A stretch of DNA of 64,000 bases from positions 2,465,001-2,529,000 of the forward strand of contig NZ_CP134696.1 in the NCBI RefSeq assembly GCF_031851795.1, in the 5' to 3' direction. The notes beneath the pieces are model-generated. The model ran no database searches, was not told the origin of the DNA, and was given only the letters and a program-made list of their open reading frames with translations. The stretch's first letter is position 1. Every line of letters begins with the position of its first letter. This document shows positions 1 through 64,000 of the stretch, one piece after another. Position numbers and translations under genes: made by a program. The stretch is from Pontibacter sp. G13 (GTDB taxonomy: Bacteria > Bacteroidota > Bacteroidia > J057).

Positions 1-28
1 GAAATTCGGCTCAGCTAAGTAGAGCTTG

Positions 29-216
29 TGCGGATGGCCTGCGGCGGCGATAGGGATAGGAGAGGCGAGCGCCAGCGAGGTCCGGAGCCTTCAGCGGAGG
101 ACGGGAGCCCCCGATCGGAGTCGAGGGCAGGCTTCGCGGACCCCCGCATAGCCCGGCTCTGGCGACTCATGATGCCAAACGGAACTCATGGAGCCAAGCC
201 GCCATAGATCGCCCAA
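29..216. repeat. Copy 1 of a three-copy structured repeat element
   Basis: A GC-rich stretch that begins TGCGGATGGCCTGCGGCGGC and ends at GATCGCCC. It recurs at 29012-29168 and 50486-50649. It contains an imperfect stem (157-164 with 200-207) that is perfect, with a different sequence, in the other two copies. This copy carries roughly 30 extra bases in the middle. It lies just beyond the terminator of the minus-strand sulfatase operon. No coding frame is conserved among the copies. Confidence 0.8.
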
Positions 217-232
217 ATGAATCAGCATACAC

Positions 233-259
233 AAAAAACCGGGCACTCTCGCACCCGGT
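233..259 (-). terminator. Rho-independent terminator of the GH127-sulfatase operon
   Basis: Read on the minus strand, ACCGGG and CCCGGT form a six-pair stem around a ten-base loop, followed by a run of six T. It lies about 110 bp after the stop of the sulfatase gene at 368, the last gene of the operon. Confidence 0.75.
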
Positions 260-367
260 CCAATCATTAGTTTGCTAAACTACTTTGGTATCAAAAGGAC
301 ATTCGCAGGAGGAAAACCAGAACCTCCCACATACTGCTACTACTACTCGCTATGGTGCCCGCTTGAC

Positions 368-2008
368 CTACAGATTGGCGAGATTACCTCTCCAGCCCTT
401 GGCCATTTGAGCGATCAGTGATTCGACTAATTCAGGTTGTTCAGATGCGATATTCCGGGTCTCGGTCGGATCTGTTTCATGGTCATACAATTCGACGTAG
501 ACCGGCTCCGCTTCGGGATTTCCGCGTGCTTTCCACACCACCAGACGGTAGCGCTCGGTGCGCATGGCGTATCCCATAAGTTCGTTTTCAAAGAAATCCC
601 GATCCCATTTTTCCTGCTGTTGCTCGATGATACGGGCTTCCACCTCCTCGATGAGCGGACCAAAGTAGGTCTCGCGCATACTCGGTGTCAGCGGGTTTGC
701 TGCCCATTCACGGAGCGCTGGGTTGGGATATTGGCTAAACACCGCAGGCTTCCAATCCATCTTGGGATCTGCCAACAATGGTGCGAAGCTCTGGCCTTCG
801 AGATGTTCAGGCGCTTGCAGGCCTGCCAATTCCGCCAGTGTCGGGTACATATCTACCAATTCCACCAGCGCATCGGTCGTCATGCCGCGAACTTGATCCG
901 GCATATCGGGCGTCCAGATGATCATCGGCACGCGCGTGGCAATCTCATAATTGGTCGCCTTGCCCCAGATCCCCATGTCGCCGAGGTGCCAGCCGTGGTC
1001 ACTCCACAAGATGATGATGGTATTGTCGCGCACCCCAGCTTCCTCCAATGCATCGAGCATTTTGCCAATTTGGGCATCTACGTAGCTGACACTCGCCAGA
1101 TAGGCATGCTTGAGCGTCGTGGCCAAGGAGGAATCAATGGTTCCAGACTTGGGAATTCCGTGACGGACGCGCAACTCAAAGGAAGCGTGCAATCCCATAG
1201 CCGCGCCATCTTCCGGGCTTTCTGTCTGCGTGGCCAAGGCGATCTGGGCGGGATCGTACATATCCCAGTATTTCTTGGGGGATGTCCAATCGAGATGTGG
1301 CAATTTGTAGCCCACCCCCAAGAAGAAAGGCTTGTCGCCTTGCTGGACCATTTCCTTCATCGTGGCAATCGCCAACTCGGTGTTGTACCCATCCTGATAG
1401 GTATGATCCGGCACATCGGCCATTTCATAAGCAGGTCCGCGCCCTAGTGCATAGTGACTGACAGAACCGTATTTTTTCTTGATCGCGGCTTGGTTGGCCT
1501 TGAAGATGTCTTGATTTTCCTTGAGCGCATAGCCTCCGATGAGTTTCGGGGCTTTGTGGGGTGCCAGGTCTCGGGCAGGCTCACGGCTCCATGACAATTC
1601 CTCGTCCGTGAATTTGCCGTGGTAAATCTTGCCGCAGTAGACCGTTTCATACCCATTGTTGCGGAAATGCTGAGGCAAGGTCACCAAGTCCGGATGCAGA
1701 TCGCGGAAATAGGTGTAGTTCTCGATGATCTGCGTGGTTTCGGGTCGCGCACCTGTCATGAGGCTAGCACGGGAGGGAGAGCAGATCGCCTGCTGGCAGT
1801 ACGCGTTCTCAAACAACAGTCCATCTCCTGCCAAGCGGTCGATATTGGGCGTTTGGGCAATGGGAGATCCATAGCAGCCCAGCTCGGGACGCAGGTCGTC
1901 CACTGCGATGAAGAGAACATTGGGGCTTGACTTCTCCGGTGTTTGGGAACAAGCCCCAGTCATGAGAACCAAACAAAAAACGACAAGTAGAAATCTCAAC
2001 TGAGTCAT
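368..2008 (-). CDS. S1-family sulfatase, iduronate-2-sulfatase-like (S1_7-like)
   Basis: A 546-residue formylglycine-dependent sulfatase that should remove sulfate esters from the algal glycan. The N terminus is a lipoprotein signal (TGAC, lipidated Cys20), so the enzyme is probably anchored in an outer envelope layer. The metal-site start (AVDDLRPELGCYG) is followed by the maturation motif C76-S-P-S-R, whose Cys becomes formylglycine. The LRPELG context and the CQQAICSPSRASLMTG pattern resemble the iduronate-2-sulfatase branch; a member of that branch is reported in characterised carrageenan loci. It is the last gene of a tight run (GH127, GH16, MFS, FG-GAP protein, this gene), with a 42-bp gap upstream and a terminator downstream. 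The sulfate position attacked cannot be read from sequence. Confidence 0.9.
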   Translation of the reverse strand: MTQLRFLLVVFCLVLMTGACSQTPEKSSPNVLFIAVDDLRPELGCYGSPIAQTPNIDRLAGDGLLFENAYCQQAICSPSRASLMTGARPETTQIIENYTYFRDLHPDLVTLPQHFRNNGYETVYCGKIYHGKFTDEELSWSREPARDLAPHKAPKLIGGYALKENQDIFKANQAAIKKKYGSVSHYALGRGPAYEMADVPDHTYQDGYNTELAIATMKEMVQQGDKPFFLGVGYKLPHLDWTSPKKYWDMYDPAQIALATQTESPEDGAAMGLHASFELRVRHGIPKSGTIDSSLATTLKHAYLASVSYVDAQIGKMLDALEEAGVRDNTIIILWSDHGWHLGDMGIWGKATNYEIATRVPMIIWTPDMPDQVRGMTTDALVELVDMYPTLAELAGLQAPEHLEGQSFAPLLADPKMDWKPAVFSQYPNPALREWAANPLTPSMRETYFGPLIEEVEARIIEQQQEKWDRDFFENELMGYAMRTERYRLVVWKARGNPEAEPVYVELYDHETDPTETRNIASEQPELVESLIAQMAKGWRGNLANL

Positions 2009-2050
2009 ATCATTTGGGGGTAATAGTCTTCGATTTTGGGGGACGTTATG

Positions 2051-3955
2051 CTATTGGGCATTCGCTGGTACCAAGGAAACCACAGTATCGACCTCTTGGA
2101 TAGTGTGTGTGGTTTCTGTTCCGTTGGTGTATCGCACCTTCACCTTGATTGGGCCTTCACATGATCCGAGCCCTACATGGACCCACTGATTGGCGCCATG
2201 TCCATACGCTGCTCCGGCATATCCCACACGCCTCCACTGCTGGTTTCCGCAAGCTTCAATGCTGATGACAGCTCCCAAGGAGGTTCCAGCCTTTTCGGGG
2301 GAATGATCAAGCTTGAGGGTCAAAAAGTGGTTTTCTGAAGACTGAGAGGTGCGGTTCTGGAAGAGGTGCCATTTCCCTCGTTCATTTCCCAAGACGACAT
2401 CCTGATGCCCATCGAGATTGTAATCCAGCGTAGCAACTGCACTTCCAGAGGCGGCTAACTCTTCGCTTTTGAGACCTGTCAGTTCCATCTGGCGAAACCC
2501 TTTGCCTTGCTCATTCAGGTAAATCCATGATTCCAACTCGTGAATCAAATCTCCCCGGCGTTGCACAACCAGATCCATGAATCCGTCATTGTCGAAATCC
2601 GCGACGGAAACTCCGGTACAGTGCTCAATCGCCGTGAATCCCATCTGTTCGGAGACATCGACATATCGACCCTTGCGATTCTCCAGGAGGACATTGGTCA
2701 TTCCAGCTGGATGCTCATATTCGGGATAGGATTTCACGCCGTGAACGACCCCAGTTGCCGGAGCCCAAGTATCCACGGAAAGCCGCCATGCATCATTGCC
2801 GACATATCCCAGATAGGTTCCCCGCTCGGTGGTTTCATCGACAAATCCCAGCGCATCGCTATTGACAAATCGGAGGTCTTTCCCCGAATGGGTCTCTCCA
2901 GGAAATTCGTATTCGTAGCCTGACTCCCCCAACCGGATCGTCGTGTGGGGCCAGGTCGTGAAGTAGTTTTCCAGCTTCAGGACATCGCCCACCTGTAGAT
3001 CTTGGGGTTGGAACTCGCCGCGCATGGAGAAAAAGCCCCAAGTCTGAGTCTTGGAATCGTAGAAGGTTTCCCCGACTTCAAATCCCTTCCCACGGGTAAT
3101 GAACAGGTCAAAATCACCGTCATTGTCATAGTCGAACTCCACCACGTTGGAGGCATGTAGGATGGGATCGGCAAACAGAGTCTCGGATACGTCTTCGAAT
3201 GAGAGTTCTCCATTTCCCTGGAAGGCCTTCAAGGGTCCGTTTCCATGCAAAATCAGGTCGAGGGTTCCATCTCCGTTGAAATCGGTGATCAGCGTTTTCT
3301 GTCCATCTCCTTTCACGGGCGGCAGCGTATCCGCCAATTCGAAGGTTCCCTCGGCAGTCCGCTCGTAGATGAAGTTTTCGCTCTTGCCGTAGAAGCCTTT
3401 GGAGTGGAAAGCAAAGTTGATCAGATCCAGGTCTCCATCGCCATCTGCATCCACCAATTTCATGGTCCGGCCTCTCATCCCCGGCAAACCTGCCGACAGC
3501 TCCGGCGCTTCTTCGAATGTCCGATTGCCCAGCGCCCGAAACACCTTGGCATTTCGAGAATTGCTCCCTGCGCCTCCTCCTCGGGAAATAAACAGTTCCA
3601 ACTGTCCATCCTGATCGACATCTCCGACTGCCACTCCATGCAGGTCGCCCATGATCAGGTCGTAGGGTTTGGAAAACTTGCCATGATTATTCCAGCAAAT
3701 CCGCACGCCAAATCCGTGGTCATTGAGGATCAGATCTGGATAGTCGTCCTGATCCAGATCTGCGACGAGTGCCCGATCCCATTTCTTGAGGGTCTTGTCC
3801 TCGGTGGGGAAATCGGCACTCATCTCAACGAAATAAAACAACGGGATTGAATCTTTGGCTACTCCCATCCAGAGGGCTCCTCCCAAGCACAAGACGCACA
3901 ATACGATCCCAGTCGAAGCGAGGCTCCGAGTATATTTGGTGATAGACATGTTCAT
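2051..3955 (-). CDS. FG-GAP/VCBS-repeat protein with ASPIC/UnbV-like C terminus (CRTAC1-like)
   Basis: A 634-residue exported protein with an N-terminal hydrophobic signal or anchor (residues about 12-31). The body consists of FG-GAP/VCBS repeats recognisable by calcium-loop-like D-x-D-x-D segments (DLDQDDYPD, DVDQDGQLE, DADGDGDLD, DFNGDGTLD, DYDNDGDFD), which normally fold as a beta-propeller. The last 90 residues resemble the ASPIC/UnbV domain. No catalytic residues are evident. It sits 21 bp after the MFS gene and 42 bp before a sulfatase, inside the GH127 operon, so it is presumably co-induced. A role in glycan binding or as a scaffold is inference; the function is unknown. Confidence 0.85.
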   Translation of the reverse strand: MNMSITKYTRSLASTGIVLCVLCLGGALWMGVAKDSIPLFYFVEMSADFPTEDKTLKKWDRALVADLDQDDYPDLILNDHGFGVRICWNNHGKFSKPYDLIMGDLHGVAVGDVDQDGQLELFISRGGGAGSNSRNAKVFRALGNRTFEEAPELSAGLPGMRGRTMKLVDADGDGDLDLINFAFHSKGFYGKSENFIYERTAEGTFELADTLPPVKGDGQKTLITDFNGDGTLDLILHGNGPLKAFQGNGELSFEDVSETLFADPILHASNVVEFDYDNDGDFDLFITRGKGFEVGETFYDSKTQTWGFFSMRGEFQPQDLQVGDVLKLENYFTTWPHTTIRLGESGYEYEFPGETHSGKDLRFVNSDALGFVDETTERGTYLGYVGNDAWRLSVDTWAPATGVVHGVKSYPEYEHPAGMTNVLLENRKGRYVDVSEQMGFTAIEHCTGVSVADFDNDGFMDLVVQRRGDLIHELESWIYLNEQGKGFRQMELTGLKSEELAASGSAVATLDYNLDGHQDVVLGNERGKWHLFQNRTSQSSENHFLTLKLDHSPEKAGTSLGAVISIEACGNQQWRRVGYAGAAYGHGANQWVHVGLGSCEGPIKVKVRYTNGTETTHTIQEVDTVVSLVPANAQ

Positions 3956-3976
3956 GTTGAAATATTCTGTCAGGTG

Positions 3977-5605
3977 CTATTTGGCACTCACGGAGCTGGC
4001 CATTTGTTCGAAAGGTTGTGTTTCAGGTCCGCTATCTCCGGAGGATTTGACCCCCATTTTCACCTGAATCTCCTCGATGCTGAGATTCTTGGTCTCTGGG
4101 AGGAATCGGTACAGGATGACCAAGCCCACTGAGACAATCGCTGCATAGAAGAGGAAGATGCTCGCGCCTCCCATATTGCTCAATTGCCACGGGAAGAATT
4201 GTTGCACCAGATAATTTACAACACTGGAAATAAGCGCAAATACCGGAATAGCAGTTCCTCGAAGGGAGATCGGGAATAGCTCTGAAAACAGCACCCACAT
4301 GATCGGCCCCAATGAAAACTGGAAAGCAGCGATGAAGCTCAACACTGCGACCAAGAGTAGTCCCGTGTCCATGTCTGCGGAATTCTGGAGGAATGCACTG
4401 GAGTATTTGCGGAAATCTTCTTCTCCAAGCGCCTCCTTCAAATCTTGCTTGAAGTCAATGTCTCGCTGATATTCGACCCCTACCATCGCCTCCAATCGCT
4501 CCTTGGCTGGGACTTCTGTCATCTGTGCCAATGCTTCGGAAGTAATCGTATATCTCGCCGTGTAGAATCCATAGGAACACAATGACAGGCTGAGCACGAT
4601 CCACACCATTCCCCAAATGGTCATCGGCCTTCTTCCGAATCGGTCAATGATAAATAGGGAACAACTTGTGGCAATGACACTGATCACCCCAATCCAAATC
4701 GCCTGAGTAAATGCGGCGTCGGTTCCAAGGCCCATTTGCTCAAACAGCGTAGGCGCATAAAACAGGACCGCATTGATACCGGTGGCTTGTTGGGCAATGG
4801 CAATGGTGATGGCCACGATGAAGATGGGGCGCATCCCTTTGCCGAACAGTTCTTTGAGCTGGGAGATCAAGCTCCTTTTTTCAGCGTGCTGCTCGATACT
4901 GGCCAAGATCCCTTGAATCTGAGCCGCGATGGCTTCTTTCGGATACAGCTTGGAAAGGGTGGATTCTGCTTCCGCCTTTCGATTGCGGAAAAGCAGCCAA
5001 GCCGGACTTTCCGGAATCATAAACAGCAGTACGAACCAGATGAGGGCAAATACGATTTCAGATCCCAACATCCAACGCCAGATATGATCTACGAGGGCTA
5101 CCTGCTCTACCCATCCGGTGGGATTTTCGGACAGCCCCAAGATCCAATCATTGATGAAGTAGGCCGCAGAGAGGCCCACCACAATATTGATCTGGGTCAT
5201 CGCCACCAATTTCCCCCGAAGGTTGGGCGGAGCGATTTCCCCGATGTACATAGAAGCTAGTGAGATGGAACTAAACGCCAATCCTCCCAAGAATCTCGCC
5301 ATCACCAAGGTCCAATAGTCCGGTGCCAAGGTCGAGGCGATGGCAGAAATCAGGTATAGCGCGGCGACGATCAGCAGGGCCTTTTTCCGACCGAGGAGAT
5401 CGGAGGCATACCCAGCAAATGGCAAGGCGATGAGCACTCCCAGTCCGGGCGCACTGACCACAGTTCCGAGTTCAATATCGGATAGGCCAAACTCTTGAAC
5501 GATGAAATTGACTGTCCCCGAGATCAGGGCAGCATCGAGGCCGAAGACGAATCCTCCCATGGCCACGATGATGGAGAATAGATAGGCGTTTTTGCGGTAG
5601 TCCAT
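3977..5605 (-). CDS. MFS sugar porter (inner-membrane monosaccharide importer)
   Basis: A 542-residue major facilitator of the sugar-porter family, about twelve membrane segments. Family marks are visible: GLDAALISG in helix 1, DLLGRKKAL after helix 2, PESPAWLLF before the central loop, QQATGINAVLFYAPTLFEQMG in helix 7, DRFGRRP after helix 8, and FLPETKNLSIEEI at the end. An insertion of roughly 70 residues (about 365-435) between helices 9 and 10 is longer than in typical porters. It starts 14 bp after the GH16 gene and precedes the FG-GAP gene. It most likely moves galactose or 3,6-anhydrogalactose released in the periplasm into the cytoplasm; the substrate is inferred from context. Confidence 0.9.
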   Translation of the reverse strand: MDYRKNAYLFSIIVAMGGFVFGLDAALISGTVNFIVQEFGLSDIELGTVVSAPGLGVLIALPFAGYASDLLGRKKALLIVAALYLISAIASTLAPDYWTLVMARFLGGLAFSSISLASMYIGEIAPPNLRGKLVAMTQINIVVGLSAAYFINDWILGLSENPTGWVEQVALVDHIWRWMLGSEIVFALIWFVLLFMIPESPAWLLFRNRKAEAESTLSKLYPKEAIAAQIQGILASIEQHAEKRSLISQLKELFGKGMRPIFIVAITIAIAQQATGINAVLFYAPTLFEQMGLGTDAAFTQAIWIGVISVIATSCSLFIIDRFGRRPMTIWGMVWIVLSLSLCSYGFYTARYTITSEALAQMTEVPAKERLEAMVGVEYQRDIDFKQDLKEALGEEDFRKYSSAFLQNSADMDTGLLLVAVLSFIAAFQFSLGPIMWVLFSELFPISLRGTAIPVFALISSVVNYLVQQFFPWQLSNMGGASIFLFYAAIVSVGLVILYRFLPETKNLSIEEIQVKMGVKSSGDSGPETQPFEQMASSVSAK

Positions 5606-5619
5606 ATCTGAGCAGATTG

Positions 5620-7092
5620 CTATTGCTTCACGTTGCGAATGGAGATGTCATCGAGGAAGAATTTTGCACCTTTGGTTTCAGGGGCATCTTCCTTGCGAAT
5701 CTCTAGGGTCATTTGGTCTGTCGAGCTGGAATCTTCGGTCTTGGTGAATGGGATTTCCACGAGCACCCATTCGCGGCGATCTAGATCGGATAGATCCAAC
5801 ACCAACTCCTGCTCGGGGGATTCGAAGGATACGTGGAGCTTTTCCACTGCACGACCTTGATCCATCCAGATTTTGCACGAAAATACATATTCGCCAGCAG
5901 GAAGATTCACAGCACCTTCGGGAGTTACCACCGATACTTGCTCGGCATCCAAATGCTCATTTTTCCCATACCCGGAGAATTTGAGGCTATTGACCCCAGT
6001 GGCATAATCTCCCTTCACGATGGAGAGATATTTGGCAGATGTGCTATCGAAGAGCCAGAATTTCTGGTAGTCATCCGGAATGGAGCTTTCAGGGAGTAGA
6101 TCCAATGGGCGGGGATTTTCTTCGAAAAGAATCGGACCTTCAAATCCGTAGAAAGCGGGTGCCAAGAGGTTTGGAGAAGGTTTCTGCCAAACACGGAGGT
6201 ATTCAATCTCAAAATCGGCAGGAAGCTCTTCCTTGTGGGGAACGCCCAACCAAGAGAATGCCTCCGAATCCAGCCAGATCTCCATAGGGTTGTTCAATAC
6301 CCAATCGATTCCCAATTCGTCCTGATAAAACTCCGCGATCAAGACGCCATCACGAAATACTTTCAGAAAATCTGGGCCCCATTCTGCTCCATAGATGTGA
6401 AATTCGTCAGCAGTGCGGTACGGCAAATTTTGCTCGTCAAATCCAAATGCTCGCGTAGGACGAACTGCTGGCGGGCTCCAATCATGAACAGCCGTACGAA
6501 CGGTATTCTCCTGAATGCCCCCCTTGATTTTGGGATGGCCCATCTGCTCGTAGATGTCCAATTCTTGCTCATATCCAATGGCCCAAAAAGCGCCTGTAAT
6601 GGCAGCATCGCCCACTTTGGACTTTACTTCCATATATCCGTAGAGGAATCGCTTCTTGGTGATGACTCCGGCAGTGGTGATCGGGAGTGGCATCTCTTCG
6701 AATACGCCATAAGCCTCGGCTCCACTCTCCTTGTACCCTTCTTGATCAAATGGATAATCGGGTTCCCATTGGGTTCTGAGCTTGAGTTTGCCGTCTTCGA
6801 CAATGACATTGTGGGGAGCAAATTGGGCTGGGGCGCGGCCTTTCCAGATGTAATAATCTCCATCTTGGCCTTCGACGAACCATTTTTCGGGGTCTAGTTC
6901 TGTCCCTTCGAATTCATCGCTCAATGCTTCATTCAAGACCCAACCACCCAAGTTTTGGGGATCGGAGGCGGGCATTACGGCGACTTCGCGCTCGATGGCT
7001 TCAGCGGTAGTTTGGCATTGGGCCTGAAATGCGGCGTGGGGCCCAATCATCAACAGGCAAAAAAATGCCTGTAGGAGTATCAGTTGTCTCAT
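5620..7092 (-). CDS. GH16 glycoside hydrolase with C-terminal binding module (probable carrageenase-type)
   Basis: A 490-residue secreted enzyme from the ATG at 7092, chosen because it begins a clear signal peptide (MRQLILLQAFFCLLMIG); an ATG at 7134 is possible. The GH16 catalytic signature is E177-L-D179-I-Y-E182 (nucleophile, helper, acid/base). GH16 spans about residues 45-325. A beta-sandwich module resembling a carbohydrate-binding domain fills residues about 330-490. It has no T9SS tail. It is a close paralogue of the GH16 lipoprotein at 9282 (shared GRAPAQF and WEPDYPF/WEPDFPF). It lies 84 bp after GH127 and 14 bp before the sugar porter. GH16 includes kappa-carrageenases, furcellaranases, agarases and porphyranases; the GH127 neighbour favours a carrageenan-type substrate. 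Confidence 0.88.
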   Translation of the reverse strand: MRQLILLQAFFCLLMIGPHAAFQAQCQTTAEAIEREVAVMPASDPQNLGGWVLNEALSDEFEGTELDPEKWFVEGQDGDYYIWKGRAPAQFAPHNVIVEDGKLKLRTQWEPDYPFDQEGYKESGAEAYGVFEEMPLPITTAGVITKKRFLYGYMEVKSKVGDAAITGAFWAIGYEQELDIYEQMGHPKIKGGIQENTVRTAVHDWSPPAVRPTRAFGFDEQNLPYRTADEFHIYGAEWGPDFLKVFRDGVLIAEFYQDELGIDWVLNNPMEIWLDSEAFSWLGVPHKEELPADFEIEYLRVWQKPSPNLLAPAFYGFEGPILFEENPRPLDLLPESSIPDDYQKFWLFDSTSAKYLSIVKGDYATGVNSLKFSGYGKNEHLDAEQVSVVTPEGAVNLPAGEYVFSCKIWMDQGRAVEKLHVSFESPEQELVLDLSDLDRREWVLVEIPFTKTEDSSSTDQMTLEIRKEDAPETKGAKFFLDDISIRNVKQ

Positions 7093-7175
7093 TGCGAATA
7101 GTCTTAGAAATCTGGCTTGGGTTCTTTTCAGCATTTCGCCCAGCACAAATGGCTGGGCGAATGATTCTGAATCAA

Positions 7176-9131
7176 TTAGTTTCTCACGACCGGAACGAAT
7201 ACGGTCATCTCAGCTTGGCCACGGTTGCTCCATGCAAAATAGGGCACGAACTGAGCGGCGACCTTCTTCCAAGAATCACGGCCGACTTTGCGGTACATGC
7301 CTTCCTGCGAATCCTTTCGGATGAGGATATCGCATTCGACCACGGATACGCCTCCCAAGAAGTCGCTTTTGTGAACAGCGCGCAGCTCTTCGCTACTTTC
7401 GAGGTACACATCCAAAATGCTGGTTTCTTCCGGCAAGTCAGGAGATTCGATACAGTAAACGATCGGTCCCTTCTTGACCGCTACCTGATTTCGAACTTCC
7501 TCAATGCGGGGATGGCCTTCCACCAGATGCGTAGGCATCGGCAATACCAAGGTCAATTCATCACCTGCACGCCATGCGCGTTCCAGTTTCAAGAATTCCC
7601 CAGCGATGATGGATTCATCCAGTTCTTCGCCGTTGAGGGCAATCGTAGCACCTTCCACCCAATCAGGGATTCGCAGCAAAATTTCGAATGGAGAAGTTCT
7701 GCATTCCTCGATGGTCAAGGAAATGCGGCCATCCCAAGGATATTGGGTTTCTTGAACGAGCCTCAGGGTAGAGCCGTCTTTCAAGGTGGTGTTGAGGATA
7801 TTCCCGCCGAAGAGGTTGACCGCCACGCCATTTTCCGTCAGGCTATAAGCCCATTGGCTCACTCTGGCAATGGTTCTCACCAAGTTGGGAGGACAACAGA
7901 AACAGTCGAGGTATGGCTCTCTGACGGGGGATTCGGTGGCGCTTTCGTGATCCTTGTATGTCCGGGAATTGTGGATCATCCGTAGGGGGTTGGAATAGAA
8001 GTAATCCTTCCCTTCCACAGAAATACCGGAGAGTGCACTATTGAACAGCACGAGCTCCATGATATCGGCATACTTGGACTGGCCGTGAATCTCCAGCAAC
8101 TTCTGGCTGAAAATCGCATTGCAGATATTGGCACAAGTCTCGTTGTAGGCCGTCATATTGGGCATCATGTAATCATCGATGAAGCCCTCCTCGATTTTGT
8201 CCCGATTGGAAGAAGCTCCATAATGGGTCTGCCCCACAGCTCCTGTCACATACATTTTGCGCTGAGTCACGCTATTCCAGAGACGATCCAACGCATCGAT
8301 CAGCGCTTGTTCACCCGTTTCAGCATACACATCGGCAGCACCTGCATAGTAGTACAGGGCCAAAACCGCATGTCCCGCAGCTTCGGTGGCTTCTCGCAGC
8401 GGAATACGCTCCTGCACCATATCCCCGATCGGATATCCCTCGGTAGTGGAATGGTGGGCTACCTCGTATTTCCCACGGCGATTGATGAATCGCTCTGCTA
8501 AATGCAGATACTTACGATCCTTGGTGGCCCTAAAGAGCTCAACCAGTCCCATGATTTGGGTCTGGTTGAATCCAAAACGACCATACTGCTTGGTCTCTGG
8601 GAAGAAAATCGTGTAAAGCAGATTCGCGTGCTTAACCGCGATATCTAGGAAATTCGTCTGGCCGGTAATATGATAATGGACACAGGCTGCAATCAGCAAA
8701 TGTCCCGTGTTGTACATCTCGTGGTATTTGCGATTTTCGTATCGATCTACCTCTGGACGAAGTTGAATCTGCGTCTGCAAATACCCGTCATCCTCCTGCG
8801 CTTGTCCGATGATGGAGATATATTCATCGATTCGAGCAAGGAGATTCTCATCCCGATTGTGGGCATAGATATAGGTAGCAGCTTCTACCCATTTGTAAAA
8901 GTCTCCATCGTGCCAAAACATACCCTTGTGCTCGCCTTCTTCCAGTCCGGCTGCGAACTTGAAGTTGTTGAGTGCATGGCCGATATCTCCGCACAACAAT
9001 CCCTCCATGTAGGGAATCATTGACGCTTCGCAAGTTTTCAATTTGTCCGCCCAGAACCCTTCGGTCCAGGTACAATCACTGATAGAGATCGGAAAAAGCT
9101 TGGTGTGGGAACTGGTTGAAAAAGCAAACAT
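7176..9131 (-). CDS. GH127 family glycosidase (DUF1680), candidate 3,6-anhydro-D-galactosidase
   Basis: A 651-residue protein without a signal peptide, so cytoplasmic or periplasmic by an unseen route. The start is the ATG at 9131. The family's Zn-thiolate site is intact: E331-T-C333 and the pair C412-C413, at spacings matching the E-x-C and C-C ligands of beta-L-arabinofuranosidase HypBA1, whose nucleophile is the first Cys of the pair. GH127 members of marine Bacteroidota act as exo-3,6-anhydro-D-galactosidases in carrageenan breakdown; the three GH16 enzymes, sulfatases and anhydrosugar pathway here fit that role. An arabinofuranosidase is the alternative. It is the first gene of a five-gene operon and has a paired AraC-type site at 9208-9240. 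Confidence 0.88.
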   Translation of the reverse strand: MFAFSTSSHTKLFPISISDCTWTEGFWADKLKTCEASMIPYMEGLLCGDIGHALNNFKFAAGLEEGEHKGMFWHDGDFYKWVEAATYIYAHNRDENLLARIDEYISIIGQAQEDDGYLQTQIQLRPEVDRYENRKYHEMYNTGHLLIAACVHYHITGQTNFLDIAVKHANLLYTIFFPETKQYGRFGFNQTQIMGLVELFRATKDRKYLHLAERFINRRGKYEVAHHSTTEGYPIGDMVQERIPLREATEAAGHAVLALYYYAGAADVYAETGEQALIDALDRLWNSVTQRKMYVTGAVGQTHYGASSNRDKIEEGFIDDYMMPNMTAYNETCANICNAIFSQKLLEIHGQSKYADIMELVLFNSALSGISVEGKDYFYSNPLRMIHNSRTYKDHESATESPVREPYLDCFCCPPNLVRTIARVSQWAYSLTENGVAVNLFGGNILNTTLKDGSTLRLVQETQYPWDGRISLTIEECRTSPFEILLRIPDWVEGATIALNGEELDESIIAGEFLKLERAWRAGDELTLVLPMPTHLVEGHPRIEEVRNQVAVKKGPIVYCIESPDLPEETSILDVYLESSEELRAVHKSDFLGGVSVVECDILIRKDSQEGMYRKVGRDSWKKVAAQFVPYFAWSNRGQAEMTVFVPVVRN

Positions 9132-9207
9132 CAAATCTGATTTTATTGGATAAAGTAGTAGCGATGGAGTATCAAAGGAAAGAGTATTTTAAAAATAGGA
9201 ATAAACT

Positions 9208-9240
9208 GATCTTACCTAGTTTATACCATATTTTACCCAA
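9208..9240 (-). promoter_or_regulatory. Paired 21-bp direct repeat, putative AraC operator of the GH127 operon
   Basis: On the coding strand two half-sites, GGGTAAAAT and AGGTAAGAT, start exactly 21 bp apart. The same arrangement is found upstream of four other units of this locus. It lies about 80 bp before the GH127 start codon. Confidence 0.7.
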
Positions 9241-9245
9241 ATCAG

Positions 9246-9279
9246 ATCAGGCCCAAAAACGCACGTAATTGGGCCTGAT
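9246..9279. terminator. Inverted repeat after the GH16 lipoprotein gene
   Basis: A perfect nine-pair inverted repeat (ATCAGGCCC and GGGCCTGAT, 16-base loop) begins two bases past the stop of the GH16 gene at 9282. There is no T run after the stem, only a T5 inside the loop on the minus strand, so termination or mRNA 3'-end protection are both possible. Confidence 0.5.
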
Positions 9280-9281
9280 GA

Positions 9282-10211
9282 TTATTCCTTCTGCCAAACG
9301 CGGATGTATTCAATCTCGAAATCGACCGGAAGATCACCTTCCTCTGGAATTCCATGCCAAGGAAAAGCCTCTGAATCCACCCAGATTTTCAGGGGATTGT
9401 GAAGAATCCAAGCCTCTTCGGCAGCATCATCGGTGGCTTCCGCCTCGATTTGCTCCGCAGTAGCTTCTCGGATCAATTCCCCATCTGCATAGAACTTCAG
9501 CCCCTCGGCAGACCATTCGCAGCCATAGGTGTGAAAGTCGTCGGCGACCCTCCAAGGCAATTCGTACTTGTCAGTCCATACGGTAGGACCTCCCATACCG
9601 GGGGCCCAGTCGTGAATGGAAAACTTGTACTCTTTCTCCAAAAAGGCTTTTTGAGACTGCTTGGGTTTGCCGACAAATTCGAACACATCCAACTCGGTGT
9701 TCTGTCCGGTCATCCAGAATGAACTGGTGATAGACGCATCCGCAGCTTTGCACTTGATTTCCATATAACCGTATCGGAACAAATTCTTGCCGATAACGGC
9801 CGCTGTGGTCATATTTTCAAATTGGTAGGAGGTGCCGTTGGCGTAATAATCCACCTTGGTACTAAAGGGAAAATCAGGCTCCCATCGGGTTTCGATCATG
9901 AGCTTACCGTCCTCGATCCGCACATTGTCGGTGGAGAACTGAGCGGGCGCACGGCCGATAAAGTTGGACTCATATTGTCCGTCCTTGCCCTGAATGTGCC
10001 ATTTTTCCTCGTCCAATACAGCATCCTCAAACTCATCGCTAAAGCGCGTTTTGTAGACCCAGTTTCCCAAATTGTCGGGATCCGAGTCTGGAAAAACTTG
10101 AGGCGTCTCATCTACTGGTGGCTCCTCGGGTGTGCATCCGAATCCCAGGCCGAGCATCAAGGCCGCCCCAAATCCGAAAGCAAAAATTGTTAAGCGATTA
10201 TTCGTAGTCAT
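9282..10211 (-). CDS. GH16 glycoside hydrolase, surface lipoprotein
   Basis: A 309-residue enzyme from the ATG at 10211, chosen because it begins a lipoprotein signal ending GLGFGC (Cys26). The catalytic motif is E173-L-D175-V-F-E178. The protein is essentially one GH16 domain that ends DFEIEYIRVWQKE, with no extra module. It is paralogous to the GH16 gene at 5620 and probably arose by local duplication. As a lipoprotein it would remain on the cell surface near SusD and cut imported or surface-bound chains, whereas the T9SS GH16 at 10454 would be released. It stands alone, with 242 bp upstream that lack the 21-bp operator. Galactanase specificity (carrageenan, furcellaran, agar or porphyran) is not decided by the sequence. 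Confidence 0.87.
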   Translation of the reverse strand: MTTNNRLTIFAFGFGAALMLGLGFGCTPEEPPVDETPQVFPDSDPDNLGNWVYKTRFSDEFEDAVLDEEKWHIQGKDGQYESNFIGRAPAQFSTDNVRIEDGKLMIETRWEPDFPFSTKVDYYANGTSYQFENMTTAAVIGKNLFRYGYMEIKCKAADASITSSFWMTGQNTELDVFEFVGKPKQSQKAFLEKEYKFSIHDWAPGMGGPTVWTDKYELPWRVADDFHTYGCEWSAEGLKFYADGELIREATAEQIEAEATDDAAEEAWILHNPLKIWVDSEAFPWHGIPEEGDLPVDFEIEYIRVWQKE

Positions 10212-10453
10212 GATGTTGGCAATGAAAGGCCTCAGGGCCGACAAGAAGTCCCAACAACTTCCAGCGGCACTGAGACAATAGAGAAAAGATTTGATTCGCA
10301 GCTGATCAAGTAATTCCTCCAGGTGAATCCTGAACGTCTCGACGAAATCGTCCAAGCAGGAAAATCAACCCTGGCGGTCCAAGTGATTAATCCTTGACGC
10401 CAAGTCCCTATTAGAGATCCAGTCCAAACATTCGATCAAGCTGAGAGAGAGGC

Positions 10454-11953
10454 TTACCGTTGGGAGATCAGAACTTTTTCCACCATGCGATCGGCACCAT
10501 TGATGACGGTGATGGTGTAAATGCCTGTTGCACGAAACACGTCGTGGGAGACCTGATTAGTCGCCGATAGCTGTTCCGTACGGTAGATTTCCTTGCCCGT
10601 AAGGTCGTGAATCAAGATTTGAGAGGACTTGTGAGGGATAGTCGAGAGATTCACCCAAATGCCATCTTGGGCATGTTCGATCTGGATACCGTGATCCAAT
10701 TCCTCTTGGGTGGAAGTGGCTCCCTCCACCAACGTGATGGGATAATGTCCTTCTTCCAGATAGACGTCTTGTCCACCATCTTGAGAGGTGCGGAAGACGG
10801 GTTTGAGGATGTACTGATTACCAGCTGGAAGCATGGAGCTCGGATCAAGTCCCGCCAACGAGAAGGTAAAGGTAGTCAATCCTGATTCCTTACCGACAGT
10901 TCCGGGGTTTTCAAGGGAAATTTCCTGAACCACAGTACCGTCAGATTGAATCTCTTGCAATTTGCAGGTGACGCCATTCCAGATGGAATCTTCCACTTGA
11001 TGGTCATTTCCCGCAAAATAGCGGACATCGAACTTCAAGTCACTCGCCAACCCAAACTCCAAACCGTAGTAGCGGGACTTGTCAGCGTACAACTGGGCAG
11101 GAGTATCCCACACTCGCACATAGTCGCAGAACATTTCAGTCGGGAAGCCGGGCTCTGGGTCGGAATCTGGATAAGGCATCACCGTCCGGACCCCGTTGAT
11201 GTATCGCTCATAGGGCGTTCGCAAGCCCATAGAGACGGTGACGTACATTGGCAAATGCCAATAGACATTTTTCTTGGCTCCACGCTGAATCCCATCTACA
11301 TACCAGAAGATAGAGTCGAGACGGTTCCAAACGCCGTAGGTATGGAAATCATCCCGAGGGTCCCAAGGAGCCACCCAAGTGTTGTGGGTCAATTCGGCAT
11401 GTCCCTGTCCGGGGCGCTTCCAAGTCAAAACTCCATTTTCGAGGATGCGGGTATGGAGGTTCATCTCCAGACGGCTGTAATCGTAAGGCACTTGAAAAAT
11501 CTCAATTGCATCGATTTCGCAGTACTTGACGCCTCCCTCTTCGGTAGGAGTGGGCTGGCCGATGCTGTACATCCAGAATGCTGGGCAGGTTCCTTGACCT
11601 TTATCGCTGGCTTTGATACGCGTTTCGTAATAGCCATAAGTCATGGCTTCGCGGTTGCGCATGATACCGGAGGTAAAGTAGAAGGTCTGATTGCTCCGCC
11701 AATGTTCTTTGTGCTGCATTTGGAGCGTGAGCATGCTGTCAGTGATATAGGCATTTTCAGGTTCCCAGGACCAGGTACCCCAATCGTTTGGGTCATTGTT
11801 CCACTTGGCGAGATCGAGATTCGGCGCATTGAATTCATCCGAAAAACCCGTGTTGATAGTCCAAGGCTCGGTGGGGTGAGAAACGGGGTTTTGAGCAAAC
11901 AAGAAGAAGCTCATTCCCATAAGGAGCGACAAGAGTAAACTAATCCTTTTCAT
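10454..11953 (-). CDS. GH16 glycoside hydrolase with T9SS sorting domain
   Basis: A 499-residue secreted enzyme; the ATG at 11953 starts a standard signal peptide (MKRISLLLSLLMGMSFFLFA). The GH16 domain occupies about residues 25-290 with catalytic E146-I-D148-A-I-E151. Residues about 295-410 form a second beta-rich module. The last 75 residues are a type-A T9SS C-terminal domain (IHDLTGKEIYRTEQL, GIYTITVINGADRMVEKVLISQ), so the enzyme passes the outer membrane by T9SS. It differs clearly from the two other GH16 proteins here and probably represents a different subfamily, perhaps the secreted endo-enzyme that first depolymerises the wall polymer. It follows the binding-module gene at 12194, from which a terminator separates it. 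Confidence 0.87.
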   Translation of the reverse strand: MKRISLLLSLLMGMSFFLFAQNPVSHPTEPWTINTGFSDEFNAPNLDLAKWNNDPNDWGTWSWEPENAYITDSMLTLQMQHKEHWRSNQTFYFTSGIMRNREAMTYGYYETRIKASDKGQGTCPAFWMYSIGQPTPTEEGGVKYCEIDAIEIFQVPYDYSRLEMNLHTRILENGVLTWKRPGQGHAELTHNTWVAPWDPRDDFHTYGVWNRLDSIFWYVDGIQRGAKKNVYWHLPMYVTVSMGLRTPYERYINGVRTVMPYPDSDPEPGFPTEMFCDYVRVWDTPAQLYADKSRYYGLEFGLASDLKFDVRYFAGNDHQVEDSIWNGVTCKLQEIQSDGTVVQEISLENPGTVGKESGLTTFTFSLAGLDPSSMLPAGNQYILKPVFRTSQDGGQDVYLEEGHYPITLVEGATSTQEELDHGIQIEHAQDGIWVNLSTIPHKSSQILIHDLTGKEIYRTEQLSATNQVSHDVFRATGIYTITVINGADRMVEKVLISQR

Positions 11954-12049
11954 ATTCAAGGGGTTGACACCCAAAGATCATCTAGTAGACAGGATGACCT
12001 GATGGTTTGAATGTATTGGTGAAAACGAGTGAGTTCTGGGAAGGCAATT

Positions 12050-12110
12050 GGAAGGAAAGAAAAGGGCATGCCTTACCCTACAGGGAATCTGAAACAGATA
12101 AGGCACGCCC
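12050..12110 (-). terminator. Rho-independent terminator after the binding-module gene
   Basis: On the minus strand GGGCGTGCCTTA pairs with TAAGGCATGCCC (one mismatch), followed by TTTTCTTTCCTTCC. It lies between the T9SS binding-module gene (stop 12194) and the GH16 gene starting at 11953, so those genes are at least partly separate transcripts. Confidence 0.75.
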
Positions 12111-12193
12111 ACAAACAGAAGCTTAATATGGAAGCTGTTCAGTGTTTTCGCTTAATCGCATACACATGTAAACAGCTTTACAATCAGGTTAGG

Positions 12194-12931
12194 CTAGTTT
12201 TGAGCTACCATCACTTTTTCAGCGAGGTAGTATTTGCCAGCCTGTACGGACACGATGTACATGCCTGCAGCGGGAAGCTGAGCGGCATCGATCCGTACGA
12301 GATTTTGGTTGGATTCTGTAGTGAAGACCTCTTTTCCAGTGATATCGCGAACGATGATTTTCGCAGCGCCAGTCAATTGAGGCATGTCTACAGAGATTGC
12401 GTCTACGTGGTTGAGGATCTTGATGTACTTGCGAGCTTCCAAGTCGATAGAGGTAGTTGGAGATGTTCCTTCCACCACCAAAGTCCATGCGTCGCTGGTG
12501 TAGGAAGAAGAACCCTGTCCCCAGATCCACACTTTGAAAGTACCTGTCTCAGGCGCAGTGAAATCAATCGCCATGTCTTCCCAAGTAGTTTCGAACAGCT
12601 CGGTGTTTTGTACCAATCCAGAAGGACCACGTACGCCTACCCATACTCGTTGATCGGATTCGGCAGCGATAATGCGGGCCTTGCAGCGGAGTTCGTAGTT
12701 TACTCCTTGAGTCAAAGCCACTTCTTGGGCGGCATTTCCGACAGCGGCGTAGCTACCTTCAATGGTGTCTTCGACGATGGTCACAATGCTACCATTGTCG
12801 CCGAACCAAGGTGCCAAAGCGCCTGTTTCAAACCCTGGATTGGACAGGAGGTTTTGTCCAGAAACGGACGAAAAGCTCATCAAGCATGCGCAAACGAAAA
12901 ACGCAGTAAGTAAGTCGTAAACCTTTTTCAT
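12194..12931 (-). CDS. T9SS-secreted carbohydrate-binding-module-like protein
   Basis: A 245-residue protein from the ATG at 12931, which begins a clear signal peptide (MKKVYDLLTAFFVCACLMSF). Residues about 27-165 look like a beta-sandwich binding module of the CBM4/9 type: it opens NLLSNPGFETGALAPWF, continues with a GVNYELRCKARI strand, and closes on DAWTLVVEG. Residues about 175-245 are a T9SS sorting domain (IVRDITGKEVFTTESNQNLV, AGMYIVSVQAGKYYLAEKVMV). No catalytic domain is present, so it may capture polymer at the surface or act extracellularly with the GH16 enzymes. A paired 21-bp operator lies about 124 bp upstream, the sign that it belongs to the locus regulon. Confidence 0.8.
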   Translation of the reverse strand: MKKVYDLLTAFFVCACLMSFSSVSGQNLLSNPGFETGALAPWFGDNGSIVTIVEDTIEGSYAAVGNAAQEVALTQGVNYELRCKARIIAAESDQRVWVGVRGPSGLVQNTELFETTWEDMAIDFTAPETGTFKVWIWGQGSSSYTSDAWTLVVEGTSPTTSIDLEARKYIKILNHVDAISVDMPQLTGAAKIIVRDITGKEVFTTESNQNLVRIDAAQLPAAGMYIVSVQAGKYYLAEKVMVAQN

Positions 12932-13051
12932 AATCAATACTTTACCACCCCCCAATCGAATGATTGCGGCCACACAATTGAGGCGTGATGTGATAAATAG
13001 AGTGAAACTTCAAGTACAATAATAGTCCTACATTGGGTAGTGTTATTTCAG

Positions 13052-13085
13052 AATATTACCCTATACCTGCACTATTTTATCCCAC
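13052..13085 (-). promoter_or_regulatory. Paired 21-bp direct repeat, putative AraC operator of the binding-module gene
   Basis: On the coding strand GGGATAAAATAGTG is followed, 21 bp on, by AGGGTAATATTC. Spacing is identical to the four other sites in this locus. It ends about 120 bp before the start codon at 12931. Confidence 0.7.
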
Positions 13086-13121
13086 CTGAAATTCCCTCAT
13101 TTACGCATCGAATATGTAGGC

Positions 13122-14597
13122 CTAGCGACCGGAATCTGCCGGCTCTCGCTCTTCTTGGAAAAATTGGGATTGGTCCCGATAGGCATCCATCCGATCAATG
13201 TCTACATTCTCGAATTTCCGCTTCAACATCCATCTTGGACGTTCCAACGTGCTTTCCCACTGAAAGATCAGCTTGTACATCTCCCGGACCTTTTCGGGGT
13301 GCTGGTCAGCGACATTGTTCATTTCCCGCTCATCCTCCGCGATGTTGTAGAGTTCTGCAGGTCGATCGGGGAATCGGATCAGCTTCCAATCGCCCATCCT
13401 TACGGCTGCACGCGCCTGTTTCTTCCAGAACAATTGTTGGTGAGGAGCTTCGGATTGATCGCCCTGAACGAATGGCAACAGGTTCACCCCATCCAAGTCG
13501 GTCAATTGTCCCATGTCTCCCCCACCTGCGGCAAAAAAGGTAGGCAACAAGTCCAAGGTGATGATCGGCTGATGGTATTCGGAGCCGGCCTCTACCCGTC
13601 CGGGCCATTTCATGAGGAATGGCACACGGATTCCTCCTTCGAGGTGATTGGATTTAGTACCGCTCAAAGGATAATTGCTAGAGGCATTTTTGTCGGTAGG
13701 CCCCCCATTGTCATTGGTGAAAATCACGATGGTATTCTCAGCTAGACCTTCTGCTTCCAGGTGGTCTAGGACTTTTCCAACTGCGCGATCGAGCGCCACG
13801 GTCATTGCAGCCACGATTTTACGGTTTCCGTCCAAATGGGGAAACTTGGCAAGATCTTCCGGGCGAGCTTCCATCGGCGTGTGAACGGCATTGAATGCCA
13901 GAAAAGCGAAAAATGGTTGACCTTCGCTTTTTTCGATGAAGCGAATCGTTTCATCGGCGAGATCGTCAGTCAGATATTGTTGAGGTTCTTCGTAAACCCC
14001 AAATCCTCGCTCCATCTGATCCATGGCCCATTTGGGAGGGTTGGGATATTCGAAGTAGCTCCGAGCACCTCCACGGAATCCATAGAATTCATCAAAGCCG
14101 CGCTTCATCGGGTGGAAACGATCGGCACCGCCCAAGTGCCATTTGCCGAAATAGCCCGTCCGGTATCCAATGGCTTTCAGGTAATCACCCATGGTTTTTT
14201 CTTCCACAGGCAATCCCATTTCGTCCCCCAAAGCGGCGGAAACTTCGCTCATGTAGCCGGGGACATTGTTTTCGGTATAACCAAAACGCTGCTGGTATTT
14301 ACCGGTGATCAAGCCTGCACGGGAAGGACCACAGGTTGGATCGGAAACGTACCCTTGGGTGAATCGGACGCCTTCACTGGCCAATTTGTCGAGATTGGGC
14401 GTTGGCATGGTCTTGCTCCCATGAAAACCGAAATCGGCGTATCCGGCATCATCCGAGAAAATAAGGAGAATATTGGGCTGAGACTGGGGGGCTGGGGTCT
14501 CAATTGCGGCCGGGCCTGCCACTGATGCGGTTGATTGGCACCGACCTGTAAAGCCCATCAGGAGGATTGCTCCCAGGAGGAAAGCTAGATTCTTCAT
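13122..14597 (-). CDS. S1-family sulfatase (S1_19-like)
   Basis: A 491-residue formylglycine sulfatase. The ATG at 14597 is chosen since it starts a signal peptide ([18 protein letters not shown]); the longer reading frame upstream has no such start. The metal-site segment [13 protein letters not shown] is followed by C89-G-P-S-R, with C89 the residue converted to formylglycine. The [17 protein letters not shown] and GKWHLGG patterns resemble the S1_19 group, which contains carrageenan galactose-4-sulfatases; the subfamily call is from memory of patterns, not a search. Its own 21-bp paired operator lies 86 bp upstream. It therefore appears to be transcribed independently of susCD, from which the 141-bp repeat array separates it. 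Confidence 0.9.
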
Positions 14598-14680
14598 GAT
14601 ATTTATTCGCGATAGTTGATCCATGGCGGATTTGCCAGATCCTTCAAAGTGAATAAATCTCCCCTTTTCTCGATAAGTGA

Positions 14681-14712
14681 AATTTATCCCGCATGTACAG
14701 ATTTTTACCCCT
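14681..14712 (-). promoter_or_regulatory. Paired 21-bp direct repeat, putative AraC operator of the sulfatase gene
   Basis: Coding-strand half-sites GGGGTAAAAAT and CGGGATAAAT begin 21 bp apart, 86 bp before the start codon at 14597. The spacer contains TGTACATG, similar to the TGTA/TGCA spacers of the other sites. Confidence 0.7.
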
Positions 14713-14790
14713 CCTCGATGAACCACCTAGACGGGATCGGCAAATGTAACGCCTTTTTGAAAACCTATCCACCTCAAAACCAAGGACATC

Positions 14791-15354
14791 AAAAAACCCG
14801 CGGATCAATTCCACGGGCTATGCCTGGAGCGTCCTTACAGGACTCGCAAGCGTCCATGCGCCTACAGGATATGTGAGCGAGAAGTTCTCATCCTAAAAGG
14901 AGCACAGCAGATGAACCGCTGCACTCCTATCAAAAAACCCGCGGATCAAATCCGCGGGCTATGCCTAGAGCGTCCTTACAGGACTCGCAAGCGACCAAGC
15001 GCTTAAAGGGTATGTGAGCGAGAAGTTCTCATCCTAAAAGGAGCACAGCAGATGAACCGCTGCACTCCCATCAAAAAACCCGCGGATCAAATCCACGGGC
15101 TATACCTAGAGCGTCCTTACAGGACTCGCAAGCGACCAAGCGCTTACAGGATATGTGAGCGAGAAGTTCTCATCCTAAAAGGAGCACAGCAGATGAACCG
15201 CTGCACTCCTATCAAAAAACCCGCGGATCAAATCCACGGGCTATGCCTAGAGCGTCCTTACAGGACTCGCAAGCGACCAAGCGCTTACAGGATATGTGAG
15301 CGAGAAGTTCTCATCCTAAAAGGAGCACAGCAGATGAACCGCTGCACTCCCATG
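14791..15354 (-). repeat. Four tandem 141-bp repeats, each with a terminator-like hairpin
   Basis: Units begin at 14791, 14932, 15073 and 15214, an exact 141-bp period. Each opens with AAAAAACCCGCGGATCAA and the complementary arm ATCC(G/A)CGGG; on the minus strand this is a strong stem followed by six T, i.e. an intrinsic terminator. Each unit also holds GAGAAGTTCTC and an interrupted GGAG/CTCC stem. The array lies 53 bp past the susD stop. Because 141 is divisible by three, an open frame runs through it, but it has no coding features. Confidence 0.85.
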
Positions 15355-15407
15355 GATAAATAACTACTACTACTACTTTCTACTCTATTCGTGCTATTCC
15401 TCCGAGA

Positions 15408-17117
15408 TTAGTACCCATGATTCTGCAAGACTGCAGGGGCCTTTTCGATCTCCGTTCTTGGGATCGGGAGGTAATAGTGCTTTTCGAAATAAGGTCTTGT
15501 AACGACGGTGTATTCCTCGAAAGACAAGTTACCGTCTGTCTGCATGGTCCATCTGAGGCCGCGGATATCGAATCCGAGCTTATCCTCTTCCATCCATCGG
15601 CGCTCATCGAAGAAGTTGTGTCCTTCGAAGCAAAGCTCGACACGACGCTCGCGCTTGATCGCCTCCAACAAATCATCACCGCTTGCAGTAATTTCTGGCT
15701 GCAAGGCACGGCTGGAAACCATGTTCAAGTACTGACGGGCTTCTGCCTCATTTCCTACGTGATACATCGCCTCGGCATAGTTGAGGTAAACCTCGGCCAA
15801 GCGGTACAGGATGTATGGGCGCATCGGGGAAATACCTCCGTTCACGTCCACCAACTCATCTTGGAACTTGCGGATGTTGTATCCAGTCTTGGATGAATGC
15901 AATGGGTTGCCCAAGCCTTCTGGAGAATCCAATCCGTGAGGGTAGGTATCAGGATCTTCAGACAGGTAGTACTCGATTTTGCGGCCACGGAACTCTGCTC
16001 CGTTGAAGAGCAAGTTGGCGTAGTAACGCATCTCACGATTGTCATTCGGGTTCGCAGGATCAAACGTTCCATCTGTGGTATTGGAACCATCAGCCATATT
16101 GAACTGAAGGGTAAAGTTGTGAGTCGGAGAAGACAATCCCCATCCATCAAATCCATTTGGAGGCATCGTCTTGTCCCAGAGGGAGTTTGCATCCGTACCG
16201 AAGTCATAGAACTCTGGGCTGAATGGACGTGCAAACAAGATATCCTCGTTGGGAGACAAGAACAGATCTTGATAATCCTTGGCGTTGTTCACGGAGATCA
16301 AAGCGCGGCTTCCCACCATGTCGATCAACTCCTTGGCTGCATCGGCAGCATCTTGCCATTTGGAAGATTTGGCGTAATCGTACAATGGGCCATTCGGGAT
16401 GGTAGCAGGATCGTGCAATTTACTGGCAGCGTACAACAAGACGCGAGATTTGACAGCCATGGCAGCCAGTTTGGTTGCGCGGCCAAATTCAGCATCGGGA
16501 CGAGATTCAGGCAAAATGGCAGCAGCTTCGTCCAATTCGGTAACGATGAAGTCTACACATTCTTCGTAGCTGTTTCGCGCCAAATCGAAATCATCTTCCA
16601 ATCCCAACGCACGGTCAATGATAGGCACCCCACCGTAGAGACGGATCAGTTTGCTGTACAAATTCGCTCGCAGAAATCTCATCTCAGCCTTGAGGACATT
16701 GACTCGCTCGGGGTCCATGTCCATTGCTGGGCTATCGTCGATATTGTCGAGGAACTCGTTGCAGAGGCGTACATAGGTCCAGTACTGGTCCCACTTCTGG
16801 TTGAAGATACCGCTATTGCTTGGGGTCAATCCAGCTCTCATGCGGAATTGGTCCAGATCGCGGAAGTTGAATTTGGCTTCGAATGAAGCACCTTCGATGT
16901 TGAAGCGGCGCCCCCACCATTGCTGGCGGTTGATGCCCCAGCTTTCCGTGCTGTTGTAGGCGGTGAATACTAGTCCTTCCGCTTGAGAAGGATCGCTGTA
17001 GACCAAGTCTTCTGCGAAAGCACTTCTCGCTTCGGTATTCAGGATGTCGTCTGAGCAGGAGCTAAGCACCACTGCCGGCAACAAGAGTAACAGGAAAATA
17101 TATCTTGGAGATAGCAT
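15408..17117 (-). CDS. SusD-like surface glycan-binding lipoprotein (PUL 1)
   Basis: A 569-residue RagB/SusD-family protein that captures oligosaccharide at the cell surface and caps its SusC partner. The lipoprotein signal MLSPRYIFLLLLLPAVVLSSC gives lipidated Cys21. The N-terminal TPR-like region (NQKWDQYWTYVRLCNEFLDNI; AEMRFLRANLYSKLIRLYGGVPI) and the C-terminal block (IKRERRVELCFEGHNFFDERRW, PIPRTEIEKAP.L.NHGY) are characteristic. Its ATG directly abuts the susC stop, with no intergenic base, as in classic susCD pairs. Four terminator-like repeats follow the gene. Ligand specificity is inferred from neighbours. Confidence 0.95.
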   Translation of the reverse strand: MLSPRYIFLLLLLPAVVLSSCSDDILNTEARSAFAEDLVYSDPSQAEGLVFTAYNSTESWGINRQQWWGRRFNIEGASFEAKFNFRDLDQFRMRAGLTPSNSGIFNQKWDQYWTYVRLCNEFLDNIDDSPAMDMDPERVNVLKAEMRFLRANLYSKLIRLYGGVPIIDRALGLEDDFDLARNSYEECVDFIVTELDEAAAILPESRPDAEFGRATKLAAMAVKSRVLLYAASKLHDPATIPNGPLYDYAKSSKWQDAADAAKELIDMVGSRALISVNNAKDYQDLFLSPNEDILFARPFSPEFYDFGTDANSLWDKTMPPNGFDGWGLSSPTHNFTLQFNMADGSNTTDGTFDPANPNDNREMRYYANLLFNGAEFRGRKIEYYLSEDPDTYPHGLDSPEGLGNPLHSSKTGYNIRKFQDELVDVNGGISPMRPYILYRLAEVYLNYAEAMYHVGNEAEARQYLNMVSSRALQPEITASGDDLLEAIKRERRVELCFEGHNFFDERRWMEEDKLGFDIRGLRWTMQTDGNLSFEEYTVVTRPYFEKHYYLPIPRTEIEKAPAVLQNHGY

Positions 17118-20100
17118 TTAGTTGAAATTGAGGGTGGCACCAATGGAATAGGAAGTGAGGGACGGATAAGTACTGCCTCTGAAGTTGTTGTAGCCTGCAG
17201 CCTCAGGATCCAATCCCAGCTTGGCAACTTCGGAGAACATCGTCAAGAGGTTCAGGCCTCGTGCGAATACACGCACATTTCCGAACTTCAATCGGTCCTT
17301 TTTGATGGAGTATCCGAATTCCAATTCCTTCAATCGCAGGAATGAAGCATCGTGCAACCAGAGATCAGCTCCCTGGAAGTTGTCTGCTGCATTCAGGTTG
17401 CCACTGTAGGGATCGCCTTGAGCAAATGCACGTGGGTATCTAGCATCGCGATTCTCAGGCGTCCAGCGCTCGGTGAATACGTGCTCAGGCTTGGAGCCCG
17501 CTTGGTCGAAGAAGACCAACATTTGTGCTTTGGCCTGACCTTGCAACAAGAAGCTGAAATCAAATCCCTTGTAATTCAAGCCACCTGTGATACCGTACTG
17601 AATTTCAGGCACATTGGAAGAATACACACGGATACGGTCCGCAGCATCAATGACTCCATCTTCGTTGGTGTCCACATAGAATGGCTCACCTTCCACTGTT
17701 CCGCCCAATTTGGCAGGCGCAGCTTCCACTTGCTCTTGGTCGCGGAAAATTCCGTTGGTAGGATAGACGATGTAGGAATCCATCGGGAACCCTTCACGCT
17801 TGAGCTGATCTGGCACATCCACGGCCTCGTCCAAGTACACAATGCGGTTTTTCGCCTGCGTCACGTTCGCGCCAATGTTGTAGGTGAGCTCACCAACCTT
17901 ATCGTTCCAACCCAATTGGAATTCCCAACCGAAGTTGTCCACTTTACCCAAGTTCTCCTGCGGAAGCGTTACCCCGGCAAAATCAGGGATAGAAGCATTT
18001 CGAGTGATCAGGATGTCTTCACGCTTCTGGTAGAAGTAGTTCACATCACCCGTCAAGCGGAAGTTGAACATGGTGAAATTCAGCCCGACATTGCGCATTT
18101 CGGCAGTCTCCCAAGTGATGTCTGGGTTTGGCACACTTGTACTGGTGTATCCATTGTAGCGTGTACCGGGAGTTCCGAAGTAATAGAAGTTCGGGAAGGC
18201 CACGTCTACATCGCCACCATAGCTGTATCGAGTCAAGAACTGGAAGGAAGGGATGCGGTCATTACCCATGATTGCGTAAGAGCTGCGAACCTTCAAAGCG
18301 TCCAACCAGCTGTTGGTGAAGTTCATGAATTCCTCGTCTGCAATGGACCAAGCGACAGCCACACCGGGGAAGGTACCGAAGCGATTGCCAGGGCCGAAGT
18401 TGGAGGAGCCGTCATGACGCAAGGTAAAGTCTACGAAGTACTTCTTCTTGAAGTCATAGGACACCATGCCGAAGTAGTTCAGACGCGCCCACTCTGTGGA
18501 ACTACCGTTGGAGATCTGTCCCTCGTCGCTACCTGCGAAGAGATCAGGACGATCATCACTTGGGAATCCTCTACGCTCTGCCCAAAACTCACGCTCATTG
18601 GAGGTGAATCGCTCGTATCCCGCCAATCCACGGACCGTGTGCTCACCAAAGGTGCGGTCGTAGCGCAGGGTAGCGTTCAACATCAATTCATTGAACTGCC
18701 AGAATCTTTCGCGAAGAATGCGCTGATCTCCATTTTGGGAGAATCCGGGAGAAGGAATGTATTCCTCGGTTCCTTGCTGGAAGGTATAGATTTCCCAAGG
18801 CGTGTACCAGTCTTTGGTATCGGTCGTCCAGCGACGGATACCGGTATAAGCCTGAGCACTCAATCCTTTGGTCAACCATCCCAAGTCGAGGTCCAAAGTC
18901 AGTTTGGTCCGGAAGTTATTGTCGATGCGATTAACAAATCCAGATTCGCTGCTGGACATGATCGCAGGGTTTGCACCATTCTCACCGCCCCATGCATAGA
19001 GACCGTTCGGGTAAATTCCCACTTCGGTAGGCTCATTGGTGTAGATGTGCTTGTAAATGAAACCAGCGTCTACCCCAGGCTCGTTGCGATCGCCAAATCG
19101 ACCCGCAACATCCACGCCCAACTTCACGCGCTCGTGAATTTGAACATCGATATTGGAACGCAATTGATACTGCTTGAAATTCAAGTCGCCAGATTCGAAG
19201 ATCCCCACCTGATCGATGTAGTCACCACTGACGAAGTAGTTTACCTTTTCAGTACCACCGGAGATAGAGATGGAATTTCTCCATTCTGGGGAGTAGTCTG
19301 CGAATGTGAGATCCGCCCAATCCGTGTTAGGATAGTTGATCGGATCATTTCCTGCTGCGAATTTTTCGATATCCTCTTGGGTGAATTGGAGGGGAGTACC
19401 GTTGCGCTCGGCAGTTTCATTGGTGTGAATGGCATACTGCTCAGAATTCATCAGCGTAGGAAATGCCGAGAATCTGGATACGCTGTATGCGCTGTTGAAG
19501 CTGATGTTTGGCGTACCGAATTTACCGCGCTTGGTAGTGATCAGGATTACGCCGTTGGCTGCTCTAGCTCCGTAGATCGCCGCTGCCCCATCCTTGAGGA
19601 CCGTCACGGACTCGATGTCCTGCGGTGCCAAGTGCGAGAAGGATTCAGAAGGAACCCCATCGACCAAGATCAGCGGATTGTTGTTGTTCAGGGTGGATTT
19701 ACCCCGAATCAAGATGGAAACGTCTCCAGTACCACCGGGATACCCCCCGCGGTCGGAAACGATCAGTCCAGGTACTTTTCCAGCGAGAGATTTGACCAAG
19801 TCCTTGTTGGTCGTACGCTCGATCACTTCGGATTCAACCGTACTGACCGAACCTGTCAATTCGCCTTTTTTACGAGTAGTATATCCCACTACCACGACTT
19901 CATCCAACAATTGGTCGGAAACCTGCAGCGTGACAGACACTTGGGTCTTGTTGGTGATATCCACCTGCTGGGTTTCGTATCCGATGAAGCTGACAACAAG
20001 CGTATTTCCTCCGTCTGGGACATTGAGGGAGAAAGCTCCATTGTCATCGGTAAATGCTCCGGCATTGGTTCCCTCGATCAGCACAGTAGCGCCAGTCAGG

Positions 20101-20228
20101 GGTTCTCCGGAGTCGGATGCGTTGACCGTACCGGTCAGTGTGTTTTGGGCAGAAAGCCCTAGCGGAGCGAGTAATATCCATAGAATCACTAGCTGCCTAA
20201 AAGATGGTTTCAGTAGTAATCTCTTCAT
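17118..20228 (-). CDS. SusC-like TonB-dependent outer-membrane transporter (PUL 1)
   Basis: A 1036-residue TonB-dependent porin that imports oligosaccharide handed over by SusD. The ATG at 20228 begins the signal peptide ([20 protein letters not shown]). Domains in order: carboxypeptidase-regulatory-like beta domain ([21 protein letters not shown], about 30-110), plug domain with the SusC signature ([47 protein letters not shown], about 130-240), then the 22-strand barrel ending [10 protein letters not shown]. It is the first gene of the susCD unit; a paired 21-bp operator lies about 176 bp upstream. The divergence from the second SusC (38091) is large, so they probably carry different ligands. 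Confidence 0.95.
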   Translation of the reverse strand: [1036 protein letters not shown]

Positions 20229-20401
20229 AAACGGTGTTGTATTTGCGAGATGTAAGAATGCACCACCCAACCTCGCCGAATAGCAAGATTCGATTGACCT
20301 AGTGATCAATTCTAGGCCTCTTTTCTCGACCGGAAATCTGTTGGGGAGTAAGGCTACCTTTCCTTACAAAAAGACTCGTTTGGAGGCGGAACTACTTTAT
20401 G

Positions 20402-20434
20402 GATTTTACCCGGTTGTTACATTATTTTACCCCT
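20402..20434 (-). promoter_or_regulatory. Paired 21-bp direct repeat, putative AraC operator of susCD
   Basis: The cleanest of the five sites: GGGTAAAATAATG and GGGTAAAATCC on the coding strand, starting 21 bp apart. It lies between araC and susC, about 176 bp before the susC start. Confidence 0.75.
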
Positions 20435-20530
20435 TTTATCTCTTCATAGAAGACAATAGACAAAATCTGGGAATAAACAACCAGTGTTTATTCCCAGAAA
20501 GCAAAATTAAGTAATCCGCTTAATAAATCC

Positions 20531-21388
20531 TTACAAATCTTGACGGTAGCTATTGGGAGTTTTGCCCATGATCTGCTTGAACTGGCGGTTGAAATTCGTG
20601 ATGGAATTATAGCCGACCATGTAGCAGACTTCTGAGACTGAGTAGTCTTCTTGAACGAGGAGGCGGGAGGCGTTGCGGATTCGGACTTCGTTGAGGAATT
20701 GGGTGAATGATTTGTTGGTCATTCGCTTGAAGAATCGGCAGAAGGAATTGGTGGTCATACAGGCCACATCCGCCACATCTTGGAGGCCAATATAGCTCGC
20801 ATAATTGTCTGAAATGAATTTGAGTACGGTGTCGATTCGCTGTGAATTTTCGGTCGTGTATTGCCGCATATCCGTAGATGAAAGCACCGTTTTATCGGCG
20901 GTCATCGAAAGGCGCGCCAGAATATCCAGCAGTCGAATAGACTTGATGGGCGGAGGCAATTCGGCGATTCCGACCAGTTCATCATGTAGCCGTTCGCTGA
21001 TCCCTTGACCGAAACAGACGCCGTATTTGGACTCTTCCAGCAAACGCGCCACTTCGGAAAATTCTGGGAGCTCGAAGGTTCCCTCACCGATAAAATGCGG
21101 GGTAAATTTGAGGACCATGGCCATGACATCCTTTTCGCCAGAGGCTTGATAGTAGGAAGGATCATTGCGCCAAAGGTGGGGAAGATACGGCCCGACAAGC
21201 ACGAGGTCTCCGGGCGAAAATTGGGATACGCTATCGCCGACAAATCGGATGCCTGACCCTTTCGAGACGTAAAGCAATTCGTATTGGGCGTGATAATGCC
21301 AAGAAGAATCTAGGCAAGGAACCTCCTTCTTGGTGATCTGAATCCGTTCATCGACGTAACCAACCGTATTTTTAAGAACCAGTTTCAT
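20531..21388 (-). CDS. AraC-family transcriptional regulator with cupin sensor domain
   Basis: A 285-residue regulator. Residues about 1-100 form the AraC-type cupin that binds a small sugar ligand (HYHAQYELLYVSKGSGIRF, SPGDLVLVGPYLPHLW). Residues about 185-285 hold two helix-turn-helix motifs (IGLQDVADVACMTTNSFCRFFKR; YSVSEVCYMVGYNSITNFNRQFK) and end KTPNSYRQ. It is encoded between the anhydrosugar operon and susC. Five upstream regions in this locus share direct repeats spaced 21 bp, the spacing expected of a dimeric AraC protein binding two sites on one DNA face, so it is the best candidate for their regulator. A single half-site precedes its own gene. The ligand may be 3,6-anhydrogalactose or a derivative; that is inference. 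Confidence 0.9.
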   Translation of the reverse strand: MKLVLKNTVGYVDERIQITKKEVPCLDSSWHYHAQYELLYVSKGSGIRFVGDSVSQFSPGDLVLVGPYLPHLWRNDPSYYQASGEKDVMAMVLKFTPHFIGEGTFELPEFSEVARLLEESKYGVCFGQGISERLHDELVGIAELPPPIKSIRLLDILARLSMTADKTVLSSTDMRQYTTENSQRIDTVLKFISDNYASYIGLQDVADVACMTTNSFCRFFKRMTNKSFTQFLNEVRIRNASRLLVQEDYSVSEVCYMVGYNSITNFNRQFKQIMGKTPNSYRQDL

Positions 21389-21436
21389 AAGGCAGCAGCA
21401 GTAGTAGAATAGGAGTAGTGGACAATAAATCTAACC

Positions 21437-21447
21437 TATTTTATCCT
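21437..21447 (-). promoter_or_regulatory. Single half-site upstream of araC
   Basis: AGGATAAAATA on the coding strand resembles the operator half-site, about 50 bp before the araC start. No partner lies 21 bp away on either side, so it could mark weak autoregulation or chance. Confidence 0.35.
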
Positions 21448-21464
21448 TGTCACAAAGAAGCTGT

Positions 21465-21650
21465 TTAAGGTTTTGCATGTTGAAGCGAATTCCCCCCGCC
21501 TAACGTTCTCCAGCCGACATTTTGCAGCCTACCGTGGTTTCCATTCGAAAAAATGGTCCAAAGAGGCTCTGTGCATGAGCGAAACATGGTGCAGTTCCCA
21601 ATGAAAAAACAGCCTATGAGCCCCAGAAAGGCTGCATAGACTGTCTTCAT
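21465..21650 (-). CDS. Possible small lipoprotein
   Basis: A 61-residue frame between the kinase gene and araC. It begins with a lysine and a hydrophobic stretch ending in a Cys (MKTVYAAFLGLIGCFFIGNC), which reads as a lipoprotein signal, and AAGGA stands five bases before the ATG. The remainder shows no family I recognise. It follows the kinase stop by 24 bp, so it could be the last gene of the anhydrosugar operon. It may equally be a chance frame. Confidence 0.35.
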   Translation of the reverse strand: MKTVYAAFLGLIGCFFIGNCTMFRSCTEPLWTIFSNGNHGRLQNVGWRTLGGGNSLQHAKP

Positions 21651-21674
21651 CGATTCCTTAGATTGAAATGATCA

Positions 21675-22766
21675 CTATCGGACAACTCTTCCAGATGCAG
21701 ACCCTTTCATGAGGGCTTCCACTTCTGCACGAGTGGAAAAATTGAAATCTCCATTGATGGAATGCGCCAAACAAGAAGATGCAACCGCAAATCGAATCGC
21801 TTCCTGAGGGTGCTGAAACTCAGGTGTAGTCAAGGCAAATATCAGGGCTGCACCGAATGAGTCTCCACCACCCACTCGGTCTACAATCGCCCTAATTTCG
21901 TATGGCTCGTATTCACCACCATTCACCGGAGCGAAGTAAGGAGTTTGGGTCTCCGCATCGTATAGCATCGCGCTCCAATTGTTGTGAGTTGCGGAAATAC
22001 TTTCACGAAGGGTGATCGCCACTTTTTTGACATTTGGAAATTGACGGACGATCTCCTGAGCTACCTCCGAGTACTTAGCTCCGTCAATATGCCCTCCTTC
22101 GATGTCGGTATTTTCGGCGGAAATGCCGAGGACATCATGTGCATCCTCCTCATTACCGATAACCACATCCACGTAAGGCAGGATCTCACGCATTGTCCGC
22201 TGGGCAAGCTCCTTCGCAGAAGTGCTTTTGTCCCATTGCCACAACTTTTTACGGAAGTTAAGATCACACGAAACCGTCAAGCCGTGCTGCTTGGCTTTTT
22301 TGACAGCAGTCAAAGTCGCCTCAGCCGAAATTTCTGACAAGGCAGGGGTGATCCCTGTGGTATGGAGCCATTGTGCATCTGCCGCCAATTGCTCCCAGTC
22401 GTAAGAAGCCCCCGGAGTCAAGGAGATGGCAGTAGCAGTTCGGTCATATACCACACGGCTCGGACGCTGATTGGCGCCTCGCTCCACGAAGTAGATGCCC
22501 ATACGCCCATAGTCTGTGAGCTGAATTCCGCTCGTGTCGATGCCGATTCCGTCGAGTACCGATAGGCATACTTCGGAGATGGCGTTATTGGGAAGTGCTG
22601 TGACAAATCGGGCGTTTCCTCCGAGCATGGAGATGGAAGCCGCGACATTTGCTTCGGCACCGGCAAAGGTCATATCGAGTTTACCGGGCATGCTTTGTCG
22701 GAATCTCTGGAAATTCTCCGGACAAAGACGGCCCATGATTTCACCGAATGTTAAGATGGTCTTCAT
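21675..22766 (-). CDS. PfkB-family 2-keto-3-deoxy-sugar-acid kinase
   Basis: A 363-residue sugar kinase that should phosphorylate 2-keto-3-deoxy-galactonate (or -gluconate) at C6. Family marks: ITILTFGEIMGRL-like start (KTILTFGEIMG), the substrate-binding GAEANVAASISMLGG, and the PfkB signature near the end DRVGGGDSFGAALIFAL, whose Asp is the catalytic base. The ATG at 22766 overlaps the end of the aldolase gene by 26 bp, showing translational coupling; the longer frame would need a GTG start. With the aldolase, dehydrogenase and cycloisomerase it completes the route from 3,6-anhydro-D-galactose to pyruvate and glyceraldehyde-3-phosphate known from carrageenan users. Confidence 0.88.
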   Translation of the reverse strand: MKTILTFGEIMGRLCPENFQRFRQSMPGKLDMTFAGAEANVAASISMLGGNARFVTALPNNAISEVCLSVLDGIGIDTSGIQLTDYGRMGIYFVERGANQRPSRVVYDRTATAISLTPGASYDWEQLAADAQWLHTTGITPALSEISAEATLTAVKKAKQHGLTVSCDLNFRKKLWQWDKSTSAKELAQRTMREILPYVDVVIGNEEDAHDVLGISAENTDIEGGHIDGAKYSEVAQEIVRQFPNVKKVAITLRESISATHNNWSAMLYDAETQTPYFAPVNGGEYEPYEIRAIVDRVGGGDSFGAALIFALTTPEFQHPQEAIRFAVASSCLAHSINGDFNFSTRAEVEALMKGSASGRVVR

Positions 22767-23436
22767 TTGCTCTAGTTTCACTAATCAGGGTTCGAATGTC
22801 TCGCGCGTTCTGGGTGATAGTCTCCCAATCTTCTGATTGAATCAAATGGCGTTTGGCTACCCAAGAGCCTCCAATCGCAGAGATCAAGGGAGATTGGAGA
22901 TAGCCTTGGGCATTGTTCATATTCACGCCTCCTAGTGGGATGAATTTGGGTTCGAGATACTGGTAGGGATTGACCATACTATTGAGATGGTTCAGCCCTC
23001 CAGAGGTTTCCGCCGGAAAGAACTTCAATACTCGGCAACCAAGTTCAAGCGCTACCTCAATCTCTGAGGGCGTCATGATCCCCGGTGCAAAGGGAAGTCC
23101 CTCCTGCTGAGCCAATTCTACAATCTTGGGATTGCAACCCGGAGCGACCGCAAAGTCGACCCCGATATCCTGAACGGCCTTGACCTGATCGGCTGTGATG
23201 ACCGTCCCCATTCCCAAGATCACTTCCGGCGCTTCCTGCTTGATCAGCTTGGCGGCCTCCATCGCGATGGGCGTCCGGAGCGTAAGCTCGATCGCATTCA
23301 CCCCGCCTTTCAGCAGGCTCTCCACTACCGGGAGAGCATGCTGGAGTTCATCCAAGACAATAACGGCTACTATACCGGCTGCTTCAATACGGTTGAAGAC
23401 CTCCGGTACACCTACATGGTAAGAAGATGTTTGCAC
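22741..23436 (-). CDS. KDPG/KDPGal-type aldolase
   Basis: A 231-residue class I aldolase that splits 2-keto-3-deoxy-6-phospho-galactonate (or -gluconate) into pyruvate and glyceraldehyde-3-phosphate. The catalytic Glu lies in VNAIELTLRTP and the Schiff-base Lys in VLKFFPAETSGG; the phosphate-binding GGVN and IGGSW segments are also present. Translation appears to start at a GTG (23436), five bases after the dehydrogenase stop. It overlaps the kinase gene downstream. The enzyme is cytoplasmic. Sequence alone does not tell galacto from gluco specificity; context favours galacto. Confidence 0.9.
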   Translation of the reverse strand: MQTSSYHVGVPEVFNRIEAAGIVAVIVLDELQHALPVVESLLKGGVNAIELTLRTPIAMEAAKLIKQEAPEVILGMGTVITADQVKAVQDIGVDFAVAPGCNPKIVELAQQEGLPFAPGIMTPSEIEVALELGCRVLKFFPAETSGGLNHLNSMVNPYQYLEPKFIPLGGVNMNNAQGYLQSPLISAIGGSWVAKRHLIQSEDWETITQNARDIRTLISETRANEDHLNIR

Positions 23437-23441
23437 GGGTG

Positions 23442-24890
23442 TTAAATCGTTACGGTGATGCGTTTCTTGACGAGGTAATCATTGAGGGCTAGGTAGGAAC
23501 AATCATGGCCGATGCCACTCTCCTTGATTCCACCGTGAGGGAGGTAAATGGCATATTTGACGCCATTGATTTGCACCTCGCCAAACTCCAGTTCTTCGGA
23601 AAGCTCGCGTACCGTGCGCTCGTTGGAGGAGAACACATACGAAACCAGACCAAATTCAGTATTGTTGCCCAAAGCTACCGCCTCCTCCAGATCGGAGAAT
23701 TTCATCATGGCCGCGACTGGCCCGAAAATCTCCTCGCGGAAGCTACGGCTGTTTTCATCGATGCCTGTGATGATGGTCGGCTCCATGAAATTTCCTTGAG
23801 TGGCTCCGGCTGGAATTCCGCCTCCAAGGACCAGTTCTGCACCTGCGGCGACATCGTCCTCCACGAGCTGCATGATCCGATCTCGGTCTTGGCTGCTGAC
23901 CAATGGTCCCATGTCAGGTTTCTCTTCCAAGCCAAAACCAACCTTGATCTGTTTGGCCTGCTCGGTGAATTTCTCCAAAAATTCGTCATACACATCTTCG
24001 TGGATGATGAATCGGTTGGGAGAAACACATACCTGACCGCAGTTTCCATATTTCAGCGCGATCCCAGTATCTACGGCTGTTTCGATATCCGCATCGGCAC
24101 AGACGATGAATGGCGCATTCCCGCCCAGCTCCATGCTCAAGTGCTTGATCGAGGTAGCCGAATCCCGAATGACGCTTCTGCCAGATCGAGAAGAGCCGAT
24201 CATGGTGATGACTTTGGGAATCTTGCTAGTGGTCATCGGAAGAGCGACGTCTTGGACATCGCCACATACGAAATTGACTACTCCGGCAGGGAAATCGATT
24301 CCCGCCAAAATTTCGCCAAGCACAAGCGCAGACAATGGAGAGCGCTCGGAAGGCTTGATTATGATGGAGCAACCAGCCGCCAATGCAGGTCCAAGTTTGT
24401 ACCCGATATTGAGCAGCGGAAAATTCCATGCGAGATAGGCTACTGCCACGCCCGCTGGCTGATCCACAATCTGATGGCGGTGGGTATTTTCCTTGTCAGG
24501 AATGATCTCGCCATGCATATTCTGCATCACCTCTGGATAGAAGGTCAGCCCTTCCACCAGCATATCGATGTCTTCTTGGGCTTGCTCGTAGGTCTTGCCC
24601 ATTTCAAAGACTACTGCCTTGCGAAGGATGGATTCGTGCTTGAGGACTTCATCCCGCAATTTCATCATCCAAGCTGTACGCTCGGAAAGCGGCAATTTGG
24701 ACCAGCGCTTGAAGCCTTTCTGAGCTTCTACCAATGCCAATTCGGCATCTTCCTTGCCAGCCCACGCCACCTCTGCCACCACCTCATCGGTACCTGGGCA
24801 GATGATTTCCTGTTTATTTCCACTGGCGGCATCGAGCAATTTGCCACCGATATAGAGTTTCTTATACCCGAAATTCATGCGAACATCCAT
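23442..24890 (-). CDS. NAD(P)-dependent aldehyde dehydrogenase, probable 3,6-anhydro-D-galactose dehydrogenase
   Basis: A 482-residue ALDH-superfamily enzyme. The catalytic Cys is in GNCGQVCVSPNRF and the general-base Glu in SMELGGNAPFIV; the cofactor loop is MIGSSRSGRSV. Length and motifs fit succinate-semialdehyde/aldose dehydrogenase relatives. In red-algal galactan users an ALDH of this type oxidises 3,6-anhydrogalactose to 3,6-anhydrogalactonate, the first committed step. Its ATG overlaps the TAA of the cycloisomerase gene by one base, so the two steps are translationally coupled. Substrate is inferred from the operon. Confidence 0.88.
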   Translation of the reverse strand: MDVRMNFGYKKLYIGGKLLDAASGNKQEIICPGTDEVVAEVAWAGKEDAELALVEAQKGFKRWSKLPLSERTAWMMKLRDEVLKHESILRKAVVFEMGKTYEQAQEDIDMLVEGLTFYPEVMQNMHGEIIPDKENTHRHQIVDQPAGVAVAYLAWNFPLLNIGYKLGPALAAGCSIIIKPSERSPLSALVLGEILAGIDFPAGVVNFVCGDVQDVALPMTTSKIPKVITMIGSSRSGRSVIRDSATSIKHLSMELGGNAPFIVCADADIETAVDTGIALKYGNCGQVCVSPNRFIIHEDVYDEFLEKFTEQAKQIKVGFGLEEKPDMGPLVSSQDRDRIMQLVEDDVAAGAELVLGGGIPAGATQGNFMEPTIITGIDENSRSFREEIFGPVAAMMKFSDLEEAVALGNNTEFGLVSYVFSSNERTVRELSEELEFGEVQINGVKYAIYLPHGGIKESGIGHDCSYLALNDYLVKKRITVTI

Positions 24891-26029
24891 TAGAGAACAG
24901 GCTGCGCGTATTTGTAGAGCGCATCCTCGTTGAATTCAAATCCCAAACCGGGGCAATCGCTGATCTGGATTTCTCCATTGTCAATCACCATCTCTGAGGT
25001 CGTCAGCGAGTCCCTCAGTCCATTTTCCGTTCGGTCGTACTCGATGAAGAATTGAGGGGTTTTGAGGCGGCCCGGTACAGTATCTAAGTTACACACAAAA
25101 TGGAGTGCCGCCGAAATCGCAATGCCGGTTCCCCAAGTGTGCGGTACCACTTCCACGCCGTGTACGGACGCCAGCACAGCAATGCGCTTAGCCTCGGTCA
25201 ATCCTCCAGTAGCACAGATATCTGGCTGCACAATGTCCACGGATTTGGATTGCAGGAGCGTCTGGAATCCAAATCTCAGGTATTCACATTCGCCGCCAGC
25301 GATTGGGATGGTGGTCTTGGACCGCAGCTCCGCATACTGAGAATAGTATTCGGGGGAGATGGGTTCCTCAAACCAGTAAATATCGTATGGTTCAACCGCC
25401 TTGGCGAGCAAGATCGCTTCGCGGAGGTTGTATGCATGGTTGGCGTCGATCATCAGCTTGATGTCCGGGCCGATGGCTTCACGTACCAATCTGACGTTGC
25501 GGACATCTTCTTCGATCCCGAGTCCTACCTTCATCTTCATGGCCTTGTAGCCCAGATCCGCGTATTCCTTCGCCTCACGGGACAAAATCTCTCCTTGGCT
25601 GTTGACGCTGGTGGAGAAGTACATGCCAGTGGCATAGGGGATGATAGTATCCCGCTTTTTACCGCCGAGCAATTGGTAGACTGGTTGCTCGAGGATCTTG
25701 CCTTTCAGGTCCCAAAGCGCTACATCGATCGCACTCAAGGCTGACACCAAAATCCCTCGCCGAGCAAAGTCCAAGGTCCGGCGGTACATCGTTTCCCAAA
25801 TCGTCTCGGTCTCCAAAGGATTGGAACCCAGAATGAATGGCTTCAGATAGTCGATACCGGCTTTGATGACTTCAGCCGGGCCATATCCTTCTCCCCATCC
25901 GACATGTCCTGAATCACTGGTGATCTTGACGATGCAGATTCTGCGCTCAGAGTATTCCCATTGCGAAAAGTAGAAGCTCTCCTTCAGTTTATCAGTGATA
26001 ATGAAGCTTTCAATCGATTTAATCTTCAT
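24890..26029 (-). CDS. Enolase-superfamily enzyme, probable 3,6-anhydrogalactonate cycloisomerase
   Basis: A 379-residue mandelate-racemase-group protein. Catalytic residues are all visible: K165-M-K167, metal ligands D195, E221 and E247, and the D270/H297 dyad (PHTWG). This architecture fits anhydrogalactonate cycloisomerases, which open the anhydro ring of 3,6-anhydrogalactonate to give 2-keto-3-deoxy-galactonate, and also related sugar-acid dehydratases. It leads the operon (cycloisomerase, dehydrogenase, aldolase, kinase) and has a paired 21-bp operator about 225 bp upstream. The D-series substrate is favoured because the KDPG-type kinase and aldolase are adjacent, as in the D-anhydrogalactose route; the L-sugar of agar normally uses a different lower route. 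Confidence 0.85.
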   Translation of the reverse strand: MKIKSIESFIITDKLKESFYFSQWEYSERRICIVKITSDSGHVGWGEGYGPAEVIKAGIDYLKPFILGSNPLETETIWETMYRRTLDFARRGILVSALSAIDVALWDLKGKILEQPVYQLLGGKKRDTIIPYATGMYFSTSVNSQGEILSREAKEYADLGYKAMKMKVGLGIEEDVRNVRLVREAIGPDIKLMIDANHAYNLREAILLAKAVEPYDIYWFEEPISPEYYSQYAELRSKTTIPIAGGECEYLRFGFQTLLQSKSVDIVQPDICATGGLTEAKRIAVLASVHGVEVVPHTWGTGIAISAALHFVCNLDTVPGRLKTPQFFIEYDRTENGLRDSLTTSEMVIDNGEIQISDCPGLGFEFNEDALYKYAQPVL

Positions 26030-26253
26030 AGACGAGGTTATTGATCCAAATCAGGGTAATAAAGTAACCCGCACCATGCTTCAGCCCTGAGGCCGACACA
26101 TCGTTTCGAGCTACTAGAGTCTCGCCCATTTTTGCCAGATGATTTCATCCGGGTGTGCACCTACCAGACGAATCCATGTAAGCTACCCAGCAATTTGGGG
26201 GAGTTTTCTCATCTTCAAATGAAATAGAAAGGCCCGAGTATCGCTTGGCTTGG

Positions 26254-26283
26254 CTTACCCCGTACTTGCATTATTTTACCCGG
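26254..26283 (-). promoter_or_regulatory. Paired 21-bp direct repeat, putative AraC operator of the anhydrosugar operon
   Basis: CCGGGTAAAATAATG and CGGGGTAAGCC on the coding strand start 21 bp apart, upstream of the cycloisomerase gene. The first half and its TAATG extension are nearly identical to the susC site. Confidence 0.7.
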
Positions 26284-26450
26284 TAGGAATCGTGTCTAGT
26301 AGCGTGGTGAGATCTCATCCAGTATGGTTAAGAAAAAATCGTTTGGAAGGAGATGAAGATCATCAGGGCGTGTCCCGGCGAACTGGGCATTTGTGGATGC
26401 GCTGGGCAGGATAGTCGCCGGGCCAGTCCCTTCCGTGCTCGCGATGCTCG

Positions 26451-26495
26451 GTCTCGGATCTGGGGGCGAGATATCGCCGCCCCCAGATCCGAGAC
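26451..26495. repeat. Perfect 17-bp inverted repeat
   Basis: GTCTCGGATCTGGGGGC (26451-26467) and its exact complement (26479-26495) enclose an 11-base loop. No T run follows on either strand and no gene abuts it, so it is not an obvious terminator. Flanking sequence (CCAGTCCCTTCCG before, CAGGCACTTCACGCC after) is related to 45160-45320. Confidence 0.8.
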
Positions 26496-26568
26496 TCCCC
26501 CTGACGGGGCCCACTCCAGGCACTTCACGCCGCACAAGCCAGCCGCACTTTTCATCCATGCATGCTGG

Positions 26569-29011
26569 GAGCCGGATTACCCACGGGCCGATGCACTGGC
26601 CGAAATCCGGCTCAGCCAAAGTGGGAATGGGCCGGCGCACAGCCCGAAATCCGCCTCAGGGTCAAGGGTTAAAACCCTTGACTGTGGGGTGTCGCGCCTT
26701 CAGCGCTTGGATGGATTGCTAGCTCAAAATCTTCTGTTCCATCACGTCATTCGCGGCGGCGGTGGCCTCGGCAGGGATGAAGGCGCCGTTCGGGAATCTC
26801 CTGAGCGCGGAGCATCCTTTCATGCGAAATAACATTGCCTCATCCCGCAAAATTTCGATGCGGTGGCGCCTGTGCGGTGGGGGAAATTTATGCGGGATCT
26901 CACGCCTTGTGCATACTGGGGCTTTTCTTGTGCCGAGGGAGGAACTGACGACACATCCATTCCAAATTCATCACGTCATTCTCGACGGCTATAGCCTCGG
27001 CAGGTGTGAAGGCGCCGTTCGGGAATCTCCTGAGCGTGTAGCCTTCTGCCAAGCGAAAAACAAATGCCTCATCCCGCAAAATTTCGATGCGGTGGCGCAT
27101 GTGCGTGGGGGAAATTTATGCGGGATCTCACGCCTTGTGCATGCTGGGGCTTGTCTTGTGCCGAGGGAGGAACTGACGACACATCCATTCCAAATTCATC
27201 ACGTCATTCGCGACGGCGATAGCCTCGGCAGGGATGAAGGCGCCGATTGGGAATCTCCTGAGGGTGAAGTATCCTGCTAGGCCACACGCACAGGCCCTCT
27301 CGGCGATTCCCTTGAATGCCATGCGAGCTCAGGGAGATTCCACCTCTGCCCCCGACGCGCGGGCCTTGGCTGATGGCAGGCTGGAATGACGGTTCGATTT
27401 TTCATCCATTCTGCCCTGCGGGCGCCCAATCGCGACTCCCTTTGCAGGGCCGTGGGATCCCTGATAAATCCCACGACCCACAGATGCCAGCGCAGGGATT
27501 TTCAGGGATGAGGCATAAGGGGGGTGGATAAGATAGGTCAAGGGTTAAAACCCTTGCATGTGGGGTGTCGCGCCTTCAGCGCTTGGATGGATTGCTAGCT
27601 CAAAACCTTCTGTTCCTTCACGTCATTCTCGACGGCTATAGCCTTGGCAGGTGTGAAGGCGCCGATCGGGAATCTCCCAAGTCAAGGGTTAAAACCCTTG
27701 GCTGTGGGGTGTCGCGCCTACAGCGCTTGGATGGATTGCTAGCTCAAAACCTTCTGTTCCATCACGTCATTCGCGGCGGCTATGGCCTCGGCAGGTGTGA
27801 AGGCGCCGATCGGGAATCTCCTGAGCGCGTAGCCTTCTGCCAAGCGAAAAACAAATGCCTCATCCCGCAAAATTTCGATGCGGTGGTGCATGTGCGTGGG
27901 GGAAATTTATGCGGGATCTCACGCCTCGTGCATGCTGGGGCTTGTCTTGTGCCGATGGAGGAACTGACGACACATCCATTCCAAATTCATCACGTCATTC
28001 GCGACGGCTATGGCCTCGGCAGGTGTGAAGGCGCCGATCGGGAATCTCCCAAGTCAAGGGTTAAAACCCTTGGCTGTGGGGTGTCGCGCCTACAGCGCTT
28101 GGATGGATTGCTAGCTCAAAACCTTCTGTTCCATCACGTCATTCGCGGCGGCTATGGCCTCGGCAGGTGTGAAGGCGCCGATCGGGAATCTCCCAAGTCA
28201 AGGGTTAAAACCCTTGGCTGTGGGGTGTCGCGCCTACAGCGCTTGGATGGATTGCTAGCTCAAAACCTTCTGTTCCTTCACGTCATTCGCGACGGCGATA
28301 GCCTCGGCAGGTGTGAAGGCGCCGATCGGGAATCTCCTGAGCGCGTAGCCTTCTGCCACGCGAAAAACAAATGCCTCATCCCGCAAAATTTCGATGCGGT
28401 GGCGCATGTGCGTGGGGGAAATTTATGCGGGATCTCACGCCTTGTGCATGCTGGGGCTTGTCTTGTGCCGAGGGAGGAACTGACGACACATCCATTCCAA
28501 ATTCATCACGTCATTCGCGACGGCGATAGCCTCGGCAGGGATGAAGGCGCCGATCGGGAATCTCCCAAGTCAAGGGTTAAAACCCTTGGCTGTGGGGTGT
28601 CGCGCCTACAGCGCTTGGATGGATTGCTAGCTCAAAACCTTCTGTTTCATCACGTCATTCGCGACGGCGATAGCCTCGGCAGGGATGAAGGCGCCGATCG
28701 GGAATCTCCTGAGCGCGGAGCATCCTGTCATGCGAAATAACATTGCCTCATCCCGCAAAATTTCGACGCGGTGGTGCATGTGCGTGGGGGAAATTTATGC
28801 GGGATCTGACTGGGAGCCGGATTACCCACGGGCCCGTACACAGCCCGAAATCCGCCTCAGCTGGAGCCGGATTACCCACGGGCTGGCACACTTGCCGAAA
28901 TCCGGCTCAGCCAAAGTGGGAATGGGCCGGCGCACTTGCCGAAATCCGGCTCAGCTAAAGTGGGAATGGGCCGGCGCACAGCCCGAAATCCGGCTCAGCC
29001 AAGTAAAGTCT
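26569..29011. repeat. Gene-free mosaic of palindromic repeat modules between the two PULs
   Basis: About 2.4 kb built from a few modules repeated in different orders. Module A: the 18-bp palindrome CAAGGGTTAAAACCCTTG at 26663, 27539, 27683, 28055, 28199 and 28571, each followed by a GCGCC-CAGCGC stem. Module B: arms ATCCCGCAAAATTTC and GAAATTTATGCGGGAT at 26842-26898, 27071-27126, 27862-27918, 28378-28433 and 28750-28805. Module C: CCATTCCAAATTCATCACGTC followed by AAGGCGCCGATCGGGAATCTC. Module D at about 27407-27512. GAGCCGGATT/AATCCGGCTC hairpins occur at 26569-26613 and several times in 28811-29000. Open frames here span repeats and are not genes. Confidence 0.85.
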
Positions 29012-29168
29012 GTGCGGATGGCCTGCGGCGGCGATAGGGATAGGAGGGGCGAGCGCCAGCGAGGTCCGGAGCCTTCAGCGGAGGACGGTAGCCCCCGCAT
29101 AGCCCGGCTCTGGCGGCTCATGATGCCAAGCGGAACTCCCCGAGCTAGACCGCCAGAGATCGCCCAAA
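29012..29168. repeat. Copy 2 of the three-copy structured repeat element
   Basis: Nearly identical to copy 1 over its first 90 bases. Contains a perfect nine-pair stem, CTCTGGCGG (29108-29116) with CCGCCAGAG (29150-29158). It sits directly beyond the terminator of the sensor-regulator gene. Confidence 0.85.
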
Positions 29169-29177
29169 TGATCCAGC

Positions 29178-29210
29178 AAAAAAGCGAATCCCAAACACTT
29201 GGAATCCGCT
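29178..29210 (-). terminator. Rho-independent terminator of the hybrid two-component regulator gene
   Basis: On the minus strand GCGGATTCCAA pairs with TTGGGATTCGC (two G-T wobbles) around a four-base loop, followed by six T. A near-identical stem terminates nrdA at 50661. Confidence 0.8.
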
Positions 29211-29237
29211 TTGGCGCATGTATGTATCATCCCTCCA

Positions 29238-32200
29238 TCAGCTCGGGACCTCATCGACCGGCTCGCCTTCCTTGAGCTGCTTGAGATAGGCCGATGGCGA
29301 AAGCCCAAATTCCTTCTGGAAACATTTGCTGAAGTATCTCGGACTTTTGAAACCCGTGCGATAGGCCACTTCGGAAATGTTGAGGGATTGTTGCTTGAGG
29401 AGCTGGAGGGCGCGTTTGAGTCGGAATTGCTTGATGAAATTGGACGGTGAATCCTGCATGATTTCCTCCATCCGACGATAGAAGGTCGCGCGGCTCATGC
29501 TCATCTCGGAAGCGAGAAATTCCACACTGAGCCATGAGGCATCGATATGCGCCTCCAACAAATCCACCACTTGCTGGATAAATTGGTCCTCGGGGGATTG
29601 CACTTCCACCACTTTGGGCTCGACCGTGATGACCTTGCCGTATTTCTCCTTGAGCAGCATCCGATTGGACAGGAGATTTCGGATCCGCCAGCGCAGGAAT
29701 TCCATGCGAAAAGGCTTTTCGAGGAAATCATCGGCATCATGCTGGATGCACGCCAATCTTTGCTCCTCCGAATACCTGGCTGTCAACACCACAAATGGTA
29801 CATCATTGAGGGACTTGTTGCCACGCACCTGCTTGAGGAACGCCAATCCGTCCGTGCCCGGCATGATCATATCGCTCAGGATCAAATCCGGTGATTCACG
29901 CTTGGCCAATTCATACCCTTCCGCGCCATCTGCCGCAGTGATAATCCGGAACTCGGCCCCCAATGATTCCGCCAGCATGTGACGCAGCTCGGGATCATCT
30001 TCGGCAATCAACACCAAAGGTGCTTCGGCCAGATTGGCTTGTTCTTCAGGTATATCACCACTGGCATGGTCCACCTGAGGTCCATCCATTTCCGCGGCGG
30101 ATCGGTGCAATTCTTGAGGATCGTACAATTCCATCGCTGCTGGAATCCAGACCGTAATCCGTGTCTCTCCGGGCTTGCTCTCAGCAGCAATCTCCCCGTG
30201 ATGCAATCGGACCAGTCTCACCACCAGATCCAACCCCAATCCTGTCCCGCCCAGCAGTTGCTCCTTGGATACCTCAGCTTGGGTGTATGGCTCGAAAATT
30301 CGCTCCAGATCGGAAGGCGAGATTCCATTGCCATTGTCGATCACCTCAAGTCGAGTATAGGCACCTGCGGACATATTGGCGTTGGGTAGCGCATCTCCAG
30401 CGAGGAGTTCTGAGGCCACGCGGACCCGGATGGTTCCATGCTCCCCGGAGTATTTGAAGGCATTGGAGAGCAGGTTGAGGGTGATGATTTCCACCAACTG
30501 CTGATCAAACCAAGCGAGAATTTCGGTTTCGCGGGATTCGAAGTGGTAATGGATCTGCTTGACCGTGGCGACATCGTCCATATCGGTTTTGATGCGCTTG
30601 AGGAATTGGAGGATGTCTCCCCTACCCGCTCGCAATCTGAACGCCCCCATATCGCTTTTGCGGAGATTCATGATCTCATCGGTGAGGCGTTTGAGGCGCA
30701 GGGCATTTTGGTAGATTTTTTGGACTGTCTCCATCTGAACCTTATCGGGGTTTTCCGCCAGCACTTTTTCCAGCGGTCCCATGATGAGGGTCAATCGGTT
30801 GCGAATTTCGTGGGAAAGGTCGGAGAAATAATGAATGTTGGAGTCTTGCCGTGCGCGCTCCAAGGCAGCCTTCCGAAGCCGACGTTGGAGCCCTTCCCAT
30901 TTCCAAACAAGCAGTACCACACCGATCAACACCAAGCCGATGATCAGGCCATACATGACAAAAGCGGTCTTGGTCATCCAAAAGGCTGGCTTTATCTCGA
31001 TCGGTAGCGAGATAGATTGGCGAGTCCAGTACCCTTTGCTGTCAGAGCACATCACCTCGAATCGGTAGTTTCCCGCAGGCACCTGCACGTATTTGGCCAC
31101 CCGATCATCTGCACGGGTAAAGTGCCATGCTTCTTCCAGTCCCACGAGTCGATAGGCGTATTTGATCTTTTCGGGGGCAGCAAAATCTAGCGCCGAGAGG
31201 TGAATCTCAAACGAATTTCGATCGTGTTCCAGCGCGACATTTCCTGATTTGAGCTGGGCATCGATATCGGCATCAGGCTGGATCAAATCGGGCTGATCCT
31301 GATTGGGGTTGAACACCTGAAAATGACTGATCACCAAATTGGGATTGCCCGGTGCATAAGGCAGGGACTTGGGCATCAAATGGTAGATCCCATTGTTGCA
31401 CCCAAAGAAAATCCCGTCATGCGTGCGAGCGAGACTGTTGTAATTGAAGTGCGTATTGAGCATCCCATCGGTCACTCCGTAGTCGATGAAAGGCATCGGT
31501 TCTTCCGGGAGATACAAGGCCAGTCCTTGTTCGGTACCTACCCATACCCGGCCAAATTGATCCTCGGTAATGCCTGTAACCGTCATGGAAGGGAGTCCAT
31601 CTTCTACCGTGAAGTGCTCAAACCCAGATCTATCCGGAGCATATCGAAACAGCCCCCCACCTCTTGTTCCAATCCATACACGCCCGCGGGCATCTTCAAA
31701 CATCCCGAGTACGCCATAGCTGAGGTCTCCATCATCTGCGCCAAAATTGTAATAGCGGACCTGCCGCCCATCTGGATGCAATTGATATACCCCATAGCCT
31801 CGGGTACCTACCCAAATTGTCCCTTGGCGATCCTTGGTCATGGCCCCGATATGGAGACTCGTTCCATAGAGTTCGTTTTCCGCAAGCGGGCCTTCGGATT
31901 CCTCCAGCGTTTTGAGATTGAGCACACTGACCCCAACCTTCCATTGGCCGACCCAGATGAGATTGGGAGAGACTTCGAGCAGATCTATGACAGTATTTTC
32001 GAAGGTCTTGATCAGTTCCCAGTCACGGGCTTGTATATCGGTGCGTGTGGGGTTTTTGAGTCTAAAAATGCGTTCATGGGAAGCGATGAGCAAATCTCCT
32101 GATTGAGTCTGAACGATTTCCCGGACCCCTCCTTTGGGCATGGCGATATGCTCGAATTGCCGCTCATTGACCTTTTTCCGAAAAATTCCATCGTTGGGCG

Positions 32201-33335
32201 TTCCTACCCAGAGGCTTCCTTCCGAGTCTACACATGCAGAATGGATGATTTGATTGAGCGGGACATAATTGTCGGGATTGAGCTTGAGGAGATTCCATTC
32301 GAAGGGTTGCTGCTTGTACTGACGAATGCCCTGCAACGTCCCGATCCACAGCGAGTGGCTGGCATCCTTGAGCAAGCACGAAACGTGATCGCTCGGCAAT
32401 CCGCCAATGCGAGACTCGTCGGCTTGCATGTGCAGCACCTCGGCAGTCTCAAGGCTTTCAGACGCTTCCAGCAGGCAAATTCCCCGAGAAGTCGCCACCC
32501 AAAGCCTACCGGAAGATTCGATAGAAAGATCGCGGACTTCAATTCGATTGTCCTCCAGTAAGTCCTTTTCACCCAACCGAGTTGGTTGATCTTGGCGATT
32601 GGTCGGAAGCGCACATTTGATGAGTCTGGGTCCTCTGGTACCCATCCATAAGTACCGCTGCGAAGGATCGATCCGCATGGTGGAAATCGGTTGGCGAATC
32701 GAGGTTCGCTTTGGCTGCTCATCCGTGTTCCAAGACCAGAGTCCCCGATTGGTTCCGATCCACCATCTACCGAGCGGGTCTTGCTCGACTTGTTCGATCC
32801 ACAATCTTTTGGCATTTCGCTGGAACTGAGATTCACTCAGCCATACCTCGCGTTTCAGCGCTTCTCCCTGTTGAGATTCTGGGGTAATCCGGATCACCTG
32901 TTGCCCATCTCGCTGGACCATGAGGACATGACCTTGTTCATCGAGGATGAGTTGTTTGCCCACCAACCCCAACCAAGACTGGAATTTGCGGGTCTGGGGA
33001 TTAAAACAACTAAGGCCCGACTCGGAAGTGATCCAAATCTGGCCATGTCTATCCTCTAGGAGGTTGGTGACATTGTTGTTGAGCAAGGAATGGGAGTCCT
33101 GTGCATCGTGTGTGTACTGGATCACCGAGGCCCCATCATATCGATAAAGTCCTGAAAACGATCCAATCCACAAATACCCAGATCGATCGATCAGCATGGA
33201 ATTCACCGGTTGATTGAGGATTTTCCCATCCGGTGCGAATTCATGGAGGAATGGAAGTGTGGGAGTTGCTTGGGCTGGAATGAGTAATAACCACCCGAGG
33301 ATTCCCCACAAGCAAAGTATCAACAATCGACTCAT
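29238..33335 (-). CDS. Hybrid two-component system regulator (HTCS) of PUL 2
   Basis: A 1365-residue single-chain sensor-regulator. The ATG at 33335 begins a signal peptide (MSRLLILCLWGILGWLLLIP). In order: about fourteen Reg_prop beta-propeller repeats in the periplasm (DRSGYLWIGSFSGLYRYDG is the first), a Y_Y_Y domain near 700-780 (YAYRLVGLEEAWHF), a membrane helix near 790-815, HisKA with H842 (FSDLSHEIRNRL), HATPase (NLLSNAFKYSG, GTGLGLDLV), a receiver with D1155 (LILSDMIMPG), and a C-terminal AraC-type HTH (about 1265-1365). Such proteins bind an oligosaccharide released from the target glycan and activate their PUL. It follows the sulfatase at 33478 by 143 bp and a terminator. Confidence 0.95.
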   Translation of the reverse strand: MSRLLILCLWGILGWLLLIPAQATPTLPFLHEFAPDGKILNQPVNSMLIDRSGYLWIGSFSGLYRYDGASVIQYTHDAQDSHSLLNNNVTNLLEDRHGQIWITSESGLSCFNPQTRKFQSWLGLVGKQLILDEQGHVLMVQRDGQQVIRITPESQQGEALKREVWLSESQFQRNAKRLWIEQVEQDPLGRWWIGTNRGLWSWNTDEQPKRTSIRQPISTMRIDPSQRYLWMGTRGPRLIKCALPTNRQDQPTRLGEKDLLEDNRIEVRDLSIESSGRLWVATSRGICLLEASESLETAEVLHMQADESRIGGLPSDHVSCLLKDASHSLWIGTLQGIRQYKQQPFEWNLLKLNPDNYVPLNQIIHSACVDSEGSLWVGTPNDGIFRKKVNERQFEHIAMPKGGVREIVQTQSGDLLIASHERIFRLKNPTRTDIQARDWELIKTFENTVIDLLEVSPNLIWVGQWKVGVSVLNLKTLEESEGPLAENELYGTSLHIGAMTKDRQGTIWVGTRGYGVYQLHPDGRQVRYYNFGADDGDLSYGVLGMFEDARGRVWIGTRGGGLFRYAPDRSGFEHFTVEDGLPSMTVTGITEDQFGRVWVGTEQGLALYLPEEPMPFIDYGVTDGMLNTHFNYNSLARTHDGIFFGCNNGIYHLMPKSLPYAPGNPNLVISHFQVFNPNQDQPDLIQPDADIDAQLKSGNVALEHDRNSFEIHLSALDFAAPEKIKYAYRLVGLEEAWHFTRADDRVAKYVQVPAGNYRFEVMCSDSKGYWTRQSISLPIEIKPAFWMTKTAFVMYGLIIGLVLIGVVLLVWKWEGLQRRLRKAALERARQDSNIHYFSDLSHEIRNRLTLIMGPLEKVLAENPDKVQMETVQKIYQNALRLKRLTDEIMNLRKSDMGAFRLRAGRGDILQFLKRIKTDMDDVATVKQIHYHFESRETEILAWFDQQLVEIITLNLLSNAFKYSGEHGTIRVRVASELLAGDALPNANMSAGAYTRLEVIDNGNGISPSDLERIFEPYTQAEVSKEQLLGGTGLGLDLVVRLVRLHHGEIAAESKPGETRITVWIPAAMELYDPQELHRSAAEMDGPQVDHASGDIPEEQANLAEAPLVLIAEDDPELRHMLAESLGAEFRIITAADGAEGYELAKRESPDLILSDMIMPGTDGLAFLKQVRGNKSLNDVPFVVLTARYSEEQRLACIQHDADDFLEKPFRMEFLRWRIRNLLSNRMLLKEKYGKVITVEPKVVEVQSPEDQFIQQVVDLLEAHIDASWLSVEFLASEMSMSRATFYRRMEEIMQDSPSNFIKQFRLKRALQLLKQQSLNISEVAYRTGFKSPRYFSKCFQKEFGLSPSAYLKQLKEGEPVDEVPS

Positions 33336-33383
33336 AGAAGCGTAGCAGTAGCGAAGTTCAGGGGTGTCCAGCCCCATTGGCAC

Positions 33384-33415
33384 AAAAAGGAAAGCCAAGA
33401 ATTCCTCGGCTTTCC
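33384..33415 (-). terminator. Rho-independent terminator of the sulfatase gene
   Basis: On the minus strand GGAAAGCC pairs with GGCTTTCC around an 11-base loop, followed by TTTTTG. It separates the sulfatase unit from the regulator gene. Confidence 0.8.
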
Positions 33416-33477
33416 CAGTCAATTTATCATTTCACCGCAAGGCGAAAGCGTCAGTTCGGCCAATGGCCGCGGTTCAC

Positions 33478-34962
33478 TCAATCGGCTTGGGCAGCAGAAA
33501 TCTGAGGTTGCTTGACCTTCCAGATTTCATGCGGTGTGCGAGATTGATCCATCAGGATAGCCAGCTCCGCCGCGAGATCTGGATATTGATCAGCGACGTT
33601 TCGAGATTCGGACAGATCCGTGGAGAGGTTGTACAATTCCACAGGTTTGGAGGGATTGAGCCGGACTGCTTTCCAATCACCCCGACGAATGGCTTGATGC
33701 GTATATTTCGCCTCATGGAATTCCCAATAAAGATAATCATGTTTCTCTTGTAGATCACCTTTTCCCAGCATTTCCGGTGCAAAAGAAATCCCATCGATCT
33801 CCAAATTACTAATATCCACATGGGCCAATTCAGCCACTGTCGGCAGCACATCCCAAAATGCGGAAATATGATCGGAGGATTGGCCAGCCGGAATGTGTCC
33901 GGGCCAACGTGCAATAAACGGAATCCGGATTCCTCCTTCGTAGAGATCTCGCTTCATTCCTCTCAAAGGACCATTGGAATCAAATTGGTCAGGATGTGCC
34001 CCCCCTTCACGATGGGGTCCATTGTCGCTGGAGAACATCACGATGGTCTGTTCATCCAAGCCCAATTCCTGCAAGTGATCCAAAATTCGCTGCACATCGA
34101 GGTCGATGCGATGCACCATCGTGGCATAAGCGGCTTTGGGATTGGGTTGAGACTGGTAGCGTCCGAATCCTTTTTTGTTTCCTCCTTGGGTATTTTCCAC
34201 GAAAGGCGTTTCCTCAAACTGCCCCTTGTACTGTTCGAAAATGCTGTCCTCTGGAACAATCATCTCAGCATGCGGGGTGGTATATGCGAGGTAAAGGAAA
34301 AAGGGATTTTCCTGATGCTCAGAAATGAAATCTATCGCTCCATCAGTGAACAGATCATTGCTGTATGCTCCTCGTTGCCCGTTTTGATTTTCGGCGATTT
34401 CCACAGTGTCCCCATCTCTGAATAAGTATTCAGGAAACTGCCAATGCGCATGAGCTTGGTTGAGAAATCCGAAGTAGGAATCAAATCCCTTGGAAGTAGG
34501 CTCGCCGGTAGTTCCATGCATCCCCAATCCCCATTTTCCAATCAATCCCGTAGAATATCCGCCACGGCTCAACACCTCTGCGACTGTCACATCCTGAGGC
34601 TGTAGGTGCAATCCCCCTCCAAATCCATGACTTCCCCGCTCGTAATTTCCTCTCACTCTTCCATGCCCACTATGTCTTCCCGTCATCAGCGCGCCCCGGG
34701 AAGGAGCACATACCGTACTGCCGGCATAGTGCTGCATGAAGCGAATACCTTCGCCTGCCATGCGATCCAAATTGGGGGTGGGGATGGTTTCCTGTCCATA
34801 CACCCCCAAGTCGGCATAGCCCATATCATCTACCAAAATATAGACAATGTTGGGGCCCGAAGGCGAGTCCTGTAAGTCGACGCTGCTGCTGGCATTGGTC
34901 TGGCAGCCCGCCCAGACGGCACAAAGGCCGATCATGATCCAGTATAGTTGGTGCTTGCGCAT
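33478..34962 (-). CDS. S1-family sulfatase, lipoprotein (S1_16-like)
   Basis: A 494-residue formylglycine sulfatase. The ATG at 34962 starts a lipoprotein signal ending VWAGC (Cys20). The metal-site segment YILVDDMGYADLGVYG is followed by C85-A-P-S-R. The TGRHSGHGRVRGN stretch after the active site resembles the S1_16 group of Bacteroidota, which includes galactose/N-acetylgalactosamine 4-sulfatases; this is a pattern judgement. It is the last gene of the SusC-SusD-PKD series of PUL 2, 217 bp after the PKD lipoprotein. It would desulfate the glycan at the surface or in the periplasm. Confidence 0.9.
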   Translation of the reverse strand: MRKHQLYWIMIGLCAVWAGCQTNASSSVDLQDSPSGPNIVYILVDDMGYADLGVYGQETIPTPNLDRMAGEGIRFMQHYAGSTVCAPSRGALMTGRHSGHGRVRGNYERGSHGFGGGLHLQPQDVTVAEVLSRGGYSTGLIGKWGLGMHGTTGEPTSKGFDSYFGFLNQAHAHWQFPEYLFRDGDTVEIAENQNGQRGAYSNDLFTDGAIDFISEHQENPFFLYLAYTTPHAEMIVPEDSIFEQYKGQFEETPFVENTQGGNKKGFGRYQSQPNPKAAYATMVHRIDLDVQRILDHLQELGLDEQTIVMFSSDNGPHREGGAHPDQFDSNGPLRGMKRDLYEGGIRIPFIARWPGHIPAGQSSDHISAFWDVLPTVAELAHVDISNLEIDGISFAPEMLGKGDLQEKHDYLYWEFHEAKYTHQAIRRGDWKAVRLNPSKPVELYNLSTDLSESRNVADQYPDLAAELAILMDQSRTPHEIWKVKQPQISAAQAD

Positions 34963-35179
34963 ATCTGCGATTCTTGTTGATAAAGCGTTTTCAGGTACAG
35001 CAGGACAGAAGGTCCCCCAACGAGGCACCCAGTCCCCGACCCGCCTCCAGCATGCAGATTGCGGGTCGGTACTGTCTGATGAATTAGCGTGTATTGATGG
35101 GCATTATCATCTCAATTGGGGCTCAAAAGATCTCAATCCCAGAATTCCCGCATTCAAGATATTTTTCAACCCAATTGTG

Positions 35180-36292
35180 CTATTCGACATGAACAACTAC
35201 TTGGGACTTCACAGAGAAGATTCCCGAGTAAGGAGCATTGGCAGTTTTGGGTTGTGTGTAGGTCAATTCAAAAATGAGCGGCTCTGTGAAATCCAGGGCG
35301 GATATTCCCGATTCCACGAGATTTCCGTTGACGCGGACTTCGGTATGCTCGGCATCGTACAAGTCCCATTCTGGAATGAGTTGGGTCAAATCTGTCCCAT
35401 CCGGCAAGTCCATGAACACGTCGAATTGGTTGTAATCCCCCGCGTACAACTCGAGGGTTCCCGCTTGGCCACCGATCGTCAATTGCGTAAACTCGGGGAT
35501 GATCATCGGACATACCCAGTAGGTGCTGGTCTGATTCTCCGAATTGGTCAAGACGAATGCCTTTTCCTGAAATCTCAGATCATCTTCCGTATCGAATATG
35601 ATCCGGGTCTGGCCATTGACGAAGGACTCTGTTCCCGCTGGCAAAACCTCCACGGTCTCTGAATTGGTATTCAGCTCGATGGTCGGAATGACATTGATGT
35701 CCGCCACAGTGGAGAATGGGATGAATCGGCCTACTGCAATCTCCCCAAGTCTTGTTGGGCGATAATAACTCACCCCAATCATCCGGTTTTCATTGTCGAT
35801 AATGTCCGCTGTATTGCGAAAATCCTTGAACAAGAATGTGATGGGATCGAGGAATCGGTTATTCGCAGTGGCGCTATTGCCTACCTCAAACTGCGTGAAA
35901 TTGACAGCGTCGATATTTGGATCGGTGATCGTGATCTCTTTTTGAGCGATCGCCTCTACCCGTTCTTCCGAATCCAAAGCGTATCCACTTGCCACCATCG
36001 TAATGGTATAGGTTCCGGCACGGCTATAGGAATAGCTGAAATTGCCATTCACATCAGTTTTGAACCCCGTATCTCCGGATTCTCGCTGATCGTAATCATG
36101 GCCGGGATCTCCGGTAAACACCGCATAGAATTGGCCTTCGCCTTGATTGGTAAGGGCTAGCGTTTCAAACACTTGGTATTGCTCCTTGTCAAGGGAGAAT
36201 GCCGCCTCCGGATCGATAAAGGCAGGGTCTTCATTGGCGCACCCCCAGAGCATCAAGCCCAGCATGGTGCAGTATATAATCTGTCGAAACAT
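35180..36292 (-). CDS. PKD-domain surface lipoprotein of PUL 2 (SusE/F position)
   Basis: A 370-residue lipoprotein; the ATG at 36292 starts MFRQIIYCTMLGLMLWGC with lipidated Cys18. Residues about 25-130 form a PKD-like domain (FSLDKEQYQVFETLALTNQG; GNFSYSYSRAGTYTITMVASG). The remaining 240 residues are beta-rich without a family I recognise. Its place directly after susD (36 bp) is that of SusE/SusF surface glycan-binding proteins, so a binding role is likely by position; no catalytic motif is visible. Confidence 0.8.
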   Translation of the reverse strand: MFRQIIYCTMLGLMLWGCANEDPAFIDPEAAFSLDKEQYQVFETLALTNQGEGQFYAVFTGDPGHDYDQRESGDTGFKTDVNGNFSYSYSRAGTYTITMVASGYALDSEERVEAIAQKEITITDPNIDAVNFTQFEVGNSATANNRFLDPITFLFKDFRNTADIIDNENRMIGVSYYRPTRLGEIAVGRFIPFSTVADINVIPTIELNTNSETVEVLPAGTESFVNGQTRIIFDTEDDLRFQEKAFVLTNSENQTSTYWVCPMIIPEFTQLTIGGQAGTLELYAGDYNQFDVFMDLPDGTDLTQLIPEWDLYDAEHTEVRVNGNLVESGISALDFTEPLIFELTYTQPKTANAPYSGIFSVKSQVVVHVE

Positions 36293-36327
36293 GTGATTGG
36301 TCGTTAGATGAAATATCTGCAAGGGGT

Positions 36328-38085
36328 TTAGTAACCGGGGTTCTGGACCATGACGCCATTGGAAAGGTCCACTTCGATCTGAGGAATCGGGAAGACCTCA
36401 TTGATGCCTGTCTGGAAGTTTTTGCGCCAAAGTGGCCCAAATGCTGCTGCCTGACTGTTGAACTCCTGCATGTATGCAGCAGCTTTGCCTTGGCGGACGA
36501 TTTCCCAGAATCGATCAAACTCAAACGCCATTTCCAATCTGCGCTCCTCCCAGATCAGGTCACGGGTATTCTCATAGGAATCCAACTGCAAGGCATTGAG
36601 GTTGCGAGATACCCCATCACGTACCCGATCATCGATGAGATTCGCACGCTCCACGAGTTCCCGGATCTGATCGATTGCGGCTTGCCGATTGCCCATTTCA
36701 TTCAGTGCCTCAGCGTAGAACAGTTTGACCTCGGCAAACCTCAGGACTCGGAAGTTCCGCCCAGAATTGCCGGTGCCGCTGGTCGGGCGCTGACATACGG
36801 GATGGTACCATTTCATGCAATATGATTTGATAGGATCTGGTTGGGTACCACTGATAGTATTCAGTTCATCACAGACATAGTCCAAGGAGGCGGAATTGCC
36901 TTGCGCGAACAGGAATGCTGCTCTCGGATCAGAAGCGGCCTTGTCCCGGAAGTAATTGCCGGGTTGCAATTGGCCCGCAGAATTTCCTCGTCCCAGATCA
37001 GCATCCCATCGGGTACCTACCGTATAGTGGGTTTCGCGGAGCTCCGTATGGCCAATTTCGAAAATGGAACCCGGATGGAATTCGCCTTGGTCTACCCACA
37101 TCAATTCGTAGGATGGACTCAAGGAATAATTCTGGCAATTCTCAATGAGTACTTCCAGTTGTTCTGCTTCAGTAGTCGTCTCATCCACTTGGATTCGCAG
37201 GCGACTTACGACATCCGTCCAGCTTTCAGGATTGAACTCTGTCTGGTAGAATTGATCGTAATTCAGGACTTCGCGGTAGGTCAATCGGCGTCTTTCCACG
37301 ATATATTCCCCGATCAATTGTGCTTGCTCCCATTTGCGATCCTGAACCCCCGGTTTGGCTTGATAGGCCAATACCTTCATCAAGAGCGCAGCGACAGCAC
37401 CTTTGTCAATTTTCCCCTTCTGGAAATTGTCGAAGTTGTAGCGGTCTTCCACCAACAGAAGGGCCTCGCGGAGATCTTGCTCGATATATCGATAGACTTC
37501 TTCTCGGGTCGAACGAGGCTGAATGGTGTTGTCCTCATCTCCTGACACGGAAATTCGCTCAGGCTTGATCGGCACACCTCCGTAGGTTTTCACGAGGTTG
37601 AAATAGTACAACGCTCGGAGAAATTTGGCCTCACCGATAATGACTGGCAGGTAATTCTGCTCGTCCAGGATATTGATATTTTCATCGGGCAGCTCGGCAG
37701 CTTTGCTGATCACCCAATTGGCACGGAAAATTCCTCGATAATTGATCTGCCAGCGATTGAGAATCCAAGCATTCTGCGGGGTGAAATTGAACTGGACCAA
37801 CAATCCCGCTTCGCTCGATGGAGACATCTTCACCGTCCGGATCGCATCATCTCCACAACCTTCTCCAAAGAGCCATTCGGTCTTTTGGTAGGTATCGGTC
37901 CCCAGTACTTCGTAGGTAGAATTGAGGCCAAGTTGGAGATCGTTGAGGGTCTGGTAGAAATCGTCTTCATCTACCGAGCCCACAGGTTTCAGATCAAGGA
38001 AATCTTTACAGCCGTTGAGCAACAACACGACTCCGAGGCAGAGCATGCTTGTCAGCATGCGTTTGAAATGGGTATTTGCATGCAT
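36328..38085 (-). CDS. SusD-like surface glycan-binding lipoprotein (PUL 2)
   Basis: A 585-residue RagB/SusD protein. The signal ends VVLLLNGCKDFLDLKP, the classic SusD start with lipidated Cys26. Family blocks include EAKFLRALYYFNLVKTYGGVPI in the TPR region, VLRFAEVKLFYAEALNEMG, LIWEERRLEMAFEFDRFWEIVRQG, and the C-terminal VFPIPQIEVDLSNGVMVQNPGY. It starts five bases after the susC stop and is followed by the PKD lipoprotein. It should hand oligosaccharides to the SusC at 38091; the ligand is unknown but the flanking sulfatases point to a sulfated glycan. Confidence 0.95.
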   Translation of the reverse strand: MHANTHFKRMLTSMLCLGVVLLLNGCKDFLDLKPVGSVDEDDFYQTLNDLQLGLNSTYEVLGTDTYQKTEWLFGEGCGDDAIRTVKMSPSSEAGLLVQFNFTPQNAWILNRWQINYRGIFRANWVISKAAELPDENINILDEQNYLPVIIGEAKFLRALYYFNLVKTYGGVPIKPERISVSGDEDNTIQPRSTREEVYRYIEQDLREALLLVEDRYNFDNFQKGKIDKGAVAALLMKVLAYQAKPGVQDRKWEQAQLIGEYIVERRRLTYREVLNYDQFYQTEFNPESWTDVVSRLRIQVDETTTEAEQLEVLIENCQNYSLSPSYELMWVDQGEFHPGSIFEIGHTELRETHYTVGTRWDADLGRGNSAGQLQPGNYFRDKAASDPRAAFLFAQGNSASLDYVCDELNTISGTQPDPIKSYCMKWYHPVCQRPTSGTGNSGRNFRVLRFAEVKLFYAEALNEMGNRQAAIDQIRELVERANLIDDRVRDGVSRNLNALQLDSYENTRDLIWEERRLEMAFEFDRFWEIVRQGKAAAYMQEFNSQAAAFGPLWRKNFQTGINEVFPIPQIEVDLSNGVMVQNPGY

Positions 38086-38090
38086 GATGA

Positions 38091-41000
38091 TCAGATATTG
38101 AGGTTGATTCCAAAGGTGAGGGATCTCGTCTGAGGATAATTGGCCACATCCAATCCAAAGTTGAGATTGGTGTCTGCGCTGGAATCCGTTCGCTTGCCAA
38201 TCTCCGGATCAAGTCCGCTGTACTGGGTGATGGTCAGGAGATTCTGCGCCATGGCATACACCTTAAAATTGGCGATTCCGACCTGCTCAAGCCATCCTCC
38301 GCGGAAATTGTAGGAGAGTTGGAGATTCTTCAATCGGAGATAGGAGGCATCCTCGATGAAGAAATCCGATGGGCGGTAATTCTGGTTGAGGTCGTTTTCA
38401 AACGTAGTCAATCGAGGAAGTGAAGCATCGGTATTGGCAGGATATAGGGTCTGGTATTGGGCAATGTCGGATTCTGTGATGTCCAACTCGCCAATCGTGA
38501 TGGGTTCCGTTCCTTCGAAATATCCCGTGTGCCAATAATCTCCCAAGCTTCCAGCCAAGGCATTGGAGCCATTGAACCCATTCAGGTAAAACTTCGACAT
38601 ATTGAAGACCTGCTGTCCCCATACGCCCTGCCAGGCCATAGAGAGGTCGATATTTCCCCAACTGAAGTTACCGATCAACCCATAAACCAGATCCGGCATG
38701 GGACTCCCCAAGTAGGTCCGGTCCGCCTCATCCAATACGCCATCACCATTGAGGTCCTTGAACCGGAAATCTCCCGGAAGCGCAATGGCTGCTTGAGCGC
38801 TCGCGGCGATTTCTTCCTCGTCTTGGAAGATTCCGTCGGTGACCCATCCATAGAAACTCCCGATCGGCTTGCCAACCTCTGCACGCGTGACAATCCCAAA
38901 ATCAGCAGCATTGAATCCCGTTCTTCTTCGGACCATGTCCCCAAATACAGGCTCATTTCGTGCTCCCAATTGAACCACCTCATTTTGGATATAGGTCAAA
39001 TTACCGCCTACGTCCACTTTGAAAGGTTTGCCTGCCAACTGCTTGCGGACGCGGTAGTTGAGAGACATTTCCAAGCCTCGATTCCGCACATCACCGGCAT
39101 TCCGCAATGGAGCGGATGAAAGCCCCGCCGAAGGCACCAATGGGACACGGATCAACATGTCGCTGGTATATTTTTCAAATACGTCGACATTGAGTTCCAC
39201 ACGATTGAAGAGGATCATGTCCAAGCCGACATTCGTAGAAGTGGTCTTCTCCCAGCTGATCAAGCTATTGGCTACAGTGGTTGGGGTCGCTCCATCCACT
39301 ACATCATCTTCTCCAAAGACTACCCGATACCCGTTGTTGACTCTCGTGGAGAATGCGTAATTGTCGACGCGGTTATTGCCGGATTGTCCCCAGCTGGATC
39401 GGAGTTTCAAGAAGGTGATCACCGGATTGCGGTTCAGGAATTTCTCCTGAGTCAGTACCCAGCCGCCTGAGAATGAAGGGAAGAATCCCCATTTCTCTCC
39501 GACAAATCGAGAGGAACCATCTGTCCGGAAGTTGGCTTGCAGAAGATACTTGCCGTTGAAATTGTAGTTTCCACGAAGCAATGCACCGACATTGGCCCAC
39601 TCGGTGAAGTAGCCAGAAGTGTAAAAACTGGTGGAAATGGCATTGATATCCTGGCGAGGATCTTGGTTGCCCAATGCGGACTGGCCTTGAGCTACGGCCT
39701 CCTCAAAGGTCTGGTGCTCCAATTCAAATACAGCCACACCGTCGAAGCGGTGACTTCCCCATTGGCGCTTGTAGTTGAATCGGTTTTGCCAGGCCCACTT
39801 GAAGCGTTCCGAATTGACTTTCTTAATGGTCGAAAGTCCTCCACTGTAGCGAGAAGGAGAATCGAAATTGTACCGAGTAGGATCTGAACTGCTGCTGGCG
39901 TTGTATACCTCTTGCTCTGCAAATCTCCGGTCGATACTCCCCTGAGAAGTGAAGGTCAAATCATCCGATATCAAGACATCCAAAAATCCCTTGACCTGAT
40001 ATTGATCCTGAATGGTCACATTGGTTCCGGCCGTGGCCTCGCGAAAAACGGTGCCGTTTAGATTGCCTTCCTCATTGAAAATATTCTGGGTAGGTTCATC
40101 CCGAAGCGCCCTCAACAGAATGGAGTTGTCCCCTTCATTCAACCGATTGCGGGTATCATGGGTGTAGGAGACATTGGCACGAAAACGAATTTTGTCCACC
40201 GGCTGGGTCGAAATGTCCGCCAAGATGGTCTGACGATTGTAATCCGTTCCTTCGATGACGCCCAGATTGTCGAACAAAGAACCACTCAATCGATACTGAG
40301 CAGCATTTCCTCCTCCGGCAATAGAGAATGAGTGATTTTGAATCACTCCTTTTCGGGAAATGATATCCAACCAGTCATTGTCTGCTGATTCTGAAATGCC
40401 CGTTTCGTATCGCTTGAGCTGAACAAGGGCATTTTGGGGATTGTACACAGCCAAGTTTTCCAATAGGAAGTACTCGGAGGTCGGCATGACCTCGATGGTC
40501 TTCCAGTAATCCGACTGCGAAATCTGAGAACTGACATTCACCGTGGTTTTGCCAGCAGTACCGCGCTTGGTGGTGATGACGATCACGCCATTGGCAGCAC
40601 GCGCTCCATAGACAGCTGCTGCCGCCGCGTCTTTGAGGACTTCGGTCGAGGCGATATCCGCAACGGAGAGGTAGTTGATGTCATTCACGACGATTCCATC
40701 CACCACATACAGTGGTTCAGAATTATTGATGGTACCTGCCCCTCGAATGGTGATATCCAGCCCGGCACCGGGTGAGCCAGAGCTTTGGGTGACCGTCACC
40801 CCGGCCACGCGCCCTTGAAGCGCTTGTCCAAGGCTGGAAACGGGGAGTTCCTCGATATCGTCCATTTTCACGGAAGAGACAGACCCCGTCAGGTCGCTTT
40901 TCTTGGCAGTACCGTAGGCCACCACGACGACTTCGTCCATGCCCATGACCTCTTCGATCATGAGGATCGCCAGCTCTGAGTTTCCATTGATCTGAACGAT

Positions 41001-41267
41001 CTGGGACTCGAAGCCATAGTATTTCACTTCCAGACTATCATCGGGATTGACCCCTAAGATTCGGAAGGAACCGTCGTCAGCGGCAAGTGCGCCATTGGTG
41101 GTTCCGATCACTCGAATGGATGCTCCCACGATGGGTTGCTGATTCAGAGCGTCGACCACCTTACCAGAGATGTCAAGGGTGTTTTGAGCGAGTAGTTGGG
41201 ATGTTCCCAGAAACAGGCAGCTAATCAAGAGCAAGCAACACTGCCGTACAATTTGTCCGACATGCAT
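38091..41267 (-). CDS. SusC-like TonB-dependent outer-membrane transporter (PUL 2)
   Basis: A 1058-residue TonB-dependent transporter. The ATG at 41267 starts [21 protein letters not shown], a signal peptide; the open frame upstream is not needed. Domains: carboxypeptidase-regulatory-like ([23 protein letters not shown]), plug ([51 protein letters not shown]), then the barrel ending [10 protein letters not shown]. Its partner SusD starts five bases after the stop. No 21-bp operator of the PUL 1 type is found upstream, consistent with separate control by the hybrid two-component regulator. Confidence 0.95.
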   Translation of the reverse strand: [1058 protein letters not shown]

Positions 41268-41363
41268 GATGGTAGGATTAAAAAATTCCTGAGAGAAGCA
41301 AAATCCGGGGCGGAGACAGGTCAATGAATGGCATGGCCCCGGGAGTTGGATGAGGATGGATAA

Positions 41364-41401
41364 GCGAATGGATGGCCGCACACGCGTTACCATCCATTCG
41401 C
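41364..41401. repeat. Perfect 12-bp inverted repeat between the ELWxxDGT gene and susC
   Basis: GCGAATGGATGG and CCATCCATTCGC enclose a 14-base loop; a shorter stem (GAACCGA/TCGGTTC) lies at 41409-41429. There is no T run. It could be an attenuator or 3'-end stabiliser between the two genes. Confidence 0.55.
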
Positions 41402-41438
41402 AGTGAGAGAACCGAAATTGCCTCGGTTCCCGGTATCA

Positions 41439-43370
41439 TTAGCGGGTAATCATGACCTTGGATGGGAGCATGTACCCTTCGATTTGGGTGAAGAGTGCAT
41501 ACACACCTACAGGCAAGTGGCCAACCTGAATCTGGTTGGAACCTTGACGCAATTCGCCTTTCCAAACCAAACGTCCAGCTGGGCTATAAAGCATCGCCAA
41601 TGAAGTAGCTTGACGGTCCAGCGTTACATTCAATACCTGAGTGGCAGGGTTTGGATAGACATTCAAGTAGTCATCCAATCGCAAGTTCACGGAAAGGGTG
41701 GTAGTGTCTTCCTGTGGCTTTTCAATGCGAGGATTCTCCAGATCAGTCACAGCTGGGCCCATCGCGTAGCTTCCGGGATCATAGACATTCAGCGCTTGAT
41801 CATCAGAGTAGATGTAGAGCTTTTGCTGATTTCTGGAAACGAACACGAGGTCCTCGTTGAAATTGGTGAGAGAGCCCGGGAAGGTATTCTCTGGCAACTC
41901 TGCCACTTTGAATGCGGTACGGGAAGAATCCTCAGCCAAAGATTGGAGGCACCACAGCTCGTAATTGGACTGGTTGTTGGCGTCATTGGCACGGAAGTAC
42001 ATGCGGTTGTTCGCAACAGTCATCTCCCGAGGGAAGGAGCTGGTCGTAGCACCGGGGAAGATATCGGTGACCAAGTAGACTTTGTCCTCCATTGGATTGT
42101 AGCGGAACAATTCCTGCCCGACACGCTCAAGACCCGTAACGGCCGAATCGACGCTGTTTACGAATGCCTTGAAGTACAATTCGTCATTGAAGATGCAAAA
42201 GTACTCGATCCAGTTAGGACCATCTGTTCCGTTATTCAACTGGCTGTTCATGTTCCACAACAAGGGGAAGTCGCCAAAAGTCAGGTCTGTGGAGTGAATC
42301 TCCGTGTTGGTGATCCCGTCATTGGCACGGAAGTACGTACGGCCATTGAAGTTGAATGGGAATGCAGCACCTGTGTTGCCGGAAATCGTCGGATCATTGG
42401 CATCGGGTACGGAGTTCAAATCACCGATTGGGTAGGTTCCCCATGGTTCACCATTTGTTACCCAGATCTCATTGTCAAGGTATTCGAATTGATCCATGAT
42501 GGTGGAATCATTCGTCCAGTAGGAAGGCGTAAATACCCGGAACCATACCTGCTCGTCATTCACGGCAAACAACCAGCGGATGTCGGAATCCACGGTCGCC
42601 TCTGGTACCACGCTGGAGGTATCGTTGTCAAATCCAATGTCGAGTACCAATTTGGTCGTATCTCCGGTGGTCACCCACAGCTCTTGACCAGTAGTGTCAT
42701 CCAGACCTACGAAAAATGCTTTTTCGCCATTTCCAGTCACTTGGATTTGCGTCAAGGTCTGGCCATCTGGAACCATGACAGGTTGGATTGGATGGAGCAT
42801 TTGGGTTCCCAAATTGGTGCCATCTGTCCACCACAGGTAGCTCTTGTCATTGTCTGCGGCAGAAATATTGTCCTTGGCACGGAACAACAACCCTCCCTTG
42901 AAAGGCTTGAGCATATCAGGAGCTGATCCATTTCCCGCTCCCAAAAAGATGTCGGCAACCATTTTGGTGCCATTCGCAGTTCCGTCGGTCATCCACAATT
43001 CTGCGCCATCTGTACCATTGTCAGCGGAGAAGTAAACGGTATCCCCGATTGCCACCAAGTGCTTGGGATCAGAACCCGGTTCTCCGGGGTTGATGTCGAG
43101 GACCATTTCAGTACCCGCCAAGGTTCCATCTGTTTTCCAGAGCTCCTCCCCGTAGTTCACAGTATCGGAAGCAATAAAGAATACATATTGGCTGGTCGTG
43201 ACCATGTTCTTGCCTTGCAGGCCAGGCTTCTGTTCTTCGGTCGTGATGAGTGTGTTGGCGGGAGTCAATTCTGTCATCGTGCCCTGCACGCCCGGCTCAA
43301 GAGCAATCTGAGCTTGTGCAGTCACACCACAGAACAGTGCGCCCAGTAGTAGGGTAGTCGTCTTCTTCAT
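41439..43370 (-). CDS. ELWxxDGT-repeat protein with T9SS sorting domain
   Basis: A 643-residue secreted protein. The ATG at 43370 begins MKKTTTLLLGALFCGVTAQAQ. Five or more degenerate repeats of the ELWxxDGT type are visible (ELWKTDGTLAGTEMVLDI, ELWMTDGTANGTKMVADI, YLWWTDGTNLGTQM, ELWVTTGDTTKLVLDI, EIWVTNGEPWGTYPIG), with alternating YFRANDG-like strands, suggesting a beta-propeller. The last 80 residues are a T9SS type-A tail (LNVYPNPATQVLNVTL; GVYALFTQIEGYMLPSKVMIT). No catalytic site is apparent. It lies 172 bp before susC on the same strand. Function unknown; surface glycan binding is a guess from context. Confidence 0.82.
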   Translation of the reverse strand: MKKTTTLLLGALFCGVTAQAQIALEPGVQGTMTELTPANTLITTEEQKPGLQGKNMVTTSQYVFFIASDTVNYGEELWKTDGTLAGTEMVLDINPGEPGSDPKHLVAIGDTVYFSADNGTDGAELWMTDGTANGTKMVADIFLGAGNGSAPDMLKPFKGGLLFRAKDNISAADNDKSYLWWTDGTNLGTQMLHPIQPVMVPDGQTLTQIQVTGNGEKAFFVGLDDTTGQELWVTTGDTTKLVLDIGFDNDTSSVVPEATVDSDIRWLFAVNDEQVWFRVFTPSYWTNDSTIMDQFEYLDNEIWVTNGEPWGTYPIGDLNSVPDANDPTISGNTGAAFPFNFNGRTYFRANDGITNTEIHSTDLTFGDFPLLWNMNSQLNNGTDGPNWIEYFCIFNDELYFKAFVNSVDSAVTGLERVGQELFRYNPMEDKVYLVTDIFPGATTSSFPREMTVANNRMYFRANDANNQSNYELWCLQSLAEDSSRTAFKVAELPENTFPGSLTNFNEDLVFVSRNQQKLYIYSDDQALNVYDPGSYAMGPAVTDLENPRIEKPQEDTTTLSVNLRLDDYLNVYPNPATQVLNVTLDRQATSLAMLYSPAGRLVWKGELRQGSNQIQVGHLPVGVYALFTQIEGYMLPSKVMITR

Positions 43371-43547
43371 AGTGTATTGAGATTGTAGGTAGGAGCTCAC
43401 CAGCTGTATAGTGCCAATGCGTTCCATGACATGAAAGTACCGCCCCAAAATGGCCACCACAACCTCCTGAACGTATTTGACACCTTGTTGAGACAGACTG
43501 TGCGCATAACCCTAACGGCATTCCACTTCATGCTAATTCCCATTCGC

Positions 43548-43555
43548 TAAGTTTG
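43548..43555 (+). promoter_or_regulatory. Possible -7 promoter element of the plus-strand sulfatase
   Basis: TAAGTTTG fits the Bacteroidota -7 consensus TAnnTTTG, 69 bp before the sulfatase start codon. A convincing -33 element is not seen. Confidence 0.4.
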
Positions 43556-43623
43556 ATAATCAGTTGGATGATCCGGAATTTAGCGGACTTCCCAACCCCT
43601 ACATTATCATAAAATTACGAATA

Positions 43624-45048
43624 ATGGATATAAAATCCTGCTTGCATACCCTCCTCTTGTTGGGGCTGTCTGCCTTCATGGGATGGGCCCAAGATACCAG
43701 ACCCAATGTCATCCTACTGGTAGCCGATGACTTGGGCTGGCGAGATGTCGGATTCATGGGAAGCCCTTATTACCAAACGCCCAACCTGGATCTACTGGCC
43801 AGTGAATCATTAGTCATCCAGCAAGGATATGCCGGTGCCGCCAACTGTGCCCCAAGCCGGGCAGTATTGCTCTCCGGACAGGTCACCCCCCGACATGGGA
43901 TTTACACCGTCGGCAATTCCGATCGAGGAAAGGCTCACACCCGCAAATTGATTCCTACCGAGAACACCGTCCACTTTGCCGATAGCATGGTCACGCTCGC
44001 ACATGCATTTCAACAGGCGGGATATGTAACTGCCAACATCGGCAAATGGCATGTCAGCGATGATCCCACCGAATTTGGGATCGACTACAACCGGGGCGGA
44101 AGTCATCGTGGTGGTCCCGGCAAGGATGGGTACTTTTCCCCCTACAACCTCGACCATCTGGAGGATGGACCAGCAGGCGAATACTTGACCGATCGGCTCA
44201 TGCAGGAGGCCATCCAATTTCTGGAAACCTACCAAGACTCGGCCTTTTTCCTGTACATGCCCTTTTATGGGGTGCATACGCCGCTGATCGGCAAGCCTGA
44301 ATTGGTAGACAAATACTCGGGCATTTCTCCGGTGAATGGCCAAGGCCACAAGCCTCACTATTCCGCCATGATCGAAACACTGGACCAAAATGTAGGCCGA
44401 CTGCTAGCTGCCTTGAAGCGACTGGATCTGGACAATACCATCATCATTTTCACTTCCGACAACGGCGGCATTGCCAATATTTCCAGACAGTGGCCCTATC
44501 GCGCGGGCAAAGGGTCCTACTACGAAGGCGGGCTTCGCGTCCCCTTGATGTTTCACTGGTCTGGACACATTCCCTCAGGAAGAAATGAACAGCTTCCGAT
44601 GACCTTTTTGGACCTCTACCCTACCCTTTTGGGACTATCCGACATGGAAGCACCAGCGGGAAAAACATTGGACGGAAACGACCTCTCTCCATTTTTGCTG
44701 GGCCAAGCGGTCCCTGAAATCATCCAAAATAGACCGCTGATTTGGCATTTTCCGATTTACCTGCAAGCGTATTCCCAAGGAGCTGACGATAGCCGTGATC
44801 CGCTCTTCAGGACTCGACCCGGCCGGGTGATTCGACAGGGCAATTGGAAGCTCCACCACTATTTTGAGGACGACGAATGGGAACTCTTCGACCTGAGCCA
44901 AGACCCCGGAGAGCGCATCAATCTCGCGTCCCGTCATCCCGAGAAGCTGAATGCACTCAAACTACAATTGGAAACTTGGCGAGAGAAGTATCAAGCGCCG
45001 ATCCCTACAGCTCCCAATCCCCGCTTCCAATCCGATCACCAACGATAA
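43624..45048 (+). CDS. S1-family sulfatase (subfamily not assigned)
   Basis: A 474-residue formylglycine sulfatase, the only plus-strand gene of the PUL region. The ATG at 43624 is chosen because it begins a signal peptide (MDIKSCLHTLLLLGLSAFMGWAQ). Metal-site segment LLVADDLGWRDVGFMG, then C75-A-P-S-R in the maturation motif, TANIGKWHVSD with the conserved Lys, and FTSDNGG near residue 280. It has no lipobox, so it is probably periplasmic. It is divergent from the ELWxxDGT gene and convergent with the large GH-A-like gene; its own terminator follows. Confidence 0.9.
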   Translation: MDIKSCLHTLLLLGLSAFMGWAQDTRPNVILLVADDLGWRDVGFMGSPYYQTPNLDLLASESLVIQQGYAGAANCAPSRAVLLSGQVTPRHGIYTVGNSDRGKAHTRKLIPTENTVHFADSMVTLAHAFQQAGYVTANIGKWHVSDDPTEFGIDYNRGGSHRGGPGKDGYFSPYNLDHLEDGPAGEYLTDRLMQEAIQFLETYQDSAFFLYMPFYGVHTPLIGKPELVDKYSGISPVNGQGHKPHYSAMIETLDQNVGRLLAALKRLDLDNTIIIFTSDNGGIANISRQWPYRAGKGSYYEGGLRVPLMFHWSGHIPSGRNEQLPMTFLDLYPTLLGLSDMEAPAGKTLDGNDLSPFLLGQAVPEIIQNRPLIWHFPIYLQAYSQGADDSRDPLFRTRPGRVIRQGNWKLHHYFEDDEWELFDLSQDPGERINLASRHPEKLNALKLQLETWREKYQAPIPTAPNPRFQSDHQR

Positions 45049-45068
45049 TTCTATTCCTAATTGAAGGT

Positions 45069-45101
45069 AAGGCCCGTTCAGGTTACTGGATGGGCCTTTT
45101 T
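45069..45101 (+). terminator. Rho-independent terminator of the plus-strand sulfatase
   Basis: AAGGCCC pairs with GGGCCTT around a 16-base loop and runs into TTTTT, 20 bp past the stop codon. Confidence 0.75.
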
Positions 45102-45149
45102 CGATGGGCGATTTGGGCGTATCTCGGCGCGCGGAGAATCTGTTCCTTC

Positions 45150-45325
45150 CGGAGATGAAAGGCGCCGAGCCAGTCCCTTCCGGTCTCCGCTGGCGCTCCG
45201 GTCGGTGGGCGACTTGTTCCTGCTCGATCATGTTGGCCAATTTCTCATGGGATCTTTTGCAAATGAAGATTGGAAGATGCCACCGACTACACCTTCAGGC
45301 ACTTTACGCCACGCACCACAGCCGC
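45150..45325. repeat. Gene-free segment related to the 26.4-kb repeat tract
   Basis: Holds CCAGTCCCTTCCGG and CAGGCACTTTACGCC, which match the sequence flanking the 17-bp inverted repeat at 26451, in the same order. No gene is supported between 45049 and 45425. Confidence 0.5.
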
Positions 45326-45345
45326 ACACTACATCAGCGTACCTA

Positions 45346-45374
45346 CAAAAACAGCCACTCATCTGAGTGGCTGT
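45346..45374 (-). terminator. Rho-independent terminator of the GH-A-like gene
   Basis: On the minus strand ACAGCCACTC pairs perfectly with GAGTGGCTGT around a four-base loop, followed by TTTTT; 50 bp past the stop at 45425. Confidence 0.85.
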
Positions 45375-45424
45375 CTGCATAAGGGTCCTGCATAGACCTC
45401 GAAAAACCAAATATTCGTTCCGAA

Positions 45425-48400
45425 CTAGCTGCGGATCTTTCCGGCCAGTTGGACAGGCGTTCCATCCAAAGTTTCACCCGAGATTCGCCAGACATACAAG
45501 CCAACGGACTGTGCATCCAGCCACGCTTTGAATTGATCTTGATTGGCGCTTTTCAACAGGGTTCTACCTGCCAAATCCAGTAGTTCGATCTCGTATCGGA
45601 TGAATTTTCCTTCCAAATCTGGGTCCAACGGATGCGCGCCAAATCCCTGCTCGGTCAGGTATTCTTCGATGTCCGTGGTGAAGTTCTTGTTCACCATCGC
45701 CGCTTGAGAGAAATAGTAGCTTTCCCCGCTTGCGTTGACGGTCTTCAGCGCAAAATAATGACGCCCTGTCCCCATTTGACCATTGTCTTGATAGCTGGTC
45801 CCCGTGATTCCGGAGGCCACTTCCTCCCAAGGGCCATAGGGCTGGGTAGATCGGTAGAGCGTGTGCGTACCGCCATAAGCGGAGTCAGATTCGGTCCAGT
45901 TCACCACTACGGTACCCGTAACCGCCTGCTCGCTGGCATTCACCAATACAGGGGAGTATGGCAGATCCCGGTGGTAGGTCACGGCCATTTCTTCGGAGGG
46001 CGCACTTTCGCCCAAGCCGTTGGAGGCTGTCACCACGCAGTAGTAGGTTTGGCCGTCAACCAATCCCTTGAATCGAGCGCCCGTGATATTTCCCGCGTCC
46101 AACGAGTTGGGATAGGTTCCGGCAGCCGTCCCCCACTTGAGGGTGTAATTCTGCGCACCGGGAACACTCCACCATTCGGCTGACAACCGATCGTTGCGTG
46201 GATGCAGATGCGCCAAAACAGGAGCGTCCGGAACACTCATGGTTAGGGAAATCGTATTGGAACGAGCGGAAATTCCCTCAGTGTTGAAGGCTTCTACCTC
46301 GATGAAATAGGTCTGACCGGGTACCATACTCGTCAAGAGATGGGTCGTATTGTCTGCGCCCAACACCTCCTCAAAGGAATCCAAAGTGCCGCTGGAGGCT
46401 CCATAGTGAATCCGATAGCCATCTGCATTGGCGCGCTTCCACCAGCTCAACTCCACCCCATTGGCCGCAATTTCGGCTTTGTACACACGAGGGGCCTGTG
46501 GTGCTTGCTGAGGCTTTTTGCGAGATACTTTTAGCACAGCGTAAGGCGGTACGGACAGCGTGCCGGAAGTCTCTACGAAACGGATGACTTGAACCAGAGA
46601 TTCAGACTCGATCCCAGCCTCTGGGACGACCATTTCTACCCACAGCGTATCGAGCAAGGGAACGCCATTCACTTGCAGGGAAATCTCATGGGGTTTGTCG
46701 GAAGCATTGGCCATGAGGGCATAGTCATATCCGTAGTTGCCCTTGAGCGCCTGTGCATAGAAGGCCTCCACTTCAGTTGCGCTGGTATTCTGATTGTTGG
46801 CATCCAGCATCCACTGCGTCCCGGAGATTGTACTTCCATACGTCCAAGTGGATCGATTGATCGCTTGGTAGAACATCTTCATGACGGGCATCTTGGCGGA
46901 CCATTTGATGCCATTTTGGATGGTGTCCACATTCATCGGGGTTCCAGCTAGGTAGGCATTATTCATCCAGCCTGTGCGATTGGTTTGGGGACTGCCCACC
47001 GAGTTGAGGTGGTGGTGTCCGAGGAATTTCACATCGGGATGGTCCATCATGCGCATGAGGTAATTGGCGGCATACACTCCGGAGAAGTAGGTCTTGGAAA
47101 CCGTGGGATTGAACATCCCCCATTCGGTGAGATTCACGGGCATGGGCGAGTTCCAGCCGGCGCTTTGCTGGTCGTTGATGACATTGCTCGACAGATATGC
47201 CATCGCACCATAAGTCCGTGTCATCGCTCTGGGGAAGTCATCATTCTGGCCATACACTGCGTAGGAGTGCTTTCCGAAAATACCCCAATAAGGATTGGCA
47301 AATGCGCTGATGCCACTACTTCCTCCTGCAAAGCTTCCCATAGCGTCCCAGCTGTAGTTCATCGAAATCGGCGCATTGGGGTAATGGGCACGAATGCTAT
47401 CGACCATCACTTCCATGCGGGTCGCATAGTCCAACCCATTTTGGAAGAAATAATGACCACGTCCCGGGTGGAAAAAATAAGGCTCATTGCACATCTGGAA
47501 GTCTTCCACGATGATATGGTTGTCGTAGCAGAATTTCGCCAAGGCCGCCGCGCCTTCTGGCGTATCGTTGAATGCGTTGAAGGTAATGATCAGCTTGGCT
47601 TGATTCTCTCCGAGCAGCTGGTATAGATCTGACAAGCGGTAGGCTCCCTTCACATCTGAATAGCGGTACTGCTTGAAGAATCCTGACTCTGGGTTGTTGG
47701 GCTCTCCCTCCTTCATCATCTGGTCTGCCCACTCGATCTCATTGTATCCAGTCCGCGCATTGTAGATGTCCCCCGTCGTTCCGCTAAAATATCTCAGCCA
47801 GCCAATCTCCAACGAATCTGCGATCGCACGGAAATCTGGGTGGGTGTAGGTGTAGTTGTTGTCGATGATCCGCAGATTGTAGCCTGCTACTCCCTCTACC
47901 AATTCATGGCCTGAGGTGGTGTCGATATTGAAGGTCAAGGACACCTGGATCTGGCTCGCCAAAAAGTCATCTATCGCGCCTTGGAGAAATAGCACTGCCT
48001 GATCGATCGCAGCCTGATCAGATGTGGGATCATTCAAAACTCCTTGTGCGGCAATCACAGAATCTGCCAAATCATCGTACGCCTGCTGAGGTACATTGCC
48101 CGGATCAGTACCGACGCTAGCATCGCCGAGTAGATCTTGGGCCTCCATGATCAGGTCGTTCAAATCGGAACGGTCGATATCACTCAACACAAAATCGTCC
48201 ACATAGAAATTCTGGAGGGTAGTGTCGCCGTTGGCATTGTACATGTATTCCAGATAGAACTGGATTTCAGAAATCTCCGTCGTGGTGTTCAGGAACGGTA
48301 CCTGAGCAGCTGCGGGAAGCTGGTTTCCGTCAATGGCCAAACTCCAAACCTGCTGGGCAACGTCAAGCTCAATATCGAGCAGATAATCTTGGTTTTTGAC

Positions 48401-48799
48401 AAAACCGGTATTGGCAGGGATCAATGTCTGCGTCGCCATATCGTCCACCATGAGGAAGGCATTGCCATTGCCATTGTCGACGATGATCTGGGCGATGGTG
48501 TCTTGCTGGGCATTGCGGAAGGTCACATAGGCCGTGCACCAGTTACGCTCCGCATTGACGGTAAAACTCACAAATGCATGGGAGGAAATGCCGGGGAATG
48601 TCCGCTGGACCGCTGGATCTGAAAGCGGTTCATTGTAGTCCAGGACCAATTTGCCTTGGTCGGTGTAGACTCGGCCGGAGGAGTTGTACTCCACCCAAGC
48701 TGGATCTAATGGGCCGGAGAAATCATCTTGGATCAATCCTACTTGCGCCCATAGTCCCAAGGGAGCAAGCAGTAGCCAAACGAGTATCGAATGTTTCAT
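45425..48799 (-). CDS. Multidomain T9SS protein with putative GH-A-clan glycosidase domain
   Basis: A 1124-residue secreted protein. After a signal peptide (MKHSILVWLLLAPLGLWAQ): a concanavalin-like beta-sandwich (about 22-205); a helical FIVAR-like linker (about 210-283); a TIM-barrel-like domain (about 290-660) with M-C-N438-E439-P440 and L-T558-E559-W560-G, placed 120 residues apart as expected for acid/base and nucleophile of clan GH-A; a beta domain to about 765; three fibronectin-III domains (about 770-1040); and a T9SS tail. The barrel recalls GH39/GH51/GH79 relatives, but I cannot assign a family. It is the only candidate glycosidase of PUL 2, so it may cut the glycan imported by that SusC/SusD. 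Catalysis is inferred, not shown. Confidence 0.75.
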   Translation of the reverse strand: MKHSILVWLLLAPLGLWAQVGLIQDDFSGPLDPAWVEYNSSGRVYTDQGKLVLDYNEPLSDPAVQRTFPGISSHAFVSFTVNAERNWCTAYVTFRNAQQDTIAQIIVDNGNGNAFLMVDDMATQTLIPANTGFVKNQDYLLDIELDVAQQVWSLAIDGNQLPAAAQVPFLNTTTEISEIQFYLEYMYNANGDTTLQNFYVDDFVLSDIDRSDLNDLIMEAQDLLGDASVGTDPGNVPQQAYDDLADSVIAAQGVLNDPTSDQAAIDQAVLFLQGAIDDFLASQIQVSLTFNIDTTSGHELVEGVAGYNLRIIDNNYTYTHPDFRAIADSLEIGWLRYFSGTTGDIYNARTGYNEIEWADQMMKEGEPNNPESGFFKQYRYSDVKGAYRLSDLYQLLGENQAKLIITFNAFNDTPEGAAALAKFCYDNHIIVEDFQMCNEPYFFHPGRGHYFFQNGLDYATRMEVMVDSIRAHYPNAPISMNYSWDAMGSFAGGSSGISAFANPYWGIFGKHSYAVYGQNDDFPRAMTRTYGAMAYLSSNVINDQQSAGWNSPMPVNLTEWGMFNPTVSKTYFSGVYAANYLMRMMDHPDVKFLGHHHLNSVGSPQTNRTGWMNNAYLAGTPMNVDTIQNGIKWSAKMPVMKMFYQAINRSTWTYGSTISGTQWMLDANNQNTSATEVEAFYAQALKGNYGYDYALMANASDKPHEISLQVNGVPLLDTLWVEMVVPEAGIESESLVQVIRFVETSGTLSVPPYAVLKVSRKKPQQAPQAPRVYKAEIAANGVELSWWKRANADGYRIHYGASSGTLDSFEEVLGADNTTHLLTSMVPGQTYFIEVEAFNTEGISARSNTISLTMSVPDAPVLAHLHPRNDRLSAEWWSVPGAQNYTLKWGTAAGTYPNSLDAGNITGARFKGLVDGQTYYCVVTASNGLGESAPSEEMAVTYHRDLPYSPVLVNASEQAVTGTVVVNWTESDSAYGGTHTLYRSTQPYGPWEEVASGITGTSYQDNGQMGTGRHYFALKTVNASGESYYFSQAAMVNKNFTTDIEEYLTEQGFGAHPLDPDLEGKFIRYEIELLDLAGRTLLKSANQDQFKAWLDAQSVGLYVWRISGETLDGTPVQLAGKIRS

Positions 48800-48904
48800 T
48801 TCGTAAGTGATGAGGTAGTCTCAGGATTGAGTAGCATTCAAAAAACTGTCTCTCAGGCGCGTAAACAAGCATTGACACGGAATGAGACATGGAATGAGAC
48901 AGGG

Positions 48905-50480
48905 CGATCCCTCAGAAGAACCTTGGAGAAATGAGCCATACGATTGGGCAAGTCAAGTCAAGGGTTAAAACCCTTGCTTGCGGGGTGTCGCGCCTACAGC
49001 GCTTGGATGGATGTTTGCCTTTCCTGAGCGCGGAGCAAACTGCCATGCGAAAAAACATTGCCTCATCCCGCAAAATTTCGACGCGGCGGCGCATGTGGGT
49101 GGGGAAATTTATGCGGGATCTCCCATGATGGGTCAAGGGTTAAAACCCTTGCCTGCGGGGTGCCGCGCCTACAGCGCTTGAATGGATATTTGCCTCTCCT
49201 GAGCGCGGAGCAAACTGCCACGCGAAAAAAACAATGCCTCATCCCGCAAAATTTCGACGCGGTGGCGCATGTGGGTGGGGAAATTTATGCGGGATCTCCC
49301 ATGATGGGTCAAGGGTTAAAACCCTTGCCTGTGGGGTGTCGCGCCTACAGCGCTTGGATGGATGTTTGCCTTTCCTGAGCGCGGAGCAAACTGCCATGCG
49401 AAAAAACATTGCCTCATCCCGCAAAATTTCGACGCGGTGGCGCATGTGGGTGGGGAAATTTATGCGGGATCTCACGCCTCGTGCATGCCGAGCCTTGTCA
49501 TTTGCCTAGGGAGGAACTGACGGCACACCCATTCCAAATGCATCACGTCATCCCCGACGGCAATGGCGTGGGCATGGATACCGCCCTGCGGGCGCTTTTT
49601 CTTCGGGGCAGGCACAAGACCATGCCCCTACGAAAAAGGTATTTGACTCAGGGGCGCATCCTGCCCTGCGGGCGGCCAACCCGCGACTCCCGGTGCAGGG
49701 ACGCGAGATCCCGGATAAATCCCGCCGCGTGCAATGGCCTTCGCAGGGATTTTCCGGGATGAGGCGTAGGGAAATTTGGTATTTGGGCCGCTTGCCATGC
49801 GAAAAAACATTGCCTCATCCCGCAAAATTTCGACGCGGTGGCGCATGTGGGTGGGGGAAATTTATGCGGGATCTCACGCCTCGTGCATGCCGGGCCTTGT
49901 CATTTGCCTAGGGAGGAATATCCATCCACGCCCCAAACCCGCATGTCATTCCCGACGGCAATGGCGTGGGAATGGATGCTGCCCTGCGGGCGCCCAACCA
50001 GCGACCCCCATTGCAGGGACGTGAGGTCCCGGATAAATCCCGCCACGCGCAATGGCCATCGCGGGGATTTTCCGGGATGAGGCGTAGGGAAATTTGGTAT
50101 TTGGGCCGCTTGTCACGCGAAAAAAACAATGCCTCATCCCGCAAAATTTCGACGCGGTGGCGCATGTGGGTGGAGAAATTTATGCGGGATCTCACGCCTC
50201 GTGCATGCCGGGCCTTGCCATTTGCCTAGGGAGGAATATCCATCCACGCCCCAAACCCGCATGTCATTCCCGACGGCAATGGCGTGGGAATGGATGCTGC
50301 CCTGCGGGCGCCCAACCAGCGACCCCCATTGCAGGGACGTGAGGTCCCGGATAAATCCCGCCACGCGCAATGGCCATCGCGGGGATTTTCCGGGATGAGG
50401 CTTCATGATTGTTGGGATGCAAGCGCTGTAGGCGCGTATTCGCCTAGCAAGGGGTGCCAACCCCTTCACCAGCCAGGATG
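48905..50480. repeat. Gene-free repeat tract after PUL 2, with a 318-bp tandem duplication
   Basis: Uses the same modules as 26.6-29.0 kb. Module A palindromes at 48959, 49134 and 49310; module B hairpins at 49065-49119, 49241-49295, 49416-49470, 49817-49872 and 50136-50190; module D (CCCGGATAAATCCCG with GGGGATTTTCCGGGAT) at about 49661-49764, 49978-50082 and 50296-50400. The block 49765-50082 is repeated almost exactly at 50083-50400. Earlier units recur with a period near 175 bp. Open frames here span repeats and show no protein features. Confidence 0.88.
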
Positions 50481-50485
50481 AAAAG

Positions 50486-50649
50486 TGCGGATGGCCTGCG
50501 GCGGCGATAGGGATAGGAGTGGCGAGCGCCAGCGAGGTCCGGAGCCTTCAGCGGAGGACGGGAGCGATAGCGGACCCACGGATAGCCCGGCCTCGGCGAC
50601 TGACCTTGCCAAGCGGAACATGTATGCCGAGCCGCCGAGGATCGCCCAT
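50486..50649. repeat. Copy 3 of the three-copy structured repeat element
   Basis: Same start and end as the copies at 29 and 29012. Its stem CCTCGGCG (50591-50598) with CGCCGAGG (50633-50640) is perfect but differs in sequence from copy 2 by three compensated pairs. Confidence 0.85.
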
Positions 50650-50660
50650 ATCATCCAAGC

Positions 50661-50695
50661 AAAAGCGCGAATCCCAAAGCCTTGGAATCCGCGCT
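50661..50695 (-). terminator. Rho-independent terminator of nrdA
   Basis: On the minus strand AGCGCGGATTCCAA pairs with TTGGGATTCGCGCT (two G-T wobbles) around a four-base loop, then TTTTG. It is a longer relative of the terminator at 29178. Confidence 0.8.
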
Positions 50696-50719
50696 GAAAA
50701 AAGGTCGGTTCAATATGTC

Positions 50720-52366
50720 TTATGCCTCGCAGCTAGAACAGGTCACGAGATTGGCGACAAATTCCTTGGAGACGCTTTGGCTACGTTGGTAATACAGCGT
50801 TTTGACGCCGAGTTGCCACGCCTCGATCATCAGCCGGTTCACCTCCTTGACGGGAAGATCTGCGGGGATGTTGAGGTTGAGGCTCTGGGCTTGGTCGATG
50901 TATTTCTGACGTATGGCGGCCTGCTGAATGATCTCTAGCTGGCTAATTTCCTTGAAGGTTTTGAAGACGAGTTTTTCCTCTTCAGTCAATTCCGCCAAAT
51001 GCTGAACACTACCGTGGTTGAGCATGATGCTGCGCCAAGTATCCTCATTGTCGATGCCCTTCTCTTCGAGCAACTCCTTCAAGTACTTGTTTTTGCGCAT
51101 GAAATTGCCCTTGGCAAGTCCGGCTTTGTAGTAATTGGAGCTGTATGGCTCGATGCCCGGAGAGGTCTGTCCCAAGATCGAGGATGACGAAGTAGTCGGA
51201 GCAATGGCCATCAAGGTGGTGTTGCGGCGACCATATCCTTTCAAGACTTCCGGCTCACCGAGTTCAGCGGCCAACTCTTGGCTGGCTTTGAGGGCCTTGC
51301 TTTCGATGTCGCGGAAGATCTGGTTGGTCAGATGCTTGGCCTGCATGCCTTCGAATGGGATGCGGTTTTTCTGCAAATATGCATGCCATCCCATCACGCC
51401 CAATCCCAATGCACGGTGTCGTCTGGCGAAATTGTTGGCAGGTTCCAAGAAGTGATCGCCATCCGTTTTGGCGATGAACTCCTCCAATACAGCATCCAAG
51501 AATTGGATTGCCCACTCGACGGCTGGAGTATCTTTCCACTCGTCGTAGAGTTCCAAATTCATGGAAGAGAGGCAGCAGATGAAGGATTCATCATGGGTGG
51601 AAGGCAGCGCAATTTCCGAGCAGAGGTTGCTGGATTTGATATCGAGACCGAGATCCTTGTAGACTTCGGGTTTGTGATTGTTGATGTTGTCGGAGAAGAA
51701 GACGTATGGAAGGCCTTTCTGCTGACGGGATTCGAGGACCTTGGCCCAGACCACGCGCTTGTCGTAGTCGCCATCGATCATCTCCTGCATCCAGTAATCC
51801 GGCACACAGACCCCATAGAACAGGTTCTGGATGGGGTTCCCAATATTTTTGATATCGAGGAATTCGAGAATATCCGGGTGGTCGATATCGAGATAGGCTG
51901 CGAATGCTCCTCGACGAACGCCCCCCTGGGAGATGGTGTCCATCGCCGTATCAAACAACTTCATGAAGCTGACTGCACCAGAGCTTTTGCCATTGTCCTT
52001 GACCTTGGTACCACGGGCGCGGAGATCGCCAAAATAGCCAGAAGTACCGCCACCGAGCTTGGTCTGCATGATGACCTCGCCAAGTTTGTGGGTAATGCCT
52101 TCGATGGCATCCGGGATGCGGACATTGAAGCAAGAGATGGGAAGTCCACGCTCTGTCCCCATATTCGCCCAAATCGGAGAACTCAAGCTCATCCAGCCGT
52201 TGCTGACGAGTTGCTTGAAGGATTCGGCGAGCTCAGGTTTGTTGAGGCGCTTGGCAGCTGCATTGGCTACGCGGTCGATGGCGGTTTCAGGGGTCTCGCC
52301 TTTCAGCAAGTACCCGCTATTCAAGACTTGTCGGCTCTCGTCATTGAGCCACCAAAAAGGATTCAT
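50720..52366 (-). CDS. Class I ribonucleoside-diphosphate reductase, alpha subunit
   Basis: A 548-residue catalytic subunit that reduces ribonucleotides to deoxyribonucleotides. Active-site residues: C79 (GLPISC) and C264/C265 (FICCLSSMN) for the redox pair region, N247-L-C249-S-E251 for the thiyl radical and its helpers, paired tyrosines in KTLYYQRSQS for radical transfer, and the C-terminal redox pair in VTCSSCEA. It is short because the N-terminal ATP-cone is absent: it begins MNPFWWLNDESRQVL. It is the last gene of nrdB-thioesterase-nrdA, 18 bp after the thioesterase, downstream of a cobalamin riboswitch. Confidence 0.95.
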   Translation of the reverse strand: MNPFWWLNDESRQVLNSGYLLKGETPETAIDRVANAAAKRLNKPELAESFKQLVSNGWMSLSSPIWANMGTERGLPISCFNVRIPDAIEGITHKLGEVIMQTKLGGGTSGYFGDLRARGTKVKDNGKSSGAVSFMKLFDTAMDTISQGGVRRGAFAAYLDIDHPDILEFLDIKNIGNPIQNLFYGVCVPDYWMQEMIDGDYDKRVVWAKVLESRQQKGLPYVFFSDNINNHKPEVYKDLGLDIKSSNLCSEIALPSTHDESFICCLSSMNLELYDEWKDTPAVEWAIQFLDAVLEEFIAKTDGDHFLEPANNFARRHRALGLGVMGWHAYLQKNRIPFEGMQAKHLTNQIFRDIESKALKASQELAAELGEPEVLKGYGRRNTTLMAIAPTTSSSSILGQTSPGIEPYSSNYYKAGLAKGNFMRKNKYLKELLEEKGIDNEDTWRSIMLNHGSVQHLAELTEEEKLVFKTFKEISQLEIIQQAAIRQKYIDQAQSLNLNIPADLPVKEVNRLMIEAWQLGVKTLYYQRSQSVSKEFVANLVTCSSCEA

Positions 52367-52384
52367 TCGTGAGGGGATGAGTGG

Positions 52385-52771
52385 TTAAAGAATGGGCGTG
52401 GGGCGTTTGTGGTCGTCCACTGAAACGAAAGTGAAGGTGCCGGTGATGGATTCTTTCCTTCCTGCTCGATACATGTCCTCCTGAAAAACCTCCACCAATA
52501 CTTCGCAACTGGTCGTTCCAACTTCGACGACTCTGGCGACCAATTCCACAATCGTATCTGCGGGAATGGGCACCTTGAAGTCAATCTGGCTACTGGACAC
52601 GGTGACCACCTTCTTGCGACTAAATCGCGTCGCGGCGATGAAGGCCACCTCGTCCATCATCTGCATGGCGGTTCCGCCAAACAGCGTGTCGTAGTGATTG
52701 GTGGTATTGGGAAACACCACTTTGAAGATGCGTGTGACGGAATCATCCATCTTCTGCTGAAGGTCTGACAT
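52385..52771 (-). CDS. Hotdog-fold acyl-CoA thioesterase
   Basis: A 128-residue protein of the YciA/BACH-type thioesterase family, which hydrolyses acyl-CoA to free acid and CoA. Typical features: NHYDTLFGGTAMQMMDEVAFIAATRF, where the Asn and Asp/Glu residues near the central helix form the active site, then SSQIDFKVPIPADTIVELVARV and a closing FTFVSVDD strand. It lies between nrdB (17 bp) and nrdA (18 bp), so it is co-transcribed with the reductase although no functional link is known to me. Cytoplasmic. Confidence 0.88.
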   Translation of the reverse strand: MSDLQQKMDDSVTRIFKVVFPNTTNHYDTLFGGTAMQMMDEVAFIAATRFSRKKVVTVSSSQIDFKVPIPADTIVELVARVVEVGTTSCEVLVEVFQEDMYRAGRKESITGTFTFVSVDDHKRPTPIL

Positions 52772-52788
52772 GTAGGGCAGTTGAGGGG

Positions 52789-53763
52789 TTAGAACAAATC
52801 GTCGGCGGAGATACGCTTGTCGTGCTTGGTATAATCCACGGGGCGCTTGGCAAAGAAATCATCCAAGCTATTGGCAAAGATTTCCTCCTCAAACCAAGCC
52901 ATGGGTTTGTAGGCTTCATCGGAAATCAGGAAGAGCTTTTGCTGACCAATTTTGGTGAGGGAATCATCCGCACGGAATTTCATGAAGTTGAGCAAGTTCT
53001 CTTTGGTGGCGTGCTCAATTTCACCTTCCTCGAAGATCCAGTCCAAGATTTCGCCTTCTACCTCGATGGATTGGGCAACCATCTCCAGAATGTGGGTCAT
53101 CTGGTCTCCTTCGAAAAAGTCGGGGAATTCTTCGCGGATTTTGTTGACGAGGAAGATCCCGGCATTGGCATGAATCTGCTCATCCACGGAAGTCCAGGCA
53201 ATGATATTGCTGATATTCTTCATCACCCCACGGAAGCGTGTGAAGGAGAGAATGATCGCAAATTGGCTGAACAGAGATACGTTTTCGATTAGGATAGAAA
53301 ACAGGATCAAAGAGCTAACATACTCTCTGGGATTGTCGCTTTTGGTGTGTGCCAATGCTTCGGAGAGGTATCCAATCCGTTTTTGGATGACTGGCACCTC
53401 CATCAAATGCTCAAACTCAGAGGTGTAGCCTAGCACGTCCAGCAACCGAGAATAAGCCTCGGAATGGCGGAACTCACACTCTGCAAAGGTGCTTCCCAAT
53501 CCATTGAATTCAGGCTTGGGCATGTGGCGGTACAGATCACCCCAGAAGGATTTGACGGCGACCTCGATCTGGGCAATCGCCAGCAAAGCCTTCTTCACCA
53601 CTTGACGCTCATGGGGGGCCAAGTGAGAATGAAAATCCTGTACATCCGCAGTAAAATCTACCTCGGAATGTACCCAGTAGGATTTGTTGATGGCCTCGGT
53701 GAATTGAAAAATCTCCGGGTACTCGAAAGGTTTGTAGGCAACTCGTTTGTCGAAAATGCTCAT
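52789..53763 (-). CDS. Class I ribonucleoside-diphosphate reductase, beta subunit
   Basis: A 324-residue radical-generating subunit. Metal ligands in order: E67 (AIAQIEVAV, where E. coli has Asp), E97-F-R-H100, a Glu in LIENVSLFSQF, and Glu/His in VDEQIHANAG. Tyr104 stands at the radical-tyrosine position (E..HSEAY). It lacks the N-terminal ATP-cone found on some Bacteroidota beta subunits, and the alpha subunit lacks one too. It heads the operon and has a long leader holding a cobalamin riboswitch. Confidence 0.94.
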   Translation of the reverse strand: MSIFDKRVAYKPFEYPEIFQFTEAINKSYWVHSEVDFTADVQDFHSHLAPHERQVVKKALLAIAQIEVAVKSFWGDLYRHMPKPEFNGLGSTFAECEFRHSEAYSRLLDVLGYTSEFEHLMEVPVIQKRIGYLSEALAHTKSDNPREYVSSLILFSILIENVSLFSQFAIILSFTRFRGVMKNISNIIAWTSVDEQIHANAGIFLVNKIREEFPDFFEGDQMTHILEMVAQSIEVEGEILDWIFEEGEIEHATKENLLNFMKFRADDSLTKIGQQKLFLISDEAYKPMAWFEEEIFANSLDDFFAKRPVDYTKHDKRISADDLF

Positions 53764-53903
53764 CGCGCTTGGAAACTAGTTACAAGGAAGCACCTGTGGA
53801 AATGTACCAAGACGCGTCGGCGTACCGCGTGGGGGACCAAGCAGTGCGAAGGCACGTGTGGGGACATTTACCCTTGGATGCGAAAGTAAAAGTCGGTCGT
53901 CGA

Positions 53904-54018
53904 GGAAGGTGATCTGGCTTGCAGACGGGAGGCCGTTCTGCTTACAGTTGCGCAACAGCTCGCGAATTTCACGCGATTCCCCTCTGTCAACGCGTGATGG
54001 ACTCACGCGAAACCTCAC
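53904..54018 (-). ncRNA. Cobalamin (B12) riboswitch controlling nrdB-nrdA
   Basis: The leader RNA carries all landmarks of the cobalamin aptamer in order: a GAGGT closing strand, the hairpin CGCGTGA/TCACGCG, the junction GACAGAGGGGAAT, the P4 stem CGCGTGAAATTCGCG, the conserved AGCTGTTGCGCAACTGTAAG, the hairpin GCAGAACGG/CCGTCTGC, and the closing AAGCCAGATCACCT. It lies about 140 bases before the nrdB start. Cobalamin riboswitches are known before B12-independent reductases in organisms that also have a B12-dependent one; bound B12 would shut this operon. No U-rich terminator is seen between aptamer and gene, so control may be translational. Confidence 0.92.
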
Positions 54019-54021
54019 GAC

Positions 54022-54050
54022 ATCAGAGCGGGGAGATCCCCAACTCTGAT
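54022..54050 (-). promoter_or_regulatory. Hairpin at the probable 5' end of the nrd leader
   Basis: ATCAGAG and CTCTGAT enclose a GGGG/CCCC stem, forming a long hairpin just downstream of the -7 element and before the riboswitch. It may protect the 5' end or be part of the expression platform. Confidence 0.5.
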
Positions 54051-54051
54051 G

Positions 54052-54059
54052 CAAAAGTA
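54052..54059 (-). promoter_or_regulatory. Probable -7 promoter element of the nrd operon
   Basis: TACTTTTG on the minus strand fits TAnnTTTG and lies just upstream of the leader hairpin and riboswitch. No clear -33 element is seen. Confidence 0.5.
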
Positions 54060-54173
54060 CGATGGAGGATTGGAGTGGGTGTTTTTTGGGAGGAGGTTAT
54101 TTTCCACCGGATGTGGACAACCTTTTTTGACGATCTGGATGAACTGATTGTTAGGGGATTGTTAGGGTCGGGA

Positions 54174-54575
54174 CTACTTGACCACAGCTTCTCCCCCCCA
54201 TTCCTTGGGGCGCTGCATCAAGTACCGCACCTCCTGAATTCGAAGTCCATCGCAAAGCTCTCCTTCCAATTGTGGATAAATCAACACGACGGTATCGCCT
54301 CGCATCTGGATATTTCCTACGTAGTTGCCGCATTCGTTGACAACCCGCCAAGTCCGGATGGTCAAAAGCAAATCTTGGGGAATAATCTCCGGGGTAAAGG
54401 TCTCAGCCAAAGTTTGAAGGGGTTCTAAAGTTGGATCTCCAAATTCGCCGAGGTCCTCTACATTTACCGCCATCAGATAATAATGCCTCACTCGAGGATT
54501 GTAGGGCTTTTCGGAACAAGAGAAAGACAAAAGAAAGCCAAGCACCCCTAGCAAGGACGAGAATCGACGCAACAT
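54174..54575 (-). CDS. Small hypothetical lipoprotein
   Basis: A 133-residue protein from the ATG at 54575 (a TTG two codons earlier is less likely). The signal MLRRFSSLLGVLGFLLSFSC gives lipidated Cys20. The mature part (about 113 residues) is mixed alpha/beta with two further cysteines (VVNECGNYVG, GELCDGLRI) that could pair. No family is recognised. It is followed by about 115 bp without features before the nrd promoter; the next gene upstream (NTF2-like) is on the same strand. Confidence 0.7.
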   Translation of the reverse strand: MLRRFSSLLGVLGFLLSFSCSEKPYNPRVRHYYLMAVNVEDLGEFGDPTLEPLQTLAETFTPEIIPQDLLLTIRTWRVVNECGNYVGNIQMRGDTVVLIYPQLEGELCDGLRIQEVRYLMQRPKEWGGEAVVK

Positions 54576-54645
54576 GGTCAACGAAGTAAAAATGACAATG
54601 AGAGGATGGGGACGTGTCGAAAAAAGGGACTTTTTCCTAGGCGAT

Positions 54646-55167
54646 TCAATCTGGCAAAAACTCCTGAGGAATCAAATTTTCTGGAGATTCCTGCATCCAA
54701 GAAATGTTCAAAATCCACCAGCGTTCTCCATCATTCAAGAGCTGAAGACTATTGATCCCACGCATTTGGGGCGTTGCATCACTTGCTGATTCCAAGATTT
54801 CATAGGTGGTGAAAACATGTGCCAAATGCCCAAATTGCTGAACCTCGCGATGTATTTCTCGCTCGACAAATCCTCGCTTCTCAAAGGCTTTGGCTTGGTA
54901 GGAGATAAGGGTATCGATAGGCATGTAAGTCGCTCCATACGTCTCTCCACGCTTTCCAGTCGGGATCGCCTTGGCTTCGGGATGGAAAAGCGAACGCATC
55001 AGTTCCCAGTCTCTTGGCTCTCCCTTTTTCCCTGAAATCACCGAATATAAGGTTTCCACAATGGCATCGATGGATGCTACATGGCTGAGGTCGGCCGTGT
55101 CTTGGGCCCATGTGGATTGGGTCATTCCCCCCAAAAGAAAAAGTAGAAAAAATAGGCGGTTGATCAT
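54646..55167 (-). CDS. NTF2/SnoaL-like secreted protein
   Basis: A 173-residue protein; the ATG at 55167 begins a signal peptide (MINRLFFLLFLLGGMTQSTWA). The mature part has the layout of a cone-shaped NTF2-like fold: an N-terminal helix (IDAIVETLYSVISG), WELMRSLFHPEAKAIP, YQAKAFEKRGFVEREIHREVQQFGHLAHVFTTYEIL, and RGINSLQLLNDGERWWILNISWMQE. Some members are enzymes, many have no known activity; nothing here indicates a substrate. It is divergent from the acyltransferase gene at 55316. Confidence 0.78.
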   Translation of the reverse strand: MINRLFFLLFLLGGMTQSTWAQDTADLSHVASIDAIVETLYSVISGKKGEPRDWELMRSLFHPEAKAIPTGKRGETYGATYMPIDTLISYQAKAFEKRGFVEREIHREVQQFGHLAHVFTTYEILESASDATPQMRGINSLQLLNDGERWWILNISWMQESPENLIPQEFLPD

Positions 55168-55315
55168 TGGGGTTTCGTGTGTTAAATGTGAGATCATCCA
55201 AAATACCGGATTATCCTCCTACCGCCAAAATTCACCCTACAAGGCATTCAATTTCACAAGTTTGCACCGATTGCCACAGAGATGGTTTCTGTCCGAAAAT
55301 TCGTACCTTTTCCTC

Positions 55316-56614
55316 ATGTCGCAGCAATCTACTTTCATTCGGAGCCTCAATCCTATCGAACAGGCCTTTACGATTTCCAATCAGGCATTTCCCATGCAGG
55401 TCGTATCTGTCTTGCATGTGTCGCCTATTCCCTCCGAAGAAACGTTGGCCCAAGCGCTGTCTATCCTTCAAGCCAGACACGAACTTCTAAGAGCAGGTAT
55501 TCGGGGGATGGCATTCCAGGGGTTGGTACCCGAAACGCCCATTCCGCTCATTGTAGCCCCTCGGCCAGATGATGGCAGCTGGGAAGCATGGGCCCAAAAA
55601 GCTTTGAACGCGCCATTTGACCAAGGGGGACCGCTCATGAAATGTACGCTGGTTTCAGATGAGCTATCAGATCGCGGTGAAATGATTCTCTCCTTTCATC
55701 ATGCAATCATAGACGGAAACTCCGCTCGACTGCTCCTACATGAATTGCTCTCGATTTTGGGAAAGGAAGCGCTACCAGCCCCAGAGCGATTGGAAACTGA
55801 ACCTATTTTCCCAACAGATTTTCGAGGGTGGAAGCTCGGGAAAAATTTGGCGGCGTTCATGGGGAGGCAAGCCAGAGAGGAATGGCAATACCGCAAGGTG
55901 GGGCTCAAATCTCCCATACCTACAGATGCCCAAAATGCCATCATTAGCATTACGCTCCCTCAAGATGTGTCCCGACGACTCACTTGGAAAATCGGCAAAC
56001 TCGGACTCAGTTTGAATAGCTATCTCCTAAGTGAAATTGCCCTAGCAACCATCCGGCATCGCCACCAGCTCAAAAAGGCTTCGAAGGCACGTCTGATTAG
56101 TTTTGCCGATCTGAGATCCGGATTGGTTCCCGCAGTCTCCCGAAATCCGCTAGGATGCTATGTGTCCATGTTGAGAGCTTCCGTTCCTATAGCGTCATTG
56201 GCTAATTCTACTGAGCTGGCAAGGAACATTCGTAGGGCTATGTTCAAAGCAGGGAGAAATGGAGAGCCATTCATCATGTCTTGGATGAGTCGGTACCTGA
56301 TGAAATTTGTCTTGAAAGCCCGAAACATGCGATTGGGGGTGGTAGCTTTGAGCTTTATCGGCAAGCTTGACCTACAACGGCATTATGGGGAGATTTCGCT
56401 ACACAATGTCAATGCCTACATCACCAACAATCCGATGGGCCCAGAAATTGGCGTGTTCGGGAAAATCTTGTTTGGAAGCATCAGTCTGGATTTCACGTAC
56501 CTACCCGCCGAAACCAGCCATGAACAAGCACAAGAATTGGTCGCTGAAATCCTCCAAAAACTTCATGAGATGGCCCATTCGGATCTCCCTGAAGAGGTTG
56601 CTACGTCAAACTAA
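55316..56614 (+). CDS. Condensation-domain-like acyltransferase
   Basis: A 432-residue protein from the ATG at 55316 (MSQQSTFIRSLNPIEQAF); the longer frame upstream overlaps a divergent gene. It has the chloramphenicol-acetyltransferase-like fold of condensation domains and Pap-type or wax-ester acyltransferases: H128-H129-A-I-I-D133-G is the catalytic HHxxxDG motif, and SFADLRSGLVP lies where these enzymes have a conserved structural loop. Such stand-alone enzymes join an acyl-CoA or acyl-carrier to an alcohol or amine. No carrier protein or synthetase is nearby, so the substrate cannot be named. Cytoplasmic. Confidence 0.8.
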   Translation: MSQQSTFIRSLNPIEQAFTISNQAFPMQVVSVLHVSPIPSEETLAQALSILQARHELLRAGIRGMAFQGLVPETPIPLIVAPRPDDGSWEAWAQKALNAPFDQGGPLMKCTLVSDELSDRGEMILSFHHAIIDGNSARLLLHELLSILGKEALPAPERLETEPIFPTDFRGWKLGKNLAAFMGRQAREEWQYRKVGLKSPIPTDAQNAIISITLPQDVSRRLTWKIGKLGLSLNSYLLSEIALATIRHRHQLKKASKARLISFADLRSGLVPAVSRNPLGCYVSMLRASVPIASLANSTELARNIRRAMFKAGRNGEPFIMSWMSRYLMKFVLKARNMRLGVVALSFIGKLDLQRHYGEISLHNVNAYITNNPMGPEIGVFGKILFGSISLDFTYLPAETSHEQAQELVAEILQKLHEMAHSDLPEEVATSN

Positions 56615-56634
56615 TCACCAATCCTTGACTGCCC

Positions 56635-57099
56635 TCATCGCATCCCTACTCCTTGAAATGCCTGAATGAGTCCTTGTATTTCCAACTTCTCCATGCCCAC
56701 AAGAGCCTGATGTACACGTTGGGACTTTTGATGGTCAGGGTCAGACATCATATCTCCCAGTACCTCTGGAACTACCTGCCAGTTCATTCCAAACCTATCC
56801 TTCAGCCATCCGCATCGCTTGGGTTGTCCTCCACTCGCCAGCAAACTCTCCCAATAGTAGTCGATGTCCCGTTGGTGCTTGCATTCCACAAAAAGGGAAA
56901 CAGCAGGGGTAAATGGAAACTCAGGACCGCCGTTCAGGGCGCGAATCTTCATCCCATCCAATACAAATGTGGACAGAACGGGATGTAATTGGACAATCCG
57001 AGACTGTGGGAAAATACTGATATAGAAGCGAATGGCTTCCTCAGCGTGGTTGTCAAACCATAGGCAGGGAGAAATCATGGAGGATTTGATGGCAGTCAT
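56635..57099 (-). CDS. PhnB-like VOC-superfamily protein
   Basis: A 154-residue vicinal-oxygen-chelate protein of the PhnB/3-demethylubiquinone-methyltransferase-like group. Marks: SPCLWFDNHAEEAIRFYISIFPQSRI at the start, DGMKIRALNGGPEFPFTPAVSLFVEC in the middle, and GWLKDRFGMNWQVVPEVLGDMM before the end. The fold binds small molecules or metals; most relatives have no assigned function. Convergent with the acyltransferase gene, 20 bp apart. Confidence 0.85.
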   Translation of the reverse strand: MTAIKSSMISPCLWFDNHAEEAIRFYISIFPQSRIVQLHPVLSTFVLDGMKIRALNGGPEFPFTPAVSLFVECKHQRDIDYYWESLLASGGQPKRCGWLKDRFGMNWQVVPEVLGDMMSDPDHQKSQRVHQALVGMEKLEIQGLIQAFQGVGMR

Positions 57100-57169
57100 G
57101 GGTATGTAGTAAATGGATATTAGGATTGAATACCCAAACTACAGACTACATCATCTGTTTTGGCCAAAC

Positions 57170-57613
57170 TCAATCTACCTCCCGTACTTGATCCAATTGG
57201 TAGATCAATTCATCTGGGCGGGAATTGAGCTTCAGAATGCCCTCAATGTGGACATATTCGTCCATCTCATATTTGCGTCTGTGATTGGCCAATTCAAGGC
57301 TGATTACCGACTCAATGCCCGCAGCACCGCAAAAAAAGCACGCACTATACGGATTCGCAGAAAGCGCAAATACAGACCCTTCTACATCAATTGGGAGCAT
57401 GTAGCCACGGATACGAACTCGCTTTCCTTCCAAGGCCAATAGTTCTTCTGGAAAAGTTGGAGGCGCAGATACCGCTTGAGGATTCCAAGTATCACCCCCA
57501 AACCGGACTTGCTCCAGCAATGTCCAGGTTAGTTTTTCCTGCCCCATCGAAGGAATGACAATCCCCAATATCATGAACCCTAGTAGAATGACAGATTTCA
57601 GCTGAATGGCCAT
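57170..57613 (-). CDS. Small exported protein with DUF3299-like pattern
   Basis: A 147-residue protein from the ATG at 57613, which starts a signal peptide (MAIQLKSVILLGFMILGIVIP). The core FPEELLALEGKRVRIRGYMLPIDVEG followed by SANPYSACFFCGAAG, with a C-x-x-C pair, resembles DUF3299-type lipoproteins or periplasmic proteins, and an OB-like fold is plausible (VHIEGILKLN). No activity is known to me. It may bind a metal through the two cysteines. Confidence 0.68.
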   Translation of the reverse strand: MAIQLKSVILLGFMILGIVIPSMGQEKLTWTLLEQVRFGGDTWNPQAVSAPPTFPEELLALEGKRVRIRGYMLPIDVEGSVFALSANPYSACFFCGAAGIESVISLELANHRRKYEMDEYVHIEGILKLNSRPDELIYQLDQVREVD

Positions 57614-57727
57614 AGAATGGATCAGTTTTCTACGAAAATACCACAATCTCAACCTCCCATGAAATCCCACCTCCGGTTTGAAAGAAGCTCATACAAACAA
57701 TGAACCTTGGCTGCCTGTTCTGGAAAC

Positions 57728-58561
57728 ATGAAAACATGGTCAAACTATATAGTATGCTTGTTGTGTATCGGGGCAATGGTGGGCTGTTCGAATAACCGAC
57801 CCAAAAAACCCAATACCAACCAGCCGCGTGTGGCTTTCGAACGAGTCAACGTGGAACGAATCGTCGGTAATTGCAGCGCCGAAACAGGACCTTGCGCTAC
57901 AGTCTCCGTCCAGGCACCTGTCGTTGAAATGGCTTCCCATGATGCCAAAATCAGGGTAAATTCCTACATCGTCAATCAGGTGAAGGAAACGTTTGCCAGC
58001 GTAGCCAACGTGGATGTTGAGCCTATCATTCAACAATCAGCTCAAGAACTTGCGGATTCGTTTTTTGCGCACTATGAAGCATTCACCCAAGAATTTCCAG
58101 ATAGTCCTCAACGATGGTCGGTGGATATTAAAGGGGATGTTTTGGGAAATGCTTATTCCGTAGTGACCTACAAAATGCATCGGGAAACCTATACTGGCGG
58201 AGCGCATCCCAACCACGAAACCCATTATGCCACGTTCAATGCAGCGAATGGTAAAAAGCTAAAGATCGGGGAAATAGTTCGCGATACTGCCAATTTGAAC
58301 AACATTGCCGAGCCTTATTTTCGCGAAGCAGTGGACATCGCCAAAGATCTACCGCTCATGGAGTCAGGCTTCAGCTTTGACCAGAACAAGTTTCAGGTAC
58401 CCAACAACTTTGGGATGGTTCAGGAAGGAATTATCTTTCATTACAATCCCTATGAGATTGCGCCTTATGCAGCTGGGGAGATTAGTTTCCTCGTACCATA
58501 CGATGCACTCGGAGGCGCCAAAGGCATCAAAGTTACCCGCAAAAAGGTCAAGACCAACTGA
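57728..58561 (+). CDS. DUF4163/DUF3298 lipoprotein (RsiV-like fold)
   Basis: A 277-residue lipoprotein; the ATG at 57728 starts MKTWSNYIVCLLCIGAMVGC with lipidated Cys20. The DUF4163 region (about 40-130) leads into DUF3298 with its signature YTGGAHPNHETHYATFNAANGKKL and the C-terminal YNPYEIAPYAAGEISFLVPYDAL. Such domains occur in the anti-sigma factor RsiV and in many envelope proteins, where they bind proteins such as lysozyme. No sigma factor is adjacent, so a regulatory role is not supported. The stop codon overlaps the start of the next frame by one base. Confidence 0.85.
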   Translation: MKTWSNYIVCLLCIGAMVGCSNNRPKKPNTNQPRVAFERVNVERIVGNCSAETGPCATVSVQAPVVEMASHDAKIRVNSYIVNQVKETFASVANVDVEPIIQQSAQELADSFFAHYEAFTQEFPDSPQRWSVDIKGDVLGNAYSVVTYKMHRETYTGGAHPNHETHYATFNAANGKKLKIGEIVRDTANLNNIAEPYFREAVDIAKDLPLMESGFSFDQNKFQVPNNFGMVQEGIIFHYNPYEIAPYAAGEISFLVPYDALGGAKGIKVTRKKVKTN

Positions 58562-58977
58562 TGACATTCCACATATTTCCATACAGCCTTCCTAGTCAAC
58601 GAGCCACTAGGAAGGCTTTGCTTTTTCTACAAATCTGCGGCATTTGCCTTCTTTTCACTTGCGAAACCTCCCCAAAATCGCCATCCACCAAGATCCAATT
58701 TGACCTAAGCCAGCTAGATGACCAAGGACTCATCGGCCAACCAGACGGCAAGACCGCCCTACATTACGAATTCTGCATTCCTCCTCACCACCGAGCAACC
58801 GTTCAAAATATCGACACCAGTCTCGTATTTATGCCCCAAAGTCCCGGAAGAATAGGATGTGACACCACAGAACTCCTCTGCATTGGAAATACCCATCAGC
58901 CCCACCCCAAAAAAATCCTTCAACAACTAGCCCACTGCCCCTTCATCCTAACCATTCAACAAACCCATTTCGAGTAA
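58561..58977 (+). CDS. Small hypothetical (lipo)protein
   Basis: A 138-residue frame whose ATG overlaps the preceding TGA. Residues about 18-34 (KALLFLQICGICLLFTC) look like a lipoprotein signal, so the true start may be the TTG at 58618. The body (LHYEFCIP, PGRIGCDTTELLCIGNTHQP, ILQQLAHCPFILTIQQTHFE) reads like a genuine folded protein with several cysteines, though I cannot name the family. A strong terminator hairpin lies inside its first twenty codons, which argues for a later start or low expression. Confidence 0.5.
   Translation: MTFHIFPYSLPSQRATRKALLFLQICGICLLFTCETSPKSPSTKIQFDLSQLDDQGLIGQPDGKTALHYEFCIPPHHRATVQNIDTSLVFMPQSPGRIGCDTTELLCIGNTHQPHPKKILQQLAHCPFILTIQQTHFE
58585..58627 (+). 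terminator. Rho-independent terminator after the DUF3298 gene
   Basis: AGCCTTCCTAGT and ACTAGGAAGGCT form a perfect twelve-pair stem with a nine-base loop, followed by TTGCTTTTTC, 23 bp past the DUF3298 stop. It overlaps the annotated start of the next frame. Confidence 0.75.
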
Positions 58978-59019
58978 CCCCAAAAAGGCCCTAATCCCTC
59001 ATTCCTCCAAACCCCACCC

Positions 59020-59640
59020 TCACCCACCAATTCCACCCCAAACTATGTAAATGCCCCCCTACAACCCTCCACCCCACACCTAGAATTACCACAAACCCTC
59101 CTCACTTCTCTGCAAACTCTGAGGTTGATAACTCCTCCTCCTCCCTCTGTGATCTCCGTGGTTAATTACCCCACAACAGCCCTCCAGCCACACCTAGAAT
59201 TACCACTAACCCCACCTCCCTTCTCTGCAAACTCCGTGGTTGATAACTCCTCCTCCTCCCTCTGTGATCTCTGTGATCTCCGTGGTTAATTACCCCACAA
59301 CAACCCTCAATCCCACACCTAGAATTACCACTAACCCCACCTCCCTTCTCTGCAAACTCCGTGGTTGATAACTCCTCCTCCCTCTGTGATCTCTGTGATC
59401 TCTGTGATCTCCGTGGTCAATTACCCCACAACAACCCTCCACCCACACCTAGAATTACCACTAACCCCACCTCCCTTCTCTGCAAACTCCGTGGTTGATA
59501 ACTCCTCCTCCTCCCTCTGTGATCTCTGTGATCTCCGTGGTTAATTACCCCACAACAACCCTCAATCCCACACCTAGAATTACCAACAGCCCTACCTCAC
59601 TTCTCTGCAAACTCCGTGGTTAAAACCTATCAAAACTCCC
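59020..59640. repeat. C-rich tandem repeat tract, about five units of 115-130 bp
   Basis: The phrase TTCTCTGCAAACTC recurs at 59106, 59221, 59346, 59476 and 59601, each followed by CCGTGGTTGATAACTCCTCC, CTCTGTGATCT, CCGTGGTTAATTACCCC and ACACCTAGAATTACCA. Unit length varies partly through one to three copies of the inner CTCTGTGAT. The plus strand is strongly C-rich and G-poor. No gene is supported between 58978 and 59716. Confidence 0.85.
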
Positions 59641-59653
59641 AACCCCACCACAC

Positions 59654-59688
59654 AAAAAAAGGGCGAAGCCCACAAAAAGGCCCCGCCC
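59654..59688 (-). terminator. Rho-independent terminator of the outer-membrane protein gene
   Basis: On the minus strand GGGCG...CGCCC with an inner GGGC-TTC-GCCC stem is followed by seven T, about 30 bp past the stop at 59717. Confidence 0.7.
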
Positions 59689-59716
59689 AACATCATCGAT
59701 CTCAAAAGACCATCTC

Positions 59717-60334
59717 TTAATTCGGCGAAATCAACCTAAACCCTATCAAAAGGTTAAAAGTCTGGTTCGACACATTCCCATCATCCAGCAGATCAGAAAT
59801 CCCAAAGTCATAGGCCAGATCCACCGTAAAGTTGAAGATATCAGCCCCAACCCCGACACGCCATTGCCAGACTAGGTCCTTGAAATCCCCCTTATCGAAT
59901 CCAAGATCATTATCCCCAACACTTGTCTGAAAGTCCAAAACAGGACCTGTATAGGGCCTCAAAGAGAATATTGGTGTATTGTGAAAGAATCGGTAGCCTC
60001 CGACAATCGGAATTTGTAGCACTCGGCGATTCACATTATCCTCCTCACCATTTCCCAAATCTACTCGAGTAGACTGATTCCCCCAGAAAACACCGGGCAT
60101 CAAAAACCACGAATCCCCCAAAAAGAATGAACCTCCGAATAGATATCCTACCCGGGCTGCGGTCTCCACATCATCAGGATTATTAATCCACTGTGATGAA
60201 TTACCACCAACTTGCAATATTAACCCAAACTGTGCTTGACTTGGATTAGACATCATCAAAAATCCCGCACATGCTAGCACCATCCATAGATGCTTCAAGT
60301 GCTTGAGCGGCTGCAGTGTAAGTGTTTTCAGCAT
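59717..60334 (-). CDS. Outer-membrane beta-barrel protein (PorT-like family)
   Basis: A 205-residue protein with a signal peptide (about residues 14-34, HLWMVLACAGFLMMSNPSQAQ). The mature part is a series of alternating amphipathic strands (FGLILQVGGNSSQW, RVGYLFGGSFFLGDSWFLMPGVFWGN, LRPYTGPVLDFQ, WRVGVGADIFNFTVDLAYDFGIS) and ends NLLIGFRLISPN, typical of the outer-membrane beta-barrel domain in Bacteroidota. It probably forms an eight- to ten-stranded barrel. No transport role can be inferred. Confidence 0.82.
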   Translation of the reverse strand: MLKTLTLQPLKHLKHLWMVLACAGFLMMSNPSQAQFGLILQVGGNSSQWINNPDDVETAARVGYLFGGSFFLGDSWFLMPGVFWGNQSTRVDLGNGEEDNVNRRVLQIPIVGGYRFFHNTPIFSLRPYTGPVLDFQTSVGDNDLGFDKGDFKDLVWQWRVGVGADIFNFTVDLAYDFGISDLLDDGNVSNQTFNLLIGFRLISPN

Positions 60335-60442
60335 AAGACAATCTTAATTCAAACATCGAAATATTGTCAGACCGTATAACCGCGGGAATTATCAAATGTT
60401 TGTGGTATTTTATTTAGACTAAAGGTTGAAACTGCGAACTAC

Positions 60443-61459
60443 ATGAAATCTTTTTTATTGATACTACTCGTTTTAGTAGCTGTTCTAGGGGTCGTTTTTG
60501 CACTTGGTCCTAGAGTCCCCACACCTACCCTATCACCTGAATCGAAGGAGGTTTCGATTCCCCTCAACGAACTCTCTGATTTCATTCAGCACCAAGAGTC
60601 TCAGGTTCAAGGAATTCGAGCAGGCAATCAATCGCAAATCTTTTGGGTAGACAGTGTTCGAAAAACCAAAACTGTGGTTCTATATCTTCACGGTTTTAGT
60701 GCAAGCCCTGAAGAAGGCAGAGATGCTGTCCAAGCTTTTGGGGAAAGGTATGGAGCCAATATATTCCTCCCTCGATTACAGGCACATGGAGTGGACGAGC
60801 CGGAACCCATGCTCAAGATGTCAGCCGACGGACTCCTTCAATCCGCAGAAGATGCCTATCAAATCGCCAAAACCATGGGAGATCACGTGGTGATCATGGC
60901 AACTTCAACAGGAGGATCACTCGCATTGCTTTTAGCTCAAAGACACCCAGAAATTGCAGGCCTGATCCTGTACAGTCCCAACATTCGGGTAAAAGACGCT
61001 CGATCTTCCATCATGCTGATGCCGTGGGGGTTGCAAATCGGCAAGGCAGTCAATGGAGGCGCGTATTTGTCCTTCGAACCCAGTGACTACTCCCGCAAAT
61101 ACTGGACCTACCGATATCGGATAGAAGCCGCTGCCCAAATGCTACAACTTCTGGACAATGGCATGATCCCAGAAACCTTCGCCCAAGTCAATCAACCGAC
61201 ATTCGTGGGATGCTATTACCAAGATGTGGACCACCAAGATCAAGTCGTGTCTGTCCCAGCAATCCAAAAAATGGTCACACAACTCGGTACTCCTAAAGAC
61301 CAACTGATGTTCATTGAATTCCCCGATGCCAAAGAGCATGTCATCTGCAATCCTCATATTTCCAAAGATTACCCGAGTGTCATGGAAGCAACCTATGAAT
61401 TTGCCGATGAAATCCTCAAACTCCCACTTAGTCCCTCAGCAAGCGATTGGAGTGAGTAA
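60443..61459 (+). CDS. Alpha/beta hydrolase (carboxylesterase/lysophospholipase-like), membrane-anchored or exported
   Basis: A 338-residue protein starting with a hydrophobic segment (MKSFLLILLVLVAVLGVVFAL) that is a signal or anchor. The hydrolase fold shows LYLHGFSASPEEG for the oxyanion strand, the nucleophile Ser in MATSTGGSLALLLA, the acid Asp in YYQDVDHQDQVV, and the catalytic His in PDAKEHVICN. The nucleophile elbow A-T-S-T-G-G departs from the common G-x-S-x-G, as in monoacylglycerol-lipase-like relatives. Likely an esterase in the cell envelope; substrate unknown. Confidence 0.82.
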   Translation: MKSFLLILLVLVAVLGVVFALGPRVPTPTLSPESKEVSIPLNELSDFIQHQESQVQGIRAGNQSQIFWVDSVRKTKTVVLYLHGFSASPEEGRDAVQAFGERYGANIFLPRLQAHGVDEPEPMLKMSADGLLQSAEDAYQIAKTMGDHVVIMATSTGGSLALLLAQRHPEIAGLILYSPNIRVKDARSSIMLMPWGLQIGKAVNGGAYLSFEPSDYSRKYWTYRYRIEAAAQMLQLLDNGMIPETFAQVNQPTFVGCYYQDVDHQDQVVSVPAIQKMVTQLGTPKDQLMFIEFPDAKEHVICNPHISKDYPSVMEATYEFADEILKLPLSPSASDWSE

Positions 61460-61480
61460 CCAAAGAACGAGGGGTATGGT

Positions 61481-61751
61481 TTAGGCATATTTCCGAAATG
61501 TAAGGCGATGGCTGGAAAATCGTTTTGTAGGGATATCAGAGATACGAAGGGCACACCACCCCCGAATAGGATAGCCCCCTGGTTGAAAGTTTCCCCAATC
61601 CGCCGAATTCTTGTATGCCGCCCAATGTATGATTCTGAGCATAGGAGTGCCATCTCGTTCGTCTGGACCTAGGAAATTTCCGCGATCACCATGCCGTGCA
61701 TGACACACTAGCAGGGTTTTGGAAGGGTATTTGACCTTGTAGGAATAGAAT
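61481..61751 (-). pseudogene. Possible C-terminal gene remnant
   Basis: A stop-free frame in the gap between the hydrolase and eboA reads like protein (YPSKTLLVCHARHGDRGNF, GWCALRISDIPTKRFSSHRL) but has only a GTG start at 61708 and a stop just upstream. I do not recognise it. It could be a decayed fragment or chance; nothing else is seen in 61460-61950. Confidence 0.2.
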
Positions 61752-61950
61752 CCGGATCATGGAGGAAATCGTGCAATACGATCGATCGAGGTTGATTGGC
61801 ATTGGCAATTCCTCTAACTTCCGTAATGTCCTATGGGGAATGTATCTGTACAATGCGTTTTTCCACTTGAAGAAGCTTTACGAAATTCGCGTTCATGGAC
61901 AAATCTCTACAATAAGTCCTGCAGATCCCCAACCAGATTTTGGGAACACT

Positions 61951-62847
61951 ATGACTATGCGCTCCTTTCGTTCGCTCCTGTACGACCACCTTGTTGCTCA
62001 TCTGGACAATTCGACCCAGAAAAATTGGCTCGACCAGAAACTGGCCTCCATCGAGCAAAATGGATTGACCGGTTCATTCTTTCTGGCATTCAGCGGTGCC
62101 CCGCGATTTCTTCCCAAAGGGCTTGTCCCATTCTCTGAATCGCAACTAGCTGATTTTGCCCACTCTGTGGAAAGCATACACCCCGAGCGGTGGACATTCG
62201 CAGAAGCTGTCAGAATTCTTTTCCTGCTATCTCTCCCTCAAGAAGATCCTGAACAGTTCAAAGCTTCTATTCTCGAAGTTTTTGATACCGCAGATATGGG
62301 CGAACAACGAGCCCTCTACCAATCTTTGCCTGTATTGCCACACCCAGATCAGTTTAGCTTATTCGCAGCTGAAGGGATTCGCACCAATATGACAACCGTG
62401 CTAGAAGCTATTGTGCTCGACAATCCTTACCCAGCACAATACTTGAATGAAGGGGCGTGGAACCAGCTCTTCCTGAAAGCGGCATTCACGGATCGTCCTA
62501 TTCACCGAATCGTTGAGGTCGATCGCCGTGCCAATGCCACGCTCGCTCGAATCGTCTCTGACTATGCGCATGAGCGCTGGTCGGCTGGACGTGTCGTGAG
62601 TCCGGAATTGTGGCGAGTGGTCCCTCCGTTTGCCACTGAGCAATCCATTCGAGATGCTGAAGCCTTGTTTGCCAAACCGGAGAAACTCCAGCAAGTCGCG
62701 GCCATGTTGATTTGCCAAGAATCCGATCTCCCCGAAGCCAAAAGCCTACTAGCTCAACACCCAAAATGGGCCGAAGCAGCTGAAGCAGGGGATTGGAATT
62801 GGGACAAATTGGGTCAGCAGTGGGAAAACCACCTTCAAGAAGCCTGA
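61951..62847 (+). CDS. EboA-domain protein
   Basis: A 298-residue protein. The ATG at 61951 is preferred because family resemblance starts there (MTMRSFRSLLYDHLVAHL); the frame is open back to 61759. The diagnostic block is FAAEGIRTNMTTVLEAIVLDNPYPAQYLNEGAWNQLFLKAAF. EboA is the first protein of the ebo cluster, found in many bacteria and linked in cyanobacteria to export of the scytonemin precursor; its biochemical role is unknown. The next genes (TatD-like, UbiA-like) match the ebo order. Confidence 0.8.
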   Translation: MTMRSFRSLLYDHLVAHLDNSTQKNWLDQKLASIEQNGLTGSFFLAFSGAPRFLPKGLVPFSESQLADFAHSVESIHPERWTFAEAVRILFLLSLPQEDPEQFKASILEVFDTADMGEQRALYQSLPVLPHPDQFSLFAAEGIRTNMTTVLEAIVLDNPYPAQYLNEGAWNQLFLKAAFTDRPIHRIVEVDRRANATLARIVSDYAHERWSAGRVVSPELWRVVPPFATEQSIRDAEALFAKPEKLQQVAAMLICQESDLPEAKSLLAQHPKWAEAAEAGDWNWDKLGQQWENHLQEA

Positions 62848-62913
62848 AGACCTTTTCGACCCCAAGGTCTGGATCGCCCAAGCCCTGAAGATTAATTTTC
62901 AACAAATAAACAG

Positions 62914-63837
62914 ATGGATAAACCCAAACATATGTGGATTGACTCCCACATTCATATGACCTCGCGAACTACCGATGATTACGAAGCTATGGCCCGCGCC
63001 GGAATCGTAGCGATCATCGAGCCTAGCTTCTGGCTGGGACAGCCTCGAACAGAGGTAGGTTCCTTCAAAGATTACTACAGCAGCCTTGTGGGCTGGGAAC
63101 GCTTCCGTGCAAGCCAATTCGGGATCAAACACTATTGCACCATTGGCTTGAACTCCAAAGAAGCCAATAATGAAGCCCTGGCAGAGCAAGTCATGGAGCT
63201 ACTTCCCAAATTCCTGATGAAAGAAGGCGTGGTCGGAGTAGGAGAAATCGGATTCGACGACCAGACACCTGCCGAGGAGAAATACTTCCACGCACAGGTT
63301 GCCCTCGCCAAGGAAGCTAACTTGCCGATCCAAGTGCACACTCCGCACCGCGACAAAAAACAAGGCACTTCCCGCAGCATGGATCTTTGCGAAGAGCATG
63401 GGGTAGCACCAAACATGGTGGTCATCGATCACAACAATGAGGAGACCGTCAAGGAAGTGCTCGACCGTGGGTATTATGCGGCTTTCACCATTTATCCATT
63501 CACCAAGATGGGCAATGAACGAATGGTGGAAATCGTCAAGCAATACGGCCCAGAAAGAATCATCGTGGACAGCTCTGCCGACTGGGGAATTAGTGATCCG
63601 CTTTCAGTTCCAAAAACCGCCAAGCTCATGTTGGAGCGTGGGGTCCCTGAAGAACACGTCAAAATGGTCTGCTACCAGAATGCACTCGATGCTTATGGAC
63701 AAAGTGGCCAGTTCAATGAGGCGGACTGGATGGATCAATCCTTGGTGGATCAGCGCAACCTGTACAACGGAAACTCCATCCTCCGTGGACAGCAACCACG
63801 AATCGATACCGCGGATTCCAATATCATCGTCAACTGA
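62914..63837 (+). CDS. TatD-family metal-dependent hydrolase (EboB-like)
   Basis: A 307-residue amidohydrolase-fold enzyme. Metal ligands are visible: WIDSHIHM at the start, Glu in GVGEIGFDD, His in PIQVHTPHRD, His in MVVIDHNN, and Asp in RIIVDSSADWG. TatD relatives are nucleases or unknown hydrolases; this branch accompanies EboA and the prenyltransferase in ebo clusters, where its substrate is unknown. Its TGA shares the A of the ATG of the next gene, so the two are translationally coupled. Confidence 0.85.
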   Translation: MDKPKHMWIDSHIHMTSRTTDDYEAMARAGIVAIIEPSFWLGQPRTEVGSFKDYYSSLVGWERFRASQFGIKHYCTIGLNSKEANNEALAEQVMELLPKFLMKEGVVGVGEIGFDDQTPAEEKYFHAQVALAKEANLPIQVHTPHRDKKQGTSRSMDLCEEHGVAPNMVVIDHNNEETVKEVLDRGYYAAFTIYPFTKMGNERMVEIVKQYGPERIIVDSSADWGISDPLSVPKTAKLMLERGVPEEHVKMVCYQNALDAYGQSGQFNEADWMDQSLVDQRNLYNGNSILRGQQPRIDTADSNIIVN

Positions 63838-64000
63838 TGCCCGAATCTCCATCTGAAACAGGAAAAACCATCCTGGGGTACCTACGACTTTTGCGTCCGC
63901 CCAATATCCTCACAGCTTGGGCGGACATTTTAGCGGGGACAGCTATCGCCGGCGCTTGGGCTGTCCATGATGGATGGCCCATCCTCGAAGTAGGCTCAAT
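63837..64000 (+). CDS. UbiA-family prenyltransferase (EboC-like), truncated by the window end
   Basis: Only the first 54 codons are in the window. They read MPESPSETGKTILGYLRLLR followed by PPNILTAWADILAGTAIAGAW, the first membrane helix region typical of EboC-type UbiA prenyltransferases, which attach isoprenoid chains to small acceptors in the inner membrane. The start overlaps the TatD-like stop by one base. Confidence 0.75.
   Translation, partial: MPESPSETGKTILGYLRLLRPPNILTAWADILAGTAIAGAWAVHDGWPILEVGS

Follow-up and report, generated by a model that had tools for sequence, protein, structure and literature searches.

In Escherichia coli, AraC acts at araI1-araI2, direct half-sites of about 17 bp that lie 21 bp apart, with the proximal half touching the -35 element. 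Among marine Bacteroidetes, the core carrageenan gene set comprises dauA-D, dagA, cgsB, cgrA and cgtAB (PMC5698469). In Zobellia galactanivorans, CgrA is encoded by ZGAL_3159; a cgrA deletion mutant lags and grows poorly on carrageenan, and RNA-Seq found the genes of the PUL to be induced jointly with distal genes, including susCD (PMC5698469). Units induced by anhydrogalactose include 3157-3155, 3150-3145, 3581-3580 and ZGAL_181, and cgkA, cgiA1, cgiA3 and 3629-3638 behave unlike those units (PMC5698469). No description of an operator was found in the main text of that study, and none for a CgrA-type regulator in the main texts of the open-access literature searched. The operator proposed here is of a known kind, the AraC direct repeat, and its regulator is of a known type; the operator itself was not found in that literature.

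The window is the whole 64,000-nucleotide stretch that we analyzed, from Pontibacter sp. G13 (contig NZ_CP134696.1, positions 2,465,001 to 2,529,000). By gene content, the cluster with the five sites is the core carrageenan gene set of marine Bacteroidetes, since a kappa-carrageenase-like GH16, a kappa-carrageenan sulfatase, a GH127, the MR_MLE/dehydrogenase/aldolase/kinase series and a SusCD pair occur together (Table 1). An AraC-family regulator gene is located among these core genes (dauA-D, dagA, cgsB, cgtAB). Our computations established the sites and their spacing, the geometry of the promoters, the target genes and the joint occurrence of sites and regulator.

Table 1. Paired sites, predicted promoter elements and genes of the window. 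E-values of the operators come from the site model trained on other genomes, and the tool itself describes such values as rough; operon extents are predicted from gene spacing.
Feature	Sequence	Position	Strand	Remarks
Operator 1	GGGTAAAATAATGCAAGTACGGGGTAA	26255-26281	-	before anhydrogalactose catabolic operon; E 1.4e-6
Sigma-A -7 box, operator 1 promoter	TTCATTTGAA	26214-26223	-	TTTG at offset 62
Operator 2	GGGTAAAATAATGTAACAACCGGGTAA	20406-20432	-	before susCD; E 1.5e-8
Sigma-A -7 box, operator 2 promoter	TCTTTTTGTA	20365-20374	-	TTTG at offset 62
Operator 3	GGGTAAAAATCTGTACATGCGGGATAA	14684-14710	-	before sulfatase; E 3.5e-5
Sigma-A -7 box, operator 3 promoter	TCACTTTGAA	14643-14652	-	TTTG at offset 62
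Operator 4	GGATAAAATAGTGCAGGTATAGGGTAA	13056-13082	-	before CBM-GH16-GH16 unit; E 2.6e-5
Sigma-A -7 box, operator 4 promoter	TATTATTGTA	13015-13024	-	ATTG replaces TTTG
Operator 5	GGGTAAAATATGGTATAAACTAGGTAA	9212-9238	-	before GH127 operon; E 5.7e-6
Sigma-A -7 box, operator 5 promoter	TTCCTTTGAT	9171-9180	-	TTTG at offset 62
MR_MLE cycloisomerase, DauB-like		24890-26029	-	first gene of catabolic operon; start 26029 (ATG)
Aldehyde dehydrogenase, DauA-like		23442-24890	-	catabolic operon
KDPG/KDPGal aldolase, DauD-like		22741-23436	-	catabolic operon
PfkB sugar kinase, DauC role		21675-22781	-	catabolic operon
AraC-family regulator, CgrA-type		20531-21388	-	proposed reader of the five operators; Pfam: cupin sensor and HTH_18
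SusC-like TonB-dependent transporter, CgtA-like		17118-20228	-	ATG at 20228
SusD-like lipoprotein, CgtB-like		15408-17117	-	
Sulfatase		13122-14624	-	ATG 14624; closest solved: exo-4S-kappa-carrageenan S1 sulfatase 6prm, E 1e-193
CBM_4_9 protein with Por secretion tail		12194-12931	-	ATG 12931; tail match slightly under Pfam cut-off
GH16		10454-11974	-	closest solved: kappa-carrageenase 5ocq/1dyp, E 1e-57
GH16 of CBM unit		9282-10355	-	
GH127, DagA-like 3,6-anhydro-D-galactosidase		7176-9131	-	ATG at 9131
Remaining GH127 operon: GH16, MFS transporter, FG-GAP protein, CgsB-like sulfatase		368-7146	-	membership predicted from spacing

Five direct repeats of the form RGRTAAAATA-N11-RGGTAAWWT occur in the window, all on the minus strand, which is the coding strand, with a period of exactly 21 bp. 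This agrees with the original prediction, which had placed five half-site pairs with this spacing in one orientation before the same five units; each site does lie upstream of a minus-strand gene, with 86-252 nt from site start to ATG. The shared half-site wording proposed at that time holds with one exception: the first half reads GGGTAAAA in four of the five sites, and site 13056 carries GGATAAAA. The second halves are GGGTAA (three sites), GGATAA and AGGTAA. The predicted T-G-x-A spacer core is present and is better written TGYAA at offsets 11-15, with G in 27 and A at offset 15 in 32 of 38 aligned sites.

A search of the 7.67-Mb genome for GGGTAAAAT-N12-GGGTAA gave four matches with at most one mismatch, two perfect and two with a single mismatch, and every one of them lies in the cluster. 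Site 14684 differs from this consensus at two positions, a level reached at 18 genome places in all; the plain consensus with mismatches was therefore too blunt for this site and was dropped as a detector in favor of a trained model. Training used 33 sites, all of them taken from other genomes and none from the window. Across the whole genome the model recovered exactly the five window sites (27.2-37.9 bits; E 1.5e-8 to 3.5e-5, rough values by the tool's own account), with the next-best place at 10.8 bits (E = 5.4). When the window was scanned, the five sites scored 27.6-37.7 and the highest score elsewhere was 7.8. The original prediction could have failed on equally good pairs at random places in the genome, and only the five matched. 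Chance repeats are ruled out by the genome-wide scans together with the shuffled-matrix controls described below, confirming that the five-repeat pattern is far beyond chance.

Comparative footprinting was performed on 20 loci (341 kb) that carry an orthologue of the regulator, including representatives of the Cyclobacteriaceae, Flammeovirgaceae, Flavobacteriaceae, Saprospiraceae, Marinilabiliaceae and Prolixibacteraceae. Pairs of GGRTAA were found 13 times at 21 bp and 0-2 times at any other distance. A matrix derived from the window's five half-site pairs matched 32 places at ≥18 bits; the search of related loci suggested earlier did yield the same sites. In comparison, 50 column-permuted matrices gave a mean of 0.24 and a maximum of 2 matches, and when the two halves were set at other spacings, the matches numbered at most 4. 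Downstream of these foreign sites lie susC, the dau operon or genes for GH127, GH16 or a sulfatase, depending on which gene comes after the regulator or opens the unit. Sites were present in 13 of 13 genomes with an orthologue, some of which had supplied training sites, and likewise in 13 of 13 further flavobacterial genomes that encode an orthologue (59-68% identity) and had been kept out of training. A search of 60 relatives gave no match below E 1e-3 in the 58 that lack an orthologue, and five sites in each of the two that have one (the window's own genome and G001). Two control genomes, G237 and G463, contained unexpected strong sites; both have carrageenan loci adjoined by a diverged AraC gene (37-38% identical).

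Some observations concern the spread of the site. In Saccharicrinis (G454, L210-L216), the regulon is distributed over several contigs, with strong sites located before dau genes, one GH16, sulfatases and two SusCD pairs. Weaker, similar 21-bp repeats with a -7 box occur beside paralogous araC genes at L248 position 754 (G474) and L246 position 1776 (G237 C13), which indicates that the code is not wholly private; the AraC subfamily may share part of the operator grammar. In G004 (L055 position 7990), a member of the window's family, a 42%-identical AraC is encoded near a 63%-identical MR_MLE gene that is preceded by a weak site of 12 bits. This locus is possibly a diverged relative of the window system.

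Promoter geometry is a feature beyond what the original prediction had observed: a sigma-A -7 box lies at a fixed distance from the paired site. TTTG occurs exactly 62 positions from the first G in 26 of the 33 foreign sites, against a background of 0.0098 per offset (binomial P ~3e-46, a nominal value since the sequences are related). As these sites were picked by their half-site columns alone, the promoter signal is independent of the selection. In the window, four of five sites have TTTG at offset 62 and the fifth has ATTG. Columns 58-67 of the aligned sites read TwnnTTTGTA, matching the sigma-A -7 box TAnnTTTG. The flavobacterial -7 box is positioned at -12 to -5 (PMC9723704), so an offset converts to approximately that offset minus 70 relative to the predicted start. 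Converted in this way, half-site 1 would extend from about -70 to -54 and half-site 2 from about -49 to -33; given the single fixed distance to the -7 box, the proximal half-site comes to lie on position -33. Across these 17 bp, the aligned half-sites share RGGTAAAATw....AAT.

The regulator has a C-terminal HTH_18 domain (E 8.8e-22) and a cupin sensor, as identified with Pfam. Its clade, whose orthologues in the 20 loci are 64-75% identical, has 100/100 support in the tree and is joined at 100/99 to the regulators of G237 and G463 and one more sequence. The Zobellia-type regulator is 37% identical to the window AraC overall and 48% in the DNA-binding domain; because overall identity is this low, function was transferred through clade, site and gene context. 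The tie in the tree to Zobellia-type regulators is made by way of G237 and G463, with G237 in turn tied to Zobellia through gene order.

Upstream of the araC gene itself, a search for the full site found a lone half-site only, GGATAAAAT, at window positions 21438-21446 (minus strand), 58 nt before the araC start and right behind a TTTG. Locus L104 similarly has a lone half-site 26 nt upstream of its araC, and no such half-site is conserved in the remaining orthologue loci. Autoregulation is possible.

Genome G237 connects the sites to the expression data. Its locus (L240, L241, L245) has the order of ZGAL_3145-3159 minus one sulfatase, and its susCD is distant; G237 has no counterpart of cgsC. 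The two cgsB-like sulfatases of G237 are 64.6% identical to each other; ZGAL_181 and ZGAL_3146 share 65% identity (PMC5698469). Gene order and this sulfatase-pair identity are the sole link between G237 and Zobellia. The G237 operators precede the counterparts of 3157-3155, 3150-3145, 3581-3580 and ZGAL_181, thereby covering the distal susCD and the distant cgsB2-like sulfatase. These are the counterparts of the anhydrogalactose-induced units, a correlation suggesting that the signal sensed by a cytoplasmic regulator is anhydrogalactose. The inducer is probably 3,6-anhydro-D-galactose.

Across the phylum, the shared paired site recurs next to this type of AraC gene with its distance to the promoter unchanged, which argues that the site is very probably the on-switch of that protein. 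From the sequence comparisons, we consider it highly probable that the five repeats are the operators of the CgrA-type AraC in the window and that this protein activates the five units together; we infer binding, activation and ligand. Each operator would be a direct repeat of a 17-bp half-site with a period of 21 bp, and this distance of two helical turns is proposed to place two monomers on one face of the DNA. The sensor domain would bind a carrageenan-derived sugar, most likely 3,6-anhydro-D-galactose, and the sugar-bound dimer would occupy the operator and recruit sigma-A RNA polymerase at target promoters that have no recognizable -33 box, with half-site 2 covering the position of that element. 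Capture and import by SusCD, surface cleavage by GH16, desulfation, trimming by GH127 and anhydrogalactose catabolism would then be switched on jointly. The original proposal of a single AraC regulon that ties capture (SusCD and the CBM protein), cleavage (GH16, sulfatases and GH127) and catabolism (the dau operon) together is supported by the comparative evidence, with binding as a predicted step.

Other readers of the five sites were considered. Apart from the AraC gene, the closest regulator gene identified in the window encodes a hybrid sensor (HTCS; at 29238), and tandem sites in HTCS motifs of Bacteroides thetaiotaomicron average 21 bp apart (PMC3878776). It lies, however, in the neighboring cluster, PUL 2, whose promoters have no such site, and in 15 motif-bearing genomes the HTCS has only paralogues of at most 35% identity, with no match at E 1e-100 in G366, G143 and G452. 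Weak HTCS matches (23-35%) were found in just three of the 20 orthologue loci. The HTCS was rejected as the reader since no orthologue co-occurs with the motif, and we regard such a role as very unlikely; the motif is independent of the HTCS, and the lack of such sites in PUL 2 indicates separate control of the two clusters, as the original prediction had proposed. Reading by another AraC paralogue of the genome, or by several with overlapping specificity, is very unlikely as well, even though the genome holds at least two further AraC relatives at 30-31% and weaker related 21-bp repeats adjoin some AraC paralogues in other genomes. Strong sites track the CgrA clade and its Zobellia-type neighbor, whereas paralogues are common in site-free relatives; moreover, both of these lineages almost invariably have N214 and T/P264 in their recognition helices, residues that are uncommon among paralogues.

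Duplication of a promoter or of a mobile repeat could also yield five near-identical cores inside 17 kb with no operator function. Spacers and flanks differ between the copies, however, and what many genera have in common is limited to the half-sites, TGYAA core and -7 box. The 21-bp and 62-bp distances are fixed, and the site is kept while gene order and the downstream gene change, making this origin extremely improbable.

More broadly, we lean moderately toward the view that throughout the Bacteroidota the carrageenan regulon is defined by one operator code, in which the half-sites stand at a rigid spacing and at a rigid distance from the -7 box. This code would be read by two AraC lineages (37% identical), kept through reshuffling and scattering of targets, and would mark exactly those units that 3,6-anhydro-D-galactose induces. 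Earlier work established the regulator through a mutant and the regulon through RNA-Seq, and the motif adds a sequence handle to both. With it, members of the regulon, distant genes among them, can be predicted in further genomes of Bacteroidota; it also explains how carrageenan genes that lie scattered can be regulated together, and it makes the inducer role of anhydrogalactose directly testable.

Among the known systems, the Zobellia CgrA regulon resembles that of the window in that a carrageenan PUL containing dau genes, GH127 and sulfatases also encodes an AraC-family regulator. The two differ in that the Zobellia-type regulator belongs to a sister lineage, about 37% identical, and in that the window system forms a single contiguous PUL that includes a susCD pair of its own. 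The E. coli araI sites are matched in half-site length (~17 bp), period (21 bp) and position of the proximal half, here at -33, whereas the window promoters are of the Bacteroidota -7/-33 type and five of them are controlled; a distant looping site comparable to araO2 was not noticed. HTCS motifs of B. thetaiotaomicron are likewise direct repeats of ~21 bp before PUL operons and are read through an AraC-type HTH, but their reader is a membrane-spanning sensor-kinase fusion, unlike the small soluble cupin-AraC of the window (PMC3878776). XylRA of marine Vibrio, whose binding to direct repeats was demonstrated by gel shift, differs in its LacI-type sensor domain, its gammaproteobacterial host and its ligand, xylose; it resembles the window system in that its HTH is of the AraC type and that AT-rich direct repeats precede several units of a locus for an algal polysaccharide (PMC12125979).

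What the first reader, a model, noticed from the sequence alone, without database searches (positions are those of the whole stretch)
29012..50649. Three-copy element with compensatory base changes in one stem
Copies at 29-216, 29012-29168 and 50486-50649 share their ends. The stem is CTCTGGCG/CGCCAGAG in copy 2 and CCTCGGCG/CGCCGAGG in copy 3: three base pairs changed on both sides, pairing kept. Copy 1 has one mismatch in the same stem. Each copy lies next to a minus-strand gene terminator. Preserved pairing with changed sequence suggests selection on RNA or DNA structure, so this may be an undescribed structured RNA or a structure-dependent mobile repeat.
Basis: seen in the sequence. Interest (0 to 1): 0.7.

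Follow-up and report, generated by a model that had tools for sequence, protein, structure and literature searches.

The report
Folded DNA caps bracketing repeat arrays
The three look-alike sequences belong to a family of at least 191 copies in this genome whose base pairing is strictly kept while the letters change; they come as inward-facing pairs that bracket repeat arrays and move with them, and they are an undescribed larger relative of the unexplained 'Flavo-1 RNA' of Bacteroidota.

Summary
Pairing is kept by two-sided changes in 30 of 32 pairs: 613 double-changed cells against 128 in shuffles, 99% paired against about 40% when slid. The family occurs across Bacteroidota. Far relatives match Rfam Flavo-1 (RF01705), whose 76-nt model covers only the core; window copies do not match it.

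The copies are mobile caps. Of 56 neighbour pairs, 45 are head-to-head, many bracketing palindromic repeat arrays. Two such brackets are near-identical up to the cap ends and unrelated outside. They lie between genes, mostly just past a gene's 3' end. No transposase or target duplication was found; Y1 (RAYT) transposases are absent from several copy-rich genomes.

The sense strand folds (G·T 60 against A·C 7). G·U is only 0.7% of pairs and loops are GNYA/GNA rather than GNRA, favouring single-stranded DNA over RNA; this is inferred, and folding energies do not decide. In about 35 Chryseobacterium species one syntenic copy is under strong purifying selection. Best reading: a non-autonomous, single-strand-folding mobile repeat; enzyme unknown.

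The parts
28..218 (+). Copy 1 of the cap element; hairpin P6 carries an insert of about 26 nt; one mismatch in stem P7
   Evidence: R1 cmsearch 130.9 bits, E 4e-29, full length
29012..29169 (+). Copy 2 of the cap element; right-hand cap of the array 26549-29011
   Evidence: R1 135.8 bits, E 3e-30
50485..50651 (+). Copy 3 of the cap element; cap at the end of the array 48957-50463
   Evidence: R1 157.9 bits, E 2e-35
26362..26548 (-).
   Evidence: R1 54.3 bits, E 3e-11; R2 44.8 bits
45111..45327 (-).
   Evidence: R1 29.5 bits, E 1.6e-5; R2 49.8 bits, E 8e-10; gene call
26549..29011 (.). Non-coding array of several palindromic repeat families bracketed by copies 4 and 2
   Evidence: repeat families D1, D2, D15; tandem repeats; sequence; no called gene
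48957..50463 (.). Array of related palindromic repeats on the 5' side of copy 3; no left-hand cap detected here
   Evidence: families D6-D9; tandem repeats
29030..29035 (+). P1 5' strand GGCGAT of copy 2 (pairs with 29159-29164 ATCGCC)
   Evidence: inner P1 pairs occur as several Watson-Crick types in 149 copies
29159..29164 (+). P1 3' strand ATCGCC of copy 2, followed by the conserved 3' end CAAAT
29108..29116 (+).
   Evidence: P7: 7 of 7 pairs with two-sided changes
29150..29158 (+). P7 3' strand CCGCCAGAG of copy 2
50591..50598 (+). P7 5' strand CCTCGGCG of copy 3
50633..50640 (+). P7 3' strand CGCCGAGG of copy 3

Best explanation
The element is the end piece ('cap') of a non-autonomous mobile repeat of Bacteroidota that works as a folded single strand, most likely single-stranded DNA. 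Shown here: each cap has a closing stem P1 with nested stems P2/P3, three hairpins P4-P6 with G-A-rich GNA/GNA internal loops and GNYA/GNA apical loops, and a stem-loop P7, then ends in CGCCCAAAT. Two caps often lie head-to-head (3' ends outward) with a short spacer or an array of palindromic repeats between them, and such a bracket can be copied to a new intergenic site as one unit. Most caps point their 3' end at the 3' end of a gene. Flavo-1 'RNA' is the simpler branch of the same superfamily. Inferred: when the site is single-stranded (for example at the replication fork) the caps fold and are recognised by an enzyme supplied in trans, which cuts at the outer ends and inserts the bracket, often within about 10 kb. 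The enzyme is not identified, and a Y1/RAYT transposase is not obligatory. In Chryseobacterium one copy has become a fixed, selected feature of unknown role.
For: Covariation: own copies; relatives; mainly Chryseobacterium. Sense-strand folding: G-T 60 against A-C 7 over four alignments; conserved structure closer to the energy minimum on the sense than the antisense strand. DNA-like features: G-U 0.7% of pairs; own loops GNYA 181, GNA 41, GNRA 2; GNA loops are known as extraordinarily stable DNA mini-hairpins (Yoshizawa 1997, as cited in PMC6479982). Mobility: near-identical copies with unrelated 3' flanks; brackets L030 and L157 alike from ATTTGGGCG to CGCCCAAAT and unrelated outside, in opposite orientation about 11 kb apart; best-matching copy within 10 kb for 27 of 184 against 2.1 expected. 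Head-to-head pairs: 45 -+ against 5 +-, 3 ++, 3 --, and in G098 every gap under 450 bp is a -+ pair. Intergenic, 126 of 184 copies facing a gene 3' end. Flavo-1 link. Flavo-1 hits in F. psychrophilum lie sense or antisense and many are outside transcribed regions (PMC9723704).
Against: No enzyme, autonomous copy or target duplication was found. RNA against DNA is not settled by folding energy: conserved pairs are recovered better with DNA parameters, but the energy ratio is better with RNA parameters. A fixed copy under purifying selection in Chryseobacterium is not expected of a purely selfish repeat. Many copies have no partner detected. Array growth and local duplication could partly come from ordinary recombination or replication slippage.
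Confidence: 0.6

Rival explanations
1. A genuine structured non-coding RNA family (as Flavo-1 is filed), dispersed by transposition and acting as RNA, for example as a 3'-end, antisense or trans-acting RNA.
For: Strong covariation and tandem G-A modules are typical of RNA; the sense strand folds; Rfam lists Flavo-1 as sRNA; one copy under purifying selection in Chryseobacterium; energy ratio slightly favours RNA; some Flavo-1 hits coincide with 5' transcribed regions (PMC9723704).
Against: G-U is only about 0.7% of pairs; GNRA loops are almost absent, GNYA 181 against GNRA 2; Flavo-1 hits lie indifferently sense or antisense and many are outside transcribed regions (PMC9723704); most copies sit antisense at gene 3' ends; no conserved promoter was seen by eye upstream of the Chryseobacterium copy.
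Confidence: 0.25
2. REP/BIME-type repeats mobilised by a TnpAREP (RAYT, Y1) transposase, the 'atypical secondary structures' reported for RAYT subclass 2.6 of Bacteroidetes.
For: High copy, intergenic, inverted pairs; a RAYT with the subclass 2.6 motifs NHIH/WQ/YIHQNP is in the genome; subclass 2.6 has unusual structures (PMC6006769).
Against: That RAYT is flanked by another hairpin repeat, with no copy of the element within the 3.2-kb locus; copy-rich genomes G098, G059, G089 (element) and G029, G035 (Flavo-1) have no Y1_Tnp match; no GT[AG]G-tagged 20-40 nt hairpin.
Confidence: 0.1
3. Quasi-palindromes whose arms are kept complementary by mutation (template switching between arms), without selection on structure.
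For: Almost all changes are Watson-Crick to Watson-Crick with few intermediates.
Against: G-A/GNA internal loops and the short interrupted stems are conserved rather than corrected; G-T exceeds A-C 60 to 7, so one strand matters; the same fold with different sequence occurs in other families and genera.
Confidence: 0.05

Closest known systems
Flavo-1 RNA (Rfam RF01705; Weinberg 2010, PMC2864571)
   Same: Core AGGGATrG-AG-GG ... AGCCCGAC; full-length Flavo-1 copies also carry P1, P7 and the 3' end CGCCCAAAT; high copy, Bacteroidota; R1 and R2 match Flavo-1 copies end to end.
   Different: Window copies do not reach Flavo-1. They have three hairpins P4-P6 where Flavo-1 has one; the Rfam model lacks P1, P7 and the ends. 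Pairing into brackets is not part of the published description that I could read.
REP / BIME repeats with TnpAREP (RAYT) transposases
   Same: Intergenic, high copy, inverted pairs, structure-defined, probably ssDNA.
   Different: 157-250 nt multi-branched, no GT[AG]G tag, no cognate RAYT nearby, and present in genomes without any Y1 transposase match.
MITEs and other small non-autonomous mobile repeats
   Same: No ORF, inverted ends, mobile as a unit of 0.4-1.6 kb.
   Different: Ends are folded structures with covariation rather than fixed inverted repeats; no target duplication.
Integron attC sites
   Same: Recognised as folded single strands; stem sequence free, structure kept (general knowledge).
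   Different: Dispersed rather than in cassette arrays; different architecture. Core-site sequences were not searched for.

Membership tests
Flavo-1 RNA (RF01705) | Score at or above the gathering cut-off of 42 bits | tested here: not met
   No match of the window at gathering, of six copies at E<=5, or in the own genome
Flavo-1 RNA (RF01705) | Shared core and architecture (AGGGAT..., AGCCCG, P1, P7, CGCCCAAAT) | tested here: met
   L081 and L083 are found by R1 and by Flavo-1; L194 and L195 show all parts; R2 matches L081, L082, L083, L194, L195 end to end, E 1e-5 to 2e-4 (L194 was in the training set of R2)
REP/BIME with TnpAREP | Short (20-40 nt) hairpin with GT[AG]G tetranucleotide at its foot | tested here: not met
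   Element is 157-250 nt and multi-branched with no such foot
REP/BIME with TnpAREP | Copies flank the cognate Y1 transposase gene | tested here: not met
   No R1 match in L031 or L032, nor in 29 further Y1 loci L196-L224
REP/BIME with TnpAREP | Y1 transposase present in genomes rich in the repeat | tested here: not met
   G098, G059, G089, G029, G035: zero PF01797 matches
REP/BIME with TnpAREP | Frequent inverted pairs | tested here: met
   45 of 56 neighbour pairs within 4 kb are head-to-head
MITE | Short non-coding element with inverted ends that moves as a unit | tested here: met
   L030 against L157 brackets
MITE | Target-site duplication | tested here: not met
   No excess of direct repeats of 2-5 nt at outer ends of 42 brackets
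RNA guide of a transposon nuclease or recombinase | Variable loop or guide matching flanking DNA | tested here: not met
   P7 loop matches its own flanks no better than shuffled flanks; no Rfam match to any such RNA
Integron attC | Core sites recognised by IntI and cassette organisation | not tested
   Architecture differs; no dedicated search was run

The most novel reading that the evidence does not exclude
A phylum-wide superfamily of elements selected as folded single-stranded DNA, with Flavo-1 (now filed as an RNA) as one branch, forms the ends of composite mobile repeats that are moved by an unidentified enzyme other than a Y1 transposase; one copy has been recruited by Chryseobacterium for a cellular function.
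Probability: 0.4. Interest if true: 0.85.

Novelty: new variant of a known kind. Interest (0 to 1): 0.7.

Why it matters
Flavo-1 has been listed as a candidate RNA without known function since 2010. The full element, its use as paired mobile caps, the near absence of G-U pairs, the GNYA/GNA loops and the one-strand bias make a direct test possible: is a 'candidate RNA' of Bacteroidota in fact a DNA structure? If so, covariation does not always mean RNA, an enzyme that handles branched ssDNA in Bacteroidota remains to be found, and one copy under selection at a fixed locus calls for a cellular role.

Tried and rejected
Rfam at gathering and permissive thresholds: no family for the element itself. 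RAYT as partner: rejected as obligatory. Autonomous copy inside own brackets: only host genes, such as an antiporter-like, a ribD-like and a DNA polymerase IV-like gene (named by eye). Target duplication or palindromic target: none. Guide-like match of the variable P7 loop to flanks: none. Replication-strand bias: none seen. Empty site in a congener: the orthologous gene in G059 has no flanking copies, but intergenic synteny is too poor for a clean empty site. Folding energies to separate RNA from DNA: mixed result. tRNA control for G-U content: too few tRNAs in the fetched loci, abandoned. Exact own-type pattern in named genomes: none. (an E. coli record) was unnecessary.
Full report
Observation. 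A covariance model R1 (166 positions, 32 pairs) was built from 14 copies of the same genome. In the window it finds five full-length copies: 28-218 (+), 29012-29169 (+), 50485-50651 (+), 26362-26548 (-) and 45111-45309 (-). The last extends to 45327 with a second, broader model, at E 8e-10.

Copy number. In the whole genome R1 returned 150 matches, the number scored, nearly all full length, with E from 6e-42 to 2e-6. Reading the regions around them gave 191 distinct copies, a lower bound. Two of them lie on the small contigs C2 and C3.

Anatomy (sense strand). A longer subtype extends the P5 loop by about 60 nt.

Covariation. On 149 distinct own copies, 30 of 32 pairs have two-sided changes, with 613 double-changed cells against 128 +- 8 in shuffles. 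99.0% of cells pair, against 37-47% when partners are slid. In 52 copies from other genomes it is 26 of 32 pairs, 172 cells against 40. In 40 copies, mainly single-copy Chryseobacterium ones, it is 11 pairs, 40 cells against 10. These alignments are fitted to the model and the copies are related, so the numbers are not probabilities; the slid controls and the separate lineages make the conclusion safe.

RNA or DNA. G-U is 0.7% of pairs in own copies and in relatives, far below what I would expect of structured RNA (general knowledge; no control was completed). Where pairs depart from Watson-Crick, G-T outnumbers A-C 60 to 7, and the conserved fold is closer to the minimum on the sense than the antisense strand. 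So one strand folds, which argues against a double-strand cruciform or neutral arm correction. Apical loops in own copies are GNYA 181, GNA 41, GNRA 2; in the mainly Chryseobacterium set GNA 37 of 38 classified. Internal loops are GA/GA, GGA/GGA and other GNA/GNA. GNA loops form extraordinarily stable DNA mini-hairpins (Yoshizawa 1997, as cited in PMC6479982), whereas RNA favours GNRA (general knowledge). Folding energies give a mixed answer. I therefore favour ssDNA, as an inference.

Paired caps. Neighbouring copies within 4 kb are -+ 45 times, +- 5, ++ 3, -- 3: head-to-head, 3' ends outward. Spacers run from 6 bp to several kb; some long ones hold host genes. In the window, copies 4 and 2 bracket 2463 bp of palindromic repeats without a called gene. 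In genome G098, of another family, the same head-to-head pairs bracket about 80-320 bp of unrelated ~45-bp palindromes TTTAACCTTGT...ACAAGGTAAA. The architecture is conserved and the filler is not.

Mobility. Near-identical copies have 3' flanks no more alike than random ones; the exception among the 40 most similar pairs is L099/L175, where the 3' flank is shared too. 5' flanks are sometimes shared. Brackets L030 and L157, about 11 kb apart and in opposite orientation, align from the ATTTGGGCG end to the CGCCCAAAT end and not beyond, with repeats gained or lost inside. The best-matching copy lies within 10 kb for 27 of 184 copies, 2.1 expected. No transposase gene and no target duplication was seen. 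An orthologous gene flanked by caps in G098 has none in G059 of the same genus.

Context. 186 of 191 copies are intergenic by a home-made gene caller. Where a 3'-side gene was seen, 126 copies point their 3' end at a gene's 3' end (median 78 nt from the stop codon) and 58 at a gene start. The window's copies follow terminators of minus-strand genes.

Relatives and Flavo-1. R1 finds the family in 12 of 100 relatives, in many copies in G098, G089, G059 and G009. A model from diverse copies (R2) finds it in 22 of 198 genomes of the phylum, 12 of 103 genera, including one outside the class. Relatives L081 and L083 exceed the gathering score of Flavo-1. Flavo-1 occurs in 27 of the same 100 genomes, not in the own one. 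Full-length Flavo-1 copies show the same P1, core, P7 and CGCCCAAAT end, and R2 matches five of them end to end. Flavo-1 was listed in 2010 as a probable RNA, not cis-regulatory (PMC2864571). In F. psychrophilum its hits lie sense or antisense and many are outside transcribed regions (PMC9723704).

RAYT. The genome has a RAYT with the subclass 2.6 motifs (PMC6006769), but its flanks carry another hairpin repeat. G098, G059, G089, G029 and G035, rich in the element or in Flavo-1, have no Y1 transposase match. Y1 is thus not needed for the present copies; an extinct one cannot be excluded.

A fixed copy. A 20-nt core pattern hits 43 named stretches, mostly different Chryseobacterium species with one hit each. 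In these the copy sits between an aldehyde dehydrogenase gene and adhP (genes named by sequence resemblance, not searched). Outside the search anchor it is 92% identical on average, against 49% in the adjacent intergenic sequence and 58% at the fast-evolving codon position of the dehydrogenase gene, taken as the third. The search requires an exact core, which biases towards conserved copies, but the contrast is large. A cellular role there is likely and unknown.

Open oddity. Between recent duplicates the 34-nt P7 loop differs at 17.3% of sites and the rest at 2.6% (pairs not independent). It does not match the flanks.

Verdict. A real, strongly selected, mobile, single-strand-folding element; an unlisted branch of a superfamily that includes Flavo-1. 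Whether it acts as RNA or DNA, its enzyme and its cellular role are open.

Noticed in passing
window 27682-27727, 28054-28099, 28198-28243, 28570-28615: Repeats in the bracketed array score 34.6 bits against Rfam Acido-Lenti-1 (gathering 37, E 1e-4): this motif too may be a repetitive hairpin.
   Followed up: no
L032 1258-1803 (-) with hairpins at about 1135-1255 and 1855-2065: The only RAYT-like gene of the genome is flanked by five hairpin repeats of the type CGCGGACTTCCGGACCGTG...GCCTGCCGCG(C/T)AGTCCGCG, a candidate cognate repeat of subclass 2.6.
   Followed up: partly
P7 loop of all own copies: The about 34-nt loop is hypervariable even between recent duplicates, 17% against 2.6% in the rest.
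   Followed up: partly
L247 and about 35 Chryseobacterium loci (L235-L277): One syntenic copy next to an aldehyde dehydrogenase gene is as conserved as the slow codon positions of that gene.
   Followed up: partly
window 53922-53996 (-): AdoCbl-II (cobalamin) riboswitch upstream of the minus-strand gene at 52789-53763.
   Followed up: no
window 14788-15350: Four tandem copies of a 141-bp unit, 96% alike.
   Followed up: no
window 59048-59628: Tandem array of about 115-130-bp units rich in C and A, between genes.
   Followed up: no
G098 spacers, e.g. L183 970-1275: About five 45-bp palindromes TTTAACCTTGTAAGTACTTGATAATCAAT..ACAAGGTAAA between head-to-head caps; the total spacer is often 283-318 bp.
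   Followed up: no
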